A stretch of 64,000 nucleotides of DNA from assembly GCA_902806565.1 (NCBI GenBank), contig CADCXA010000058.1:1-64000 (forward strand), in the 5' to 3' direction. Source of the DNA: Hypoxylon rubiginosum. Its lineage: Eukaryota; Ascomycota; Sordariomycetes; Xylariales; Hypoxylaceae. This document shows positions 1-64,000 of this stretch, piece by piece (position 1 is the first letter of the stretch; each line of letters opens with the position of its first letter). Position numbers and translations under genes: made by a program. The notes under the pieces were generated by a model that did no database searches, was not told the DNA's origin, and saw only the letters and a program-made list of their open reading frames with translations.

Positions 1-211
1 CCCCTAACCCTAACCCTAACCCTAACCCTAACCCTAACCCTAACCCTAACCCTAACCCTAACCCTAACCCTAACCCTAACCCTAACCCTAACCCTAACCC
101 TAACCCTAACCCTAACCCTAACCCTAACCCTAACCCTAACCCTAACCCTAACCCTAACCCTAACCCTAACCCTAACCCTAACCCTAACCCTAACCCTAAC
201 CCTAACCCTAA
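1..211. repeat. Telomere, CCCTAA array
   Basis: About 35 uninterrupted CCCTAA units (TTAGGG on the other strand) begin at the first base, so the window starts at a chromosome end with the telomere on the left. The array stops abruptly before TGCAACCCCC at about 212. TTAGGG is the usual telomere repeat of filamentous ascomycetes. Confidence 0.98.
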
Positions 212-1058
212 TGCAACCCCCTCGCTTACATACGAGGCTCCTCGCGGCATGGATTGTGAACGATTGACCAGTTCGCTGGATGAGATTTACCGGGTTTGGT
301 GATAGCTACGAAACTCCACAGAAAATGCCTAGGATGACGGGCGCAACTTACCACGCCACTTCAGGCAGTCCCGGTGAGTAGTAGCAGTGGTGCTTTGACC
401 ATCTTCGCAATGGCGCGACCAAAGCAAGTCGTCGCGGGTACCTCGGACTCAGTATACCTCTGGCGGCGCAAGGAGCTGAATGAGAACAAAGCGAATTAGC
501 GAGTGGGTAGACACGTAGCAAGCATTCCAGCTTCGTGGTGATTGCAGGAAGCCATGACACTAATCACTGGTTGGCGTGGATGACTGGTTTGCGGACATGC
601 TCCCAGCTGCTAACTTACAGTCTATGGGATTCTGGTTTCTGGTCTCGTTGCTTGACTCTGGTCCTCGCTGCTTGACGGACTCGGCGTAGAAGGCCAGTGC
701 CTTTCCGAGAATCGTAATGCTGGACGCGTTCGGCTCAAAGACTTGGTGGTCATGGTGGTCGGTCAGGGATCAGGACATAGCACACAGTCAGACAGATCCA
801 CGGACCACTCTCCGGCGCGGCGTGCTATCTATTAGGCACGTCCGCGGGTGGCTAGGTAGCCCAAGAGGATGCCCGCCGGCGCCAAGTACCTGCTGAATTT
901 ATACGAACAGTACGATATGCTGGTTATACAGGTCGCCACCAACCAAGATTACGAGGTCCTACCTTGGTCAGAGACCGCCCACAGGGTCTCTTAGTGTCTT
1001 GTAAAGCTGCGGGGTATCGTAGGGGGATTTCCCGGCTCTCCCTCTTGATATGTGGCCT
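212..1058. other. Gene-free subtelomere next to telomere
   Basis: I see no credible gene. The stretch around 250-310 resembles 1345-1400: both carry a TGGATT...GATTGACC...GATGAG.TNTACC series at the same spacing. The stretch 940-1050 resembles 6560-6700. Reading frames here are short and open on both strands, as expected of decayed repeats. Confidence 0.6.
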
Positions 1059-1254
1059 GCGAGCAGAACATCCTGATCCTCACCAAATCTGGGAGCAGAC
1101 TCTTCTGCCCGCAGAACCTCACCTAAGCCCTTTGTTCTGCTCGGAGTATATTTCAAGAAATTAAATGCGAGCAGAACAAGAGATTCGCACAATATTCTAC
1201 GTGCAGAAGAGTCTGCCCGCAAGTCCCCACCAAAATGGGCTGTTCTGCTCGCAG
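1059..1254. repeat. Subtelomeric palindromic element, copy A (double)
   Basis: Two units lie in inverted orientation. Each is bounded by GCGAGCAGAACA and TGTTCTGCTCG(C). The first has the inner palindrome GCAGACTCTTCTGCCCGC, the second its inverse GCAGAAGAGTCTGCCC. The units meet at an AT-rich joint (TATATTTCAAGAAATTAAAT). About 110 bp upstream of the core is shared with copy F. Confidence 0.85.
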
Positions 1255-2689
1255 GTGTATTTTAAAGATTACCGGCGACGGCGACGTCTATATAACTCGA
1301 GACTTTCCCTACGCACCGGTCTGCAAAATCTGAACCGCCTCACATAGATTTAGGCTCATTATAGGATGGATTTCCAATCAATTGACCGGCTCACTAGATG
1401 AGGTCTACCACCACGCAGGAGAACTTCGCGAAAAGGCCAACGCATCAACGACGGCAGCACCACAGCCGCGAAATATACCTCGAGCGTCGTCGACCTCGGA
1501 GTCTGCGCCGGTGGAATCCCTCGAAGGCGAGAACAGCCGGGGGTGAGCACGCAACCCTTCCAGCTTCGCTAGGTTCATCAGAGTTGCACCGATTTGTGTA
1601 GACGGCCATAGACCTGTTCTCCACATGGCTCCTGTAGGAACCAGCCGGACATTCATGACGAGGCTTGCCGCGCTGATTCCGGGACTTTCGCATGGAGGTC
1701 TTGAGAGTCCGTATCGCAAAGTGCCGGCATCTCCGTGCTGCTACTTGGCTCGCGATGATCTCGGGCAAAGCTCTGGCAAAGCAGACACGACATACACGGT
1801 GCTTCTGTGCTGTCCCGTAGACACGTGGGTAGGGCGAGATAGCTTACTGCCAACTCCCAACTTGCCTAGCACCCTTACGAAAAACACGATACGCAGGTCA
1901 ACCGAGGTCCCACCCTAGTCAGATCACCGACCCGTACAAGGCCCACTGCCTAGAGCCGAACGGGTAGGGTTGCTTGGGAGCCAAGAGCTCTTGGATTCTG
2001 GGGTCCCGAATACGAGCCCGCGTCTTCTCACCAAAACTTGTACGCTTCGTGACTCCATACCTACTGAACAGCGTTTCCGTATAGGAACCGAGCCAGTGGC
2101 AATATTCCTAACGCACCTAACGCCTAGAATTTTGCCAACTCCGATAGCAATAGCAGCGGCGACTCGACCTACAATGTCATTCAGCGCTTTCGATCCAACC
2201 TGAGTACACAGCCTACCCAGCCCACCGAAGAATACGTTCACGTCCAACGCACCCAATCCCAACGCACAATCTGCCCAGCCCGCCAATCCAATGGCAGCGA
2301 CCAATATCAAGAACCACATAGGCCAAGAGGAAAGTCACAGCCAGAAGTCGCTTTCCATAGGGCCTCGTGGCCAGACGCTCGGCCTCGGCCTCGAAAACAT
2401 TTCTCGAGGAAGTTGAAATCGAATCCAAAGTGCCCTTCGGCACGGCTCTCAAAGCACTTCCCGACCGCCTTGTTGATGGACGCGGCATTCCTGATGGACA
2501 GACGAGCAGCCCTCTATTCATAGTACTAGCTCTCTACAGGATGGCACCGGATCCGAAAACGACGGCTACAAGGTGCGAGCAGGCAGATCGGGGGCTTGGT
2601 ATTTAACACTTATAAGACCTGTAGGTATGCCGCGATGCTGCTAGATATCATGGGGATGTTTCCCGGCTCGTTTCCTTGATATATAACCT
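1255..2689. other. Gene-free subtelomere between copies A and B
   Basis: Diverged repeats only. 1890-1930 resembles 945-985. 2535-2600 (GCACCGGATCCGAAAACGAC, then AAGGTGCGAGCAG) resembles 10935-10980. Several reading frames above 60 codons exist on both strands, but none shows a recognisable domain or a clean start context. Confidence 0.55.
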
Positions 2690-2776
2690 GCGAGCAGAAC
2701 GTTCCATTTCTCCCCAAATCTGGGTGCAGACTCTTCTGCCCGCGGGTCCCCACCCAAATCAATTGTTCTGCTCGCA
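2690..2776. repeat. Subtelomeric palindromic element, copy B (single)
   Basis: A single unit runs from GCGAGCAGAACG to TTGTTCTGCTCGCAAG with the inner palindrome GCAGACTCTTCTGCCCGC. It is followed by TATTTTGGATATCGCCGGCG and GACAATGAGGTCCAAATGAC, a flank shared with copies C and G. Confidence 0.85.
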
Positions 2777-3069
2777 AGTTTATTTTGGATATCGCCGGCG
2801 ACAATGAGGTCCAAATGACTTGAGATTTTACCAATGCACCATTCTATGACCATATAGCTTAGGCTATGAAGTAATCAACCAACGCATTAAAGACAGGCCT
2901 TGCGTTCCAGTCTGCTCCGACCAAAGTGCAATGATAACTTCAGCGTCGCGCAATGTGGTGAGAGGAACTTTCGCGCTCTATACCATACTGACTGACCTGT
3001 TTAGCTATTCAGTCTACAGCTGCTGAATAGCAGAGACATTTCCCGGCCCGTTTCATTGATATATAACCT

Positions 3070-3157
3070 GCGAGCAGAACATGCTATTCTCCACCAGACT
3101 TGGGTGCAGACTCTTCTGCCCGCTGGTCCCCACCTAAATTGATTGCTCTGCTCGCAG
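3070..3157. repeat. Subtelomeric palindromic element, copy C (single)
   Basis: Single unit about 290 bp after copy B and the copy most similar to it, including the upstream TTTCCCGGCCCGTTTC and the downstream GATATCGCCGGCGATAATG. The right arm reads TGCTCTGCTCGCAG, one change from the consensus TGTTCTGCTCGCAG. Confidence 0.85.
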
Positions 3158-3458
3158 GTCTATTTTGGATATCGCCGGCGATAATGAGGTCCAAATGACC
3201 TGAGACTTTACCTGTGTATCGTCCTATGACCATAGAGCCTATGGTATGAAGCAATTAGCCAACGCATCAAAAACAGGCCTTGCGCTCCAATCCGCTCCGA
3301 CCAAAGTGCAATGAAGACTCCAGCGTCGCGCAACGTGGTGAGAGGAAGCCCAATAGGCGACGACCCATTTTCGCCCTATATACCATACTGACTGACCTAT
3401 TCAATCTACGGCTAAGCAGCAGGGACATCTCCCGGCCCGTTTCCTTGGTATAAAACCT

Positions 3459-3546
3459 GCGGGCAGAACATCTCATTCCTCACCAAATCTGCGGGCAGAA
3501 GGATCTGCTCGCAGACCCCCACCAAAATTGGTCGTTCTGCTCGCAG
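3459..3546. repeat. Subtelomeric palindromic element, copy D (single)
   Basis: Single unit with the left arm altered to GCGGGCAGAACA and the inner palindrome reading GGGCAGAAGGATCTGCTCGC. The downstream flank (CAATATTTCTAGCGACAGGAAGG) is shared with copies E and H rather than with B, C and G, so at least two subfamilies exist. Confidence 0.8.
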
Positions 3547-4090
3547 GTCTATTTTCAATATTTCTAGCGACAGGAAGGTCTGTAAGACTTCAAACGTTCC
3601 CCTGCGCTCCGGATATCATTTGTTAATCGTCGACTATCCATTAAATTCATATTGCATGAAATATTGCTTCTTGCCTCTAGTCGTTCTCTCGTCAATACGA
3701 GCCCGCGGATGATCCTGTGCACGGCACGAATCGGACGAATTGACGGTAGCTGTCTTCCGCATGTGTCTATTGGTGCTGGCTCCAATTCGTCAATGGAAAT
3801 GAAATCGTGGATCCTGCGTTGTACTTGAGGTTAAGCTGGTAAGCCATTATGCCGATACGCTCAATGCGAAAGGGGGGAATCAGCTAGTCTTGCTTGACGG
3901 ATTCGGTTCGCCGCTAGATCCGGGACTCACACTGGAATTCTCTGAATGCTGCTTGCAAGATCAGAGCGCAAAGACTCTGGTAGCTAGTGGGGACACGCAC
4001 GCCTCTGGCACCCTTATGGTTCCTGAGTCCCGCCCTAGTTAACTCATGCTCCGGATCTTGCCTTTAGCTGAGCTTGAAGATAAAATTCAG

Positions 4091-4155
4091 TTGCCCACTG
4101 CTGGGTTCGAACCAGCTGGTTTCTCAATATGAGAACTCCCTCCAGGTGCTTAATT
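4091..4155 (-). repeat. tRNA-like element, copy 1 (diverged)
   Basis: On the minus strand it carries a B-box-like GGTTCGAACCC and the 3' stem GCAGTGGGC. The A-box end (AGCACCTGGAGGGAG) is decayed. The middle holds a small hairpin (TTCTCATATTGAGAA) in place of a normal anticodon arm. It aligns with copies 2-5. Confidence 0.5.
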
Positions 4156-4742
4156 TCGGAAAGTCAAAGTTACGTCCGCTAGTATCAAACCTACCGTATG
4201 CGGTATCTATTAAGCTTCCTTCTGTCTTGGTCTCGTACGGTATGCCGTGTGCTAGCTCCTGGCGGGGCGGCTCTAGATCCGACGATAGCTGCCTTACTCA
4301 CAGTCCAGATAAGGTGCAAGCAAATTGAGAGTAGGTCATGTATGGGGATCACCAGATTGTGACTTGGCGTATCCAGCATCCATAGTGCCAGTGGGTTTTG
4401 ATATCGGCCATGTATGGGTACTAAACCTGACCGAGCTAGCCATGTTGTGGGCTGGACCCAGGTTGGTGCTCTTCGTTCTCGTAGTACGCGGCGTGGGTGC
4501 GATATAGTGACCCGGCGTATGACTGGAGCGACCCGGAGGTCCTTACGAAACCAGGGCCGAGGCGAGTATCTAGGATATCCGGTGAGTTCGTCGGGTTGCG
4601 CAAGTGTAGATGATTCAACGGCGCGGGAAAGTCGTGACCTGAGGAGGCTTCCTTATACCAGCGGAGCTTCATGAAAGCCTATAGTGGCATGGAAAGCAAT
4701 GACTAGACGGTTTGCGCTACACAAAGGCAAAAGAATTCGGGC

Positions 4743-4812
4743 TACCACTGCTGGATTCGAACCAACTGGTTTCTTGAACCTTCCAGGTGTTTAGCCACTA
4801 CACCAAGTGGTA
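4743..4812 (-). repeat. tRNA-like element, copy 2 (best preserved)
   Basis: Read on the minus strand, TACCACT at the start pairs perfectly with AGTGGTA at the end, giving a 7-bp acceptor-like stem. GGTGTAGTGGCTAAACACC looks like a D arm with an A box. GTTGGTTCGAATCCAGC forms a 5-bp T arm with a B box. Only about 19 nt lie between the two arms, too few for a full anticodon arm plus variable loop, so this is tRNA-like rather than a working tRNA gene. Its 3' flank (TTTTGCCTTTGTGTAGCGCA on the minus strand) recurs at copies 3 and 5, so the repeat unit is longer than the tRNA part, as in tRNA-derived SINEs. Confidence 0.6.
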
Positions 4813-5416
4813 TTGATTGGCCCAGGCGCTCGCATAATCTTGATTTTCAAGGGCCCAAGACTGCTTTAGTAAGCTCGCGAGTCTGGAGCATGGAATCCGC
4901 ATCCTTCGCCCCTTTTTAAACTTCTCCAAATCGTGTCTGTGTTAGCCCTCGTCATTTGAGTAGGGATACGGACCTGTTGATCACCTCTAAGGCCCATATA
5001 AGAGTCACGGAGTCCATATGGCCAGAATAGGAGGCCACGGGTTATGGACACTGGACTTTGGACTTGAACGTGAACGACGGGAGCGACTCGAGCAACTCGA
5101 GGGTCTTCGGTGAACGCGGCGCGGACATCGCATGAATAATATGGTCATGTGAATACAATCCCGCTCGTAAGAGTCCGTCAAAGTAGGCCCGCTGGGATGG
5201 ATCCTCGTAGACTGCTGGTTATCGTAGAATCTACACACGTAGCTATTGACCTATGTCCGAACCAGCACGGATCCGACATTGCGAGATTCAGCCAGCACTA
5301 TCAGCCTACGCGCCCAAGCTTAATGGCCTTCATCTACCGAGTATTCGCCTGTGAGTATGCGGCAATGCTGAGTACTGTAGAGGCGTTTCCCAGCTCGCTT
5401 TGTTACTATATAGACT

Positions 5417-5608
5417 GCGAGCAGAACATATTGCTTTCCACTAGAACCGTGTGCAGACTCTGCTCGCGGGTTACTAGGGATCTAGGATGTTCTGCTCGTT
5501 GTATATTTCTGAAAATTAAGTGCGGGCAGAACGAAGGAGCCTTGGGCAAACCTGCGGGCAGAAGAGTCTGCCCACATATTAAGTGGGGAAATGGCTGTTC
5601 TGCTCGCA
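5417..5608. repeat. Subtelomeric palindromic element, copy E (double)
   Basis: Two inverted units: GCGAGCAGAACA ... TGTTCTGCTCGT, then a joint TATATTTCTGAAAATTAAGT, then GCGGGCAGAACG ... TGTTCTGCTCGC. The inner palindrome of the first unit has a shortened centre (GCAGACTCTGCTCGC). Confidence 0.85.
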
Positions 5609-6703
5609 AAAGTATTTTGAATATTTCCAGCGACAGGAAGGTCGACATGACTAGAGACCTTGCTCGCGTCAAAGCGTAGCCGGCGTGCTTTCTATACCCT
5701 GCCGGCTTGGACCATCAGGGAATATTTCCTATATCAAAACTAGCTGGCGCATGTAGTCATAGTCATATACTGTAGATACAGCCTGCTCCCACGATGCTCC
5801 TGTGCTTCCTCGGGATCTGGCGTGGTGCTTGAGATCGTTACGTCTACGATTCGGACCTTGGGAGTCATCGTCATATGTAGCTGGCCCCGGGATATTAAGC
5901 TCGTGGCCGAGTGAAACGTGAAACATTGCCATTGCGAACGAGCTCGTTAAGTTCGCGACCAGTTTCGTGACCGGATCATCGTGGGGGATATCCATGATGC
6001 TCGTAGACGCAATGGGGTCCGTTCGCTTTAGGTCTACGATCGCCTGGCCTTGCGTAACTCGGTGGACAACTAACCTGGGTGGCTTCACAAGATCCAGACC
6101 AGAATACGTTCAAGTTCCGCATTACATGCCGTAACTTCAGTCCCCCAACGCAATCCCGAGAAGCCAGCTTCATTAACCGGCATGTATAACCTTCCAGCCG
6201 AGCACTTGCGCGATCATAATTCCAATTCTAGATCCGAGAGGGCGAGCCCTGCGCGTCGTCGCACAGGTGTGTGAAATGGATAGCTAAGGGCTGCTAGTCA
6301 ACCTGTGGTAATTTAAAACTCGAAAAGCAACCTGTACATGGAACGTTACTAGGAACTTGAGCCCTTGGCCCTTACGTGTGAGTTGCTAGCGACCCTTTGT
6401 GGGACCATAGACTTGCCCATAAAGGAGTAACTCATCTGTGATCGTATGGTTATGACCGGTGCTGGAACAATGCCCTGGATGTCCTCAGAGGTGACGCAAT
6501 AAGGCTGGGGTATCAGGGGTGGCCGTGGCAAGTGCCCTGATACTGTCCCGAATAGCACTATACAGGTTATATACAAGTCATCACCAACGAAGACCACAAG
6601 GTCCTGCCTTGGTCAGAAGACACCTACAGGTTCTCTCAGTATCGTGTAAGGCTGTTGGGTATCGCAGGGACGTTTCCCGGCTCGCGTTCGTGCTATATAG
6701 CCA
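5609..6703. other. Gene-free subtelomere between copies E and F
   Basis: I see no gene. 6560-6700 is a diverged copy of 940-1050 and runs into palindromic copy F. That extends the repeat about 130 bp upstream of its core. Confidence 0.5.
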
Positions 6704-6790
6704 GCGAGCAGAACAAGGTATTTCCCACCATATTGGTGAACAGACTCTTCTGCCCGCGATATGCCACCTAAAATGTCTGTTCTGCTCGTA
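6704..6790. repeat. Subtelomeric palindromic element, copy F (single)
   Basis: Single unit, GCGAGCAGAACA to TGTTCTGCTCGT, with the inner palindrome CAGACTCTTCTGCCCGC. The downstream flank GATATTACCAACGACGGTG is diverged. It is preceded by the long left flank shared with copy A. Confidence 0.8.
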
Positions 6791-7547
6791 GTTATATTTT
6801 AGATATTACCAACGACGGTGAGGTCTAAATGACCCCAGACCTTCCCCTGTGGATAGCTTAGGGTTCATAGATATATATGGCCGCTTTCCGAAGAGGATCT
6901 TGGGCTGTTCATGACTCTTATACCTCGCCGTCTTGGAGACTTGCTAGAACCACACAATCTTCGGGCTTTTCCCGAGTCGACAGCAGTTCTCCGGCGACAA
7001 GCCCGCTTAGCCAAGCTCTCTGAGATTGAAAGCCTTGGAGCCCGTGTCCCCATTCTCTGGTGTCTAGCTGGGGGGCTGACATTGGCGTCCTGAGTCTTGA
7101 CGGCGTCAATGTTGACATCGGCTACCTGGGGTTCTTCGACTCGAGCGTTGGCGTCAGCGGCTAGGTCTTGTTGATCGACGAGAAAGCTGTAGCGAGCCGC
7201 TAAGGGTTGCCAGAATTCCGGAACCCGTCGCGTAGTTTATGGGTTGGAGTACCCAAACCATACCAGCCTTAATCAACTTCTCCAGTTCTCGCGGCATAAC
7301 GCCAACTCCCTCGCCACTCGCCATTGATTCGTATGGCTTCTCGGTTCTTCCACTCATATGTAGGACGTACGGCATTTTGAATTCTCAGAGGTTCAGTTCA
7401 GAGAGCAATCAGGCAGTCCTCAACATCCTCGGACAAGAGCACGGGTCACGTTTTTCAACTCCTTTTAGATTCCAAGGCGACATACGGACGAAGTCTACTG
7501 CTGGACAGCAGAGACATTTCCCGGCCCGTTTCCTTGATATATAGGCT
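6791..7547. other. Gene-free subtelomere between copies F and G
   Basis: I see no gene. Reading frames of 60-101 codons overlap on both strands (6865-7118 and 7154-7544) without recognisable domains. Confidence 0.5.
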
Positions 7548-7635
7548 GCGAGCAGGACATGCTATTTCCCACCTAATCTGTGGGCAGACTCTTCTGCTCG
7601 CAATATCCCACCTATGGCGGCTGTTCTGCTCGCAG
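7548..7635. repeat. Subtelomeric palindromic element, copy G (single)
   Basis: Single unit, GCGAGCAGGACA to TGTTCTGCTCGCAG, with the inner palindrome GGGCAGACTCTTCTGCTCGC. Both flanks match copies B and C (TTTCCCGGCCCGTTTCCTTG upstream; GATATCGCCGGCGACAATGA downstream). Confidence 0.85.
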
Positions 7636-8094
7636 ACCTATTTTGGATATCGCCGGCGACAATGAGGTCCAAATGACTCGAAACCTTACCCCGAGCAGAG
7701 TACCACCGGGCTGGACATCCAGGGTGCTTACTCCGCCGTTTGAAATAGCAGAAAGGATGGGAGTTCCGAGTTGGACGTAGGATGCTTTTGTAATCGCCAG
7801 ATCCGCAACGCGGTCATAGCTGGCTCAATCGGCACGACGAGACATAGTCAATTGACTGCATGGTACTATGAGGACAAACTCAAACTCGGGGGCGGTGAGA
7901 GTCGCGGTCGCATAACTGGGAAAGTTCAGGAACACGTTTGCCTAAGCCGATAAACCAAGTGTTATGGTTGGCCATAATCCTTGGGAATAAAGCTATGAGA
8001 CCGGCAACGTGCTTCCCCATGATGCCTTGACCTCCTACGGTATATCGTTAGACAATAGAGGCTCTAATGGTATCGTATTCCTGGGATATATACT

Positions 8095-8288
8095 GCGAGC
8101 AGAACAGGGGATTTCGGAACAATCTGCGGGCAGACTCTCCTGCTCGCAGGTATTATGAGGATATGGGTCTTCTGCTCGCAGTATATATCTGAAAATTAGG
8201 TGCGAGCAGAACAGCCACTTCGCCTAAAAACCTGCGGGCAGAAGAGTCTGATCGCAGGTTGTTCCGGAAATCCCTTGTTCTGCTCGCA
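8095..8288. repeat. Subtelomeric palindromic element, copy H (double)
   Basis: Two inverted units joined by TATATATCTGAAAATTAGG. Arms are GCGAGCAGAACA / CTTCTGCTCGC and GCGAGCAGAACA / TGTTCTGCTCGC. The downstream flank (TCAATATTTCTAGCGACGAG) matches copy D. Confidence 0.85.
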
Positions 8289-10285
8289 AAGGTTTTTTCA
8301 ATATTTCTAGCGACGAGGAGGGCAGCAAAGCTCAAGATTGATGGTGGACGCATGCTACGCTTACTGGCTCTCGATGCAGCATACCAGAAGCTTGATAACT
8401 TCCACATTCCCAGCACAGTCCCCGGAGCAAGTCAGTTGCTTCACCACGCACCCTTCAACCTGTGGAATTTCACTCTACACTTCCTGATACTCACGCAACA
8501 TGCCGCCTAAAGGTGTCTAAGCAAGACGCTGCTACCCTAAGGGTGTCTGAGGCAATCTAAACTTCGCTTACCCAAGATAGAATGATACCTTCTAGACGGT
8601 GGCACCACTGGCAACCTGCTGCGTGGCTCTGTTTAATCGCAAGACGAACGCGACAGGATGTTACGGATGCTCCTGGTCCAGACGACGATTAATTGTATCC
8701 GTCGTCGTCGTCCCAGCCCAAGTGTCCAACGCGACAAACTTCCGATTCACGGATTTCTCCTTATCCACACTTATCTGCTTGCGTTCTCTTGGATCCGACC
8801 CGGAATCTTCAACCGTCGGCCCCTTATTTTATCAGGGGAAGCCAGCCCAATCGTGGCTCGAGCTGTAAAATAGGTCCGTGGACCATCGCGCTCGTCAGAG
8901 TACCTTTTTCAACCCGACTTTCTCCCTATGAGGCGGGGCTGGTCTGAGTGACCGAGTGGCCGTGTCCCACGCATCTCATCCTTTGCCTAGCAACATGCCT
9001 ATTGCCGGCGATGTAAGCTGTTATGAACAGAATATGCCGGCCGAGTGTACCTCGTAACCATTGAAGCCACGTCGTTGGCCGCTGAGAGGAAGGCCGGTTC
9101 GGAGCTGTGGATCCAATGGAAGGAATCGAAGGACCCTCGGCGGTTCAGGAGACATCCAACCCAAGACTCGTCAAAACGTTGGCAGTCGAACCCCAAGTCT
9201 GATAGGCACTTCAGTGACAGCCGACTTGGATCCTTTTTCAAGGGGGCCAGTCCAGTGAACAATAGGTTTCCCGATCTCACGCTTCGCGATTCTCTAACGC
9301 TCTGCTTAGGGCTGAAACTCATAGGCAATCTTGCCACAACGATTAGCAGCATCGGCCGGCCAACCCCCAAGACCCCAGAGACAGTCTATAGATACGCAAA
9401 TCAATTGTCAAAGTCTTAGCCCTTGTCACCCGGTTGGTCACCATATCGCCTGGATAGGGGTTACGAGTCTGATAGAACAAGGATGGCAAAGAACCTTGTC
9501 CTGTCATTTCATACACAGCCCCTTAGGTTCATGGCTCTCCGTGCAACATAGTTTCCGTTATGGCATGGTTGGACTCGAAACACGAACTTATAAAGTAGAC
9601 ACTCAGGCGTGGTTCCACCATCGTGGCTCTCGTCACAGAGGCTTTGCGCTACACAAGGGCAAGATTTAGGCTACCCACTGCTGGATTCGAACCAACCGGC
9701 TATACGAACCTTCCAGGTATTTAGCCACTATACCAAGTGGTATTGGTGTTTGTTTCGTCCACTAGGTGATGTTCAGGGACCTAAGACTACTGGCCCCCCT
9801 TAGAAAGGTGAGTATAGAGTAGGGAGCCACATATCATTAACCTCGTACGTCTGACGGCTTCTCAATACCGAGCTCGACTCTTAGGGACTGGTATCGCTAC
9901 ATCCCATAGAGCTCATCATATTCGTGACCAATGTGTCCCTGTCGTACGCCGTAAGCTTGGGGACGGGTTTGAGAGACTTGAAGCATCTTATGAACAAGTA
10001 TTGAAAGATATCCTAGAAAAGCTCGTCTCCGGGCGATCCATTCTTAACGGCTATGCTAATTTTCCTGGTCAATGGAGCCGACAAGCTGCAGTCCAGACTT
10101 CGACCTTCGACTGGAAATGTTGGATTCACCTCTAGCAGCAAACGACATATTTGACAACATACCTAGGTAGCCATACTTTGAATAGAGATCCGCCGAGCGC
10201 CAACAAGTATGGGGGGTGCACCTAAAGCATGCCAGACTCTACCGTCTACTGGACCACCGTTACGGTTAACCTCGTATTATACACT
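8289..10285. other. Gene-free subtelomere between copies H and I
   Basis: Contains tRNA-like copy 3. Frames of up to 124 codons (9045-9419) overlap similar frames on the opposite strand and show no domain. I annotate no gene. Confidence 0.5.
9672..9742 (-). repeat. tRNA-like element, copy 3
   Basis: On the minus strand: TACCACTTGGTATAGTGGC (A-box region), GGTTGGTTCGAATCCAGC (B box) and AGTGGGTAGCC at the end, which pairs with the start apart from one bulged G. The flank TTTGCGCTACACAAGGGCAA is shared with copy 2. Confidence 0.6.
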
Positions 10286-10479
10286 GCGAGCAGCACGCGC
10301 AAAACCCCACCAGATCTGCGAGCAGACTCTTCTGCTCACGGTTATTCTGAGGAAATACGTCTTCTGCTCGCACCCAAATTTCAGATCTATACTGCGAGCA
10401 GAACAAGGGGTTTGCCTAAGGAATTGTGAGCAGAAAGGTCTGCCCGCAAACTTGGTGGAGAAACAACTGTTCTGCTCGC
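10286..10479. repeat. Subtelomeric palindromic element, copy I (double)
   Basis: Two inverted units: GCGAGCAGCACG ... CTTCTGCTCGC, a joint CCAAATTTCAGATCTATACT, then GCGAGCAGAACA ... TGTTCTGCTCGC. The downstream flank GGATATTTTGGATATCGCC matches the B/C/G subfamily. This is the last copy of the subtelomeric cluster. Confidence 0.85.
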
Positions 10480-10664
10480 TTGGATATTTTGGATATCGCC
10501 AGCGACAGGGAGGAGATCAGGACTTGAGACTTTCGGTATCACGAGCTAGGTCAGTGCACCCCCGAACGGGATAGTTTAGGTAGCCATACGACCAGGACAA
10601 TGACCCATACAAGTCATTTATGTCATGCGCTTACTGATTCCGGTCCGTGACTTAATAGATTCTA

Positions 10665-10825
10665 CCCAGGTCTCACCTAGGTCTCCGTTCGAGTACCTTG
10701 ACGTGGTGACGAGCTTGGCTTAGGGCGGGAGATACTACATAAAAGTCTCTGGCTCGATACCCCTGTCGGCGAGGGATGAGAAGGATTTACGGCTTGAGAA
10801 TACGCGACTTTACCGCCGACATTGA
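10665..10825. repeat. Dispersed repeat, copy 1 (pair with 23.55 kb)
   Basis: The stretch CCCAGGTCTC ... GTTCGAGTACCTTGACGT ... GAGCTTGGCTTAGGGCGGG ... GCGAGGGATGAG ... GAATACGCGACTTTAC recurs with matching order and spacing at about 23548-23720. It is non-coding as far as I can see. Confidence 0.7.
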
Positions 10826-11359
10826 TACGCTTCTTACAAATGGCATACGTGCCCTATCGGATAGAATCCAATGTCAGGGATGTTTCACATTGATAATAGG
10901 CTATGGCGGACTCAACCTGGGCCGTACTCAAGATGGCGCCGGATCCGAAGGCTACTTACAAGGTGCGAGCAGATCCTGGGGTCAATATTCAGCACCTATG
11001 AGAATAAGCAAAGACCTGCTACCTGCTACATGCTGGTCACACCGTAGACTCTTGAATAGCTTGATGAGATCCTGATGAACTTGGCTAATTGTGAGACTGG
11101 TCCCTCGTAGACTAATATCGTGATCGTCTTCCGTATGCTCTGCATGGCTTCTGACCTGACCGCGAGCTCTGTTAAACTAGATATTCAGGTCGAGTCACGA
11201 CACGGTAGCATCCTCGGCCTATTACTTCATCAGGTCGACAGTGGGAATCTTCGCGATTCGAATATCTTGGAGATCCTCTCGTCGGCCGGCAGGTTTAGGA
11301 CGAGCCTTGATAATTGATACTGTCCGAGCTCGAGCCCCCTTCTCTCCGAGACAGGCTCA

Positions 11360-11430
11360 TCTCAACTGGATTCGAACCAGTCGGTTTCTCAAGGGAATCC
11401 CAGATGCCCAACCACTGCACCAAGTGGAAC
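11360..11430 (-). repeat. tRNA-like element, copy 4
   Basis: Minus strand: TTCCACTTGGTGCAGTGGTT (A-box region) and CTGGTTCGAATCCAG (perfect 5-bp T stem with B box). The 3' stem is changed to TTGAGATGAG and no longer pairs with the 5' end. The 5' flank is shared with copy 5. Confidence 0.5.
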
Positions 11431-11956
11431 TTAGCTTTTCGACTGTGTTGATTGTCGGTTGTCGGCCTTTTTAGATCGAACTAATAAGTCATGTCAAGCT
11501 GGTGATATTCAGGTCCATCAGTCTTGCTTATGACGTTGATCTCCATGCGCTGGCGGATTCTGGATGAGCCATCACATTTCCTCTCGCGGGCAGCGTGGAC
11601 TGTCTCCCTTAAATACAATCAATGACCGCCGCCATCTAGCATCCACGGCGGCAAGATCCTCCCGATGGCGCTGTCCCAGGCGTTGTGGCTGGCGCTGTAA
11701 ATTCAACGGCTATCCTATCTCTTCGAGAAGGGCAGTGCGTGGATCCATGATGGGCGATTACCACATCTTGACACTTGTGGTGTAGGGTGTAGAATGGCTG
11801 ATTGGGAACCATACTGAAGATCTGAGATATCCGGCATCCCAATTGCATCCAAATCGTAAAAACTAAGCTCTTGACGATATCTCAGGTCCGAGGTAACCAG
11901 ATCATACCCATGATTGGATGTAAGGTTTCGCGCGCTACACAGGGGCAAAAAGGAGG

Positions 11957-12033
11957 TTACCCACTGCTGGATTCGAACCAGCTGGCCTCGATGGAGGAAC
12001 CTTCCAGGTGCCTAACCATTGCACCAAGTGGAA
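11957..12033 (-). repeat. tRNA-like element, copy 5
   Basis: Minus strand: TTCCACTTGGTGCAATGGTT, then AGCTGGTTCGAATCCAGC and AGTGGGTAACC. The 3' flank (CGCGCTACACAGGGGCAAAA on the plus strand) matches copies 2 and 3, while the 5' flank matches copy 4. Confidence 0.55.
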
Positions 12034-13861
12034 CTTAGCTTTGGGACCGTATTGTCGCTTGCTGACCATCTTGTAGATTAGACTAATAAGGCTAGAGGTC
12101 AAGGAGAGCCTCATGTCCTTTGAGGTTTCGTGATACCTCAGCATACCTCAGCATAACCGGGTGGCTCTGTATCTATGTTAGAGAGATATGGCTATGGATC
12201 TTACCAGGGACAGGGAGGATGGCGAGTCCCATGTTCATAACATCCTCGCCTATGACTTCTCCATCTGGCGGGTTCTGGAATGGCACGGCCAAGACGTCAA
12301 TCATTTGTTCTGTATCACGTTTCTCGTGTCACCCCGCGTGGACCACCTTCGTCTCCTTAAACACGTTTAACGGCGGCAAGATCCTGCCTGATGGTATCCT
12401 GAGCGCCGTGGCGGGCGCTTCTCGCTTAAGAGTCTCTCGTCGTGCTCCTTGTGGGCCTGGAGGCTCGGAGCCGGCATGTCAGCCGCAGCATGGCTTCAAT
12501 CCCACGACGATCTTTGGGCAGGTAATCTCCGGGAACACCCGATTCGACATCGACTCTCCACATTTCTATAGGTTTGGCCAGTAAAAATGGCCTTTAGGTT
12601 TCACGGCGTCAACTCCGGAGCAAAATATCAGTGGTCCAGGCCACGTTCACTTTAATCTTAGCCTTAATACGCAGTAAGGAGACGTGACGATAAATATGTC
12701 TACGTATACAATATCTATGGCACAGCGACGTGCAGCCATCGCGCATAGGACGTCTAGAGTACCTCCTAGCAGAGACAGAGTCCTGGCAGAGACAGAGCCA
12801 GTAGCTGGTAGCGCCAGTCATAGCTAGCCGATCTGCCTCTTCAGGAAAACTTCGAGCCCGTCTATTTTAACGTCTCAGAAATCACCCTCCCGACGCCCTG
12901 CGAGCCCTGAAGCGAAGTGAGAAAACCTGAGTGGTCGGATGGTTAAGTAACCCACGGCGCGATTCAAACGAACTTGTGTATCTCAGCTCAGGAGACGGGG
13001 TAAGATTCCCTCGCGGGCCTGTTTGTGCTAATCCCCGTATGGCCTTTCTAGGTTTCCCCAAGACCGGTGCCAAGTACTGCGTCACATGGCTCTTCGTGTG
13101 CATCTTGCCACGCGTAAATAAGAGGTGCGCGACCAGGAACATACACTCGCTCGCCCGCGTCTCCCAAGCCAGAAGCGCCAAGCAAGCGACGCTGATCACT
13201 GTAGCTCCTCATAGAGACCTCAAGGCAGCTATGGTTGACTGTACCGGTATCAGGCTAGGGCAAGCGAGAGTGGTTGTGTGCCAGGCATCCTCTGCGGAGT
13301 TGAATTTCGATCGTTGGGGGTCAGGCGGCTGCAGAGTCTCCCGAGTCAAGCACGATCCGTCAAGACAGGCTGGTCGCAGGATATGCGGTTGTAGATGGTC
13401 CGGCTTGATGCGTGGCAGCGTGGCAGCTGATGCGTGGACCACATCAATACGATTGAGACGCATCACATCTTTCTAGAACATCTAGAACATCTAGGGCTCA
13501 AGACTGCCAAGGCACCAGCCGCCCGCTCTTAAAAAGGCACAAAGTCGCCTCCTATCGTCCTTAGCCTTGTACGTTTTTGATGGCGGCATCGTGAGCGCAA
13601 ATATTCGGTTGAGGTCTTGGTCAGCTGGCCCCCTGGCTGCCCTGGGAAAGGCGATAATCACTGGCTATGCTACGTGGATCGTCTACGACTTGGCACACAA
13701 TTTCACATAGGACGGTTGCATAGGGTACGGGAAATCATACGAATTTGCTATGTCTACCTACCTACCTAGGTAGGCACCTAGCTATAACAGTCGCCATCGG
13801 TCGAAACCAGATAGAGCCTCAGACTCTAGAGCCTCAGCTCCAACCCCAGCTCCAACCCCAG

Positions 13862-14161
13862 CTAGTCATCCATCATATTCATGCCCCAATCTTTCAATGC
13901 TTGGTTTATTCCGGCTGCGTCGGTGTTGCGGAAGGGTCCGCCACTCGCAAGGTCGTCAGCCAATGTGCTCCACGGCAAGATAGGCTGGGCGGGGTTCGAA
14001 TAGGTGTTGGGGTTATGGCTGGGCCCTGTAACTCTCTCCGAGTCTGTAGAATCGCTTTCGCATCGTACCAAGTCTTCAGAGCCAGGTAGAGGGCAAGGAG
14101 GGAGTATTTCTCGCTCTTGGTTGTCATCGACTCTCGGGTTCGGGCCTTCGAGACGGGCCAC
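13862..14161 (-). pseudogene. Relic of the C-terminus of the 701-aa acidic/Pro-rich gene
   Basis: A 99-codon minus-strand frame with no ATG at its head contains LPPCPLPGSEDL. The same peptide occurs near the C-terminus of the intact gene at 28741-30846, followed in both by a diverged Ser/Thr/Asn/Pro stretch and a closing helical segment of similar length (SDSTDSERV...NPNTYSNPAQP against TTLSRTGEP...NSTTNPLF). At the DNA level about 30 of 36 bases match around the shared peptide. Only the last tenth of the parent gene is present, so I read it as a degenerate fragment. A second open frame over the same bases makes the assignment less than certain. Confidence 0.5.
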
Positions 14162-14905
14162 GTCTACATCCTCTTATCTAATTCAGCAAAGGACACTCCA
14201 GCATTAGAGATTGTGGCCCCAGTCTCCGGACACAGCACCCAGGTCAACCCGATAGCATCACCGAGCGTCCTCCAATTAGCCCAAGCGGAGCAAACAGACC
14301 TCGACCACACAAGAGCTCCTTCAATTCCAAACCCGGTAACTGACATGAACCTCACGTCCATATCACAGCCTGCTGGAATGCAGGCCAGTACAAACACAGT
14401 ACAGTCTATGCCAAGCCCTTCACAACCTGTTGCAACACAAACCAATTCCAGCGCAGGCGGCACAGGACAGCAGGCCAGTGCCAACACAGAGGTACATGAC
14501 ACATGACACCAGGTGCGAGCAGATTAAGGGGCCACTTACCCACCAAGGCTACAGACTGCGGAGCGTGGAATTACCAGGCGGTTTACGAGCAGAGAAGCCT
14601 ATAGATCTGTAGGCAAACTCCTCGTAACTCCTGAGGCATATCAGGCTAATCCAGGTGCCACTACGTATAGGCTTGGGATGCCATACAGAGCTTAGGATGT
14701 CATACGGAGAAACCTAAGCCCCTCTGCATATCGTATGGTCACTGTTCGTAGATGCTTCCTGTCTACGATTCATCGGTGGCTAGGAATCACATATGCACGG
14801 GATTAGATTGATACTAACGTAACAGGTAACAAAAGGACAAGCATATCTAGCTACCTCCTAGGTACTCATACTCACATACTCATACTCATACTCATACTCA
14901 CGTAC
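14162..14905. other. Intergenic, Ser/Thr/Gln-rich frame and ACTCAT repeat
   Basis: A plus-strand frame at 14117-14506 would encode a Ser/Thr/Gln-rich peptide, but its codons mirror an equally open minus frame and it has no recognisable domain, so I do not call it a gene. 14863-14909 is an ACTCAT-type microsatellite just downstream of the next gene's stop. Confidence 0.4.
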
Positions 14906-17203
14906 TCATGCGCCCATTCGGCATACTAGCCTACTGCTAAGAGGCGCGTGGCGGTCCGTTCGTATCTGCAAGCACTTATCGTGCAATGGACAAGACCCAT
15001 CTTCGCGGATCCAAGCCGGCTCAAAGCTTACGCCGTGCTCTGATACCTGCTGGAAACAATACCAGCCCTGTTCCGAGCTACTCAGAATCAGGGCGAGGTT
15101 TTCCCTCGAGCGAGGGGTCATCGACCCGGCGCAGATCGCAACGGCCGCCTCTGAACGGGTCAGCGACGAGCCGGGTTCGATGGTAGGTTGGTGGTGTAAT
15201 AGAAAGCCCGTCACCTCGAAAACCGTACCAACCCATTCGTGCCTCTCCGTCTCTGCTTCCGTCTCCGTCTCCGTCTCCGTCTCTTCTCCACCACCCTCGT
15301 CCTCGTCCTCCTCGTCTGAGTCGAGGCGCCGTCGCTTCTGAGGCGGACGTAGTAGGACAGAGGCATATTTCTTCTCCTTCTTGAGAGCTTCGGCTTCTTC
15401 CGTAAGCTTCTGGTTGGATTCGGCCAGATTTCGAGACGTGTCGGCGGTATTTATAGCCTCTTGGGTCATACGGCTGATCTTGTCCTCCTTTTCGCCGATC
15501 GTTCCCTTCAGCTGCTCCACCTCTCCCTTGAGAATCCCGACCTCTTCGGTGAGACTGCTCATCCCACTTTCGAGGCCCTGGATCTTTGTCTGCAAAGTAT
15601 TGAGCGACTCTTGGGCCTGGGCGAGTTCTCCTATCTTCTCCCTTAGCTTCGCGCCTAGGTTCTCGCGCTCGTCATTCGCCCCTTGCCGTACCCCGCGCAG
15701 CTCCGCCTCGTTGACAGTGAGGTCGTGTCGAAGCTGTTCGATAGTGGTGTCGCTAGCTTGGGCCTTGCCGTTGCTAGTGTCAAATTCCAGCCGGAGCCGT
15801 TCGATCTCGGCTTTGTAGTTATTGACGGTTCCCTTGTTAGCGACGAGTTCTTCTCGAAGTCGTTCAATCTCGGCATTGCGATCATTAACGGTGCCGTTGC
15901 TAATGTCGAGTTCCCGCCGTAGCCGTTCTATCTTGGCGTTGTATTCGTTAACAGTCCCTTTGCTAACAACAAGTTCCTCCCGAAGCCGTTCGACCTCGGA
16001 ATTAACGGTGTAGTTGCTAGTTTCGAGTTCCAGCCGTAGCCGTTCGATCTCGGCTTTGTGGTCATTGAAAGTTCCCTTGTTAGCGACGAGTTCCCCCCGA
16101 AGCCGTCCAATCTCGGCGTCGTGGTCATTAACGGCGCCGTTGCTAGTGTCGAGCTCCTCCCGAAGCCGTTCGATCTCGGCCTTGTGGTCATTAACGGTGT
16201 CGTTACTAGTTTCGAGTTCCCGCCGTAGCCGTTCGATCTCAGCGTCGTGCTCATTGACGGTCCCCTTGCTAACGACGAGTTCCTCTCGAAGCCGTTCCAT
16301 CTCGGCATTATAATCGTTAACAGTCCCTTTGCTAACAACAAGTTCCCCCCCAAGCCGTTCGATCTCGGCATCACGGTCAGTAAGGGTTCCCTCTCTTTCT
16401 TGCAGAGTCTCCCTTGCGGATGCCAAGTCTTCAAGCAAAGAGGCGGATTCTGCTCCGAGGACTTGGGCATTGCGAGTTTGTTCGTTAACCCTAGTTGTCA
16501 AGTTAGCAACGGTATCATTCCGATCGGCCAGCTCTGCTTGCAAGTCGTCGATGGTGCATTGCAACTGGGTAACTTCTACGCCCTTCTCCTCCGCCAATTG
16601 CGTATTGGAGGCTTGCAGGTCGGTTGCTTGAGCACGAGCCTCGTCAAGCTGGCCCAGCAGTTCGGCAGCCTCGGAAGTTCTCTCCAGAACGTCGCTCTGG
16701 GTACCCCTTATACCTGCTAGGGTCCCTTCCATTTCTCCCAACCTGGTTGCCAATTCGGAATTGGTATTGTCGGCATAGATCCGCATCTGGCTGACCTGCT
16801 CGATCAACCAGGTGCGGTCCTGCTTATGGATATCGTCCATATCCATACCCCGTAGATGCAGGGACTGTAGCTTGACCCCGAGTTCCCTGAGTTCACCCAG
16901 CGCGCTGTGCTGGGCTTTCTCTTGGGACTTGAGATCGTTACACCTACGATTCAGTTCCTTCTCTGCACCCTTGGCAAGATTATACTTGTCGCGCACGCCC
17001 TGCAGCGTTCTCTCTAGGTTTTTCTTGAGAGATTCGACAGAGCGGACGATCTGTAGGAAGTAGTCTAGTATCTCTTGCCTATTCTGTCGTGCGACATCTG
17101 CGTCGTCGGCCATCTCCTGAATCATCCGCATGCTCGGTATAAGCGTAGCGGTCACCTCCTCCAACTCGACAAGGGAGGGCATGATGGAAGTAGGGGAAGA
17201 CAT
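14906..17203 (-). CDS. Long coiled-coil protein with ten 21-residue repeats (765 aa)
   Basis: I recognise no named family. The protein is one uninterrupted exon. I start at the ATG at 17203 (GCC ATG TCT); the frame stays open 12 codons further but without an ATG. Residues 1 to about 75 form a head (LIPSMRMIQEMADDADVARQ...ILDYF) shared with the short gene at 40331-40721. Then comes heptad-rich coiled coil to about residue 630. Within it are ten copies of a 21-residue unit of three heptads, consensus AEIERLRxELxxSxGTVNDx, spanning roughly 16380-15770 in DNA. One copy is three residues short. A basic KKRRRL patch precedes an acidic/Thr-Glu run, and a C-terminal domain of about 110 residues containing five Cys and Trp-rich strands follows. 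It probably forms a rod or scaffold; location in the cell cannot be told. It is the outermost gene of the orphan block. Confidence 0.8.
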   Translation of the reverse strand: MSSPTSIMPSLVELEEVTATLIPSMRMIQEMADDADVARQNRQEILDYFLQIVRSVESLKKNLERTLQGVRDKYNLAKGAEKELNRRCNDLKSQEKAQHSALGELRELGVKLQSLHLRGMDMDDIHKQDRTWLIEQVSQMRIYADNTNSELATRLGEMEGTLAGIRGTQSDVLERTSEAAELLGQLDEARAQATDLQASNTQLAEEKGVEVTQLQCTIDDLQAELADRNDTVANLTTRVNEQTRNAQVLGAESASLLEDLASARETLQEREGTLTDRDAEIERLGGELVVSKGTVNDYNAEMERLREELVVSKGTVNEHDAEIERLRRELETSNDTVNDHKAEIERLREELDTSNGAVNDHDAEIGRLRGELVANKGTFNDHKAEIERLRLELETSNYTVNSEVERLREELVVSKGTVNEYNAKIERLRRELDISNGTVNDRNAEIERLREELVANKGTVNNYKAEIERLRLEFDTSNGKAQASDTTIEQLRHDLTVNEAELRGVRQGANDERENLGAKLREKIGELAQAQESLNTLQTKIQGLESGMSSLTEEVGILKGEVEQLKGTIGEKEDKISRMTQEAINTADTSRNLAESNQKLTEEAEALKKEKKYASVLLRPPQKRRRLDSDEEDEDEGGGEETETETETEAETERHEWVGTVFEVTGFLLHHQPTIEPGSSLTRSEAAVAICAGSMTPRSRENLALILSSSEQGWYCFQQVSEHGVSFEPAWIREDGSCPLHDKCLQIRTDRHAPLSSRLVCRMGA
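15770..16400 (-). repeat. In-frame 63-bp coding minisatellite
   Basis: About ten tandem 63-bp units encode the 21-residue coiled-coil repeat of the 765-aa protein. Units alternate between a VVSKGTVN/VANKGT type and an ETSN/DTSN type, so the higher-order period is 42 residues (126 bp). Because 63 is a multiple of three, the other frames also stay open here, which produces long but meaningless plus-strand frames. Confidence 0.85.
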
Positions 17204-17918
17204 GGCTCGATTGTATTGCTTCGGCTTCTGTCGCTTCAATTTATACGCTTATAGAGACAGAGACACACAGAAACAGAAAGCCTTTGCATGGAAAGTAGAG
17301 AGGATGGAAACAAGATTCTAGCTACGTTGTCTATATAAGTTCAACTACCGAGACTACTTTAGAGTTAGAATTGGTAAGCTATTTCGCATAGCCCCTGTCT
17401 ATGTACCTGAGCTATAGGCTACTTAGGCCTAATAGACATGCTACCAAGGGGGTAAGGTTTGCCTATGAACTTTACGGTGACACCTATTACCATACCTACC
17501 TATAGGTAGTCAGACCGGATTGCCTAGGTACCTAGCTTTGAGCTTTAGGGTGTATGAGCTTTGGGGTGTACAAGTTACAGGAGTCTTGGACTCGGCCATT
17601 TGAATTCAAGCCATATGACCAACCTTTATAGGATCCGGTATAGGATCACTCTACAGGCTTCATACGTAACATTCACGATGGATGGATCAGATGTCAGATG
17701 GTGGTAAGATCAAGCCTCGCGCTGCATTGCACTGATTACGCTGTATTGCATTTGCTGTCTTGTTAGAGGGAATATTATAATACTCGCCTAGGTATAATCA
17801 GATACAAAGTGCTACTCTAGCCTTGTTCGCTGTCTGTTCCCGTACCAAACACAACCCTGGCTGTGTTGAAGGCTGGAAAAAGACCAGAATCATTGCGGAT
17901 CCCCTACCCCTATCCCGC
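17204..17918. other. Intergenic, no gene seen
   Basis: AT-richer DNA between two minus-strand genes, with scattered CCTACCTATAGGTAG and CCTAGGTACCTAG palindromes near 17490-17530. It must contain the promoter of the 765-aa gene; I cannot place a TATA box or operator with confidence. Confidence 0.4.
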
Positions 17919-19298
17919 TTAATCGTCGTCTTCCGATTCCGATTCCGATTCCGATTCGAATTTGGATTCGGAAAGATCGCCAAACATGGCTCCTGATGTC
18001 TGTTGGAGAATAGCATCCAACTGGTCTACCTGCTGTTGGACCTCTTCGATTCGCTTCTCGGCTTCCTTCTCTGCTTTAGGGAACTCGGTCTGGATCGATC
18101 CGATCTCGAGTTCCAGCTGATTCGTCTGATCGATCAAGTCTTTTAGTTCCGTCGCGGACATGTACTGAGCCTCGATCTTCTCGATCGCCCCACGAATCAT
18201 GTCCGTGCCTTTTCGAGAATCTATAGACTGCCGGAGGTTTTCTCCGAACCAAGGACGTCTCGCCCATACGTGGATCTTGGTGTTCCTGTACACTTCTAGA
18301 TTGGTATCACCCCTCGTCGCGACGGCGCCGGGTTTGGCCACGTTGAGCCCGTCTATGGTGATTAGCGACTGTGCCAACACGGTCACCAACGCCTCGGCGT
18401 GTTTGATCTGGGACTGCTCCCAGACCATTATCATGGGGACGCGGTGTACCAGGGGCCTCAGTCCCAGGCGGCGGATGCACGACTGGAGAAGTCGTAGCAT
18501 GCGCGTCGTCAATTTGAGGTCGCTGACGTCTGGATCGTGACCGACCAGACGCCTAGACACTCTGCGGGCGCAGCCGGCGTACCCCGGGCTCGAGGTCTGG
18601 TAGGTGTTCTCGTCGTAGCCTCCGGCGATGCGTCTACCGAGCATCTCCTTCATATCTTTGATGCTGACCTGGCCCTTTACGCTGCTGGCACAGTTGGGCT
18701 TTTTCAATTCGTCACCTGGAGCCCACCTCTTCTCATCGGGCTCCGTCTCGTTATCGATGAGAAGGGCCTCCTCTACGGCTTCTCGAATTCCGGATGGTAT
18801 CTGGCTTTGGTCAAAGTTCTCTTCGAGTCCGTTGACTACCCAGGCGTCGCATCCGGCCCTGTAGCTGTCGAGGTAACCCATGACCTCTTCGATCTCCTTC
18901 CCGTTGAGGAACGCGCCTTGCCGGCCCTCGATTGATATCGCTACCACGTAGGTACCGGGGCCGTTCGGTTCGTATATGTTACCCCAGTTGGGCGAATCTA
19001 GGTCGTGGAGGTCGTAGCCGATGTGGCCGAGCACTAGGGACCGCAACGTCTTCCTGTGTAGGGTATGGAAGAGGATTCGAAGTTGTGCATGATTCTCCGA
19101 CCCCGTATCTTCAAAGTCCTCGACAATATTGTCGCATACGATCTTCTGGCGGCGAAGCTCCTTGGCCATGTCCATCACGAGAGGGAACAGGCTGTCGAGA
19201 GATTCGCCATTGTCGATTCCTTCGGCGATTCCTTTCGCGAGCCTTCCGAGCGTCGGCATCGTAGCGGAAGCGCGAGGTAGGATCGATTCCGAATCCAT
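17919..19298 (-). CDS. Orphan 459-aa protein with coiled coil and acidic tail
   Basis: Not recognised. Single exon with a clear ATG at 19298 that lies inside one arm of a 14-bp inverted repeat. The N-terminal half is a mixed alpha/beta globular region. Residues about 120-135 (YVVAISIEGRQGAFLNG) look like a beta hairpin and about 265-320 (RMLRLLQSCIRRLG...MIMVWEQS...LVTVLAQSLITIDG) are hydrophobic helices and strands. Residues about 385-440 form a coiled coil, and the protein ends in FESESESESEDDD, an acidic tail that could bind basic proteins or nucleic-acid-bound complexes. A second locus at 31094-31213 keeps only the first 39 codons with the start codon mutated. That shows this start is the evolutionarily used one and that the gene was once duplicated. 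Confidence 0.8.
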   Translation of the reverse strand: MDSESILPRASATMPTLGRLAKGIAEGIDNGESLDSLFPLVMDMAKELRRQKIVCDNIVEDFEDTGSENHAQLRILFHTLHRKTLRSLVLGHIGYDLHDLDSPNWGNIYEPNGPGTYVVAISIEGRQGAFLNGKEIEEVMGYLDSYRAGCDAWVVNGLEENFDQSQIPSGIREAVEEALLIDNETEPDEKRWAPGDELKKPNCASSVKGQVSIKDMKEMLGRRIAGGYDENTYQTSSPGYAGCARRVSRRLVGHDPDVSDLKLTTRMLRLLQSCIRRLGLRPLVHRVPMIMVWEQSQIKHAEALVTVLAQSLITIDGLNVAKPGAVATRGDTNLEVYRNTKIHVWARRPWFGENLRQSIDSRKGTDMIRGAIEKIEAQYMSATELKDLIDQTNQLELEIGSIQTEFPKAEKEAEKRIEEVQQQVDQLDAILQQTSGAMFGDLSESKFESESESESEDDD

Positions 19299-19408
19299 GA
19301 TGCTTCAATTTGATAATTCGATGATTCGATAATTCGATAATTCGATGATTCGATAATTAGAAAATTCGATAGAGTAACAATAGGTAAACGTAAGAATTGA
19401 AGCATCAT
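19297..19408. promoter_or_regulatory. 14-bp inverted repeat over the start codon of the 459-aa gene
   Basis: ATGATGCTTCAATT at 19297-19310 is repeated perfectly inverted as AATTGAAGCATCAT at 19395-19408, with an 84-bp AT-rich spacer made of GATAATTC-type repeats. The left arm includes the start codon of the minus-strand gene. The outer flank of the right arm (GTGTTGGGTAGAGTTTTGC, then AGAACAGAAAGG) is conserved beside the relic copy near 31.3 kb. It could fold into a 5'-leader hairpin or be a paired binding site. Confidence 0.55.
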
Positions 19409-20569
19409 GTGTTGGGTAGAGTTTTGCAAAAGAACAGAAAGGATCGCGTCGCGCATTTTAGGCCGCAGTCTGTGGATGCGACTGCCGATGGGTGCTGGGT
19501 TTTATGGTACCTTCCAAGTACAATGCCTAATGCCTAAAACGTGCTACGATACTTTACAGCTAAGGCTCTCTATAGCTAAGGCTCTCTATAGCTAGGGTAT
19601 AGCAGTCAAAATCAACTATCAGGGCTATTTAACTGAGCCATATTTGACTACCAGTATCAAGTACCTATAATTCGGTTTCCGACTAGATACAGGATACAGG
19701 ATACAGGGCAAAGCCTTGCTGTTCCAGTACATCGAAATTCAAGATGCTTATCCGCGAATTCGATTGAATTACACAAGCCTTAATTGAAGGCCGAATTCGA
19801 ACTAAAGGGTTTCCAACCTGGGGCGTTGAATCAGCTGGGTCGTGCGCGGATGAGAATGAGGCTCTATGGGCATATTACTCTAAACACGAATGTTAATTGG
19901 GTGCATGGGATTCTTAGATGCAGGTAATATCGCCTATATTGTCTATATAGGGGAGCTCGAGAGTGCTAGGTTGGATCCCGAGGCTATCCTGTTGGGTTGG
20001 GAGTTGAGAAAGGGCCTCTTTATATCAATGCATCCAAGTTAGGAGCCTCTTTTCAAAGTGTTTACCTTTCCAATGTGACTCGGGTTGATAGGCTGATTCG
20101 ACAAGCCAGCGCTGTTTGTAACAATGAAGCCAAGTTATTGGTGGTAGGCTAGACGACGTACGCAAGTGGCTACTTTGAACCGGAACCCGAATCACGGCAG
20201 TGAATGGGTACGGGTAATATCAACAGCTTGAAGCCTTTCCAGACTATCCTACTCGGGGTCTCAGAAGATGAGTGCAGTTCTACGATCTACGAGACTGTAC
20301 AAGGCTACAGGTCTACAAGACTACGGGTTTGCCAGACTATAGGTCTAGATTTCGGTAGGTCTACAGGGCACAAGACTCAAAGGTGAAAATCAAACAAATT
20401 CAATGCACTAGAATCTAGTTCTATTTCATACCCTCCAGATCGAAGACGCGAGAAAGCAACGGAACCCTAGCAGACAGACAACCCCAGACAACCCAGACAA
20501 CCCAGACAACCCAGACAACCCAGACAACCCAGACAACCCAGACAACCCAGACCAGACAACCCGGACCCC
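19409..20569. other. Intergenic, no gene seen; CAGACAACC minisatellite
   Basis: About 1.1 kb without a credible gene. 20471-20566 is a tandem array of a 10-bp unit CAGACAACCC (roughly nine copies) ending next to the stop codon of the following minus-strand gene. A 62-codon frame beginning at the ATG beside the right arm of the inverted repeat (19407) is not conserved at the duplicate locus, where the third codon is a stop. Confidence 0.5.
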
Positions 20570-22121
20570 TTACAGCTTGAGGTCACCCAACAGGGAGGTC
20601 ACATCTATGCCGGCATCTCGCATGTCCGTCAGGATGCTTACCCGGATTCGGGAGATCCAAACGACCACGGTCGGGCGCATGGACTCGCAACTGGAAATGG
20701 TCTCCTCACACACCTTCAGCCTCTTTAGGCGAGGCATGATGCTATCCCATATCAGCTCCTTCTCCATAAAGTAGTTCAGGAGCTTCTCGTAAACTACAGG
20801 GGAGTCACCGGCCTTATCAAGCAGCTGCTCGAGGCGAACCTGGATCAACTTGGTCGCTTGAGCCTGGATCAGCATCTGTCGCTGATACTTGGTCAGACAG
20901 CCGAAGCGCTCGTCCAGGACAAAGTCGTCGAGCGAGTTTCGGACGACCTCGTAGTCAAGGTTGTCCTTCTCCGGGACCATCAGCTCGGCAGCCCTCTTCT
21001 CGGCGGCTTGGCTAACCAAGTGCCGCTGCATCGCGAGAACCTTGGCGCCATACTTGCCAGAGTTGGGATTGAGCTCGTGGCCCTGTTGCAGTCGGTCCTT
21101 TCGCCGATCCGATCGAGCCTTATGCTCCTGACTCCTTTCGGCAGCCATGTAAGCGAAATAGCAGACCGTTTTGACGTTGTACATGTCGCGGAGCTGCTTG
21201 GTGAGGAAGACGTTACGTCCTCGTATCCACTCCAGGTCCACGGTGAGCAGGTCGAACCAGGCTCGCTGGAATCTGGAAAGGATGGAGGAATCCCCTCTCA
21301 GCTCGGCGGCCTTCAAGTCCACCGACTCGTGGAAGTCTAGGCACAAGAATATCTGGTTGTCGGCGTTCCTGACGGTAATAAGGACCACCTCGTTACCGCC
21401 GAGCAGGCGTGCCGCTTCCTGCATCACGGCGGACGTCTCGTCCTCGTCGCGAGCGATGCACTTGTGAAATGAAATCTCCACGTCGTTGTCGGGAAAGCGA
21501 ATGGTGAAGGGTTCGATACAGCCCTCCTCGTACGGACGGCCGGGAAACATCTTAGCCCAGAGCTTCACGAGGTACTTTTGGTTCCTCTGGACGCCCTGGG
21601 GAATCTCTTCCTGGGCGCTGGTGACGGGGCTGAGAGCCTTCGCCTCCATACGGCTGATGCCTTCCGCGATGTCTTTCGCCATACCTTGCTGCCAGCCTTC
21701 CGGACGCTCCCGCATCTCGAGGTAGGATAGGTAGAATTCGCTGTACGGCGCTCCGTATACCTCGGGACGCGGGTAATGGAATTTGGGACCTTTGCCGCCC
21801 TTTCTCTCCTTGACTGCGATCGTTAGCCTTTTGTCTCGGGTACTTCATATCCAGGGAAGTTAACCTACACATGATAGCCCAGAGGTTTCTCTCGCAGCAC
21901 CAAGAGAAGTAGTCTGAGGAGATGGTCGGCAGCACGCCATCCCTAGCGAGACCACCTGCCAGAAGCTTCTGGTGGTCTCTATACTTGGCTTCTACATGGG
22001 CTTCTGTTAGGCCGTCGATCGTCATGTTGTTCGTGATGGTCTTGATAACATCTCGGCGACGTTTCTTCTCCTCAGCCGACAAGGCCGCGCGCTTCTCCCA
22101 AGCGGGAATCTCTGCAGACAT
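20570..22121 (-). CDS. Orphan 498-aa protein, two exons
   Basis: Not recognised. Exon 1 is 22121-21869, the intron 21868-21814 (55 nt; GTAGGT, branch-like GGCTAACG, GCAG) and exon 2 21813-20570. Joined, they give 499 codons including the stop, and the frame reads NLWAIM|FKERKGGKGPKF across the join. The start ATG at 22121 begins MSAEIPAWEKRAAL. The N-terminus is basic (EEKKRRRDVIK), the middle is alpha/beta (PFTIRFPDNDVEISFHKC, then NEVVLITVRNADNQIFLCLDFHESVDL), and the C-terminal half is mainly amphipathic helix with KARSDRRKDRLQ. No signal peptide or membrane segment is visible. It is one of only two genes in the block with a clear intron. Function unknown. Confidence 0.75.
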
Positions 22122-24371
22122 CTTGAGGGGTAGAATGAAATGAATGGGAAAAACGAAGGGAGAAAGGCTGTTGCTGGTGCTGCTGATGCTTCTGATGCTG
22201 CGTTGATCTTGACGAAGCTGGAAGAAGGAAAGAAAAGTCAAGTTTCAAATATGGCGGAATTGGTATGATATCTACGATTCTGTCATAATGTTCTCAGCCG
22301 AAAACGGCCTCTAAAGCTCTCACTAGATTGGTAAGGTAATATTTCAACACGGGGTGTGTATCACGAGGTATATGAGTCACTAGCCTAAGATCCGTGGGTC
22401 ATCAAGGTGTCTACGCCGACCACTTATACCCGCGGAGTCCCACCTGTACTACATCAATTCTCAGGTGACTAGATAATACAGGTACCTAGACCATATAGGT
22501 TCCTAGACTGTACAGGTATGTCTAGGTAGTTACTGGATGTAGGAAATCATTGTAAGAAAGCGATGGCGGCGAGGAGCTTGTCAATATTAGGATATGGCGA
22601 TATCGGGAGGCGGTTACAAATGGTGAAATTCCTTAGCGTATGTCTAAGTGTTCTCACAGGTGTAAAAGCTGTGTCTACCATGATCTTATGTGCCTCTCGA
22701 TTCACTGATTCCTTCGTCCGAGCCTTACAAGCAAAAGTACTATACATTCACCTGGGCCTAGGGGGCAGATGGTGCTCCTACAGAGAAATTACGACTGTAC
22801 TATTAGCCAAGTTCAAGAGAAGTTGGAGATGAGTAGCTCAATGCATCGGGAGGCTTTGAGTCGGTCGAATTGAAGGCTTCATTCATGTAGTTCGAGTCTT
22901 GAATTTCAATGTCAAACCTCATTTCCGACAAGACGTATGTGGGCTTAGCAACTGAGCCAGTGCATTGGAATTTTCGCAATTGGCTATTAGCTAGCATCGA
23001 GCTGATCCGATGACAATTTCATACTGGCCGCTTACGCGTTGAATCCGTGAATGACAGGCTTAAATCAAATCATTACTCTAGCATTAATATGCTCTTTCGG
23101 GTACGATGGTTGTTCGCTTATACATTCTCACGATATGAGCCTCGAACGTAAGCCCCTGTTCCAGTGCAATGCTACTCAGACTCTAGATTCAAGGTAAATA
23201 TCTCTACTGATTCATATTCGTGCACGCCTCTCTTGTAGGCTACCCTCTTAGACAAGTATCCTTCGACATCGCGTTTCAACTTGGCAATACGGATCCCTAC
23301 AGGCGATCTGCTGAAAATGCAAGCCCCTATCCACTTCCCCCTATCCACTTCCCCCACGCGCTAGGGAGTAAGATGCGGGGATGAGAAACTGTCAAACGCC
23401 GGACCTGTTCCGATTGGCTCAAAGAATGTAAGCTGACGACCCACTTGAGGCTTGCACGGTGGTGATAGGTTAATTCAACGTCCTAGTTCAATCTGTTAGG
23501 TAGGTAGTTGAAAATAGTTACGTATAGGCTTTGAGCTGGGCAAGATGGTACCCAGGTCCTCGTTCGAGTATCTTAGGTACGTAGTAACTAGCTTGGCTTA
23601 GGGCGGGAGATATCACCTTTGGCTTTGACTCGAGACCCCTAACATCGGCGAGGGATGAGGGAGAAGCATTCGACGTATTTACGATTTGGGAATACGCGAC
23701 TTTACATTTTCGAGGACGTCGTATGGATATATACGCCAGGCTGGATCTTGAGAACTTTTATAAGCTGTAGATAGACTTCTAGCCCTAAGATTGACATGGC
23801 CAGGTAGGCCATCTAGGGAGAAATGATGGGTTGACCATAGCTATACAGCTAGGCATACGAGAGGTCAAGAATCTTGATAATATGCACGTATTCTAAAATA
23901 GTTGTACCTACATATGTAAGTATGTAGTTACTTGCTTAGATACCTAGGTACATAGCCAACAAGCCCTATAGCAAGATGTCTAGTTTAGATATAAAAGCCG
24001 TAGGTCCCAAGCTCCAACTATTAGATACTCTTTATAATAGCCTTCAAGCCATGCTGTAGAATACCAAGTGAAAGTTCATTATGTAGTGGAGTTGTACCTG
24101 AGCGGTACTTATTGGCTGGGTGCCAAGTTAGGTAAGCAACTGCCGCGTCGCGTCCCAGTATGAAAGCACGCGTTTCTGCCAGCATTTCCAAAATTGATTT
24201 CTTTCCTTTACAACAACTTCGACATCTTGACGAGCCCGCCCGAACCAACCCAACCAAGCCTACGAACCCGCCCGAACCAACCCAACGAAGCCTACGAACC
24301 CGCCAGCATACCTACCTACCTCCTACCTACCTACCTCCTACCTACCTACCTACCTACCTACCGCCGTCAAG
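22122..24371. other. Intergenic 2.2 kb, dispersed repeat and microsatellites
   Basis: No credible gene. 23548-23720 is the second copy of the dispersed repeat at 10665-10825. Several ACCTAGGT-type palindromes occur (22.48-22.53 kb, 23.93-23.96 kb). 24234-24304 holds two copies of a 32-bp unit (CCCGCCCGAACCAACCCAAC...) and 24309-24364 is a CCTA/CCTAC microsatellite, both in the presumed 5' leader of the next gene. Confidence 0.5.
23548..23720. repeat. Dispersed repeat, copy 2 (pair with 10.67 kb)
   Basis: Matches 10665-10825 through ACCCAGGTC, CGTTCGAGTA, AGCTTGGCTTAGGGCGGGAG, GGCGAGGGATGAG and GAATACGCGACTTTAC in the same order. It shows that the block shares material with the outer subtelomere. 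Confidence 0.7.
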
Positions 24372-25376
24372 ATGCCGAAGAAGGGCGGCCAGAAACAGCC
24401 GCAGCCGTCGCAGCCGCTGCCGCAGCACCCACAGCCGCAGATCCAGATCCGCGAGTCCCAGAAGCAACAGCCCCAGCAGCAGCCCCAGCAGCCCAAGTCC
24501 CAGACAAGCCAGTACATGCCGCCAAAGAACCCCGCTGTGACTGCGGTCGAAAATGCTCTGAGGGGCGTTCTCGCGACTAGCACGACCAAAGTGGCCAAGC
24601 GAAAGCGCGGTGATACCTCGAGCGTCGCGGGCACCTCAGAGTCTGAGACTATGCCCGTGGCGAAGAAGAGGGATACCGTGGGCTCTGTCCGGTACAGCCA
24701 GGTGGAGCGAAGGACGAACCGCGGGGTCATCACGGACATATCTGTTCCCGAAATGCCCGATATAGGTAGCTTCGAGGCCGTAGGAAACCGCGCCGTCATA
24801 GCCTTCGCCGAAAGCCCCGAGGCTTTCACGCAGATCGTGGGCAACCAGATGGAGCGCCAGCTCAAGGCCAACAACAATACCTTCGGGAAGGGCTTATGCA
24901 TAGCGTTCTTCCAGAAGCGCGAGGCCAAGATGGCCAGAATCCAGGGCACCCGTAACCTCTCAGACGCTCAAGATGAGCTTCTAGAAGGTATCCCTCGTGT
25001 CACTGAGGTCGATGACGAAGACGTGCCCATGGAAGACGCCAACGCCGCCAACCCTACCGCCAACTTCCCCGCCAATCCCCTCGATGCCCCCCTTTCCGCT
25101 CGCTACAACGCGAAGGCTACCACCCAAGGTAGCACAGGTGTTACCAAGGGTGATAACCAGCGCCCCCGTCAGCAGCGCCAGCGCCAACAGAAGCAGCCGC
25201 AGCAACAGAAGCAACAGCCGCCGCAACAGAAGCAGCAGCCGCCGCAACAGAAGCAGCAGCAGTCGACCGGGACCCAAGATGGGCAGAGCTGGAAGAAGGA
25301 GAAGGATACGAGAACCATAGAGGATCTTGACAAGGAGATGGAGGACTACTACAAGGAGGGTTCTATCATCAGGTAA
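24372..25376 (+). CDS. Pro/Gln-rich protein with Yra1/ALYREF-like C-terminal Sub2-binding motif (334 aa)
   Basis: ATG at 24372 follows a CCTA-rich leader. Residues 1-55 are Lys/Gln/Pro-rich and disordered. About 65-100 contains a basic KRKRG patch. Residues about 120-190 look folded (VPEMPDIGSFEAVGNRAVIAF, then FTQIVGNQMERQLKANN). About 260-300 is a QQ/QP repeat. The last 20 residues read RTIEDLDKEMEDYYKEG, very like the closing helix of Yra1/ALYREF mRNA-export adaptors that contacts the DEAD-box protein Sub2/UAP56; that likeness is from memory of the family. There is no RRM, so it is not an ordinary Yra1. The last codons sit on a perfect donor, CAG|GTAAGT. Removing 25373-25481 (branch GCTGAC, acceptor AAAAG) would only replace the stop with one extra Gly and a TAA. 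A broken relative lies at 41054-41405. Confidence 0.75.
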   Translation: MPKKGGQKQPQPSQPLPQHPQPQIQIRESQKQQPQQQPQQPKSQTSQYMPPKNPAVTAVENALRGVLATSTTKVAKRKRGDTSSVAGTSESETMPVAKKRDTVGSVRYSQVERRTNRGVITDISVPEMPDIGSFEAVGNRAVIAFAESPEAFTQIVGNQMERQLKANNNTFGKGLCIAFFQKREAKMARIQGTRNLSDAQDELLEGIPRVTEVDDEDVPMEDANAANPTANFPANPLDAPLSARYNAKATTQGSTGVTKGDNQRPRQQRQRQQKQPQQQKQQPPQQKQQPPQQKQQQSTGTQDGQSWKKEKDTRTIEDLDKEMEDYYKEGSIIR

Positions 25377-25975
25377 GTACCCTTTGTGGTCGTTTCTGGG
25401 TGTTCGGTGTGCCATATCATTTGCGAAGCTCGACCTGGTTGCCGGGTCAGGCTGACCGAATGATATTGATATTGACAAAAGGGGTTAAATCCCTAGATAC
25501 CTATAGGTATATACCTAGGTAGATACTTGCTTGAACAATGGAATCTTGGTGATTCCGATTATAGTCTTTAGTGATATGATACTCCTGCATATGCAGGCAA
25601 TACCTAGGTGTATATTCCTACGTAGATCAGCTAAACTCCCTTGTACGTTAGGTAAGAGGTTATCATGAGAGCTAGGTACAACTCACCAAGGTACCTAGGT
25701 AGCTTAAGGGTTCCGAACCAAAGATTGTAAAAGATACACAGGTAGTTAGGTACCTGGAACTTCTACGGGGCATTTAGATGACTCATAGAGGGGTTAGTTG
25801 TGGCATAGCGGGCGTAGTAAAATAGCAGCCGTAGTGTGGTGAGCCGAGAGTGTACCCTACGTACTCTACTACCTCCATGTATCCAAAGCAGCCTTCATCT
25901 CCGTTTTACATCGCATACTATAGGCAGCTTGGCCCATCGAATTCTCATACTTTCTCAATTTAGCCATCTTTCATA
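25377..25975. other. Intergenic, ACCTAGGT palindromes
   Basis: No gene seen. Multiple TACCTAGGTA-type octamers at 25.50-25.53, 25.60 and 25.69 kb. The stretch may contain the short terminal intron of the previous gene (25373-25481) and the promoter of the next. Confidence 0.4.
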
Positions 25976-27127
25976 ATGGCTTCCCAAGCGCCACTCGATT
26001 TCTCGTCGCTCCCGGACCTTCGGGACATGCATCCGCAATGCCAGGTGGTTCAGAATGTGTTCCTACAGTGCCATGTGCCTACGTCTTTTCACCATCACGT
26101 CAATGGACCCCTTGTGGGTAACGGCTTGAGCGTCTTTGTATGCGCTCTGCGATATCTATACAGCCACATTTCGCCCAAATGGTGTGGCGAATCCTCTACT
26201 CTCGATGAAGGACTCCGCCAGGAGATCCGAGACCAAGAGGTTACGAATCCCCTCCTGCGTTTCGCGTGGTCCCACTTGGAAAACAGCCGAGCCGCGGTAA
26301 GGGAGCAGAACATGATGCTTGAGACAATTGCCAAGCACCTGTTGGGCGGCAATTCCGGAATTGTCGACCTCTCTTTTCGTGGCTTGGCGGAGAGTCCTCT
26401 CATGTGGCAGACTCTCTACAAGCGAGAGCCCTTCCAGCTCTACCACCCGCAACCCCTCTCGCAGCCGATTGGAGATGACCCCGCGGGCCTCTGGGATGTC
26501 GACAACGGCCGCCTGGACGTCGTGGAGATGGCGAAGCGTAGCCTGATCACCTGGAACGGTCGAGGTAACTTGGGTGACTTCATCAGCAGCAAGTTTGGCG
26601 TCTTCCGGTCCTCTTCTACGGATAGGAGATACCTCTGGAGGTCCAACAACCCGGCCATCATCCGGGTGCATTACACGGCGCCCAAGTCTAACGTGCCTCG
26701 CTTCGTTCACCTGAAGCAGATCAAGATCAACGGACTGCGCTTGCGCCCCGAGCAGACCGGATCGAACATGTCGATGGTCCCGCCAGAGCATGGATCTCTA
26801 CGCTACGTGCTCATCGTGGCCGTCCTCCTGCGGCGGTCGGGCGAGGACAAGGATATGATCCGTCGCTATTCTATAGACGGGAGCGAAGCCGTCGCTCCGT
26901 ACGACTACGTTCACTCGGACAGTCACTGGAAACTAGGGCAGCCTGGTCGCCAGTATATGCTCTTCTACGCCGAAGGGAACGAATTCGAAACCGGCGTCAC
27001 ACTTCCCGAAGTCGCATACCAACCAGAGGGTGCCGTAGAGAATATAAGGCCAGGGAATGACTGGGTCCGCAGAGCTTGCGAGTTGCCGGTTACGGAGAAG
27101 GCCACTGGTAAGAGAACCCAAGGCTAA
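25976..27127 (+). CDS. Orphan 383-aa protein, possibly a degenerate USP-like fold
   Basis: Single exon, ATG at 25976 (ATA ATG GCT). No close family is recognised. The order of hydrophobic blocks resembles ubiquitin-specific proteases. Near residue 45 is GPLVGNGLSVFVCAL, where USPs have a GLxNxGNTCYxNS-like box. Around 230-245 lies RFVHLKQIKING, where USPs have a hydrophobic strand (LxxHLKRF). Around 275-335 lies RYVLIVAVLLRRSG ... VHSDSHWKLG ... RQYMLFYAE, matching the closing USP strands (YxLxAVVxHxG ... AYxLFY). The catalytic Cys and the His of the GHY motif are not where they should be, so if the fold is right it is a pseudo-protease. This is inference from pattern only. It is transcribed the same way as the 334-aa gene 600 bp upstream. 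Confidence 0.7.
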   Translation: MASQAPLDFSSLPDLRDMHPQCQVVQNVFLQCHVPTSFHHHVNGPLVGNGLSVFVCALRYLYSHISPKWCGESSTLDEGLRQEIRDQEVTNPLLRFAWSHLENSRAAVREQNMMLETIAKHLLGGNSGIVDLSFRGLAESPLMWQTLYKREPFQLYHPQPLSQPIGDDPAGLWDVDNGRLDVVEMAKRSLITWNGRGNLGDFISSKFGVFRSSSTDRRYLWRSNNPAIIRVHYTAPKSNVPRFVHLKQIKINGLRLRPEQTGSNMSMVPPEHGSLRYVLIVAVLLRRSGEDKDMIRRYSIDGSEAVAPYDYVHSDSHWKLGQPGRQYMLFYAEGNEFETGVTLPEVAYQPEGAVENIRPGNDWVRRACELPVTEKATGKRTQG

Positions 27128-28740
27128 CGGGAGGGGTGTTGCAAGGTGCGAGCATCCCACCCGATGGCCTTGGGGAAAAGGTATTAGGAGATACGTAGAA
27201 TTGACAGCCGCTACTGAGCAGTGTTTGTCGCTATAGCCTAGCATATTTTAATACTACACGTTGACTTTCCTTTGATCTGAATTTCTAGTAATCACTGACG
27301 CATTTATGGCGCCCTACATTGACAATATAGACACTGCCAATGCCATGGCTAGACTGATGAGAGCTGGAATGAAATAGTTGAACCACGGAGCATGCTGAAG
27401 ACTGCCCCGAAACTGACCCCTTTGTTGTAACCGTTCCAGGATATAGGGAGGGCATTTTCACTTTGACACGAGGTTAACAATGCGATAGGCAGGGGAAAAA
27501 AGGGGCTAAGCTCCGAGGCTAGATCGAAGGGGTCCATTTCTCATTCTATCTTCCTCTAGTACCAACAGACCTATAGCCCTATCGAAGTGATAGGGCGAAC
27601 AATAGACCTGTAACTCTACCCGAGTAGTAAGGGCCAAGGCCATGAACACAAGGACTACACCCCGTCAACCCCCCTAGCCTAAGCCCCAGCTAGGGTGATA
27701 TTCCTATTCCATTCGGCTTCCTATGACAAGACCAGTTCGAGGGGCTGGAACCTAGCTAAAACTTGGAAGCCTCATTGGCCCCTAACCTGGAGGTACGAAG
27801 ATAAAGCCCAGCTGCATGTGTAAAGGGGGAGGTCTAGTTCATGTCTCTCGCATAAGGAGGGTCTATCGGACGCCAATAACGCCAAGCAGATTTGACGAAG
27901 GGTCACGCCTTAGGCTGTGCAGGACTGAAGCAATTAGGGCTCGCCATACAACGTTAACGCCATGCTCTGCTCGCAGTATATTTCGCACAGCATACCGAGC
28001 AGAACGAACACGCCCCATTGCGAGCAGACTCTTCTGCTAGTATATTTGGGGATCTTGCGATCTGCTCGCATTCAGTTTGGTAGCTGTAGGCTTTGGATAT
28101 GTCAGCTACCGCGATGAACCTATTAGGAAGGTGACCACACCGCTGAAGTCCGTAGCCTTCAAAGTATGATACAGTAAAGAGTTTGAGGTTCACTTAGAGC
28201 ACCTCGAGTCTGCTATAAACGTGGTAACCTATATTGGTCCAATGCTAACTCACAGTGGAAGCGGCCCATATCTTGCCTGAGCGATGTAGACTCTAGCTTG
28301 TGAAACTGGCCATAGTGTACCATTCTTTTCACCCAGATCTTGGGGGTAATAGGCTCGTAGCTTCGTTGATCTTAATGAAACATCCCGGGGCTGCCTTAAC
28401 GTATCCTCAGAAGAATCGAGAGACGTTTAGATCTTACGAAAGGGACAACTCTAGATTCTAGTCATGGATGCCATTAGCTCTGTATCTCGAATCACTCGCG
28501 AGAGGCTTACTTTGATGTGTCGGAACGTGAAGACTTACAAGAAAGGACGCTGTCTGATCTACGCAGCTTAGAGCTTGTCCTTGTTAGCCGGTAAGTTCTG
28601 CCCACAATCTAATATCTACGGCTAAGAACACGGGGACATTCAAGGTTAGGTAAAACAGGTTGGATTCAGAATCTACCTAAGGGTAAAGGCGAGCAAGGGT
28701 AAAGGCGAGCTAAAGGCGAACCAAACACTCCCGGGAGCGT
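27128..28740. other. Intergenic 1.6 kb with one palindromic element
   Basis: No credible gene. It holds palindromic copy J and a stretch at about 27555-27640 (CAATAGACCTGTAACTC, then TACCCGAGTA) that recurs at about 38995-39065. 28685-28715 repeats AAGGGTAAAGGCGAGC twice. Confidence 0.45.
27964..28070. repeat. Palindromic element, copy J (rearranged, inside gene block)
   Basis: CTCTGCTCGCAGTATATTTCG, then CCGAGCAGAACG, then GCGAGCAGACTCTTCTGC, then TCTGCTCGC. The same arms and inner palindrome as copies A-I are present but in altered order. It looks like the right arm of one unit joined to a second, shortened unit. It is the only copy found outside the first 10.5 kb. Confidence 0.75.
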
Positions 28741-30846
28741 TCAAGAACTCCAATATAGCTGGTCCGACGTAGCATGTACTGCCGCGTCGTCTAAGGCTTC
28801 GTACACCCGGTGAGGATCTCGAAACGGATAGCTTCCACGCTCCCATTCGATCAATGTCTTTCGGGAAAAGAAAAGGGGGTTGGTGGTGCTGTTGTAGCTC
28901 TGGTTACGCTCAGGTTCTCCCGTGCGGGAGAGTGTAGTTATGTCTACTACCTCTTTGGTCAAGTCTTCAGAGCCTGGTAAAGGGCAGGGCGGGAGTGGAT
29001 CGCGGCGGAGAACGGGTTCTAGAGGGGATTGGTCTCGCTGCTGCTGCTGCTCTCGTTCAGAATCGACTTCGAGGTTCATAACGTCGTTACCTACACCCGC
29101 CCCGAGGCCAGGGTCATCGTCATCGTCCAAGCCCATGTCCTCGTCCGTAACTGCGGGCTCGGGAGAGGCGTTGTGCGGAGGCGGAGGCGGAGGCGGCGAA
29201 AATGGAGGCGGCGGAGACTGAGACGGAGGCGGCGGAGACGGCGGCGGAGATGGAGGCGGAGGCGAATGCAGTTGGTTGACAAAGCCAAGTGACTCCGCCG
29301 TTAGCTGTCGAACTCGGAGCGTTCGTTGGGTGCTCTTGTAATGCTCGATCTGCACCCTCTTCACGTCGTCGTAGATTTTCGGAAAATCGAAATTTCGACC
29401 GTGAGAAAGGATTGAGGCTCTGTCCTTGAGAGAGGAGAATATCGGTTCGCCGAGGTCCTTGCAGTTACCTACCGCCAGCGCGACGGCATGTAGGTCCTCA
29501 GTCTTGACACGATATGATGCCCTGGCACCACCGTCGCCGACGAAAGGGGCCGTGGCTTCATCGTAGACCAGCTTTTCCAGGTTCCGGAGCATCATGGAGT
29601 GCCATGGTAGCTGAAGCCCATCCGCTCGAAACATGCGACGTACCTGGTGATGGATCTGAGGTATCGACTTGGTCTCGTCGCGCTGCTTGGTTAGCTTAAG
29701 GCGCATCTCTCTCAAGAACAGGTTGTCGCGTCTCTCGTAATGGGACGTCAGGAATGGTATCGGCTGGCGATCGTTGATGCGGCAAGCCACCGTGTACCGC
29801 AAGAACATAGCCAGCTCGTCAAGGTCATCCCCCCACGGGCCGCCCAATGCGAGTTGACCCAGGCGCTCGCAGAACCTCGGGGTCCAGATCGGATCCGCCC
29901 ACTCTCCTTGCTGCTCCCCGCCAGGAACGTTCTCAACGCGCGCCGTTGCGTCGTACTCTAGGTAGTTGAGGGGCGATATGATGTCGATGGGAAATCGGCG
30001 GCGTAGTAGGCTAAGTTTCTTCCACATGGCTATGAAGCGTTGGTTGGATGCGGGCAAGGTGCATGTTCTAAGGTACCTGATGTATTGATCCTCTTGGAGA
30101 TCAGCCTGAAGCTGATCCTCGTGCTCGGCGGTCCAGAGAGAGTAGTCCAGCTTGGGTACCTCCCGCTTGATCAACGCGAGAAGATCTTCCACCGACCTTA
30201 GCGGTTTTCGGTGTTTCTTGATCTTGGCCTTAGACTTGTTGGCCACTCTTCCCAACTTAGCCGGCTGCTCCCTCGCCACCGTTTGCAGCTCGGCAGGCAG
30301 CCGGTCAAAGTGGTCGTTCATGAATCGGCGCTTGTCTTCCTTGGTTGCTCGGCCACTTCCTCTAGGCTCCCCCTGCTCGCTGTCGCTGTCGGGAGGAGAC
30401 TTGTCGGTAAAGTCGGAGTCGTTAGGCTCATGGTCGTTCGGGGGTTGAGCGCCGGCGTCTTGGTTAGGGTTGGGCGGATGGTTAGGGTTGTCTCCATTGT
30501 CGCCATTGTCATTGTCATTGTCATTGTCATTGTCGCCGTTGCCGTCGCCGTTGTCATTGCCCAAATTGTATTCCATGTCGTCAAAGCCTTCAAAGTCATC
30601 GGCGTCATCGTCGGCATCGTCGGCATCTGCATCGTAGTCGTCATTGTCTTCGTCCTCGTCTACACCGGGCATCTCGACGTCCGAATCGATTCGGGGAGCT
30701 TGGCGACGGGTGTGCTCTTCCTCTTCTCCCTCTGGGACAAGAGAGGAAGCCTTCCGCTTCTCTCCAAGAGACGCACCAGACAACCTTGCTCCGCCGGATT
30801 TGTCGTTCATCTCGCTCATCTCGCGTGTTCTTCGTCGTCTCTGCAT
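28741..30846 (-). CDS. Orphan acidic/proline-rich protein (701 aa)
   Basis: Not recognised. Start taken at the ATG at 30846 (MQRRRRTREM). The frame is open to 31020, but the extra part begins at a GTG and reads through CTAGGTACC repeats, so I treat it as leader. Residues 1-60 are basic with KRK. About 65-150 is an acidic Asp/Asn repeat (DADADDADDDADD and a DN/GDN run). A basic KSKAKIKKHRK patch follows near 205. About 215-500 is a predicted helical globular domain (YIRYLRTC, FIAMWKKLSLLRRRFP, LAMFLRYTVAC). About 510-545 is a polyproline track (PPPPSPPPSPPPPS). A Gln run and the LPPCPLPGSEDL peptide precede the end. A decayed C-terminal copy lies at 13862-14161. The acidic, basic and proline segments suggest a nuclear or chromatin-side adaptor, but that is only composition. 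Confidence 0.75.
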   Translation of the reverse strand: MQRRRRTREMSEMNDKSGGARLSGASLGEKRKASSLVPEGEEEEHTRRQAPRIDSDVEMPGVDEDEDNDDYDADADDADDDADDFEGFDDMEYNLGNDNGDGNGDNDNDNDNDNGDNGDNPNHPPNPNQDAGAQPPNDHEPNDSDFTDKSPPDSDSEQGEPRGSGRATKEDKRRFMNDHFDRLPAELQTVAREQPAKLGRVANKSKAKIKKHRKPLRSVEDLLALIKREVPKLDYSLWTAEHEDQLQADLQEDQYIRYLRTCTLPASNQRFIAMWKKLSLLRRRFPIDIISPLNYLEYDATARVENVPGGEQQGEWADPIWTPRFCERLGQLALGGPWGDDLDELAMFLRYTVACRINDRQPIPFLTSHYERRDNLFLREMRLKLTKQRDETKSIPQIHHQVRRMFRADGLQLPWHSMMLRNLEKLVYDEATAPFVGDGGARASYRVKTEDLHAVALAVGNCKDLGEPIFSSLKDRASILSHGRNFDFPKIYDDVKRVQIEHYKSTQRTLRVRQLTAESLGFVNQLHSPPPPSPPPSPPPPSQSPPPPFSPPPPPPPHNASPEPAVTDEDMGLDDDDDPGLGAGVGNDVMNLEVDSEREQQQQRDQSPLEPVLRRDPLPPCPLPGSEDLTKEVVDITTLSRTGEPERNQSYNSTTNPLFFSRKTLIEWERGSYPFRDPHRVYEALDDAAVHATSDQLYWSS

Positions 30847-31093
30847 TGTCAAGTGATTAGAGAAGTGATCAGAGGGTAAATAATAAGACACGGTTGATGC
30901 GGATGCGGATGCGGATGATGTGGTGGTGGTGGTGACAATTGCAGCAAGTTTGGAATTTTTAACAATTAATTCGCTACGTAGGTACCTAGGTACATATTCA
31001 TCTCTAGGTACAATCGACACGACAACAAGCCCCCAGGCAACAAGGTACCTGACCCTAACAAACAGGCCTCCAGTCCTCCTAGTAACGAGCCTA

Positions 31094-31213
31094 TTAGATA
31101 CCTGAGCTGTCTAGCGACGCGCCGTCGTCTAGGCTTTCGACAAATCGTCTTGCGAGGTTTCCGAGTATCGGCGTCTTCGCGCTCAAGCTCGGATGTACCG
31201 ACTCGGAATCGAT
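31094..31213 (-). pseudogene. 5' relic of a second 459-aa-type gene, start codon lost
   Basis: Read in the frame of the intact gene, the relic gives (I)DSES then LSAKTPILGNLA then SLDDGASLDSS before a TAA at 31094-31096. The intact protein reads MDSES ... ASATMPTLGRLA ... IDNGESLDS. The ATG has become ATC. About 39 codons remain. The upstream inverted repeat (31212-31222 / 31277-31287) and its flank are kept. So a whole promoter and gene head was duplicated and then inactivated. Confidence 0.75.
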
Positions 31214-31287
31214 GATGCTTCAATTTCAATAAAAGAACGAAAAATGGAACGAAAAAATTCAGTTGTGGTTCGAATATGAAGCATCAT
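31212..31287. promoter_or_regulatory. Inverted repeat beside the 459-type relic
   Basis: ATGATGCTTCA (31212-31222) and TGAAGCATCAT (31277-31287) form an 11-bp inverted repeat like the 14-bp one at 19297-19408. The outer flank (GTGTTAGGTAAAGTTCTGC, then GGAACAGAAAGGA) is also conserved. The left arm overlaps the mutated start codon. Confidence 0.5.
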
Positions 31288-31290
31288 GTG

Positions 31291-31610
31291 TTAGGTAAAG
31301 TTCTGCGAAGGAACAGAAAGGAGCTCCCCCTTGCACCGGATGACGACGACCCCAGCCCACATGAGATGTTTCTCTATTGTGACCTCATGTTGTGACCTCA
31401 TGTGGGCTGAGGGTCGTGTCTCGAACCTCGTCGGTGGCAGGCGGCGGGCGGCGGGCGGCGGGCGATATACGAAATAGCTTTTCGACCGCGTTGATCGACA
31501 GGGAGATCTCGTAGCCAATGCTAGGATTGACTGCGGCCCAGGCTCTCCGGCTTGTTCTCCGGCTTGTGTGGGCTATCAATTCAGAGCCAGGAATGCTCCA
31601 GGGTAACACT
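31291..31610 (-). pseudogene. Fragment of a second pseudo-helicase gene
   Basis: Two minus-strand frames together match residues about 553-610 of the 713-aa protein at 36326-38467. One reads AWAAVNPSIGYEI and SLSINAVEKLF (intact: GWAVISPSVGFEI, QSISEIERRL). The other reads EVTIEKHLMWAGV (intact: EITIVEKHLMWAW). Between the matching halves the relic has a GGCGGGC repeat expansion (31437-31465) and a duplicated GTGACCTCATGT that shifts the frame. It lies directly upstream of the 459-type relic, so fragments of two families of the block are joined here. Confidence 0.75.
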
Positions 31611-32935
31611 TGACATTCTCTGCGTCTTTGAGCGAGTTGTACAGGGTCTCGAGTTTGGGAGGATAGACAGGTGTATGCGTGTTTGTATGTCGAGTGTGTT
31701 GGGTGGGAGTTTGATGTGCGTCTCTTCAGTCTTGTGGCCCTTGAGAGAGTTGTACAGAGTGTCTCTAATATCAGTGTATAGGTCTTTGGATCTTGAGTGT
31801 CGAATTGAAGTTTCGGGTCTCTAGGTCGAACGGTTGAGTGTCTCCCAGAGTGACATGTTAAGTGCGTACTTTCGCCTGCGTTACTTCAGGTTGGGATATC
31901 GAGTATCGAGGGATGCAGAGGGATGAAGAAATGCATGTGTCTGACTGTGTCAAATGGAAGTCTTAGGTCTGTAGGATTTGCTGTTGAAAGCTCGTAGTTT
32001 ACGATTTGAGGACGCAGTTGCATATGGTCATCAGTATGGCGTGCTCTATCGATGGGAGATCGATGGGAGATCTGTCGACGGGAGAAGCGAGGCGAGGATG
32101 TGGCTTTCCAGAACCTCGTCTATTTAACAGGTCAGAATCTTCAGATTTCGAAGTAAAGCAAGTCACCCTTTGAATTGGAGTCGACTCAAATAGGGGGCTG
32201 GCTAGGTATGTCAGGATAGGGGCAATTGTTTGATGTTCAGCGTTTTATGTGTTTGCATTGTGATGGAAAATATGCAGCGCTGTTGAATGGAGGTTAGGTT
32301 TGACTCACAGGATGTCAACTCACTGGACATAAGGTTCAATTGCCAGTAGCATCGTTAATGCAGTCGTTTCCACTTGTTCTGTGTTCTGTAGCTATGCATC
32401 TTGCATCTTGTAGTTCTGCGTTTGGGCTGTGATAGTGAGGTTGGAATTGAAAGCTGAGAAGACTGAAGACTGAAGACTGAAAACTGAAAACTGAAAATTG
32501 AAGGGTTGGGGCCGAGGGAAATGGCTAAAAAGGTTAAAATCATAGGAGTAATAAATTCGAATAACGAATCGAGTAACGCGAGGAGTAACTCGTGCATAGG
32601 TACCTGCCTAGGTAGATGCCTAACTAAAGCGGTGCTGCACATGTACCTAGATGTCATGTCTCTACACTGGTATGTACCTAGGTATGTTGGCAATTGATTC
32701 ATGTTTCTAATATCGTGACCTCTATCCTATGTATATACCTAGGCTTCAGACTTCAAGGCTTCAAGACTTGCACGGCTTCAGGCCTCAAGGCTTGCATAGC
32801 CTCAATGTACTCGGGATATTCGCTGTCTCGTATGTCTCGTGTCTCGTATATTAGACAGTAATACGCTTCAATTCACAATTATAACTACCTAGGTACCTAG
32901 TAGGTAGCCTGCTAGCCTACTAGCATCCAAGTTAC
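31611..32935. other. Intergenic 1.3 kb, no gene seen
   Basis: GT-rich on the plus strand at 31.6-32.0 kb. A short ACTGAAGACTGA repeat occurs near 32460-32495, and CTAGGTACC palindromes at 32.59-32.70 and 32.88-32.91 kb. A 115-codon minus-strand frame at 32355-32702 crosses these palindromes and shows no domain. Confidence 0.45.
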
Positions 32936-35026
32936 CTAACCGCCACCGATCCTCGAGCGAAAGGTGGTTAACGCCCAGCGCATCTCCTTAGGTTCCCGGT
33001 TGGGAATCACCAGATCCTCACCAGATGTAGGCGCAATGAGCCTGAAACTCCGGGTATCTATCAATTGGCCTCTGGTATTGTGAACCACGCGGACAGACGA
33101 GGCAGCAAAGTCTACCACAAAGACCCAACCCGGCATATCGGGCAGGGCGATAATGCCCACGTCCTGGTCTTCTACGAAGAGGCAATCCCCCGAGGATGCT
33201 CTCTCGCGGATCTTTGCTGCCCCACCATCACATAAGAGCTCGAAAAGCCTCAGGATCGGAGTATTGCACAGGTACTCTTCGAGTCCATCGTAAACTTCTC
33301 CGGCCTTCGCGACAGACAGCCCTGTCGCTACGAAAGATGCCGACTGGCAAAGGCCGAAGAAGAACAATTGGACAGGCGCCTCGGCCTGAGAGACGTCAAG
33401 ATTCTCCGCGTGCTGTAGATACGTCTCGAACGCCAACAGGACCAGGTTGATAGGTGCCGAACTGACATTGAACAGGCGCTGCATCAACGAATCGAGGATA
33501 ACAAGCGACTCTTCCTCGTAATCCCCAGCCAGGGCCCTAGCGTATAGACTGCCCGCCAGGTCGATAACGCCTGCGCTGGTGGGGTCCGCGTGCGGTACGT
33601 AGACCTGCTGGTCTTGCTCCCGTCGCCAGGTCAGTAGCAGGGTCCAGATACAGTTCTCCGTCGGTTTGAAAATCGATCCTCCGGAGACATAAGTTCCGAC
33701 GACGGCGCGCGCGAATGGAACCCAGCGGTCGGATTCGGCCGAGTCGGAGTTGGAGTTGGAGTCGGAATCGGAGCCGGAATCGGTCCTGTCGGGGTCGTAG
33801 CGCGCGGAAAAGTACCGGGCCAAGCCCAGCTCCCTCGCCGCGCTCGTCTGCTCCGAGTGCTGCTTTTCTTCGCAGACGTTCCTAAGAGACTCGGTTAGCT
33901 TCTCAGAATCCCGGAGCGCCTTACGACTCCCCCTATCCGCCTTTTCTAGTCGGCCCTCAAGCCCCGAAATCTTCTTGTCCTTGTCTACGATCTGATTCCC
34001 CAGGCCAGATACCTGGTTCTTCAGATCAGAGACAAGCGCATTTTTGCCCTTGAGCTCTTCGGTCGACTTGTAGATGCGTTCTTGGAGGCTCGCGATCTCT
34101 CTGTCTTGGCTCTTCAACTCGTCATTGGCGTTGTCGAGTTTCCCCTTGTTGGATTCGAGATCGTTCTTCAGCTGAGCGACTTGGACCTTCAGCTCCTTGA
34201 TGCGGCTCTCGCCATGCTCAAGGTCCCGACCTTGACCGTCTCTGATATCTTCCAAGGCTCGTTTCTCCCTTGCCAGCCCGTTCTTTTCGGCCTTTAGATC
34301 TTTGTGCCCGCTTTTGAGTAACTCGAGCCTGACCTGCATCTCGGCGATTTTGTCGTCTTTGCTGCGCTGATCATCCTCGGCCTTTTTACGAAGGCTCTTG
34401 CACTCCTCTAGCTCTTCTAGAGTTCTGCGCAGTCCATCATTGGCCTTGTCTAATTCTCGATTGGCCGAGCGAGTTTCAGCTTTCGACCTATCGATGTCAG
34501 CTTTCGACCTCTTGATGTCAGTTTGCAACCCATCGATTTCAGCTTTCAACCCATTGATGTCAGCTTTCAACCCATCGATGACCACCTTCGCACGGTCTTC
34601 AACCCCCTTGCTTACAAGGGTGCCGAGAGCTTCACGGTGGTCATCCGAAATGGCGCGAATGAAATCTAGGTTTCCCTGTTTCGCGGTAACGTAGAGAAGA
34701 GCGTGATCGAACACGGCCTGCTCCATAGACTCGGTAGCAGCCAACAATTTACGTCGGTCGATTGCTCCACTGCTATCCTTGAGACTGTCGATGAACTCTT
34801 TACCCTTCCGGGCTTGCCTATGAAGCTTTCTGAAGCGCTTCTTTGCGGCCTTGTCCAACTTCTCTTCGTTTTTCAGCAGCTTGTCGACTCTCTCCCCCAA
34901 TCTGTCCTTGTCGAGGGCTAAGCCATGGAGATTCGCTTGCTTGACATCATCGAGATAAAACTCGACTTCCTCCTCACGATCATCCAACCTCTGGGTTATC
35001 GCATCGGCAGACAGTGGATTGTCCAT
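32936..35026 (-). CDS. Second long coiled-coil protein with globular C-terminal domain (696 aa)
   Basis: Not recognised. Single exon, ATG at 35026. Residues 1-140 are helical and basic (KAAKKRFRKLHRQARKG). About 140-410 is continuous coiled coil, with an early stretch of repeated DGLKADIN/GLKAEID/SKADIDR heptads. Residues about 425-450 are a DSDSNSNSDS acidic linker. About 455-696 is a compact domain (WVPFARAVVGTYVSGG, LVILDSLMQRLFN, APVQLFFFGLCQSASFVATGL, GWVFVVDFAASSVRVVHN). The architecture of helical head, rod and globular tail parallels the 765-aa protein, but I see no clear sequence match between the tails. It may partner with that protein or scaffold the helicase-like product of the divergent gene 1.3 kb away. 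Confidence 0.8.
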   Translation of the reverse strand: MDNPLSADAITQRLDDREEEVEFYLDDVKQANLHGLALDKDRLGERVDKLLKNEEKLDKAAKKRFRKLHRQARKGKEFIDSLKDSSGAIDRRKLLAATESMEQAVFDHALLYVTAKQGNLDFIRAISDDHREALGTLVSKGVEDRAKVVIDGLKADINGLKAEIDGLQTDIKRSKADIDRSKAETRSANRELDKANDGLRRTLEELEECKSLRKKAEDDQRSKDDKIAEMQVRLELLKSGHKDLKAEKNGLAREKRALEDIRDGQGRDLEHGESRIKELKVQVAQLKNDLESNKGKLDNANDELKSQDREIASLQERIYKSTEELKGKNALVSDLKNQVSGLGNQIVDKDKKISGLEGRLEKADRGSRKALRDSEKLTESLRNVCEEKQHSEQTSAARELGLARYFSARYDPDRTDSGSDSDSNSNSDSAESDRWVPFARAVVGTYVSGGSIFKPTENCIWTLLLTWRREQDQQVYVPHADPTSAGVIDLAGSLYARALAGDYEEESLVILDSLMQRLFNVSSAPINLVLLAFETYLQHAENLDVSQAEAPVQLFFFGLCQSASFVATGLSVAKAGEVYDGLEEYLCNTPILRLFELLCDGGAAKIRERASSGDCLFVEDQDVGIIALPDMPGWVFVVDFAASSVRVVHNTRGQLIDTRSFRLIAPTSGEDLVIPNREPKEMRWALTTFRSRIGGG

Positions 35027-36325
35027 CTTGGCTGCACGGAATGATGTCTCTATCTAGGTACTTGAGCGTTGATACGGAAGGACAGAGACTTGAGCGTTGA
35101 CATAGAAAACAGAGGCTTGACGGGGGACATGTGAGTGATGATGCTGCGTCTAGGTATTCTGCCAATTGATCTGCCAATTGATCTGCTAATTGATCTGCTA
35201 ATTGATCATTACCTGCCAATACCTAGCTATACTTTAGGTACTTACCTAGATAGTCTACAGTGCATACTTAGGGTGGAGACGCGGCAGTTTGGCTCGCAAT
35301 TGCCTCAACGTGTTCAGTGGGTGATTATAAGCCTAGCCCTATACTGTCAACCCGAGTTCCCCACTGAGGCCTGCTAAATTTCAGCAGGTAAGTTAAGGTT
35401 AGGTAGGATAGGTAGAGACCCTTAACTGACTACCTAGGTATTGGCTTTGTACGTAATAGTTTACCTCAAAGGGGTATCTACCTAGGTGTCACTGGAACGT
35501 TGATAATGCCAACTCAAGAACTCACGAGAATTATTGAGTGGCTCCTAGGCTTATGGAATGGCTTATGGAAATGTAAGAGATCCGTATTCGACTAGTCACA
35601 TTCATGTCATGTTAACAAGTTAACAATACCTACGTCTCTTTGCCTGAATACTTCAGGCTTCTGTAAATCTTGCCTGGATTATCGTATAGTGCTATTATGT
35701 CACCTGCCTATGACTCCAACTCTGATATGAAGGGTATCAACTTGTAGATGGTATGCTTCTAGTCACTAGTCAAGCCTACGAACGGTCAGTCGTAAAAAGG
35801 TTGACAATGGTCAAGTGAATTCATATCACTGCCAAGTTATACGAGGGCGTACAATGCCCACTGGGATAGCATGTATACCTAGGTGCCTAGGTGCCTATCC
35901 TAGGTGCCTATCCTAGGTAGATAAAATTTTGAATTCGTCCTTATTCGTACAGTCTACGTAGACAGGGCTAGCCTGTAATACCGTAAGAGACCGAGAGTTG
36001 ATACACTGGCACTGTGGCGCTTACCCATTTGGGTACCTAGGTACGTTTAGGAGACACCTCTCTGGCCTCTCATACCTCGCTAGCCTCTGACTCATCTGAC
36101 CTCTCTAACCTGGCTGACCTCTGACCTCTGACCTTTGACCTTTGACCTTTGGCCTTTGACCTCTGACCTCTGACCTCTGACCTCTGACCTCGCTGACCTC
36201 TAGCCATCCCTCCCATCTCGTCGAAATTTTCTAGTCACCTTATTCCACTTTACAACTTACAACACAACTTTGCCATCCTCGACGTCCTCTACCTAGCATT
36301 AGAGAGAGACAACTCTCGTCATCAA
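35027..36325. other. Intergenic between divergent genes, tandem repeats
   Basis: No gene seen. 35159-35207 has four copies of a 12-bp unit (TGATCTGCCAAT, later TGATCTGCTAAT). ACCTAGGT-type palindromes cluster at 35.43-35.49, 35.87-35.93 and 36.03-36.05 kb. 36113-36200 is a (CTCTGAC)n-like array just ahead of the next start. The 696-aa and 713-aa genes are divergent and share this 1.3-kb space. Confidence 0.5.
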
Positions 36326-38467
36326 ATGTCTTCACCTACACCTCCCCCTCCTAGCATCGAGTCCGCCTGGTATGCCAATCTCAAGGAAGTCACCGACTTC
36401 ATGATGAGAGGCGTAGAGGGCAAGGAATCGAGCGTAACTTACTTGCAATCCGCTCACGCATCTGGCAAGAGCACCAGCATGCTCGACTTCATTATGAGAA
36501 CAGTCTACGCGATGCGACCTAAGACGAAGCCTTGGCTCATCTACGTTCTCCCTCGCGACGTCGAGAGGGATTACGTGTCCAGCTACCTCGAATCTTTACC
36601 CCCTCGCGACGACGGCATCTTCCCGAATATTTCGAACAGCTTCGAGGATGGCTTTGTGATTTCTACGTATGAAGACTTTCTCAGCCACCTGAAGAACATG
36701 AAAACTAGCGGATGGCAGTGGCCCGAGAGGGTACTGATCATGGCCGACGTCGAGTTACGCGCGTCGGTGGCGGGTGAGATCTTCTTCGGCAAGCTACTGG
36801 AGCTTGTCAAGAAGAAGGAGTTCATCATAAGTCTCATGATCATGTCGCCGCAGAAATCGCTCAGGACGCTGTCGGCCTTCAAAGAGGTCATAGATCCTGT
36901 CTGGGAGATCGTGGTCCCGAATATCAGCCCTCGGCTCGTAGTCAATACCATTGAGAGCAGCGACTGGAAGCTAAAGTTCGCTAAGCTCGTTCACGAATTG
37001 GTCAAACGCGACAAGGAGGCCAAGGTATTCGTCGGTAGTTCCAACCCGACCTACCTGAACAATTACCTCGCGTCTCAAGCTTCTGAAGGTTCTGCCGTGG
37101 TTTCCTTCGTCGACCAGACGAACGTCGACGATCTGAAGCACATCCTTAACGATGAAGACCGCATCTTCGTCGTCAATCCCGAAGCCGGCCTCTCCGCCCG
37201 TGTCGAGGGGCTCCAGCTGCTCGTCTCGCAATGTACGACCGAGTCGGTCCTGTTCGACAAGATGACGAGCCAGCTGGTGGAGTGCGAAAGGGCCTTGACG
37301 GGATGCGAGATCGAACAGCAACATTCCTGGGCCCTCAAGACGTCGCTGCATCACGATGACGTCGACATCTATGTGAACATGCCGTCTCAGAAGCTCAAGC
37401 ACCTCCTTCGACCTGCCGATCCGTGGAGCCCGGCGTGGAACGTACACCTGCCGTGGCTCACCCTGCGCCTCTTTTCGACGTGGCCCAACGCTAACCCGGG
37501 ACGTCTACCCATCCGTCGGCCTCCCGACGTGTTTGCCTTTAGCGAGATGATGAGCAGACTCGCTTTGATGGGTCTCCTCGAGCAGGACGAGGAGAGGAAG
37601 GGTAGATACTCGACCACGACCCTCGGTACCTACGCACTCCATTGGATGAACAGTTGGCGTAGCATAGCTACTAACGCCGCCTACCAGCTACAAGTGCACC
37701 CCGCCTACCTACTAGCCGTAGCCACGACCAAGCAAGACCCCCCCCGCGTCCTCCGCGTCTTGATCCGCTTGGCGGCAATCTCGGCGCGCGGCATCGGCAA
37801 CTTCTGCGCCATCGCCAACCCCGGACAAGGGCACCCGACCGCCTCGGCTATCCGCGAACAGTGCCAGGGCATCGGGCGGAAGCTGTGCTGGAAGGGCGCT
37901 CTCTGGACGGCCTTAGGATTATACCAGAAAGGAAGGGAAAATGACGACTTTCGTACGGACAGCTTCTCGAAGCTCACGAGAGGTTGGGCGGTAATAAGCC
38001 CTTCCGTAGGATTCGAGATCTACCAGTCGATAAGCGAAATCGAACGTCGATTGCATATCGGCCCCGCCGCAGACGAGATTGGGGACACGATACTTAGTGA
38101 CGATGAGATTACTATCGTAGAGAAGCACCTGATGTGGGCATGGGTCCATAGAGTCGTCGGCATCCCTTGCGACGTCGAAAAGTCTCCGTTTGAAGTTGTG
38201 TCCGGCTCCAAAGTCGAGATAGACGAGGTCAGAGAGCTGTTCAGCATAAGGGATGCTACAGAGACGGCCCGCAACCAAGCCATCGGCGGTATCTTCGCGG
38301 TATATGACCGCCTCGTGCGTAGCCCGGAGGGAAATTCCGTAAAGCCGAAAGATCTTACGTTCATCCCTCAAGAACTCTATCAAGATGTCGAGGAGAAGTC
38401 GGGACTTCACTGGCCCTTCCCGGTCGCCACGAAGTACCCTTTACATCTTCAGAAGTACTGGTACTGA
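36326..38467 (+). CDS. SF2-helicase-like protein with intact P-loop but degenerate DExH box (713 aa)
   Basis: Single exon, ATG at 36326. Motifs of superfamily 2 (DEAH or viral-type) helicases appear in order. Motif I is SAHASGKSTSM near residue 45, a good Walker A. Ia is WLIYVLPRDVER (about 72). Ic is VISTYEDFLSHL (about 110). At the DExH position lies VLIMADVELR (about 137), in which the Asp-Glu pair is lost or shifted. Motif III is SLMIMSPQKS (about 168, normally SAT). IV is KVFVGSSNPTYL (about 235). V is IFVVNPEAGLSARVEG (about 275). VI is QLVECERALTGCE (about 312), with the QRxGRxGR arginines mostly gone. The C-terminal 380 residues are unknown; part of them (553-610) survives in the relic at 31.3-31.6 kb. 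It may bind ATP or RNA without unwinding. Origin from a viral or cellular helicase is inference. Confidence 0.75.
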   Translation: MSSPTPPPPSIESAWYANLKEVTDFMMRGVEGKESSVTYLQSAHASGKSTSMLDFIMRTVYAMRPKTKPWLIYVLPRDVERDYVSSYLESLPPRDDGIFPNISNSFEDGFVISTYEDFLSHLKNMKTSGWQWPERVLIMADVELRASVAGEIFFGKLLELVKKKEFIISLMIMSPQKSLRTLSAFKEVIDPVWEIVVPNISPRLVVNTIESSDWKLKFAKLVHELVKRDKEAKVFVGSSNPTYLNNYLASQASEGSAVVSFVDQTNVDDLKHILNDEDRIFVVNPEAGLSARVEGLQLLVSQCTTESVLFDKMTSQLVECERALTGCEIEQQHSWALKTSLHHDDVDIYVNMPSQKLKHLLRPADPWSPAWNVHLPWLTLRLFSTWPNANPGRLPIRRPPDVFAFSEMMSRLALMGLLEQDEERKGRYSTTTLGTYALHWMNSWRSIATNAAYQLQVHPAYLLAVATTKQDPPRVLRVLIRLAAISARGIGNFCAIANPGQGHPTASAIREQCQGIGRKLCWKGALWTALGLYQKGRENDDFRTDSFSKLTRGWAVISPSVGFEIYQSISEIERRLHIGPAADEIGDTILSDDEITIVEKHLMWAWVHRVVGIPCDVEKSPFEVVSGSKVEIDEVRELFSIRDATETARNQAIGGIFAVYDRLVRSPEGNSVKPKDLTFIPQELYQDVEEKSGLHWPFPVATKYPLHLQKYWY

Positions 38468-40330
38468 GTCGAGCCTTAGAGCCATTGCCCGGATATCTAG
38501 GTACCTAGGTTAGGTGCCTAGGTTTACCAAATTGCGAATGAATTACTTTACGTAGCTTAGCTAGTTTACTAGATTTCGAATGAATTCCTTTACGCGGAGG
38601 TCTCATGCAGTACGTAGTGAAGAACATGATTCCACAGTAATACCAAGTGCATGTCAAGATCCATCCTGGTATTCCATCTTACATTGAGATCACTATGACT
38701 ACATCTAGAACAATAGAACAATAGAGAGCACGTATGTAAATGCCTAGGATGTTACGTAGGTACCAAAACGAAGTGAATGGGGTCTAATAGCAGCGTCAGA
38801 TATGGCTCTCGAGCTTTGGCTATATCACGAAGCCAACCGATACGGAAGATGACTATATTCTTACGTGAAGAACTATAAGCCTAAGGCATTACCAGGCCTC
38901 TTATATAGGAGATCAGGACAAATGGACCTAGAACTAATAGGCCTTCGTAGTACTAGCAATCCTGCAACCCCTATCTACCTAGATAGGCTATGGGGAACCA
39001 TACGACTCTTTAAGAATAACTAACAGGTCTGTAACCCTACCCGAGTACCAAAGGCGAAGCTCCTGACAAATGGCTGCGCTCACACGTCATTAATAACAGT
39101 CGACAGGCTCGGGCTCAACAAGCGAAAAAGGTGCTAGTGATGTGATGAAGCCGGTGTATGAATGTGCGGCTCAAAACCCACACAAGTGAGTTCGATTCCT
39201 GCCGTGATTAACCAAAAGAAATTTTAATAAATTCTTTTTAGGTCTCGCCAGGCGTCCGAGGCTTTATACGGATTGAGTTAGGAGGCCATTGTGAATGGGA
39301 AAGCACTTTCATCGCGAATCGTTGCCACGTGAGGAAGAGGAATCTCACGCCGGCTTTCTCTGGCAATGAATTATCTACGTAGTACGTACTCACCACAACC
39401 GAAGAGAAAGTCCGACATCGGTAACAGTCCCAACAGAATACTTCATTAGGCACAAAGTGAGCAAGTTTCCTATTGGTTCTGTCGGAATATAGAGTCACAA
39501 GACTGTCAGACACAGCAAATGGTAACTAGGCATGTGTAAAGCAGGGCTCCCTCCATCACATACGTAGCTAGGTAGCTATTGACTCATATCCTGTGCCATT
39601 TACTAAGAAGCTTCTAGTCAGCTGAATTCCAAGTTCCGTAAACCACAACCATCCACTCGTCAAGATGGAAACAGGTAACCAAGTTCAGGGTGACCGCAAC
39701 GCGTCCGAATCTTGAAGCGTTGGAGCTATACCCTTCCCAGCTCCTTCTCCTATCGCCCAAGGCATTACGCGCGCTGAGGGTGGCGTTCGGTACCGTCCAC
39801 AGCAGCGGCATAGGGCGACTCAAACCCAGAGTGGGGAGGTTAATGGTCTCAAGAGGCGGTAACCAAGGTTCGACAAACCTCAGTCCAAACAGGATTGACA
39901 CAGACCTTCACAAGAAACGGACATGGGACACGAGCTCACGAGGAGCCTATGGAATGGTTTGATTTGTAGGATACATCCGAGACGGGATTTAGAGTAGATA
40001 GTTTAGCTGTAGCTCTGTACGCTGCATACCCCTAGCGATATCTGTGAGGGCTAGACCATTGCCAACAAGCCTCGAGGATACAAGAGCAAACTCGGAATTG
40101 CCTCTTCACAGAAGACTAGGCGTAGAACTTGTTACAGGTTCGAGAGGTTCACACGGGAATTGTAGACAACATAGATGCTAGGTAATTTTTAATTGGAGGC
40201 TAGTGTTACTCTCTCTCTCTCTGAAGCATACAGCTCTCTAAAGCATACAATTCTATAAAGCATACAAGGTTCCGCCAATCCCATAGCCTCTTAAGGGACA
40301 CTCCCAGCGACATCCATAGCGACGGTCCGT
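38468..40330. other. Intergenic 1.9 kb, no gene seen
   Basis: ACCTAGGT palindromes at 38.49-38.52 kb. 38995-39065 resembles 27565-27640. Near 39140-39215 a GAGTTCGATTCCTGC box and GCCGGTG...CGGCTCAAAACCC recall a mitochondrial-type tRNA, but no complete cloverleaf can be drawn. Opposed frames of about 90 codons at 39614-39962 show no domain. A CT microsatellite lies at 40209-40222. Confidence 0.45.
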
Positions 40331-40721
40331 CTACTTTAGGGGTGTACCGTCTTCCAAACGGGCGATCTCTTCATTCTTAGCGTCGAGCGTTTTCCTGAAC
40401 TGCTTTATGTTGCCTTTAAGGCCCTCGATCTCGATTTTGAGATCATCGATTTCGTTTCTAAACCACAAGATGTTAGTTGTTAGTATTCAAAAGCGAGTCG
40501 TGGGAGAGTTCTTACCGTAGCGTCCGGCATAGCGTCCGGCTGCTCTTCGTCTCGAGATCCTTCTTCAGAGCCGCGATAGATTTCACAACCGCCTCGAAAT
40601 AATTCAATATTTGACGACCTTTCTGTCGAGCCATCTCTTCGTCGTTGGTCATATCTTGCAAAGTCGACATGCTTATGATTAGGCTACTGGCGACCCTCTC
40701 GAATTCATCGAACACAGACAT
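40331..40721 (-). CDS. Short coiled-coil paralogue of the 765-aa protein (110 aa, two exons)
   Basis: Exon 1 is 40721-40516, the intron 40515-40458 (58 nt; GTAAGA donor, TACTAACAACTAAC branch, TAG acceptor) and exon 2 40457-40331. This gives 111 codons including the stop. Residues 1-60 align with the head of the 765-aa protein: DEFERVASSLIISMSTLQDM against VELEEVTATLIPSMRMIQEM, then ARQKGRQILNYF against ARQNRQEILDYF. The second exon adds one short coiled coil (EIDDLKIEIEGLKGNIK) and stops. The intron signals are strong, so this looks like a working short gene rather than a simple truncation. It could mix with the long protein through the shared head and limit its assembly. It is divergent from the broken gene at 41054. 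Confidence 0.7.
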
Positions 40722-41053
40722 AGTCGTTGTCTCTTCGTCAGGCTACACAAAGTGTCTCGATGCTTTGGATTTCGACGGTGTCGAGTTGCAGATTGATGCG
40801 CGAGGATTTGACGCTGGAGACGTGCTGTATTGATGAGAGGCTCTGATGAGAGGCTCTGATGAAAAAGACGAGGATGTGAGGATGTGAGAGGTTGATGGAA
40901 TTGATGTGCAAAGTTGGGAAGGGGATTAGGTAAATACCGAATGAGCTCATACACAAGCCCATCAATCCCCTAGTCACTAGCCTTTAACATCTCCTGCCGG
41001 TCTCCTACCAGTCTACCAGTCCCCTACCAGTCTCCTACCAGCCGTTCGTCGAA

Positions 41054-41405
41054 ATGCCAAACCACGACAAGCAAGCTCAACAAGCCGGAGCACTCCGTAG
41101 CCTCCATCAACGTAGAGGACGTCACTCTCGAAGAGGTTCACGAGAAAATCGAAAAGTACCTCAAGCAGCGAGGTACTAAGCAGAATGACAATGTAGCTCT
41201 TTAAAAGCTACACAAGATGGACGACTACCTCAAGCAAGCCAAAAGCGACGATACCGTCAAGGAGAAAGGTACCCTCCAAGACCTAGACAAGGAGTTGGAT
41301 AAGTACTTCAAGAAGCAAGCTACCGAATCAAAGCCCGATAAGAGGACTCTGGAGGATTTAAGCAGGGAAATAGAGGAATACTACAAGGATGGCCCCATTA
41401 TGTAG
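41054..41405 (+). pseudogene. Broken small gene with repeated Sub2-binding-like helices
   Basis: Four copies of a (T)LxDLDKELxxYxK-type helix are encoded: TLEEVHEKIEKYLKQ, MDDYLKQ, TLQDLDKELDKYFKKQ and TLEDLSREIEEYYKDG. They match the closing motif of the 334-aa protein (TIEDLDKEMEDYYKEG). The first is in the same frame as the rest but separated from them by a TAA at 41202-41204. The ATG at 41054 (MPNHDKQAQQA) is in a different frame from all of them. No good intron explains either break. It is therefore probably a pseudogene; the downstream ATG at 41217 could still give a 62-aa peptide with three motifs. Confidence 0.6.
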
Positions 41406-41727
41406 TAGTAACTATCATGGACTAGACAACGTTAGGGGGTCATGTGGACGTGGATGTCACGTCGAACCGCGTAGTATTGGCGTTCGTTTACTAAAAGTCA
41501 AGTAGCCAAGTCAAATACTTGACAATAGAATCTCTGCTCTAAATATGCATGGACTTTGATATGGATATGACTAGAGTAAAAATGCTACGCGATGTCACAA
41601 GTCTCGAGAACCGTAATCAAATAGATCACTCGTGAGAGTCGAGTGTCGAGTGTCAATTACGGATATGAAAGCGAAAGGTATCTAGGATACAAGAATTCCC
41701 TCCGACGATAAACCCACGAGCTTCGTC

Positions 41728-42243
41728 TTAGTTGACGTTGATTGTGTCCCCCGAATTGGTTTCTTCCCAACGTTTCCAGAGAACTTTGACGCTACCACGG
41801 AAGTGATGCTTGTTGCGGATATGCGTCTCGAATTTGTGAAAGCTCTTACACTTCTCCTTGCATACACCGCATACTCGAGGGTCTTCCTTATCCTTCCGAG
41901 AGTGCTTCGAGTCCGGGTTATGCATATGTGAGATATGAGAAGAAATGTTCTTCGTGGCGTTCGTAAAAGGGCGAGCGCCGCACACGCAGTGGAACTTTCC
42001 GTCGTCATCAACGTAGCCGCGTGCTTTGGGGTGATTGATGGTTTTCTGTAAGTGAGGCTATTAGTATATCGTAGATAACGTACTAGTAGAGGCTAAACTT
42101 ACATTGTCGGTAGAGTGGACAGGACCAGAAGAGGCGACGGAAGTAGAGGCGACAGTAGAGGCGATAGAAGCAGTCGAGGTAGATGTAGAGTCTTGAGAGT
42201 TGGCGCCCGTGGCGCTCGCGGTAGTGTTTTGATCGGTAGCCAT
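41728..42243 (-). CDS. C2H2 zinc-finger protein (152 aa, two exons)
   Basis: Exon 1 is 42243-42103, the intron 42102-42046 (57 nt; GTAAGT, branch TACTAAT, ACAG) and exon 2 42045-41728. It is 153 codons with the stop and the frame is kept (STDN|KTINHPKARG). Residues 1-45 are Ser/Thr-rich and disordered. A first, slightly irregular finger lies near residues 64-87 (HCVCGARPF ... HISHMH, with a single residue between the cysteines). A canonical CX2CX12HX4H finger follows near 106-128 (CGVCKEKCKSFHKFETHIRNKH). It could bind DNA or RNA. It lies between the orphan block and the DDX60-like gene. Confidence 0.75.
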
Positions 42244-42979
42244 GCTGTTTCGACGTTAGTTAAGGTAGCCTCTTAGGGGAGCATCATTTCCTACATGAAG
42301 TACATGTAGTTACCAGATCGTCGAGAAGATGTGAATGTCGAAAGTGTGAGGAGTGGGGGAGAATAGGATTAAATTCTTACAAGTCGCGCTACGAAAAGTT
42401 GTAGTAATCTTGCCTCACGTGCTATGTTTCTAGGTTACATATGTAGTTGCCGAGGGATTATCTGTTTATTCGTTCCTGCCCCAGGCATATACCGGGTGTA
42501 TCCTAGGCACCAAGCGAAGTCGGCGCAAGTGTAGAAATAGCGACTGTGTTACTATGAACCTAGCTATAAGGCACTGAAGCTACTTGTCCTCAGTACCTAT
42601 CCAGACCCCTATCCACCCTAGACCCCTATCCAAACCCCTATCCACCCTAGACCCCTAAGCCCCTAAACCCCTAAACCCCTAAACCCCTATCTAGATGCCT
42701 CTAGACCCCTAAACACTTCTAGACACCTATCCGGATCAACACTCGCCAGCACTACCAACTCTGTCCAAGTTAGGGTTCAAGAGTCACCATGCCAAACAGG
42801 TTGCAGATTCTTGTATGCGACTTATGGAACCTATTCAAGGTATCGGGTTGGCTACAATGTACTAGCAGTAACTAGTCCTCCTAGGTAGCTTATTGACGAT
42901 TCTTCAGTCAAATACAAGACACCCATAAAACTCAAGATAAACTAGACAAGTTCAGGTCACCAATGTATTGAATCTATGA
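42244..42979. other. Intergenic with CCCCTAAA telomere-like array
   Basis: No gene seen. 42598-42725 is rich in ACCCCTATCC and CCCCTAAA units. 42650-42690 has about four tandem CCCCTAAA copies, one base longer than the plant-type CCCTAAA and two longer than the CCCTAA at this chromosome's end. Confidence 0.5.
42650..42690. repeat. Interstitial CCCCTAAA array
   Basis: Tandem units AGCCCCTAAACCCCTAAACC and so on, in the same orientation as the terminal CCCTAA array. It is flanked by degenerate ACCCCTATCCA units on both sides. Confidence 0.6.
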
Positions 42980-45900
42980 CTAGGCCCACTCCTTCAAGAA
43001 CTTTTCGTTAAACTGCTTATGCAGCGTGGAGAAAGCCTTGTACACTTTTACCAAAGACTTTTCATCCTGTGACCAGATTGGAGTCTCATCACTACGAACC
43101 GACTGCTGTGTATCGGGCCGTTGATCTGTGCTCTTCATAACCTCACCGTCCGGTTCGCTACCCGATCCTTCGGCGTCCCATGATTCGGCAACTACCTTTC
43201 GCTTACCTTTTTGCTTACTCGAGACCACTGTCTCGTTGACTTGCGGCTTGGGGTTGATATCACGAATCTCCTCCTCCTCTTCGATTCCTGCGCTCTCTTC
43301 CATCATGTCCCCGGCATCCTGAACGTCAATCATGGCGTCGTCGTCAGCTGCGATATTGGGGTTGAGGAAATTGGTCAAGCTTGTCACTATAGTGGCGAGG
43401 ATAAGAGAAAAGTCTTTTAAGCGAAACCAGACGTCTCCGCCTTTGATGCCGTTGTCCCTGACTAGAGCGCTCATGTCGCCGTGCTTGAAAAAGTCGTAGA
43501 GGTAAGCATTCCACGGGACACCGTTCGTCTCGTGTGGCGCCATGGGTATGTATGGAATGGCAGACTCTTCGAGAAAGACGCCTGCTCGGGCCGTATCGCA
43601 AAGTTCGCTGATCGTCTCGAACTTGTCGGTGAATCCGGAGAGCGCTGCGAATGGAGAACGCACGATTGTCTCGTCGAGGGAAGACAGTATGTTTCTCATG
43701 TCTCTTGGATCGTGCGGCTCTACCTTGTGCGCGGTGAGCGGAAGTTGGATGTCTGGCACGTCGGCCAAGTGCTGAGAAGAATAGGTGCCGACGTAGTCTT
43801 GAAAGATCTCGAGCGTCTCTTGGTTATGGTCTTTCAGGATCTGGACGGCTGCTTCCGGTAGGGCGGGAAGCATTACGAGCGAAGGAGATCGGTAGACGAC
43901 CTTTTTCAGCCACGACTTGTCTTGATATCGGTTACAAGGGATGCGGCAGAATATATGTGACAATACGAGCAGGATTTCAAGAATGATCTCGGGCTGCGTG
44001 GTAGGATCGTTTATCCCCGAGCACAAGTTGTGAAAGTAACCTCCTTTCAATAACGAATGAAAGGCAAAGACCGCATTTTCGGTAAAGTAGAGATGTCCTA
44101 TGAGACCGGAAAAGTTGAGAGGGGTCCCATCCTTGGAAAGGAGGTGCTGCCTACGCAGGTAGTCGATGGAGAACCGTAGGTGGTGGGCTACAGACATCTG
44201 CGAGGCTGGACCGCCAAGATACAGTCGAGTCTGACTTAGCAAGGACTTGGCTGCGTTGCTGGCATATTCGGAATTATTCGTGCCGTGGAGGAGTCCGAAG
44301 AGGCGCAGTACGAGGGTTACGGATGTTGGGAATTGGCCTCGCAAGTCTGGCAGTCGAGCCGACATGATCTCGAGAGCACGACGAGGTGGAATCCCGTGAA
44401 ATACGACGTTACCGAGGACGTCGAACCCTCTACGTCCGGCACGACCGGAAGCCTGACGGTAGTTGAGAGCGGTCAGGAACACCGAGTCTCCCGTAAATAC
44501 CACCGTCTTGCAGGGCATGTTGAGTCCGAGGGCGAGAGTTCCGGTCGCTACTACGATCGTAAGGTATCCTCTACGGAATAGCATTTCGACACTGGCAATA
44601 GTTAGCGGTGTTCGTAAATGGAGTGCTCGTAATGGAGCGCGGGACGGGGAGGCAGGAGACAGGCGAGGTAGTAGACAGGCGAGGTAGTAGACAGGCGAGG
44701 CAAAGGCAGGAGACAGAGGTGACGGTAATGCACGATACTTACACTTGACGATATTGTCGGTTCATGCCTGCGTGGTGAACTCCCAATCCTCTCCGGAGCG
44801 CTTCGATGAAATGCGGACGGACATGAAATCGTAGATTCTTGAGTCGCTCCTCTAACTCTTCTTTAGAAACCTTGGTCGAATTGGCAAAGCTGAATTGCGA
44901 CAAGGGCTCCGAAGGATGAAAGGATTCCCAAGGACTCTTCTCGCGGCTGGCTTGCTCTCGAGCTATGTCTCCTTTACTCATATCTTTCTCTACGACTATG
45001 GTTTCCGGTTTCATCTTTTCTTGTACCTTCTTCCACTTTTCGAAATCCGCCATCTTCTTCTTCCACTCGGCACTGTTCTCCTTGTACTTGGCCTCCTCCG
45101 ATCGTAATGTTTCGAGCAGGGTGCCGAGCATAATCTCGCATCCGACGCGATCGTAGTTGAATACGATGGCAGGCAAGGCGCCGCAAGCTCGCAGGTCGAG
45201 AGCTAGTGAAAAGATGGTCTTGTTCGGCACCCCGGACTTTAACCATTCAACATGGGCAAGTTGTTGTTCGTGTTTGGGGGGTGTAGGTTCTAAACTTGTA
45301 TAACGCTCGCCTCGTAGTTCCTCTCGTACGGCGTCGAAAGGGGAGTCAGGGTTCGTAATCCACGCATTCAGTTCTTTCTTCAGGAGAGCTTCCCATCGGA
45401 CTACGTCGGACTTTTTAACCGGAGACGATAGGAAATTCCGAGGGTCGGCAGATTCGTCAAGTTGGAAATGCGCATTCTCGTGTCTTTTCATGCATTCCCA
45501 CAAGCTTAGGCAGTCTCGCGGCTCTAAGCTCGTGTCGTTCAAGGCGTCGGGGTTCCTAGATACCTGTTAGTCTCCTTTGACCTTATAACCCTTGACACTA
45601 TTTAGTAACGATTGGTGAACTTACCTCCCGACCAGCGCCCCTACCGGATGTATGAAAGCGAACCGATCCGAGACGGGAATATCGGACTCCAGCCCTGGAA
45701 AGGGAAGCCGCTCGACAGGACCGAGTCCCTCAAACTCGGAACGCGGAGGCGCGTCGTAGATGTACTTACGAAGGTCGGAATACCGGGAGCCGTGAGTAAT
45801 CATGTCGAACGCAAAACCTTTAACCCTTTGGGTCCCCTCCAGCCACTCCTTGAATTCGTCGGGATTCCCAACGGTAGCGGACAAGGCGATGATGGGACAC

Positions 45901-48661
45901 GGAGCTAGTAGCAAGAGCTGTTCCCAGACGACGCCGTCGTCGGACTGGCCGATGCAGTGGACTTCGTCAAATATGATCCTCTTGACTCTACGAGACCACG
46001 AGTTCGGCGTCTTCGCGTTGGAGGGTGCCAATAGCATGATCTGAAGTATGTGGGGTACGGTCACCAGCACCTGACAGCCTTGTGGATTGTTGACACGATA
46101 GTCCCGTGTGTGGATGGCCCAGACGGATCGGCCGTGGTTGTGGTACGATTTAGAAAACCGGGCTTGGATCTCGGCGGCGATCTGGTTAACCAAGGCTTTG
46201 GTGGGAGCAACGTACACGATAACGTCGTCGTCGTTGGCCTGCAGGATCTTCTTCATGGCGTAAAACGAAATAAATGTCTTTCCGGCCGAAGTCGGGGCGA
46301 CGACGAATAGGCTCTTGTCGGCGTCGATCCCGTCGAGAACCTTTCGCTGCCAGGCGTCCGGATCGAACGAGACTCGGCTGTCAGGGGCCGACTCGAAGCT
46401 ACGTTCCATATAAGGCCCGCAAAAGTCGAGCTGGAAATTGACAGGCCCGGAACGTATCGTAGGTTTCCATTTCGTATTCGACATCTTGAACGGCAGTTTT
46501 CGTCTAGGCAGTGAAGAAAGCGGCCCGAGGTCGAAAGGGAACTTCAATTTTTCGAATAGGGGGCCTAATCCAGAGGCGACCTCTTGAGTAAGCGGGAATC
46601 CTCTCGTTTCGCAAACTTTGGACCATAGCATAGCTTCGACGTGGAAGACTGATAAGTGTCAGCAAAGCCAGCAAAGCTTTCTCGAAAGGCTGCAAGGGTA
46701 CTGGGATGCCTACCATTCTCGGGATGCTCTTCGCGACGGCATAATAACGTCAGTATGTGACAGAGATACATGGAAACCTCTGCGCCGACAGTCATGCTGT
46801 GGGCTGACGAGAGGCCCAATAGGTAACCTTGGACCTTGAGAAACCTCTTGGTCAAGGACTGCTCATTCTCGAATTCCCGTAGTCTGTCTTGCCAGGACCT
46901 GATAGCAGCCAGCGATTTCTCTTCGTCCTTGGCTATTCTCGTAGCTTCCGCCGTCTCGATTGCCTTTTGTTTACCGGCCTTGGATCCTCTCTTGGAATTT
47001 TGCTTCTTGTTCTTCGCAGAAGATTGTTCCTGTAGTGCGACTTTCCAATCGGGTTTCGTTCCGATGCTGGTCTTCCCATTCTTCTCTTCCGCAGGCTTTC
47101 GTACGACGATCGGTTCCGGATCGATATTCTTTCCGGAGGCGCCGGTCAAGCTCGCAGAGTAGGAGATGGTATCTGCCATAAACCTCTGGTTTCTTCGCCG
47201 GGCGAAAAATCCGGGAGGCTTGGGGACGTACTTGGGATCGACGGGCTTCTTGGCATTGTGCCAGTGCGTTAGCTCTTGAAAGATCTGAGAGTAGGGCTCG
47301 GTGTCGTTTTCGGTTTCTATTTGGACTTGCTGTAAGTACTGATCGATGACCGGGTGGCTAAAAGGAAGTACTGATGATCTAGGCTGGTCCGTTCGATCGC
47401 TTCGGCTAAGGGGTTCTACTACGTCTGGCAGACTTCCGGGAAGCATATTCGAAATATCCACACCGCTGAGCATCGCAAGGGACCTAGTAAGATCAGAGAG
47501 CTCTCGACTTAAATCCTCAGGTAGCTGCATGTCGGCGACACTACATATCTTTAGGTAGAGTCGTCCGTCAACTAGGTCAAAGACATCCCATTTGGTCGTT
47601 GCGACTTCGCTCATCTCCGTGTCTAGTATCTCCGTGCCTAGTATCTCCGTGTCTAGTATATCTGTGGCGGCCTGGCAAAATTCCTTAAAGAACGAGTTAC
47701 GTGTTTCTTCCGAAACCAGTCCACTGTAGTCGAGTTCGAAGGAGCGCTGTGATAGACGGCAATGTCGCAGAAGCACGAGTTGAATAAGTATACTTACGGC
47801 GCCCTTCCTCTTTTGGTCTGACGCGCTAGGATCCAGGATACGGGAGAGGGCGTAGAGTGTAATAATCTCTCGCGAGGTCAGACTTCCAAGTTCGAGTATC
47901 TTGCCAAGTTCGAGGCTTTTCTCCGGAGCTCCGTGTGAGCTTTCGACGTATGCGACCGGTTGATCCTGCTCGAGAGGGGCCATCTTTCCAGCCGGGGTCG
48001 TGACGGGAACATAAACCTAGAAGACGATCAGAACACGTAGTTGGATAGTAACGACGATACCTACTTTGGAACTCTCGAAGCGGATTTCGTCAATGAAAGC
48101 CACGCAGTAACCAGAGGATGCCATGTGGTATCCGATGCTTAGATGTGCCAGTGTAATGGGATGATCATTCGAATGAGTGACCCGGCCGTCAGAGCACATG
48201 AAGAAATATTGCGGATTAGAGGCTAGGTAGCGTCGAAAGGAATCACATTCGACAGAGTCGAAACGATAACTCGAGACGGTCTGGGATTGGCGAGCAAAGT
48301 GTTGGATGAGAACAGCTCTAGTGAGGATGTATTTGTATCCATGCTCGGCGTCGGTGTCGTAGGGAATAGATAGAGACTTCTCACTATCGAACCAGACGAT
48401 ATGAAAGTTACACCCGCTATTCTTTAGCTTGGTTAGAAATGTTTCCACGGTGTGGACGGCGTGGAGTAGTTGGAAGCCATGCTCGTAGTCTACTCGAGCA
48501 GCGGGTAGACAATGAGCGACAAGAGCTTCCCCGTGGATGGCGAACAATTCCTTGCCTGCGAAATCTCCGACGATGTCGACGGTGAGGGGACTCAAAGATG
48601 CCCGCCAGTTTTGGAGTAGAGAGCGGTTGGCATCGCTCCACGAAACTCCTTTCGGCGTCAT
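42980..48661 (-). CDS. DDX60-like DExD/H-box helicase (1782 aa, five exons)
   Basis: Exons: 48661-48065, 48016-46714, 46648-45625, 45555-44743 and 44591-42980 (1783 codons with the stop). Introns of 48, 65, 69 and 151 nt have good GT-AG ends, and the frame is kept at every join. Start is the first ATG, MTPKGVSWSDA. The N-terminal domain (DIVGDFAGKELFAIHGEAL) is the DDX60 PIN-like region. RecA1 has APTSAGKTF (about 755), VAPTKALVNQ, FDEVHCIG (about 862) and LSATVGN. RecA2 has VVATGTLALGLNMP and YRQASGRAGRRGFD (about 1260-1300). The long linker and the C-terminal half fit DDX60, about 1.7 kilo-residues in animals. Known members are cytoplasmic RNA helicases linked to antiviral defence and translation control in animals; the fungal role is not established. 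Every catalytic motif is intact, in contrast to the helicase-like gene at 36.3 kb. The fourth intron carries a minisatellite. Confidence 0.9.
44640..44720. repeat. Minisatellite in intron 4 of the DDX60-like gene
   Basis: Repeats of GACAGGCGAGGTAGTA, flanked by GGCAGGAGACAG on both sides, account for most of why this intron is 151 nt while the others are 48-69 nt. Confidence 0.65.
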
Positions 48662-51024
48662 CTTCAACCAGGAGCGCGATCGCGTGTGGACATGGATATG
48701 GTAAAGAGTAGGGAATGAGTTGGAAAGTCTCAGATCTATTGACAATCTGCTAGAAGTGTAAAATGTGCCAAGTTGGGTGATTCATAGAGTTGGGCAGCAG
48801 GGGAAAATGTGACAAGTGACAAGTGAATATGCAGGCAACAGACACGACAATTCGACAGAAAGCCTGCAGCCAACCGTCACAATCAACCAAAACACAGCCT
48901 CAGTACAAAGGGCTGATTCGTCAAAAGGAAAATGATAGATGAGGGGATGTTGACTCGCAGCCTTGCCATTCTTGCCAATATCAGTGAAGGATATGGAAAC
49001 GGTAGGTAGTGACCATAAAGCCCGTTACTATCAAAGCCCTCCTCTACATCGTATGCTATGTTTCAGCTGCTATGCGCACACTTGTGGGTATCTATTATTC
49101 TATTATGGGCTATTTGCCCTAGCCCTCGAGCTTCATTCAACATTTTCGAGGACTCTAGTGGCTCGGCAGATAGCTCGGCAGGCTGTTGAACTACCACTTA
49201 GCAACCAGTCTATCTTGATTCCTAACAGAACGGGCTTTTGTGAGATCCGTATGAGAAATCGACACCTAGAGTGCTTGGATCAAACCCAAATATGTAAGAT
49301 ATGTAAGCCATTCACAGATGTGACGCACCAAAGGTACAGAAAGGACGACGCTGTTGTGCGAGGAGCTATCAATCTACCGGCAAAGGCTTGTGAGTACGCA
49401 GACACCAAGGTTTGTTGTCCCCCGAACTAAGCCTCGTTATCTAGGTCGACAAGGCTCACTCCTCGTCTAAGGGGCTCGTCTAAGGGGTATCTCGAGAGCA
49501 CGTTTTCTACGATGGTGTTGATTCCTCTCTTCCCTCTTCTTCCTCTCTCTCCTCTCCCTCGTCTTCCTCTCCCTCTTCTCCCTCGTCTCCCTCGTCTCCC
49601 TCTTCTCCCTCCTCGTCTCCCTCTTCTCCCTCCTCGTCTCCCTCTTCTTCCTCTTCTTCCATTTAACCTCGCACAATACCACGGGCGGTAATACACTACC
49701 ATAAAGATAGCTTACTGCGAAGGAAGCTGTTAAAGGTCAAATTCTAGGCTACCAATTATGAACCTGTAACTGTCAGTCTTTCTCTGAGCTTAGCTTACAG
49801 TATATTCAGCAGTTATGCCTCAAGCAACGAAGATGTTAGCTCAGAGGCTGTAAAAGAATCGTGACGATGACCACGCTAGACTTGTTTTGGCTGCTATCGC
49901 TGCCGCCGCGGTTGGGTATACGCTCGATCCGAACCTTCCTGACAATCTACTTCATTCCACAGACGAACTCAAGAGTCTGGCAAAGCCTACCCACGACGAA
50001 CCCATCCCAATCGGTAGATCTGTCTTATACGAGAATCAAAAACGATCCCACGAGGGTTCGGCGACCCGATCAAGGAGATGCTCATCATTCCGACAGCGCA
50101 GCTTGCAAGAAACGTGTGTTGCAGAGTGACTTACAATAATGTCAACAATCATAGCTGCAACTCGAACGAGATGAACGTGTAGGACTATGACGGCGCAAAG
50201 CGAAGCCTCAAAGACCGCTGACTCGTCTAGGCCTAACCACGAATAGATCCCCGGTCGCCTAGATGGCGAGAGATTAGGTCTAATGGTGTCCAAGCTTGGG
50301 GGCGCTATTGCGTTCACTTGTAACGCGAGCTATGGTATCACGGAGACGAGATGGATGCATCCAGCTACGAGTCCATACTACGAGTCCATCTCAGGGGTGA
50401 GCGACTTGATCACCAATATCCAAACTAGACTTCGTAGCAAAGACTGACGACTAATCCAAAGCCTTTGGACAGGGCGAAAGGACGAAAACTCCCAAAATAA
50501 GGCCATACTGTAGCGTGGAAGCTAGGCAGAACGCGATAGACTAGCTACTGGTAAGTAACAAGTCTAATTTGACGTCCTCAAAAGGATGGCTTACATGCCT
50601 AGGTATCGTTAGACGCCCCGTAGCAAAAGCTGGCTATCCCCTTTAATCGCAAAGATCCGAATGCGGGTCCACGCTTTCGCAATATACGCCAATCACCATG
50701 AACGCCTATGGATGAACCATCTCGAACTCGGGTCGAACTCGGGAGTTCAAACTTGGATACCTCTCGCACCAATCATTCTTCAAGTGCCAAGATAGGTACC
50801 TGGGTTAGATGGACGGCTCCTTCAGGTGGAAGGACTACACGTATTAATAATGTAGACGCGACGGCATCGATTGTTGACCTACCTGACGTTATAAATAGCA
50901 ATGGTGATCAGTCGCCGTCTATCCATCAAGCGCCTTGATCGGTTCAGTACATTTCCTTACCTGCTCACCCTATCGACCCAACTGCCAAACTTCGTATACT
51001 ACCTAGGTACCTACCCAAGTCGAA
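48662..51024. other. Intergenic 2.4 kb, polypyrimidine tract, no firm gene
   Basis: 49520-49665 is an extended CTCCCTCTTCTCCCTCGTCT-type tract whose opposite strand reads as meaningless Arg/Gly or Lys/Arg/Glu runs. A 155-codon frame at 48963-49430 begins at TTG and has no domain. A plus-strand frame near 49850-50130 (LAAIAAAAVGYTLDPNLPD) could be a gene fragment but stops without a partner exon that I can see. Confidence 0.45.
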
Positions 51025-52048
51025 ATGATAAGTCATCACCGCGTTTGGGGCTACGGTCCTTCAAGGGGGCCATTGTGTTGACATTTCTCAACGATCCCAA
51101 GTTGAACGAGCAGTGGACCGTCCGCGGTGTTACCCGAGACATCACAACGGATTCAGCCGTGAATCTCATTGGGAAGGGCGTGGAGATGGCCTTGGTAAGA
51201 CTGCCTAGGTTAGTAGCGCATCACCGCGGAGAATCGTATAGTAACGCGTATCATAGGCCGACTTCAATGACAAGGCAATGACAAGGCCTCCCTCGTAAAG
51301 GCTATGAAGGGCTCGCACATCGTGTTTGGGGTAACAAACTATTGGGATCGGGGTGACATGCAGCTCGAGATTCGGCAGGACAAGAATGTTGCGGATGCTG
51401 CCAAGGCTCGTATGCTTCTACGCTCTTCCGAGTAGGATCCCTTCGGTAATGCATCTGCTCGGGCATCTAGTATCCAGCACTACATCTGGAGCTGTCTGTA
51501 CAGCGCCATCAAACGTAAGGGATATGTTCTTGTCGACTAGCCGATTCCTACACTGATAGGCAAAGCCGAGGTCGCAGAATACATGGATGTAGGAATCCCG
51601 TCGTACTCCACGCCCGACTTCTACATGTCGAATCTTCCTGGAGATATGTTCAAGTTGTGATCCGATAATACGTACACGCTCGGTCTACCCATCGTTTCTA
51701 CCCCGATTCCCATGTACGACACGCGACACGTGCGACATGCGCGACACCGGGAAATACGTCAAGGCCATCGTACTCAGCAGGGACAAGCTACTCGGCAATG
51801 CTTTCCAAGTGCCACGTCGTACATGACCGGCCGAAAGATCGTGGACGGCTTCAAAAAGGCATTTCCCGAGGGTCGAGGAGGGTAGGACGGCTCGATACGT
51901 CGAGGTAGGCTACTATGGGGGCAAGGCTCGATGAAACCCACGAACTGGTCGATGGTCGATGGTCGATGGTCTCTTGACAACTTGGGAAGAGCATGCAAAG
52001 AGCGCCAAGATGCGAGCTCATGAAGTAGGCAGCGCGGCAATAGGTTAG
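51025..52048 (+). pseudogene. NmrA-like NAD(P)-binding gene, heavily broken
   Basis: Fragments in all three plus frames follow the order of a fungal NmrA-like protein. They are VITAFGATVLQGG (Rossmann glycine motif), TVRGVTRDITTDSAV, SLVKAMKGSHIVFGVTNYW, LEIRQDKNVADAAK, AEVAEYMDVGIPS then DFYMSNLPGDMF, PIVSTPIPMYDT, DTGKYVKAIVLSRDKLLG, and TGRKIVDGFKKAFPEG, then TTWEEHAKSA at the end. Stops and small frameshifts separate them, for example TAG after LLRSSE near 51433. NmrA-like proteins act as redox-sensing regulators or atypical reductases. Here the length of a normal gene is present but none of it is open, so this is a recently inactivated copy. The assignment to the family is firm; the ancestral function is not. 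Confidence 0.8.
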
Positions 52049-53016
52049 AGTATCGTATTCATACCTGCTTGGTACTTAGACGGGCAGTGAAGGAGCTGTC
52101 TTGAGCTGATATGCACATAATTGAGAATCGTATCCGTGGGTATTCTGTAGGTGTCGGGGTTTGGGAGATAGGCAATAGGCAATAATCTGAGCTGTGGCTG
52201 AATATGGGCGTATTGGATCGAATCCCTGACTTATCAGTGGTATATTAAGAATAGATAGGGGATATGGACATGTTCCCCTGGTATCGATACCGGTATCGTG
52301 CTCCCGTTTGGTTCTACGCTACCGCTGTACGCCCGGTGGCGTGTCTAGTCAAATCTTCATGGAAAACGATACCCAGTCAGTCAGTCCGGCACCAGATAAT
52401 TCTAGAGAGCCACGACTCTATGGGATGTTTATTTTTAAATGGCGAGATATCGCCAGTGGTGTGTAGCATGGTCAGTGTAGCATGGTCAGTGTAGCATGGT
52501 CAGTGTAGCATGGTCAGTGTAGCATGGTCAATGTAGCATGGTCAGTGTAGCAGATTCAGTGCGTAGCATGCGTACATCTAGCTCCTTGTCCAAAGGCCTC
52601 CACGCCTACTATAAAAGATCGCCGAAGCGAAAGCTGAAGCCGTGATCTACAGAGACAGAATCAATGGCATCTGATGATGTATGCAGTGACGCCCGTAAGA
52701 CGGGTTTCGTAAGTCCGGCCAACAAATCAAATCTCACAGACGAGACGGGGATTACCGGAATGAGATCCCTCAGCAGGCGGTGCATTTGTGCGACCGCATT
52801 GACGATTACGGGATTACGGGCTGCTTACGTCCCAAGAAGCCAAGCCTAGATCTTCACACTTCACACCTTCATCTTGTCATCTTGTCAGCCTCTATCTATA
52901 TCCCATACCCACCGTCGACCGTCGACAATGCCGTTCTTCATAGATTTGAGGTGTAACTCCACGCCATTCAGATATAACGATACACGCGTGCGACCACCGG
53001 TATCCACCCGCTGACC
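52049..53016. other. Intergenic, AGCATGGTCAGTGT minisatellite
   Basis: 52461-52560 has about seven copies of the 14-bp unit AGCATGGTCAGTGT. The rest shows no gene. 52.86-53.01 kb is the likely leader of the next gene. Confidence 0.55.
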
Positions 53017-54355
53017 ATGGCCAACTTAGAGACTTCGATTCTCATAGGCATATGGTTTATGGTGGGAGTATCTCTTTTCGCTCTACTCCTGAGATTTTAC
53101 TGCAGGCTCTCGCGACAGCGGTCATTATGGTGAGTCCCGTCGGCGAGCCGAAATTGTGTAAATTGTGTATTTTGTGATCTAACAAGAATAGGTGGGACGA
53201 TTATGTGCTTACAGCTTCCTGGGTATGCCCCCAACAAGCGACAAGCTTGGGTCAAAGACAACGTACCTAGATATTTACCTTCGTGGGTTAGGTCATGGCA
53301 GCGACTGCCGGAGGATTCATCAGCGCCTTTGCCTCGCCAGGCTCGGGCATATCCATTTCGGGCGGTGATAGGATTATGACTTATTTCAACGTCTGCTCCA
53401 TCTTCTGTGGGCTCGCCTCGGCTTGGTCCAAGTCCGCGTTTGCTATTACCTTGCTGCGACTAGAGACTGGACGAGGTCGGTATTTCCTCTGGTACGCCCT
53501 CTTGACCATCAACGCTTCGTATCTTCTGTACGTGATCACGGCTTGGAATAGGCCTTGTGGCGTCCAAGGTAAGGATGACTTGTATATCCCTGGGCCCTGC
53601 TGGAGCTCTACTGCCAAGATGGCTGTGCCTCTTTCCGTCGTAGGTATGTCATCGCGTCTCCTTTTCTCTTAGCGAGATGTCTCCTTTTCTTAGCGAGATG
53701 TCTACTTTTCTTCTCTTGGCGAGATGGCTGACGAAAATGGTCTGACGGAGCAACAGCATATTCGGCTGCCATGGATTTTGCGCTTGCCTTTTTCCCTTGG
53801 AAGATTGTTTGGAAGACGCAGATGAAGAAACAGGAAAAGATCGGAGTGGGGATAGCTATGAGCTTCGGCGTGCTGTATGTCAAGTAGCCCACTCTTGGAT
53901 TCCAACACTTCAAGGTCGCTGACACTTCAAAGAGCTGGCGTGATCGCTATCAAGAGGGTCATCAATATGGTTGGAATGGATTCCGTTGCGTCGTTTTCTT
54001 ACTTCTGTGAGCCATTCCTATCCAAGTACACAAGTACACAAGTACTACGAGCTGCGATCTTGTCGCTAATACGTGATATCCGAACAAAGATGGACGATGC
54101 ATACAATGCGTCTATAACCTGGCGGAGCCTTGCGTAACTATCGTTGCGCAGACGATTCCGAACCTTCGCGTGCTCGTGGTCAGGGATAAGTCGTCACATA
54201 AATCACAACGTGTTAGGTTCCTTCCTATTGCCTTCCGGAAAGGCTCCGGCACGCGAGGTATATCTGGGGAATTGCGATGGCCCGGGTTCCACAACAGGGA
54301 CTCGGCAAAGGATCTGCGCAACTTCGCGGTAGAGAATGGTACACCTCCGGTTTGA
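53017..54355 (+). CDS. PTH11-like rhodopsin-domain integral membrane protein (317 aa, six exons)
   Basis: Exons: 53017-53129, 53192-53222, 53292-53643, 53757-53874, 53933-54006 and 54090-54355 (318 codons with the stop). All introns are GT-AG (62, 69, 113, 58 and 83 nt) with branch-like CTAAC/CTGAC/CTAAT before most acceptors. Key joins read RSLW|WDDYVLTASW|VMAATAGG, LSVV|AYSAAMDFALAFFPW and SFGVL|AGVIAIKR. Hydrophobic segments lie at about 8-26, 42-65, 80-100, 115-135, 155-180, 190-210 and 225-245, and the conserved WDD after the first helix fits the fungal rhodopsin domain family. The last segment (NLAEPCVTIVAQTIPNLRVL) is typical. Some members act as G-protein-coupled receptors; most are uncharacterised. 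The third intron contains a TCTTAGCGAGATGTC repeat. Confidence 0.8.
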
Positions 54356-54722
54356 GGCCATGGCACATGCTGAGGCTAGTTCGTCTTCTGTATCGTTCCG
54401 TCCTCGGCTGTACTTGTCACGTCGAGCTTTGAGCCAAAGGCAAGACGCTGGTTCCGCCGTCCCTAGGGTTCTAGGAAGGAATCGATCAGGAAAAAGAGGG
54501 GATTCCCGTGTTGATCACCGGTTTATAGAATTACACAAGCTGCCGTGTCCGTTCACGATCAAAGTAAACTTCGACTTCGATAATGATAACTCGGGATATA
54601 AGGCGTGGCCATTGATCCGAATACATGGGCAACCCCCGTCCATCATCGCAGCTATGCCCGTATCGTCGGCAAATCCCCCAGGGAATAAGACGAACGATAT
54701 AGCAAAGCCATAGGGTGTAGCT
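54356..54722. other. Intergenic between convergent genes
   Basis: A plus-strand 125-codon frame overlaps the end of the previous gene and has no recognised domain. I see nothing else. Confidence 0.4.
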
Positions 54723-55479
54723 TTACTTGTAGATGAAGCTTATCTCCTCATATACCTTGCCTGTGTCGGTACCCGTAACACCATACGCTAGAGTGATCTT
54801 TTCTACATCGACGAACCCAAGCTTCCTGTAGAACGGAGCTGCCTCGAGGGTGCTTTCTAGGTACGCAGGAACACGTTCACGCTTCGATTGGTCGATTCCC
54901 CATTGGACCATCATAGTTGCTGCGCCTCGTCTCTCGTATGCCGGATCAGTACCAATGAAAGTGAGACCTGCAGGTATGGTAAACTTTTGCTTTTCTTGAT
55001 GTGATAGGCCATAGCCGAGTCAGATACTCACGATAACAAGACGTATTCCCAACGGCACGCGATTGTGCTTGCTCGGCCACCTCAGACCAGTCTTTGACAA
55101 TCTTCAAGTCTGTTCCGGCTGGCCAAATCCAAGAAGGCTCGGTATAGTCCTCTTCAATCGAGACAGGGTGCGCCCATTTTGCAAATGCAATCACTTTTCC
55201 CCTTGGTAGACGTTCACAGCTCGGCTCATGCTCATTTTTACCAACCTCGGCAGCATTACTCGGAGACTCCGGGATTGAGAATCGTATGACAAGAACGGTG
55301 GTTCTTGAATCGTCAATGTCGGCCAATGCCTTCAATTCGATGCTTTTCCGTAACCCGTCCCGAGTTGTCGGGGTGGGGAACTGTGCTAGGAGCATCGCGT
55401 TTGAGCCAAAGACAGCCATATGGATCTCGGCGATCCGAGTAGCATCCTCACATTCAGCAAAGGCCAACGTGAGCGACAT
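54723..55479 (-). CDS. GNAT-family N-acetyltransferase (230 aa, two exons)
   Basis: Exon 1 is 55479-55032, the intron 55031-54968 (64 nt; GTGAGT ... CTGCAG) and exon 2 54967-54723. It is 231 codons with the stop. Start is chosen at MSLTLAFAECEDATRIAEIH, the usual beginning of this fungal group, four codons inside an upstream in-frame ATG. Across the join it reads SCYR|LTFIGTDPAYERRGAATMMVQW, which holds the acetyl-CoA-binding motif A (R-R-G-A-A in place of Q/RxxGxG/A). The last part has the motif B pattern YLESTLEAAPFYRKLGF. Likely cytosolic, substrate unknown. It is convergent with the rhodopsin-domain gene. Confidence 0.85.
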
Positions 55480-56175
55480 TCCGTATACCAAGCCTCATGT
55501 ATAAATAGGCATAAACATAAATAGGCATAAATAGGGGGTTTACGAACGCCTCACTTTCTCCTATCCGACACTCCAAGGTCCCTAGAAGGCGATAAGCGTG
55601 GTTGGAAAAGGTATTACCTACCAGAGACTGTAGCGGAGTATCTAGATCGGACCGTGTTAGAACAATGACTCCGACTTCTAATGAAGAGTTTCTGGTCAAT
55701 ACGTTGCTTGTTGACCCAACGTACCTAGATAGGAGTGGGTGAAGAAATTATCACGATACAAACTTCGTAGTTGGCGCTCTAAAGATGACAACAGATGACA
55801 ATACACGGATCAAGCGTCTATCGAATTACACTCACTAGACGCATATACTGGATTAGCCAGACCACCATCAACCCCACGTTGACAAGCTGAAGGATTATAC
55901 CTAGAATATACCGAGGCACAAAGCCGAAAGACCCACTAGACTTCTAACAAGGTCGTGATATTAAGCAGGACTGATATCAAGCAGGGCCAACCTGACGCTC
56001 ATCGATATCGATATTCATAGACGAATAACTTGACGATGCCATTATCCATTATCGCTGATGCAAAGTTTCCACGATAACCAAGACATACATATCGGGCTAG
56101 CCTTTCATGTCGTTAGGTCTTGTTGAGATGAGCAACTCTACTTCATCACAGTCCTAGTCACAGTCCTAGATTACT
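55480..56175. other. Intergenic between divergent genes, no gene seen
   Basis: 55500-55535 repeats CATAAATAGG(C)ATAAA three times. Nothing else is recognised. The space must hold the promoters of the GNAT and thioesterase-like genes. Confidence 0.4.
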
Positions 56176-57171
56176 ATGGCACCATCATTCGCAGAGGCCA
56201 CAGCCGTCAGGGCCGTAGACTCACACACATACACCGTTAATCTCAACTCCGAGTGGTGTGTAGGTTCAGGTGCGTAGTAGCAAAGTGGAATTGCTTTGTG
56301 CTAGCTACCTGCCAGACAATGCCTTGCTGTACCTAACAAGGATATAGTACCCCATGGCGGTGTAGTGACATCTGTTTTCCTCCGGGTCGCCGCTACACAT
56401 TTCCGTAAAACGCTCACGACACAGAACCAGCCGCATACAGTCTCGCTGCATGTCGAATTCTTACGGCGGACGCAAGAGGGTGCGGCAACTTTGGTGGTCC
56501 GCGACGTCAAGCTTGGCCGTCAGACGTCGACCGTCCACATCTCGCTATCGCAAGAGGGCCGTGAGGAGGTCGTCGGCTACCTCACGCACTCAAATATAGA
56601 TACCGAAAGCGGAATATCGCTAAAGACCCAATGGATCTTACAGCCTGCTCCGCCTCCGTTGCCGGTCGACTTCGCGGTGCTTCTTGCCGGTGGTGAGGAC
56701 CCAAACTGGATCGAGCAGACAGACAAGCCGTTCCCCAAGTTTCGCAAAGTATCCCATCGCGTCCGCACTTTCCTGCCGCGCGCGGGACAGGTGATGCCAG
56801 GCGTAGTCGATCAGTGGCTGCGCCTTGATTCGGGTGAGAAGTTTACAAATGAGAGCATAGGCTTCGTATCCGATAACTTTCCCTCGGTTGTCGACAGCCT
56901 ATGGATTGCAGAACAGAAGGGAAAGCGTCCGCCTTTTTGGTATCCTACGGTGGCCCTCAACTTGGACATCAAGAAGACTCTACCTCTTGATGGTGTCGAG
57001 TGGCTGTTCCTGCGGGTGCGGCCAAAGACCATCAACAACGGACGGATGGACTTGGAGGTCGTCATCTTGGACGTGGCCGGAGAAGTGGTTGCGTTAAGTC
57101 ATCATGTCGTCTTGGTCGTAGGTACTGAGAGGAATATGGCAGCAAGGAGAAACGGACAGACCAAGATTTGA
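56176..57171 (+). CDS. Acyl-CoA thioesterase-like (hot-dog fold) protein (305 aa, two exons)
   Basis: Exon 1 is 56176-56269 (MAPSFAEATAVRAVDSHTY ... SEWCVGS), the intron 56270-56347 (78 nt; GTGCGT, branch CCTAAC, ATAG) and exon 2 56348-57171. It is 306 codons with the stop. The join gives CVGS|VPHGGVVTSVFLRVA, with the conserved HGG and following helix of the thioesterase-like superfamily. Two hot-dog halves are recognisable: residues about 1-125, with SLHVEFLRRTQEG, and about 165-300, with QWLRLDSGEKFTNESIGFVSDNFP and VEWLFLRVRP. Members hydrolyse acyl-CoA or are of unknown use in fungi. No signal peptide. Intact. Confidence 0.85.
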
Positions 57172-58269
57172 CAAGCCCTCATAGATAGGACGAGATACTG
57201 AGAATGATTAATAGCTATCAGACACGTTAGTATCGAGTTGCTATGTGCTTTGGAAGAGGGAGGCTCACTACGTTTCTACCTTTGAAGGCCTACCCACCTA
57301 CCTACCTATCTACATCTGCCTACCTACTTACTGGTAGGTACTCTGTACCCAGGTCCAGTTCGGTAACTCTGCAGCAAGGCTGTTCTGCTGATACCTTCTT
57401 CCAACTCCTACCTAGCCATCCTTATGGTTTGCCTTGTTCAAATATTTAATCTCCTTCGCATCCGGACGACTATCTGCATACTTTCATCAACAAATTCAGA
57501 CGTTACGGGTACATAGTCGAAGGAGCCATACTGCAAGATGACCTACCTACCTCATACAAGTACCTAGAGTGTCTCATCAGCCAACCAAATGTTGAACAAA
57601 AGGCTCAAGTGACCTTGGACTTGTGACGTTGATCAGTATCGGTTATCTTCATACCATGCAGATACCGTGTACCACAAATACCGCGTGCCATAGATACCTA
57701 GCAGACAGGCAACAGACCAGAGGCAAGAGACAAGGGACAGGCGACAGGCAAGAGACAGGCAAGAGACAGGCAAGAGACAGGCAACAGACGAGGGATAGCA
57801 GACAACAGGTAAACGAGACGGACGAGACGGACGGGTCGGATGCGGGTAGCCATGATATTGGATAAAGCGATATGAAATAAATAGGTTAGACTCCGTATTC
57901 TATTTCGGGAATGTGGAGTCTCGGCGCGATTTCCACCAATCAGCAGTTCGTTAGGTACCAAAACACGCGTCGGTACGGAGCCCGCGGATATCTTAGGTAC
58001 CCAAGTACCCATACTACCCTACCATTTAGCTCCTATTAACTCGGAACTCTTGGAATTTCTTCAAGCTTTCCCAATTCTACTATTTCTATAATCCCCCCCC
58101 TTCAGAACTTCTATATGCCTTATGCCGTGGGCAATCTGAGGATCGTGTAGAGAATCTCGTAGTAAATAAATTCCTTTTTACTTCAGCAGCATTGATTTTT
58201 TTGTCGCTTGTCCTTTTCCTTTTTGTTCTTCTCGTCACTCACTACTGTTATTCGGCGCCAAACTTGCCC
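57172..58269. other. Intergenic 1.1 kb, GACAGGCAAGA minisatellite
   Basis: 57708-57800 contains repeats of GACAGGCAAGA. 57293-57330 is a CTAC microsatellite. No gene seen. The 3' end is the leader of the sphingosine kinase gene, with a C9 run near 58090. Confidence 0.45.
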
Positions 58270-59992
58270 ATGGCCATGGCTGAACCTGTCCCTGTCCATG
58301 TCGCTGGTAGTTCTGCTCCGGAAACCCAGTCGGCCGCTAGCAATGTTCTCCTCTTTCCCAGAGGCGTGTCTCTCGCTCTTGCGGGTGATTCCCTCGTCGT
58401 AAAAGGTATCCGAGCATCAGTTTCGTCCTAGAACCCGACCGAAAGCTAACGTGTCGTCGCGACGTGCTAGATAGAACCCAGGCGAGGTGTCATCGATCCA
58501 AACTCTGCGGAATCTCCGTTGGAGACCCCCCTGCCGAATTCTCCGTCCCCTTCTATAACGTCCTCTGGACAGAAGTTACCGACACGGGATCGTTGACCAT
58601 CGACTATGCCCTCGCCATCTCCAAGAAACACTTCCGCATCTGCACCCTCACGTATCCCCTCGGCGAACAGACTTCCGAGGTAGTCAAATGGAGCAATACC
58701 CTCTTGATGCGAGCGTACGGACCCGCCCAACGTCGCAAGCGTGCCAAGGTATTGGTCAATCCGTACTCGGGACCGGGAGGGGCCGACAAGATTTGGGAGC
58801 ACGAGGTGAAGCCGCTGTTCGAGGCTGCACGCATGTCTCTAGATGTGGTCCGGACCAAGTTCTCTGGGGAGGCCGTCGGGATATGCGAAAATCTCGATCT
58901 CGACTCGTACGACGTGGTAATACCTTGCTCCGGCGACGGCTTGCCCTATGAGTGCATCAATGGCTTGGGCAAGCGGTCGGACGCCCGCAAGGCCTTGCGT
59001 CAGCTAGCGATAGCTCACATCCCTTGCGGGAGCGGTAACGCCATGAGCTGCAACTTGAACGGCACGCACAGGCCGAGCATAGCGGCTCTTGCCATCATCA
59101 AAGGCGTAAGGACGCCGTTTGACCTCATGAGCATCACGCAGGGTAACACGCGGACCCTTAGTTTCTTGAGCCAGTCGGTCGGCATTATAGCGGAATGTGA
59201 CCTAGGAACGGAACACCTTCGCTGGCTAGGCGCTGCGCGATTTCATGTCGGTCTCGCGCAGAGGGTATTCAGCAAGAAGCTATATCCGTGCGACATTTCG
59301 ATGAAGGTAGAGATGTCGGAGAAGACGGATATCAAGGCGCATTATAAGCGGGAACGAACAGAGAGCGTCTACACCATGCGAAAGGAGAAGGACGGAGAGA
59401 GAGAAGCATCCCTGACGGGCGAATCTACCACGACCGAGTCGACAATTACGGGAGACGGGTTACCACCGTTGAAGTTTGGCACGATCAATGACAAGGTCCC
59501 CGATGATTGGGAGACTGCTTCGTATGATAGATTGGGCAATTTCTATTGCGGAAACGTAAGCATTGAACCCCTATTTTGGAGTGTCCCTATTTTGGGTGTC
59601 CCCCTATCTTGAGTCGTAGTTCCTCGGCTAACGCGTAACAGATGGCCTGGATGGCGCCCGATGCCAACTTTTTCACGGCCGCTTGTCCCAACGATGGGTT
59701 AATGGATGTCGTGTTCAACGACGGTGACATCTCGGCGGCTAAGTATGTAGAGCTTTTGACATCGGTTGAGACTGGTCATTTCTTCGACAATCCTCATGTA
59801 ACGTATCGGAAAGTTTCCGCATATCGTTTCACTCCTCGTAACCAGGAGGACGGATACATCAGCATCGACGGTGAGCACGTCCCATTCGAGCCTTTCCAGG
59901 TCGAAATCCATCAGGGACTCGGCACTGTCTTGTCGAGAAATGGGAAATACGAAGCCGCTGGCCCGTTGGGTTGGGAGAAGGCCAACGTATAA
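58270..59992 (+). CDS. Sphingosine kinase / LCB4-like lipid kinase (523 aa, three exons)
   Basis: Exons 58270-58405, 58471-59555 and 59642-59992 (524 codons with the stop). Introns are 65 nt (GTATCC, branch GCTAAC, CTAG) and 86 nt (GTAAGC, branch GCTAAC, ACAG). Joins read DSLVVK|DRTQARCHRSK and NFYCGN|MAWMAPDANF. Sphingosine kinase blocks appear in order. C1 is VLVNPYSGPGGADKIW (about 140). C2 is PCSGDGLPYECINGL (about 195), the nucleotide-binding SGDG. C3 is IPCGSGNAMSCNL (about 233). C4 is SQSVGIIAECDLGTEHLRWLG, holding the Asp of the lipid site. C5 is NDGLMDVV with DGYISIDGEHVPFEPF near the end. It phosphorylates long-chain bases such as dihydrosphingosine or phytosphingosine using ATP. 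All motifs look intact. Confidence 0.92.
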
Positions 59993-60339
59993 ACTCCAAG
60001 GTAGAATCGTGGGGAGAAAGGATGCGCGTACGTTTTGAGATACCCCAAAAATAGTAATAGAAGTACAAACTTGTCCTATAAAGTAGTAGCCCGTGTTGTG
60101 ATTTATGTATATTTTTATGGGCAGTTCGATTCGTTTATTGCTCCCCGTCCGGAAGACTAGAAGGCATATTTCCAGTCCCTAGGTATACCATCCGTGATCC
60201 GTCCGTGATCCGTCCGTAAATCCGTTCGTGAATACGCCCAAACTCCAACTTTAGCGATACGATCAATGCAATGGTGAGGGTGAAGGTGAAGACGAAGGTG
60301 ACAAAGGTGACGGTGACGGGAGGAAATATCTCGTATTGC
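59993..60339. other. Intergenic between convergent genes
   Basis: 3' regions of two convergent genes. 60190-60235 repeats CCGTCCGTGAT. 60270-60320 is a GGTGAAGGTGA-type repeat. No gene seen. Confidence 0.4.
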
Positions 60340-61238
60340 TTAGTCTTCGAATCCATCCCAGCTATCCTGACCGTCGCGACCGTCGTCGCGGCCGGCCATG
60401 TCAAGATCTGACAAAGCAGAAGTATTCCACGGCAGTCGGTCGTCGGTCAACGACTCCTTGGTTCTCATCCGTACGGGCTTGCAAGTTGACTTGGTCTGTA
60501 CCTCCACGATCCTTCGTATCTTGTCCAGAAATTGTACTTTCCCATTCTTGTCGTTAGCACCATCTTCGCTATCCGGATCAAGTAGCTCAAGCTTTTCCAC
60601 CTCGTCAACCCATATATCGATTACGTGTAATCGCAAGCCGACGGGAACTTTCGATAGGTCACCTGTTGACTCGAATGGCCATTCCTCTAGCAGACGTAGC
60701 ATGCCATCCGCGCGAGCATCGGTCCAAGCTCCCTCTTTCTTCCCCTTCTTACCATCCCCGACCCAGGCTAGACTGGCACCGAATACGCGTCGTACTAACA
60801 AGAGATACTTTTCCATGCGCAAAACATCGATAGCAGTCCACTCGCGGGCGAGGGTGGCCCAAAAGGCGCGTAAGAAGGGGATTACGACGGCGCCTTCGTC
60901 ATCGCTCGGGGTGGGTAGGATAGACAAAAGGCCTGCCAGTTCGGTGCAGAGATTCTGCTGCGGAATAGGACGGTCACACATCCAGACGCTGTAGAAGAGG
61001 CCTTTCCATAACTTTAGGTAATCGAGGTCTGTCAGCTTTCGTGCGGTCGTAGGCGCCGAGAGGAACGTGCGGAGGGTGCTGAGCGCCGAAGTACGTATTT
61101 TTCGGTCTATATTGCGACTCTATGGTAAGCCTCTAATACGATCATCGCGGTTGGATTCGGACAGGTGAGGGAATGAAGTGACGAACCACTGGACGCGAGA
61201 TGCTTGATGAAGGGCATATTCCCTTCGTTAGCCGCCAT
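60340..61238 (-). CDS. RRP1: Rrp1/Nop52-family rRNA-processing protein (272 aa, two exons)
   Basis: Exon 1 is 61238-61187 (MAANEGNMPFIKHLASS), the intron 61186-61107 (80 nt; GTTCGT ... ATAG) and exon 2 61106-60340. It is 273 codons with the stop. The join gives ASSD|RKIRTSALSTLRTFLSAPT, followed by LDYLKLWKGLFYSVWMCDRP, the hallmark opening of Rrp1/Nop52. Later blocks are LLSILPTP, FLRAFWATLAREWTAIDVLR and VPVGLRLHVIDIWVDE. Length matches yeast Rrp1 (about 278 aa). It is nucleolar and needed for 27S pre-rRNA processing to 25S and 5.8S in the 60S subunit pathway. As an essential core gene it marks this part of the window as ordinary chromosome arm. The C-terminus is a short acidic/Asp-Gly tail. 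Confidence 0.92.
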
Positions 61239-61708
61239 TATGGGAGAATCGCCGTCGAGACGGTCGGGTAGTACGGAGGTATGTGAGTATGGTCGTATAA
61301 TAACCAAGTAACGTCCTTCTATGCAGCTTGGAGCACACACGCTTCATGCCACTACCCAGGTATTGCGAATGAAGACGGAAACAATTTTTCTAAGAATAAA
61401 AAAAAAATCTATACCCATGTCCCGCACCCCGCCAGGTCCACTATATCCACCCTATCAGCCTGTGGCGCCTCGAACCCCGTTCCAGGGATCTGGGCTGCTG
61501 GGATTACCCCTCTCGTCTCCCCGCATTCTGCATTCTTACTACATTGTACATACAACCCCCTTTACATACAACCCTTTACATACGACCCCCTTTATACAAC
61601 CCCTATGTTCACCTTTCGACGACTCTGCGATTCCGTATTTCGTTCGAAATAACTCCTAGATTATCTCAACACATACGTACTAATAGAGAGTCGGAATCCA
61701 AGACTTAC
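61239..61708. other. Intergenic, no gene seen
   Basis: Contains the leader of the RRP1 gene and a TACATACAACCCCCTTTA-like repeat at 61545-61605. No gene. Confidence 0.4.
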
Positions 61709-62332
61709 CTAGACTTCAGCCATAATTCTTCCAGCCCGGACCTGACTTTTCGATATAGCAGTGGTAACAACGTAATGGCAACACCGCAGTGCAATAGATG
61801 CAATGGCCAAGCCGAATAGAGCAAGGCAGTTTGTCGCCAGATGATCGTAGCCTTCGGCATCAAAGTATACCCACCAACCCCAGCTGCAGTAAGCTATGAG
61901 ACATGCCAAGATGATGGCAAAAAGTCCAAGAGCATTTCTCACGAGAAATGCAAAGAATGAGGCGCAACCAAAAAGAAAGCACTTTTTCGAAAGACGTGGG
62001 CCGTTCGTAGTGTAGTTGAAGTAGAAGAGGCAGGGAAAGTATAGGCCGATAACCGAGAGTCCCGCGAGGACCGCGGAGGTGACGAGGTAAGCAAAGACTT
62101 CGTTCGCGGTGATCAAGTCCGATTCCATTTCATTCTCGATAAAGTACGGGCGTAAATCTTTGATGACAAACGTTGCAAAGTACCCAAATGCTCCAGTTTG
62201 GCAACCAACGAGTATGATATAAACAATGATCAAGGATAACCATAACGAGGTAGCCATGGTGCTATTGTAGTTGATATCCCGAGAATTGGGTTTGTCGCTG
62301 TGAGGTATCTTCGAGAACAGGGCAAGATTCAT
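61709..62332 (-). CDS. Four-helix integral membrane protein, unknown (207 aa)
   Basis: Start taken at the ATG at 62332 (MNLALFSKIPHS); the frame extends upstream only from a TTG. Single exon. Hydrophobic segments, counted from this start, lie at about 28-50 (LWLSLIIVYIILVGC), 76-104 (VFAYLVTSAVLAGLSVIGLYF), 118-150 (FLFGCASFFAFLVRNALGLFA, running into FAIILACLIAYCSWGWW) and 165-185 (LALFGLAIASIALRC). There is no signal peptide and no domain I recognise. It resembles the many small tetra-spanning proteins of fungi. It lies between RRP1 and a methyltransferase gene with no sign of co-regulation. Confidence 0.6.
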   Translation of the reverse strand: MNLALFSKIPHSDKPNSRDINYNSTMATSLWLSLIIVYIILVGCQTGAFGYFATFVIKDLRPYFIENEMESDLITANEVFAYLVTSAVLAGLSVIGLYFPCLFYFNYTTNGPRLSKKCFLFGCASFFAFLVRNALGLFAIILACLIAYCSWGWWVYFDAEGYDHLATNCLALFGLAIASIALRCCHYVVTTAISKSQVRAGRIMAEV

Positions 62333-63237
62333 AGAGGTTAGAGTGTGAAATGCTTTGGCTGTGAGGGAAGTTGCTAGAAATTTTCGAAGCAAGAAATATT
62401 CCTTACGAAGGTCTTGTCACTGTCAAGTTGGATACGTAAAGACACTTGGGTACGTAAGTAGTGAGGAGGACGAAGATGAAAAGCGTGACTCGATAGGGGG
62501 TTGTTTGCGCGGCGAACTCATCTACTTGGGTACCTTGTTAATTGCTGCAGAATCCACAGCATGATACTTCAACTATTTCTATATAATAGAATTAAGTGGC
62601 TTTAGTCTTCACTGCCTTTTGCTAAGGTCGCACATCCAAATCTTAGAAGTCTAAAGATAGGAGTGGTCTAATCGTGATGGAGGACATTTCTACCGACACT
62701 CATCTAGCATCTACGAGCCTTCGACCTATATCACTCGCTATAGTATGGTGCTCATCTTGGAGTATCTATATATCGTCGCCTTGTACGAGAGGCTAGGCAC
62801 GCGTCGGGACTCTTGCTCGTAAAGCTTCTACTCCTATTCGCATTCTAGGTTTCCTCAAAGTTCCCAATGACCTTGTTTCAAGCGGTTAGGTAGGCAGGGA
62901 GATATCGTGATTCACATGACGGTATGTTCTGCCCAAGTGTTGGAGCTCCACCGTGGCGACGTTATGCCCGACACGAAAGATACGTACAATAGTGAATGTA
63001 TGAAGGGCAGTCCCTGAGATTCTAGAGCTGACGTGCTCCCCCGACTTGCTACCTTAATGCGACTATGATCACGAGACTGAACCGTCCATCTCCCGTTGTC
63101 TCCCGTTGTACCGAACTGAGCGATTGATCCAAGAACCAACAGCAGTCTCAATTTATTTACGCGTTCGTGATAGTCAGACATCACGGTCCAAAAGTAATAC
63201 TCTACATGTATCGCCCTCCCATTACGAGCCATAATAC
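62333..63237. other. Intergenic 0.9 kb, no gene seen
   Basis: Frames of about 100 codons at 62912-63232 and 63167-63469 lack domains; the second is antisense to the methyltransferase gene. Nothing else is recognised. Confidence 0.4.
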
Positions 63238-64000
63238 CTATGAAAATGTCACCCAGACCTCAAACATCTGCCAGGCCAACGTGGTTCCCGGTTCGGGTTC
63301 CTTGAAGACCGTGATTTTGCCGGATTCGGGATCCTTTTCTTGTGTTCGGTGCACCAGCTTCGATTTCGCTTCTACATTCTTGATTTTATCTTTCCAACTT
63401 TCTCCTCCACAAACCTCCTGCCACATCATCTTCCAGGTCTGTTCGTCGTGTCGATATTTATGGGTGTAGTCCTGTGAAGCGTTCAGACGGTTGAATGGGC
63501 CGGGAGCAGTACTTCCGACCTGAGATCCCAATAGCAAAACCGGACCGCCTGTATCTTTTCTCAAAAGTCTCAGGCAGCGGTTAGCTACCCTTTTCTGATC
63601 TTCCAACGAGAACAGATGAAACACGGCCGTCATGTGCAATATTGTGACTTTATCATCCAGCAGCCTGAGTTTGTCTTCGGGCGAGTCCGACAGCAGGTTT
63701 CCGGGACATAGGAAATGATCCTTCGGTAGTTTATGCTCGTCATTGAAAAGCTTGAAGCCGAGCTCTATGAACTTGGGCTCGATATCACTAGCCCATAACC
63801 GGTCGGCCGGAGCACCATCGTAGACGAGCTTTCGAAGGTCCTGACCGAAGCAGGTTCCCAAGTCTAGAAATAGAGGCACGACTACGCCATCCGGAGCGGA
63901 CTGCTTCAACGGGAGAAGCACGTGGTCATGATACGCGTAGTGTGCTGATAGATCGAATTCGATAAACCGGAACATTCCAATGCATGGATATGGAAAGCAA
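63238..64000 (-). CDS. SAM-dependent methyltransferase, 5' part beyond the window
   Basis: The visible 254 codons end at a stop at 63238. SAM-binding motif I is LFLDLGTCFGQDLRKL. An acidic loop, LWASDIEPKFIELGF, follows, then VTILHMTAVFHLFS and GGPVLLLGSQVGS. This pattern belongs to a fungal class I methyltransferase group often found near secondary-metabolite genes. An ATG at 63975 exists, but the same frame continues upstream to the window edge as PYPCIG, which normally precedes MFRFIEF in this group. The gene therefore starts outside the window and is partial here. Substrate unknown. Confidence 0.8.
   Translation of the reverse strand, partial: CFPYPCIGMFRFIEFDLSAHYAYHDHVLLPLKQSAPDGVVVPLFLDLGTCFGQDLRKLVYDGAPADRLWASDIEPKFIELGFKLFNDEHKLPKDHFLCPGNLLSDSPEDKLRLLDDKVTILHMTAVFHLFSLEDQKRVANRCLRLLRKDTGGPVLLLGSQVGSTAPGPFNRLNASQDYTHKYRHDEQTWKMMWQEVCGGESWKDKIKNVEAKSKLVHRTQEKDPESGKITVFKEPEPGTTLAWQMFEVWVTFS

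Follow-up and report, generated by a model that had tools for sequence, protein, structure and literature searches.

Results

The genes at the start of contig C58 of Hypoxylon rubiginosum and their counterparts on two other contigs, C15 and C32, form one co-inherited module. Our window was the first 64 kb of C58 (468 kb), in an assembly of 48.27 Mb and 70 contigs. A preliminary description of this DNA had noted eight large clustered proteins, and all eight open reading frames (F1 to F8) were recovered with the same coordinates and lengths (Table 1). These genes had also been called intron-poor, which holds, and six of them intronless, which does not: seven of the eight are single open frames and only F3 is spliced, its two frames being joined by one compatible GT-AG intron of 55 bases, the sole candidate given by our script. 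Public relatives agree in length (F8 684-714 aa, with one exception of 605; F2 408-518 aa; F5 339-406 aa). The proteins had been described as belonging to no family that could be named outright, and none of the eight reached the curated cut-off in a Pfam scan, for which the two frames of F3 were entered separately. Among alignment members, the Pfam matches of F8, F2 and F6 were weak and scattered and F5 had no match, and the profiles of F8, F2 and F5 found nothing useful among PDB sequences.

Table 1. Features of the window (contig C58) and genes of the two other complete sets
Feature	Contig	Position	Strand	Found by
Telomere repeats, CCCTAA x35	C58	2..211	.	read from sequence
Relic of F6 C-terminus	C58	13865..14119	-	own-genome search + BLAST
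F1, 765 aa: long coiled coil and conserved C-terminal domain with Cys/His	C58	14906..17203	-	
F2, 459 aa: GIY-YIG-type nuclease motifs and strand/helix order (putative); C-terminal coiled coil	C58	17919..19298	-	
F3, 498 aa: two exons (intron 21868-21814), no fold recognised	C58	20570..22121	-	
F4, 334 aa: Gln/Pro-rich; C-terminal end a predicted Yra1-like Sub2-binding peptide	C58	24372..25376	+	
F5, 383 aa: USP fold (modelled) without usual catalytic Cys and His	C58	25976..27127	+	
F6, 701 aa: acidic and Pro-rich ends, conserved middle, no fold assigned	C58	28741..30846	-	
Relic of F2 start	C58	31106..31213	-	
Relic of F8	C58	31328..31546	-	
F7, 696 aa: coiled coil and conserved C-terminal domain	C58	32936..35026	-	
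F8, 713 aa: probable degenerate DEAH-type helicase; GKS kept, DEAH changed to DVE, motif VI lost	C58	36326..38467	+	
Relic of F1 start	C58	40551..40730	-	
Short gene or relic: three Sub2-binding-like motifs, in-frame stop after the first; contains F4 tail (41337-41402)	C58	41053..41405	+	
F4 slot	C15	9217-10773	-	
F6	C15	11128	-	
F1	C15	13423	-	
F3	C15	15278-17125	-	
F2	C15	17909-19227	+	
F8	C15	19637-22331	-	
F5	C15	22709	-	
F7	C15	24697-26838	+	
F5	C32	691290	-	
F6	C32	693294	+	
F8	C32	697017	+	
F1	C32	699513-701025	-	
F3	C32	702313	-	
F2	C32	704489	+	
F7	C32	706219	+	
F4 slot	C32	709193-710605	+	
Contig end	C32	722538		

Complete and partial sets in the genome

Queries from the eight families matched 9 of the 70 contigs (C58, C15, C32, C39, C1, C60, C56, C68 and C37). 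The number of contigs with matches was at least five for F8, four for F6, five for F5, seven for F2, three for F7 and one for the main exon of F3, and at least four for the C32 version of F4 and two for the C39 version of F1; these are lower bounds, only the best candidates having been scored. The homologues are not scattered independently of one another, as seven of the nine carrier contigs hold two or more families. By reading 40-60 kb around the matches, with all-against-all BLAST and open frames, we identified complete contiguous sets on C15 and C32, with a gene order and orientation different from those of the window, and partial sets on six further contigs. Copying of the set as a group, as had been proposed, is well supported. 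The complete sets span 23.6 kb in the window, 17.6 kb on C15 and 19.3 kb on C32, with about 18-34% identity between them. Among the other carriers, C39 has only the F4 slot, F2, F8 and F1, next to its telomere, and C60 has F7, F2 and F6. On C56 we found F2, a weak F6 (blastp 1.5e-4; profile E 0.023) and an F4-type match at least 13 kb from the rest, and on C1 about 30 kb separate the F5 match from the other families. A DNA comparison of the sets found no shared ends. Within the sets, non-coding DNA is denser in the word GTACCTA (59 in 36 kb vs. 50 in 91 kb), but the comparison DNA is unmatched for promoters and we claim nothing from it.

Four families (F2, F5, F6 and F8) are linked across the three complete sets by BLAST. 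For the other three, the C32 members were tested by profile (F1, E = 4e-7; F3, 1e-5 for the first exon and 0.029 for the main part; C-terminus of F7, 5e-4), and in the shuffle control of the F1, F3 (both parts) and F7 scores, 0 of 60 shuffles reached any of them. For seven families, homology across the three complete sets is demonstrable. The window F4 shows no homology outside its tail with those of C15, C39 and C32, and 37 of 60 shuffles reach the C15 score. Homology of F4 between sets is not established, and we therefore describe the module as seven families plus one RNA-binding-type slot. The five families whose BLAST scores could be used (F2, F5, F6, F7 and F8) all pair the window copy with that of C15, the C32 copy being more distant from both; the window-C15 match was, for F7, the only one above the BLAST threshold. 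This same pairing in all five families is what the descent of sets as units predicts.

Relics or short versions of at least five families had been reported in the window, and those of F6, F2, F8, F1 and F4 were confirmed. Decay is also seen elsewhere: the F8 of C15 is fragmented around a dispersed repeat (21168-21589), a stop interrupts the F4-type gene of C39 and stops are present in the F2 of C60. Frame changes affect the F2 of C15 and the F8 of C39, and the F1 of C32 is split over two frames (sequencing errors or small introns are possible for the frame changes). Among the sets read, that of the window is the most intact. Between the F6 of the window and its C60 copy, dN is 0.29 and dS 0.76 over 500 codons, and the resulting dN/dS of 0.38 indicates constraint.

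Public searches covered F8, F5 and F2; for F8 and F2, scoring was limited to about 8000 candidates, those with the most shared words. All eight F8 matches listed belong to Hypoxylaceae, and the 15 F2 matches listed comprise 12 from Hypoxylaceae and 3 from Monosporascus, also in Xylariales. Six of the eight F5 matches are from named Hypoxylaceae, and one, on a 4.8-kb contig labelled Phytophthora cactorum, is probably a contamination. Co-occurrence in related genomes was read, for F8, F5 and F2, from the equal lengths of the contigs that carry them. In three of the five strains with at least two of them, they share a contig: H. cercidicola (all three, with consecutive locus numbers for F2 and F8), H. 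rubiginosum F4821 (F8, two F5 and F2) and Annulohypoxylon maeteangense (F8 and F2). In the other two, Hypoxylon sp. CO27-5 and H. rubiginosum F4820, they are on separate contigs.

Recognisable parts of the proteins

The tail of the window F4 matches the Sub2-bound tail of Yra1 in PDB structure 5sup (E = 0.0087), which gives computational support to the docking peptide for Sub2 suspected earlier. The F4 slot of C15 holds an RGG-rich protein whose tail is similar by eye and has no PDB match, and the F4 slots of C32, C1 and C39 hold CCHC zinc knuckles; docking on Sub2 may be limited to the window and C15 types. Like the TREX adaptors (yeast Yra1, human ALYREF), F4 has low-complexity sequence and a tail that is a near copy of that of Sub2-bound Yra1. 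Unlike them, it has no RRM-type Pfam match and is part of an orphan gene set, with zinc knuckles or RGG in the other sets. SARNP is described as binding UAP56 in a multivalent manner through other motifs (PMC12823420).

Along about 590 columns, F8 appears collinear with DEAH-box RNA helicases, through Walker A, the places of motifs II and V and the C-terminal part. The GKS of Walker A is invariant in 11 rows. In contrast to these helicases, motif II reads DVE in ten rows and DLQ in the C1 copy, and motif VI (QRxGRAGR) is unrecognisable. The hhalign probabilities against DEAH proteins are low (1.7 and 13%), although none of 60 shuffles scores as high; hhalign against one host DEAH sequence, or in global mode with three sequences, found nothing. 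F8 is probably not an active helicase, and its alignment fits the helicase-like protein without a DExH box that had been proposed.

For F5, the structure model has a USP fold with a low pLDDT (57.9), and Foldseek alone on this model found nothing at E <= 0.001. Read by eye in ten rows, its Cys-box is GNGLS-like and the usual His position does not hold a His; nine of the ten rows, C15 being the exception, retain a Cys deeper in the helix. The model thus lends computational support to the pseudo-protease considered earlier, which would have the fold of a USP but lack its usual catalytic Cys and His, as do the pseudo-USPs Sad1/USP39 and PAN2. In contrast to these, F5 has no detectable sequence match, and no zinc-finger or exonuclease part was seen. 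USP39 and PAN2 are described as lacking the standard triad, and claims of residual activity are also reported (PMC10919355). By eye, the C-terminus of F7 might suggest a decayed Ulp1-like protease, which we do not claim.

F2 carries the GIY-YIG motifs in the expected order, with G/Y in 16 of 16 rows, the second G in 14 of 15, the catalytic R in 13 of 15 (missing in 2) and E and N in 16 of 16. The hhalign probability is low (about 7%), and none of 60 shuffles scored as high as a profile match of 30 columns. A fold search with the whole-protein model, including the coiled coil and the insert, returned coiled coils and chance rows and no GIY-YIG chain. F2 shares with the GIY-YIG nucleases (UvrC, T5orf172) the conserved G, Y, G, R, E and N in order and a matching secondary structure. 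It differs from them by a hairpin insert of about 100 residues (also present in a host T5orf172 protein), by the absence of a Pfam or fold-search match and by the rows without Arg. F2 is probably a GIY-YIG-type nuclease, on weaker evidence.

Position on the chromosomes

Four of the nine carrier contigs (C58, C15, C39 and C1) begin with telomere repeats. C60, C56, C68 and C37 have no telomere at their start, and their copies lie at least 52 kb from it, e.g. at 434-439 kb of 1.23 Mb on C56 and at 146-151 kb of 397 kb on C60. The far contig ends read were those of C32 and C39; the C32 set ends 12 kb before the end of its contig, where the last 60 bases are not telomeric. The block had been called subtelomeric, which agrees with the four telomeric contigs and disagrees with the several copies far from contig ends: this position is a tendency and not a rule.

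Discussion

Our best reading, which we hold tentatively and below an even chance, is that the module encodes the parts of a single nuclear RNA-protein complex, which docks on Sub2/TREX. An RNA or chromatin complex had been one of the first suggestions, and of these an RNA complex best fits the recognisable parts. It is favoured by these readable parts, i.e. the docking peptide, RNA-binding-type proteins with low complexity or zinc knuckles, an apparently dead DEAH helicase, an apparently dead USP and a probable nuclease, and by the precedents of USP39/PAN2, herpesviruses and SARNP. F4 would dock the complex on the export helicase Sub2 via its Yra1-like tail, F8 and F5 would be binding scaffolds, and the coiled coils of F1 and F7 would give reach. 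F2 would be the sole candidate enzyme. As with herpesvirus adaptors of the ICP27 type, the likely effect would be to seize or police the packaging and export of some transcripts, perhaps intronless mRNAs of the module itself. Intronless genes of herpesviruses are described as entering TREX via the virus's own adaptor, ICP27/ORF57 also combining intronless genes with a protein that reaches TREX (PMC6177440); the comparison is one of logic only. The contacts between the proteins, the cutting by F2 and a benefit to the set or the host are what we infer. Mobility or selfish spread of the module is also possible.

Such spread is central to a second reading, possible but rather unlikely, in which a selfish or conflict module (a meiotic driver, an allorecognition or an interference complex) spreads among loci, the diverged sets being rivals and the decayed ones losers. 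The many diverged sets in this one genome, others partly decayed, the bias to chromosome ends and the restriction of the hits seen to Xylariales agree with it. However, neither a mobility gene nor shared ends were found, and the constraint on F6 argues against it, although drivers can show constraint too.

We consider unlikely an ordinary lineage-specific complex for RNA processing or chromatin, whose genes would be clustered as in other fungal clusters and duplicated by subtelomeric rearrangement. The GC at the third codon position is like that of the neighbouring genes (0.53-0.76 in the set vs. 0.56-0.67) and the recognisable parts resemble host proteins. However, the near-absence of introns, the extreme divergence of the sets and the decayed copies would be unusual for housekeeping genes.

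Descent from a large DNA virus, a linear plasmid or another virus-like element, of which the module would be a remnant domesticated in Xylariales, is improbable. The module's intron-poor genes, a content that stays constant while the order is shuffled and an export adaptor of its own, as described for herpesviruses (PMC6177440), would suit such a source. Against it, IMG/VR scans with F2, F8, F5, F6 and F7, which reach relatives sharing conserved peptides, and a search for F2 in prokaryotic genomes gave no confirmed relative; no polymerase, capsid or packaging gene was recognised, and the folds assigned are host-type. The virus or plasmid source envisaged at first has therefore no positive evidence. 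Cargo of a Starship giant transposon is highly improbable: the module is, like Starships, a block of several genes in a Pezizomycotina host, and its position varies, but the three captain-type (DUF3435) matches of the genome lie at C10 and at C60:62 kb, the latter with stops and 84 kb away from the set on that contig, and none is near a complete set.

Returning to the RNA complex, a more ambitious claim, which we regard as quite doubtful, is that of a new eukaryotic multi-gene element. It would be a reshuffling module of seven to eight genes encoding a TREX-docked RNP, made from dead RNA-processing enzymes and one nuclease. The module would export intronless transcripts of its own and, at chromosome ends, compete with its sister modules. 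We found no description of such a gene set or element in the open-access literature, an absence that is weak evidence. To our knowledge, no known system matches this gene combination. The novelty that we claim is that of the gene set, its functional role being putative.

A set that stays complete despite a shuffled gene order and sequences that have drifted to about a quarter identity bears the usual mark of a machine or a parasite. All its members are orphans, and the few parts that can be read point to the processing and export of mRNA. Should the proteins prove to be a single complex, this would be a lineage-specific machine for RNA made up of inactivated enzymes, in which the origin of new complexes, or of genome parasites that use TREX, could readily be studied in fungi.

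Repeated sequences and genes adjoining the eight-gene set

The heptamer GTACCTA was counted 59 times in 36 kb of non-coding DNA of the sets, vs. 50 times in 91 kb of neighbouring non-coding DNA, i.e. a density about three times higher, the neighbouring DNA not being promoter-matched. The window set also adjoins a multi-exon gene, which we take to resemble a Ski2/DDX60-type helicase; no counterpart of this gene was seen in the other sets.

Features in and around the sets
Feature	Location	Strand	Remarks
Minisatellite	window 15766-16371		63-base units (126 and 243 fit too); in frame, inside the F1 coiled coil
Multi-exon helicase gene	window 42980-48661	-	exons matched to Pfam DEAD and Helicase_C
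tRNA-Gly (TCC)	window 11958-12033	-	ARAGORN
Dispersed repeat	C15:21168-21589 (stretch L016)		~420 bases; inside F8 of C15, a broken copy

In the stretch separating the set from the telomere (window 850-10570), DNA comparison revealed numerous degenerate repeats, direct and inverted, of 50-560 bases each and ~68-88% alike, and similar internal repeats on contig C15 (3.1-7.0 kb). Stretches related to the tRNA-Gly gene were found by the same method at ~4.7, 9.6 and 11.4 kb of the window, which points to decayed tRNA-like repeats.

Further copies of the dispersed repeat were detected by DNA comparison on contigs C32 (717.4 kb) and C1 (64.9 kb). Adjoining the partial set of C1, another group of duplicated frames was observed at 84-109 kb (stretches L026-L029), with pairs such as 86573 with 101256 and 87920 with 107456 in an all-against-all BLAST.

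Finally, F1, the coiled-coil protein bearing the minisatellite, is probably variable in length.
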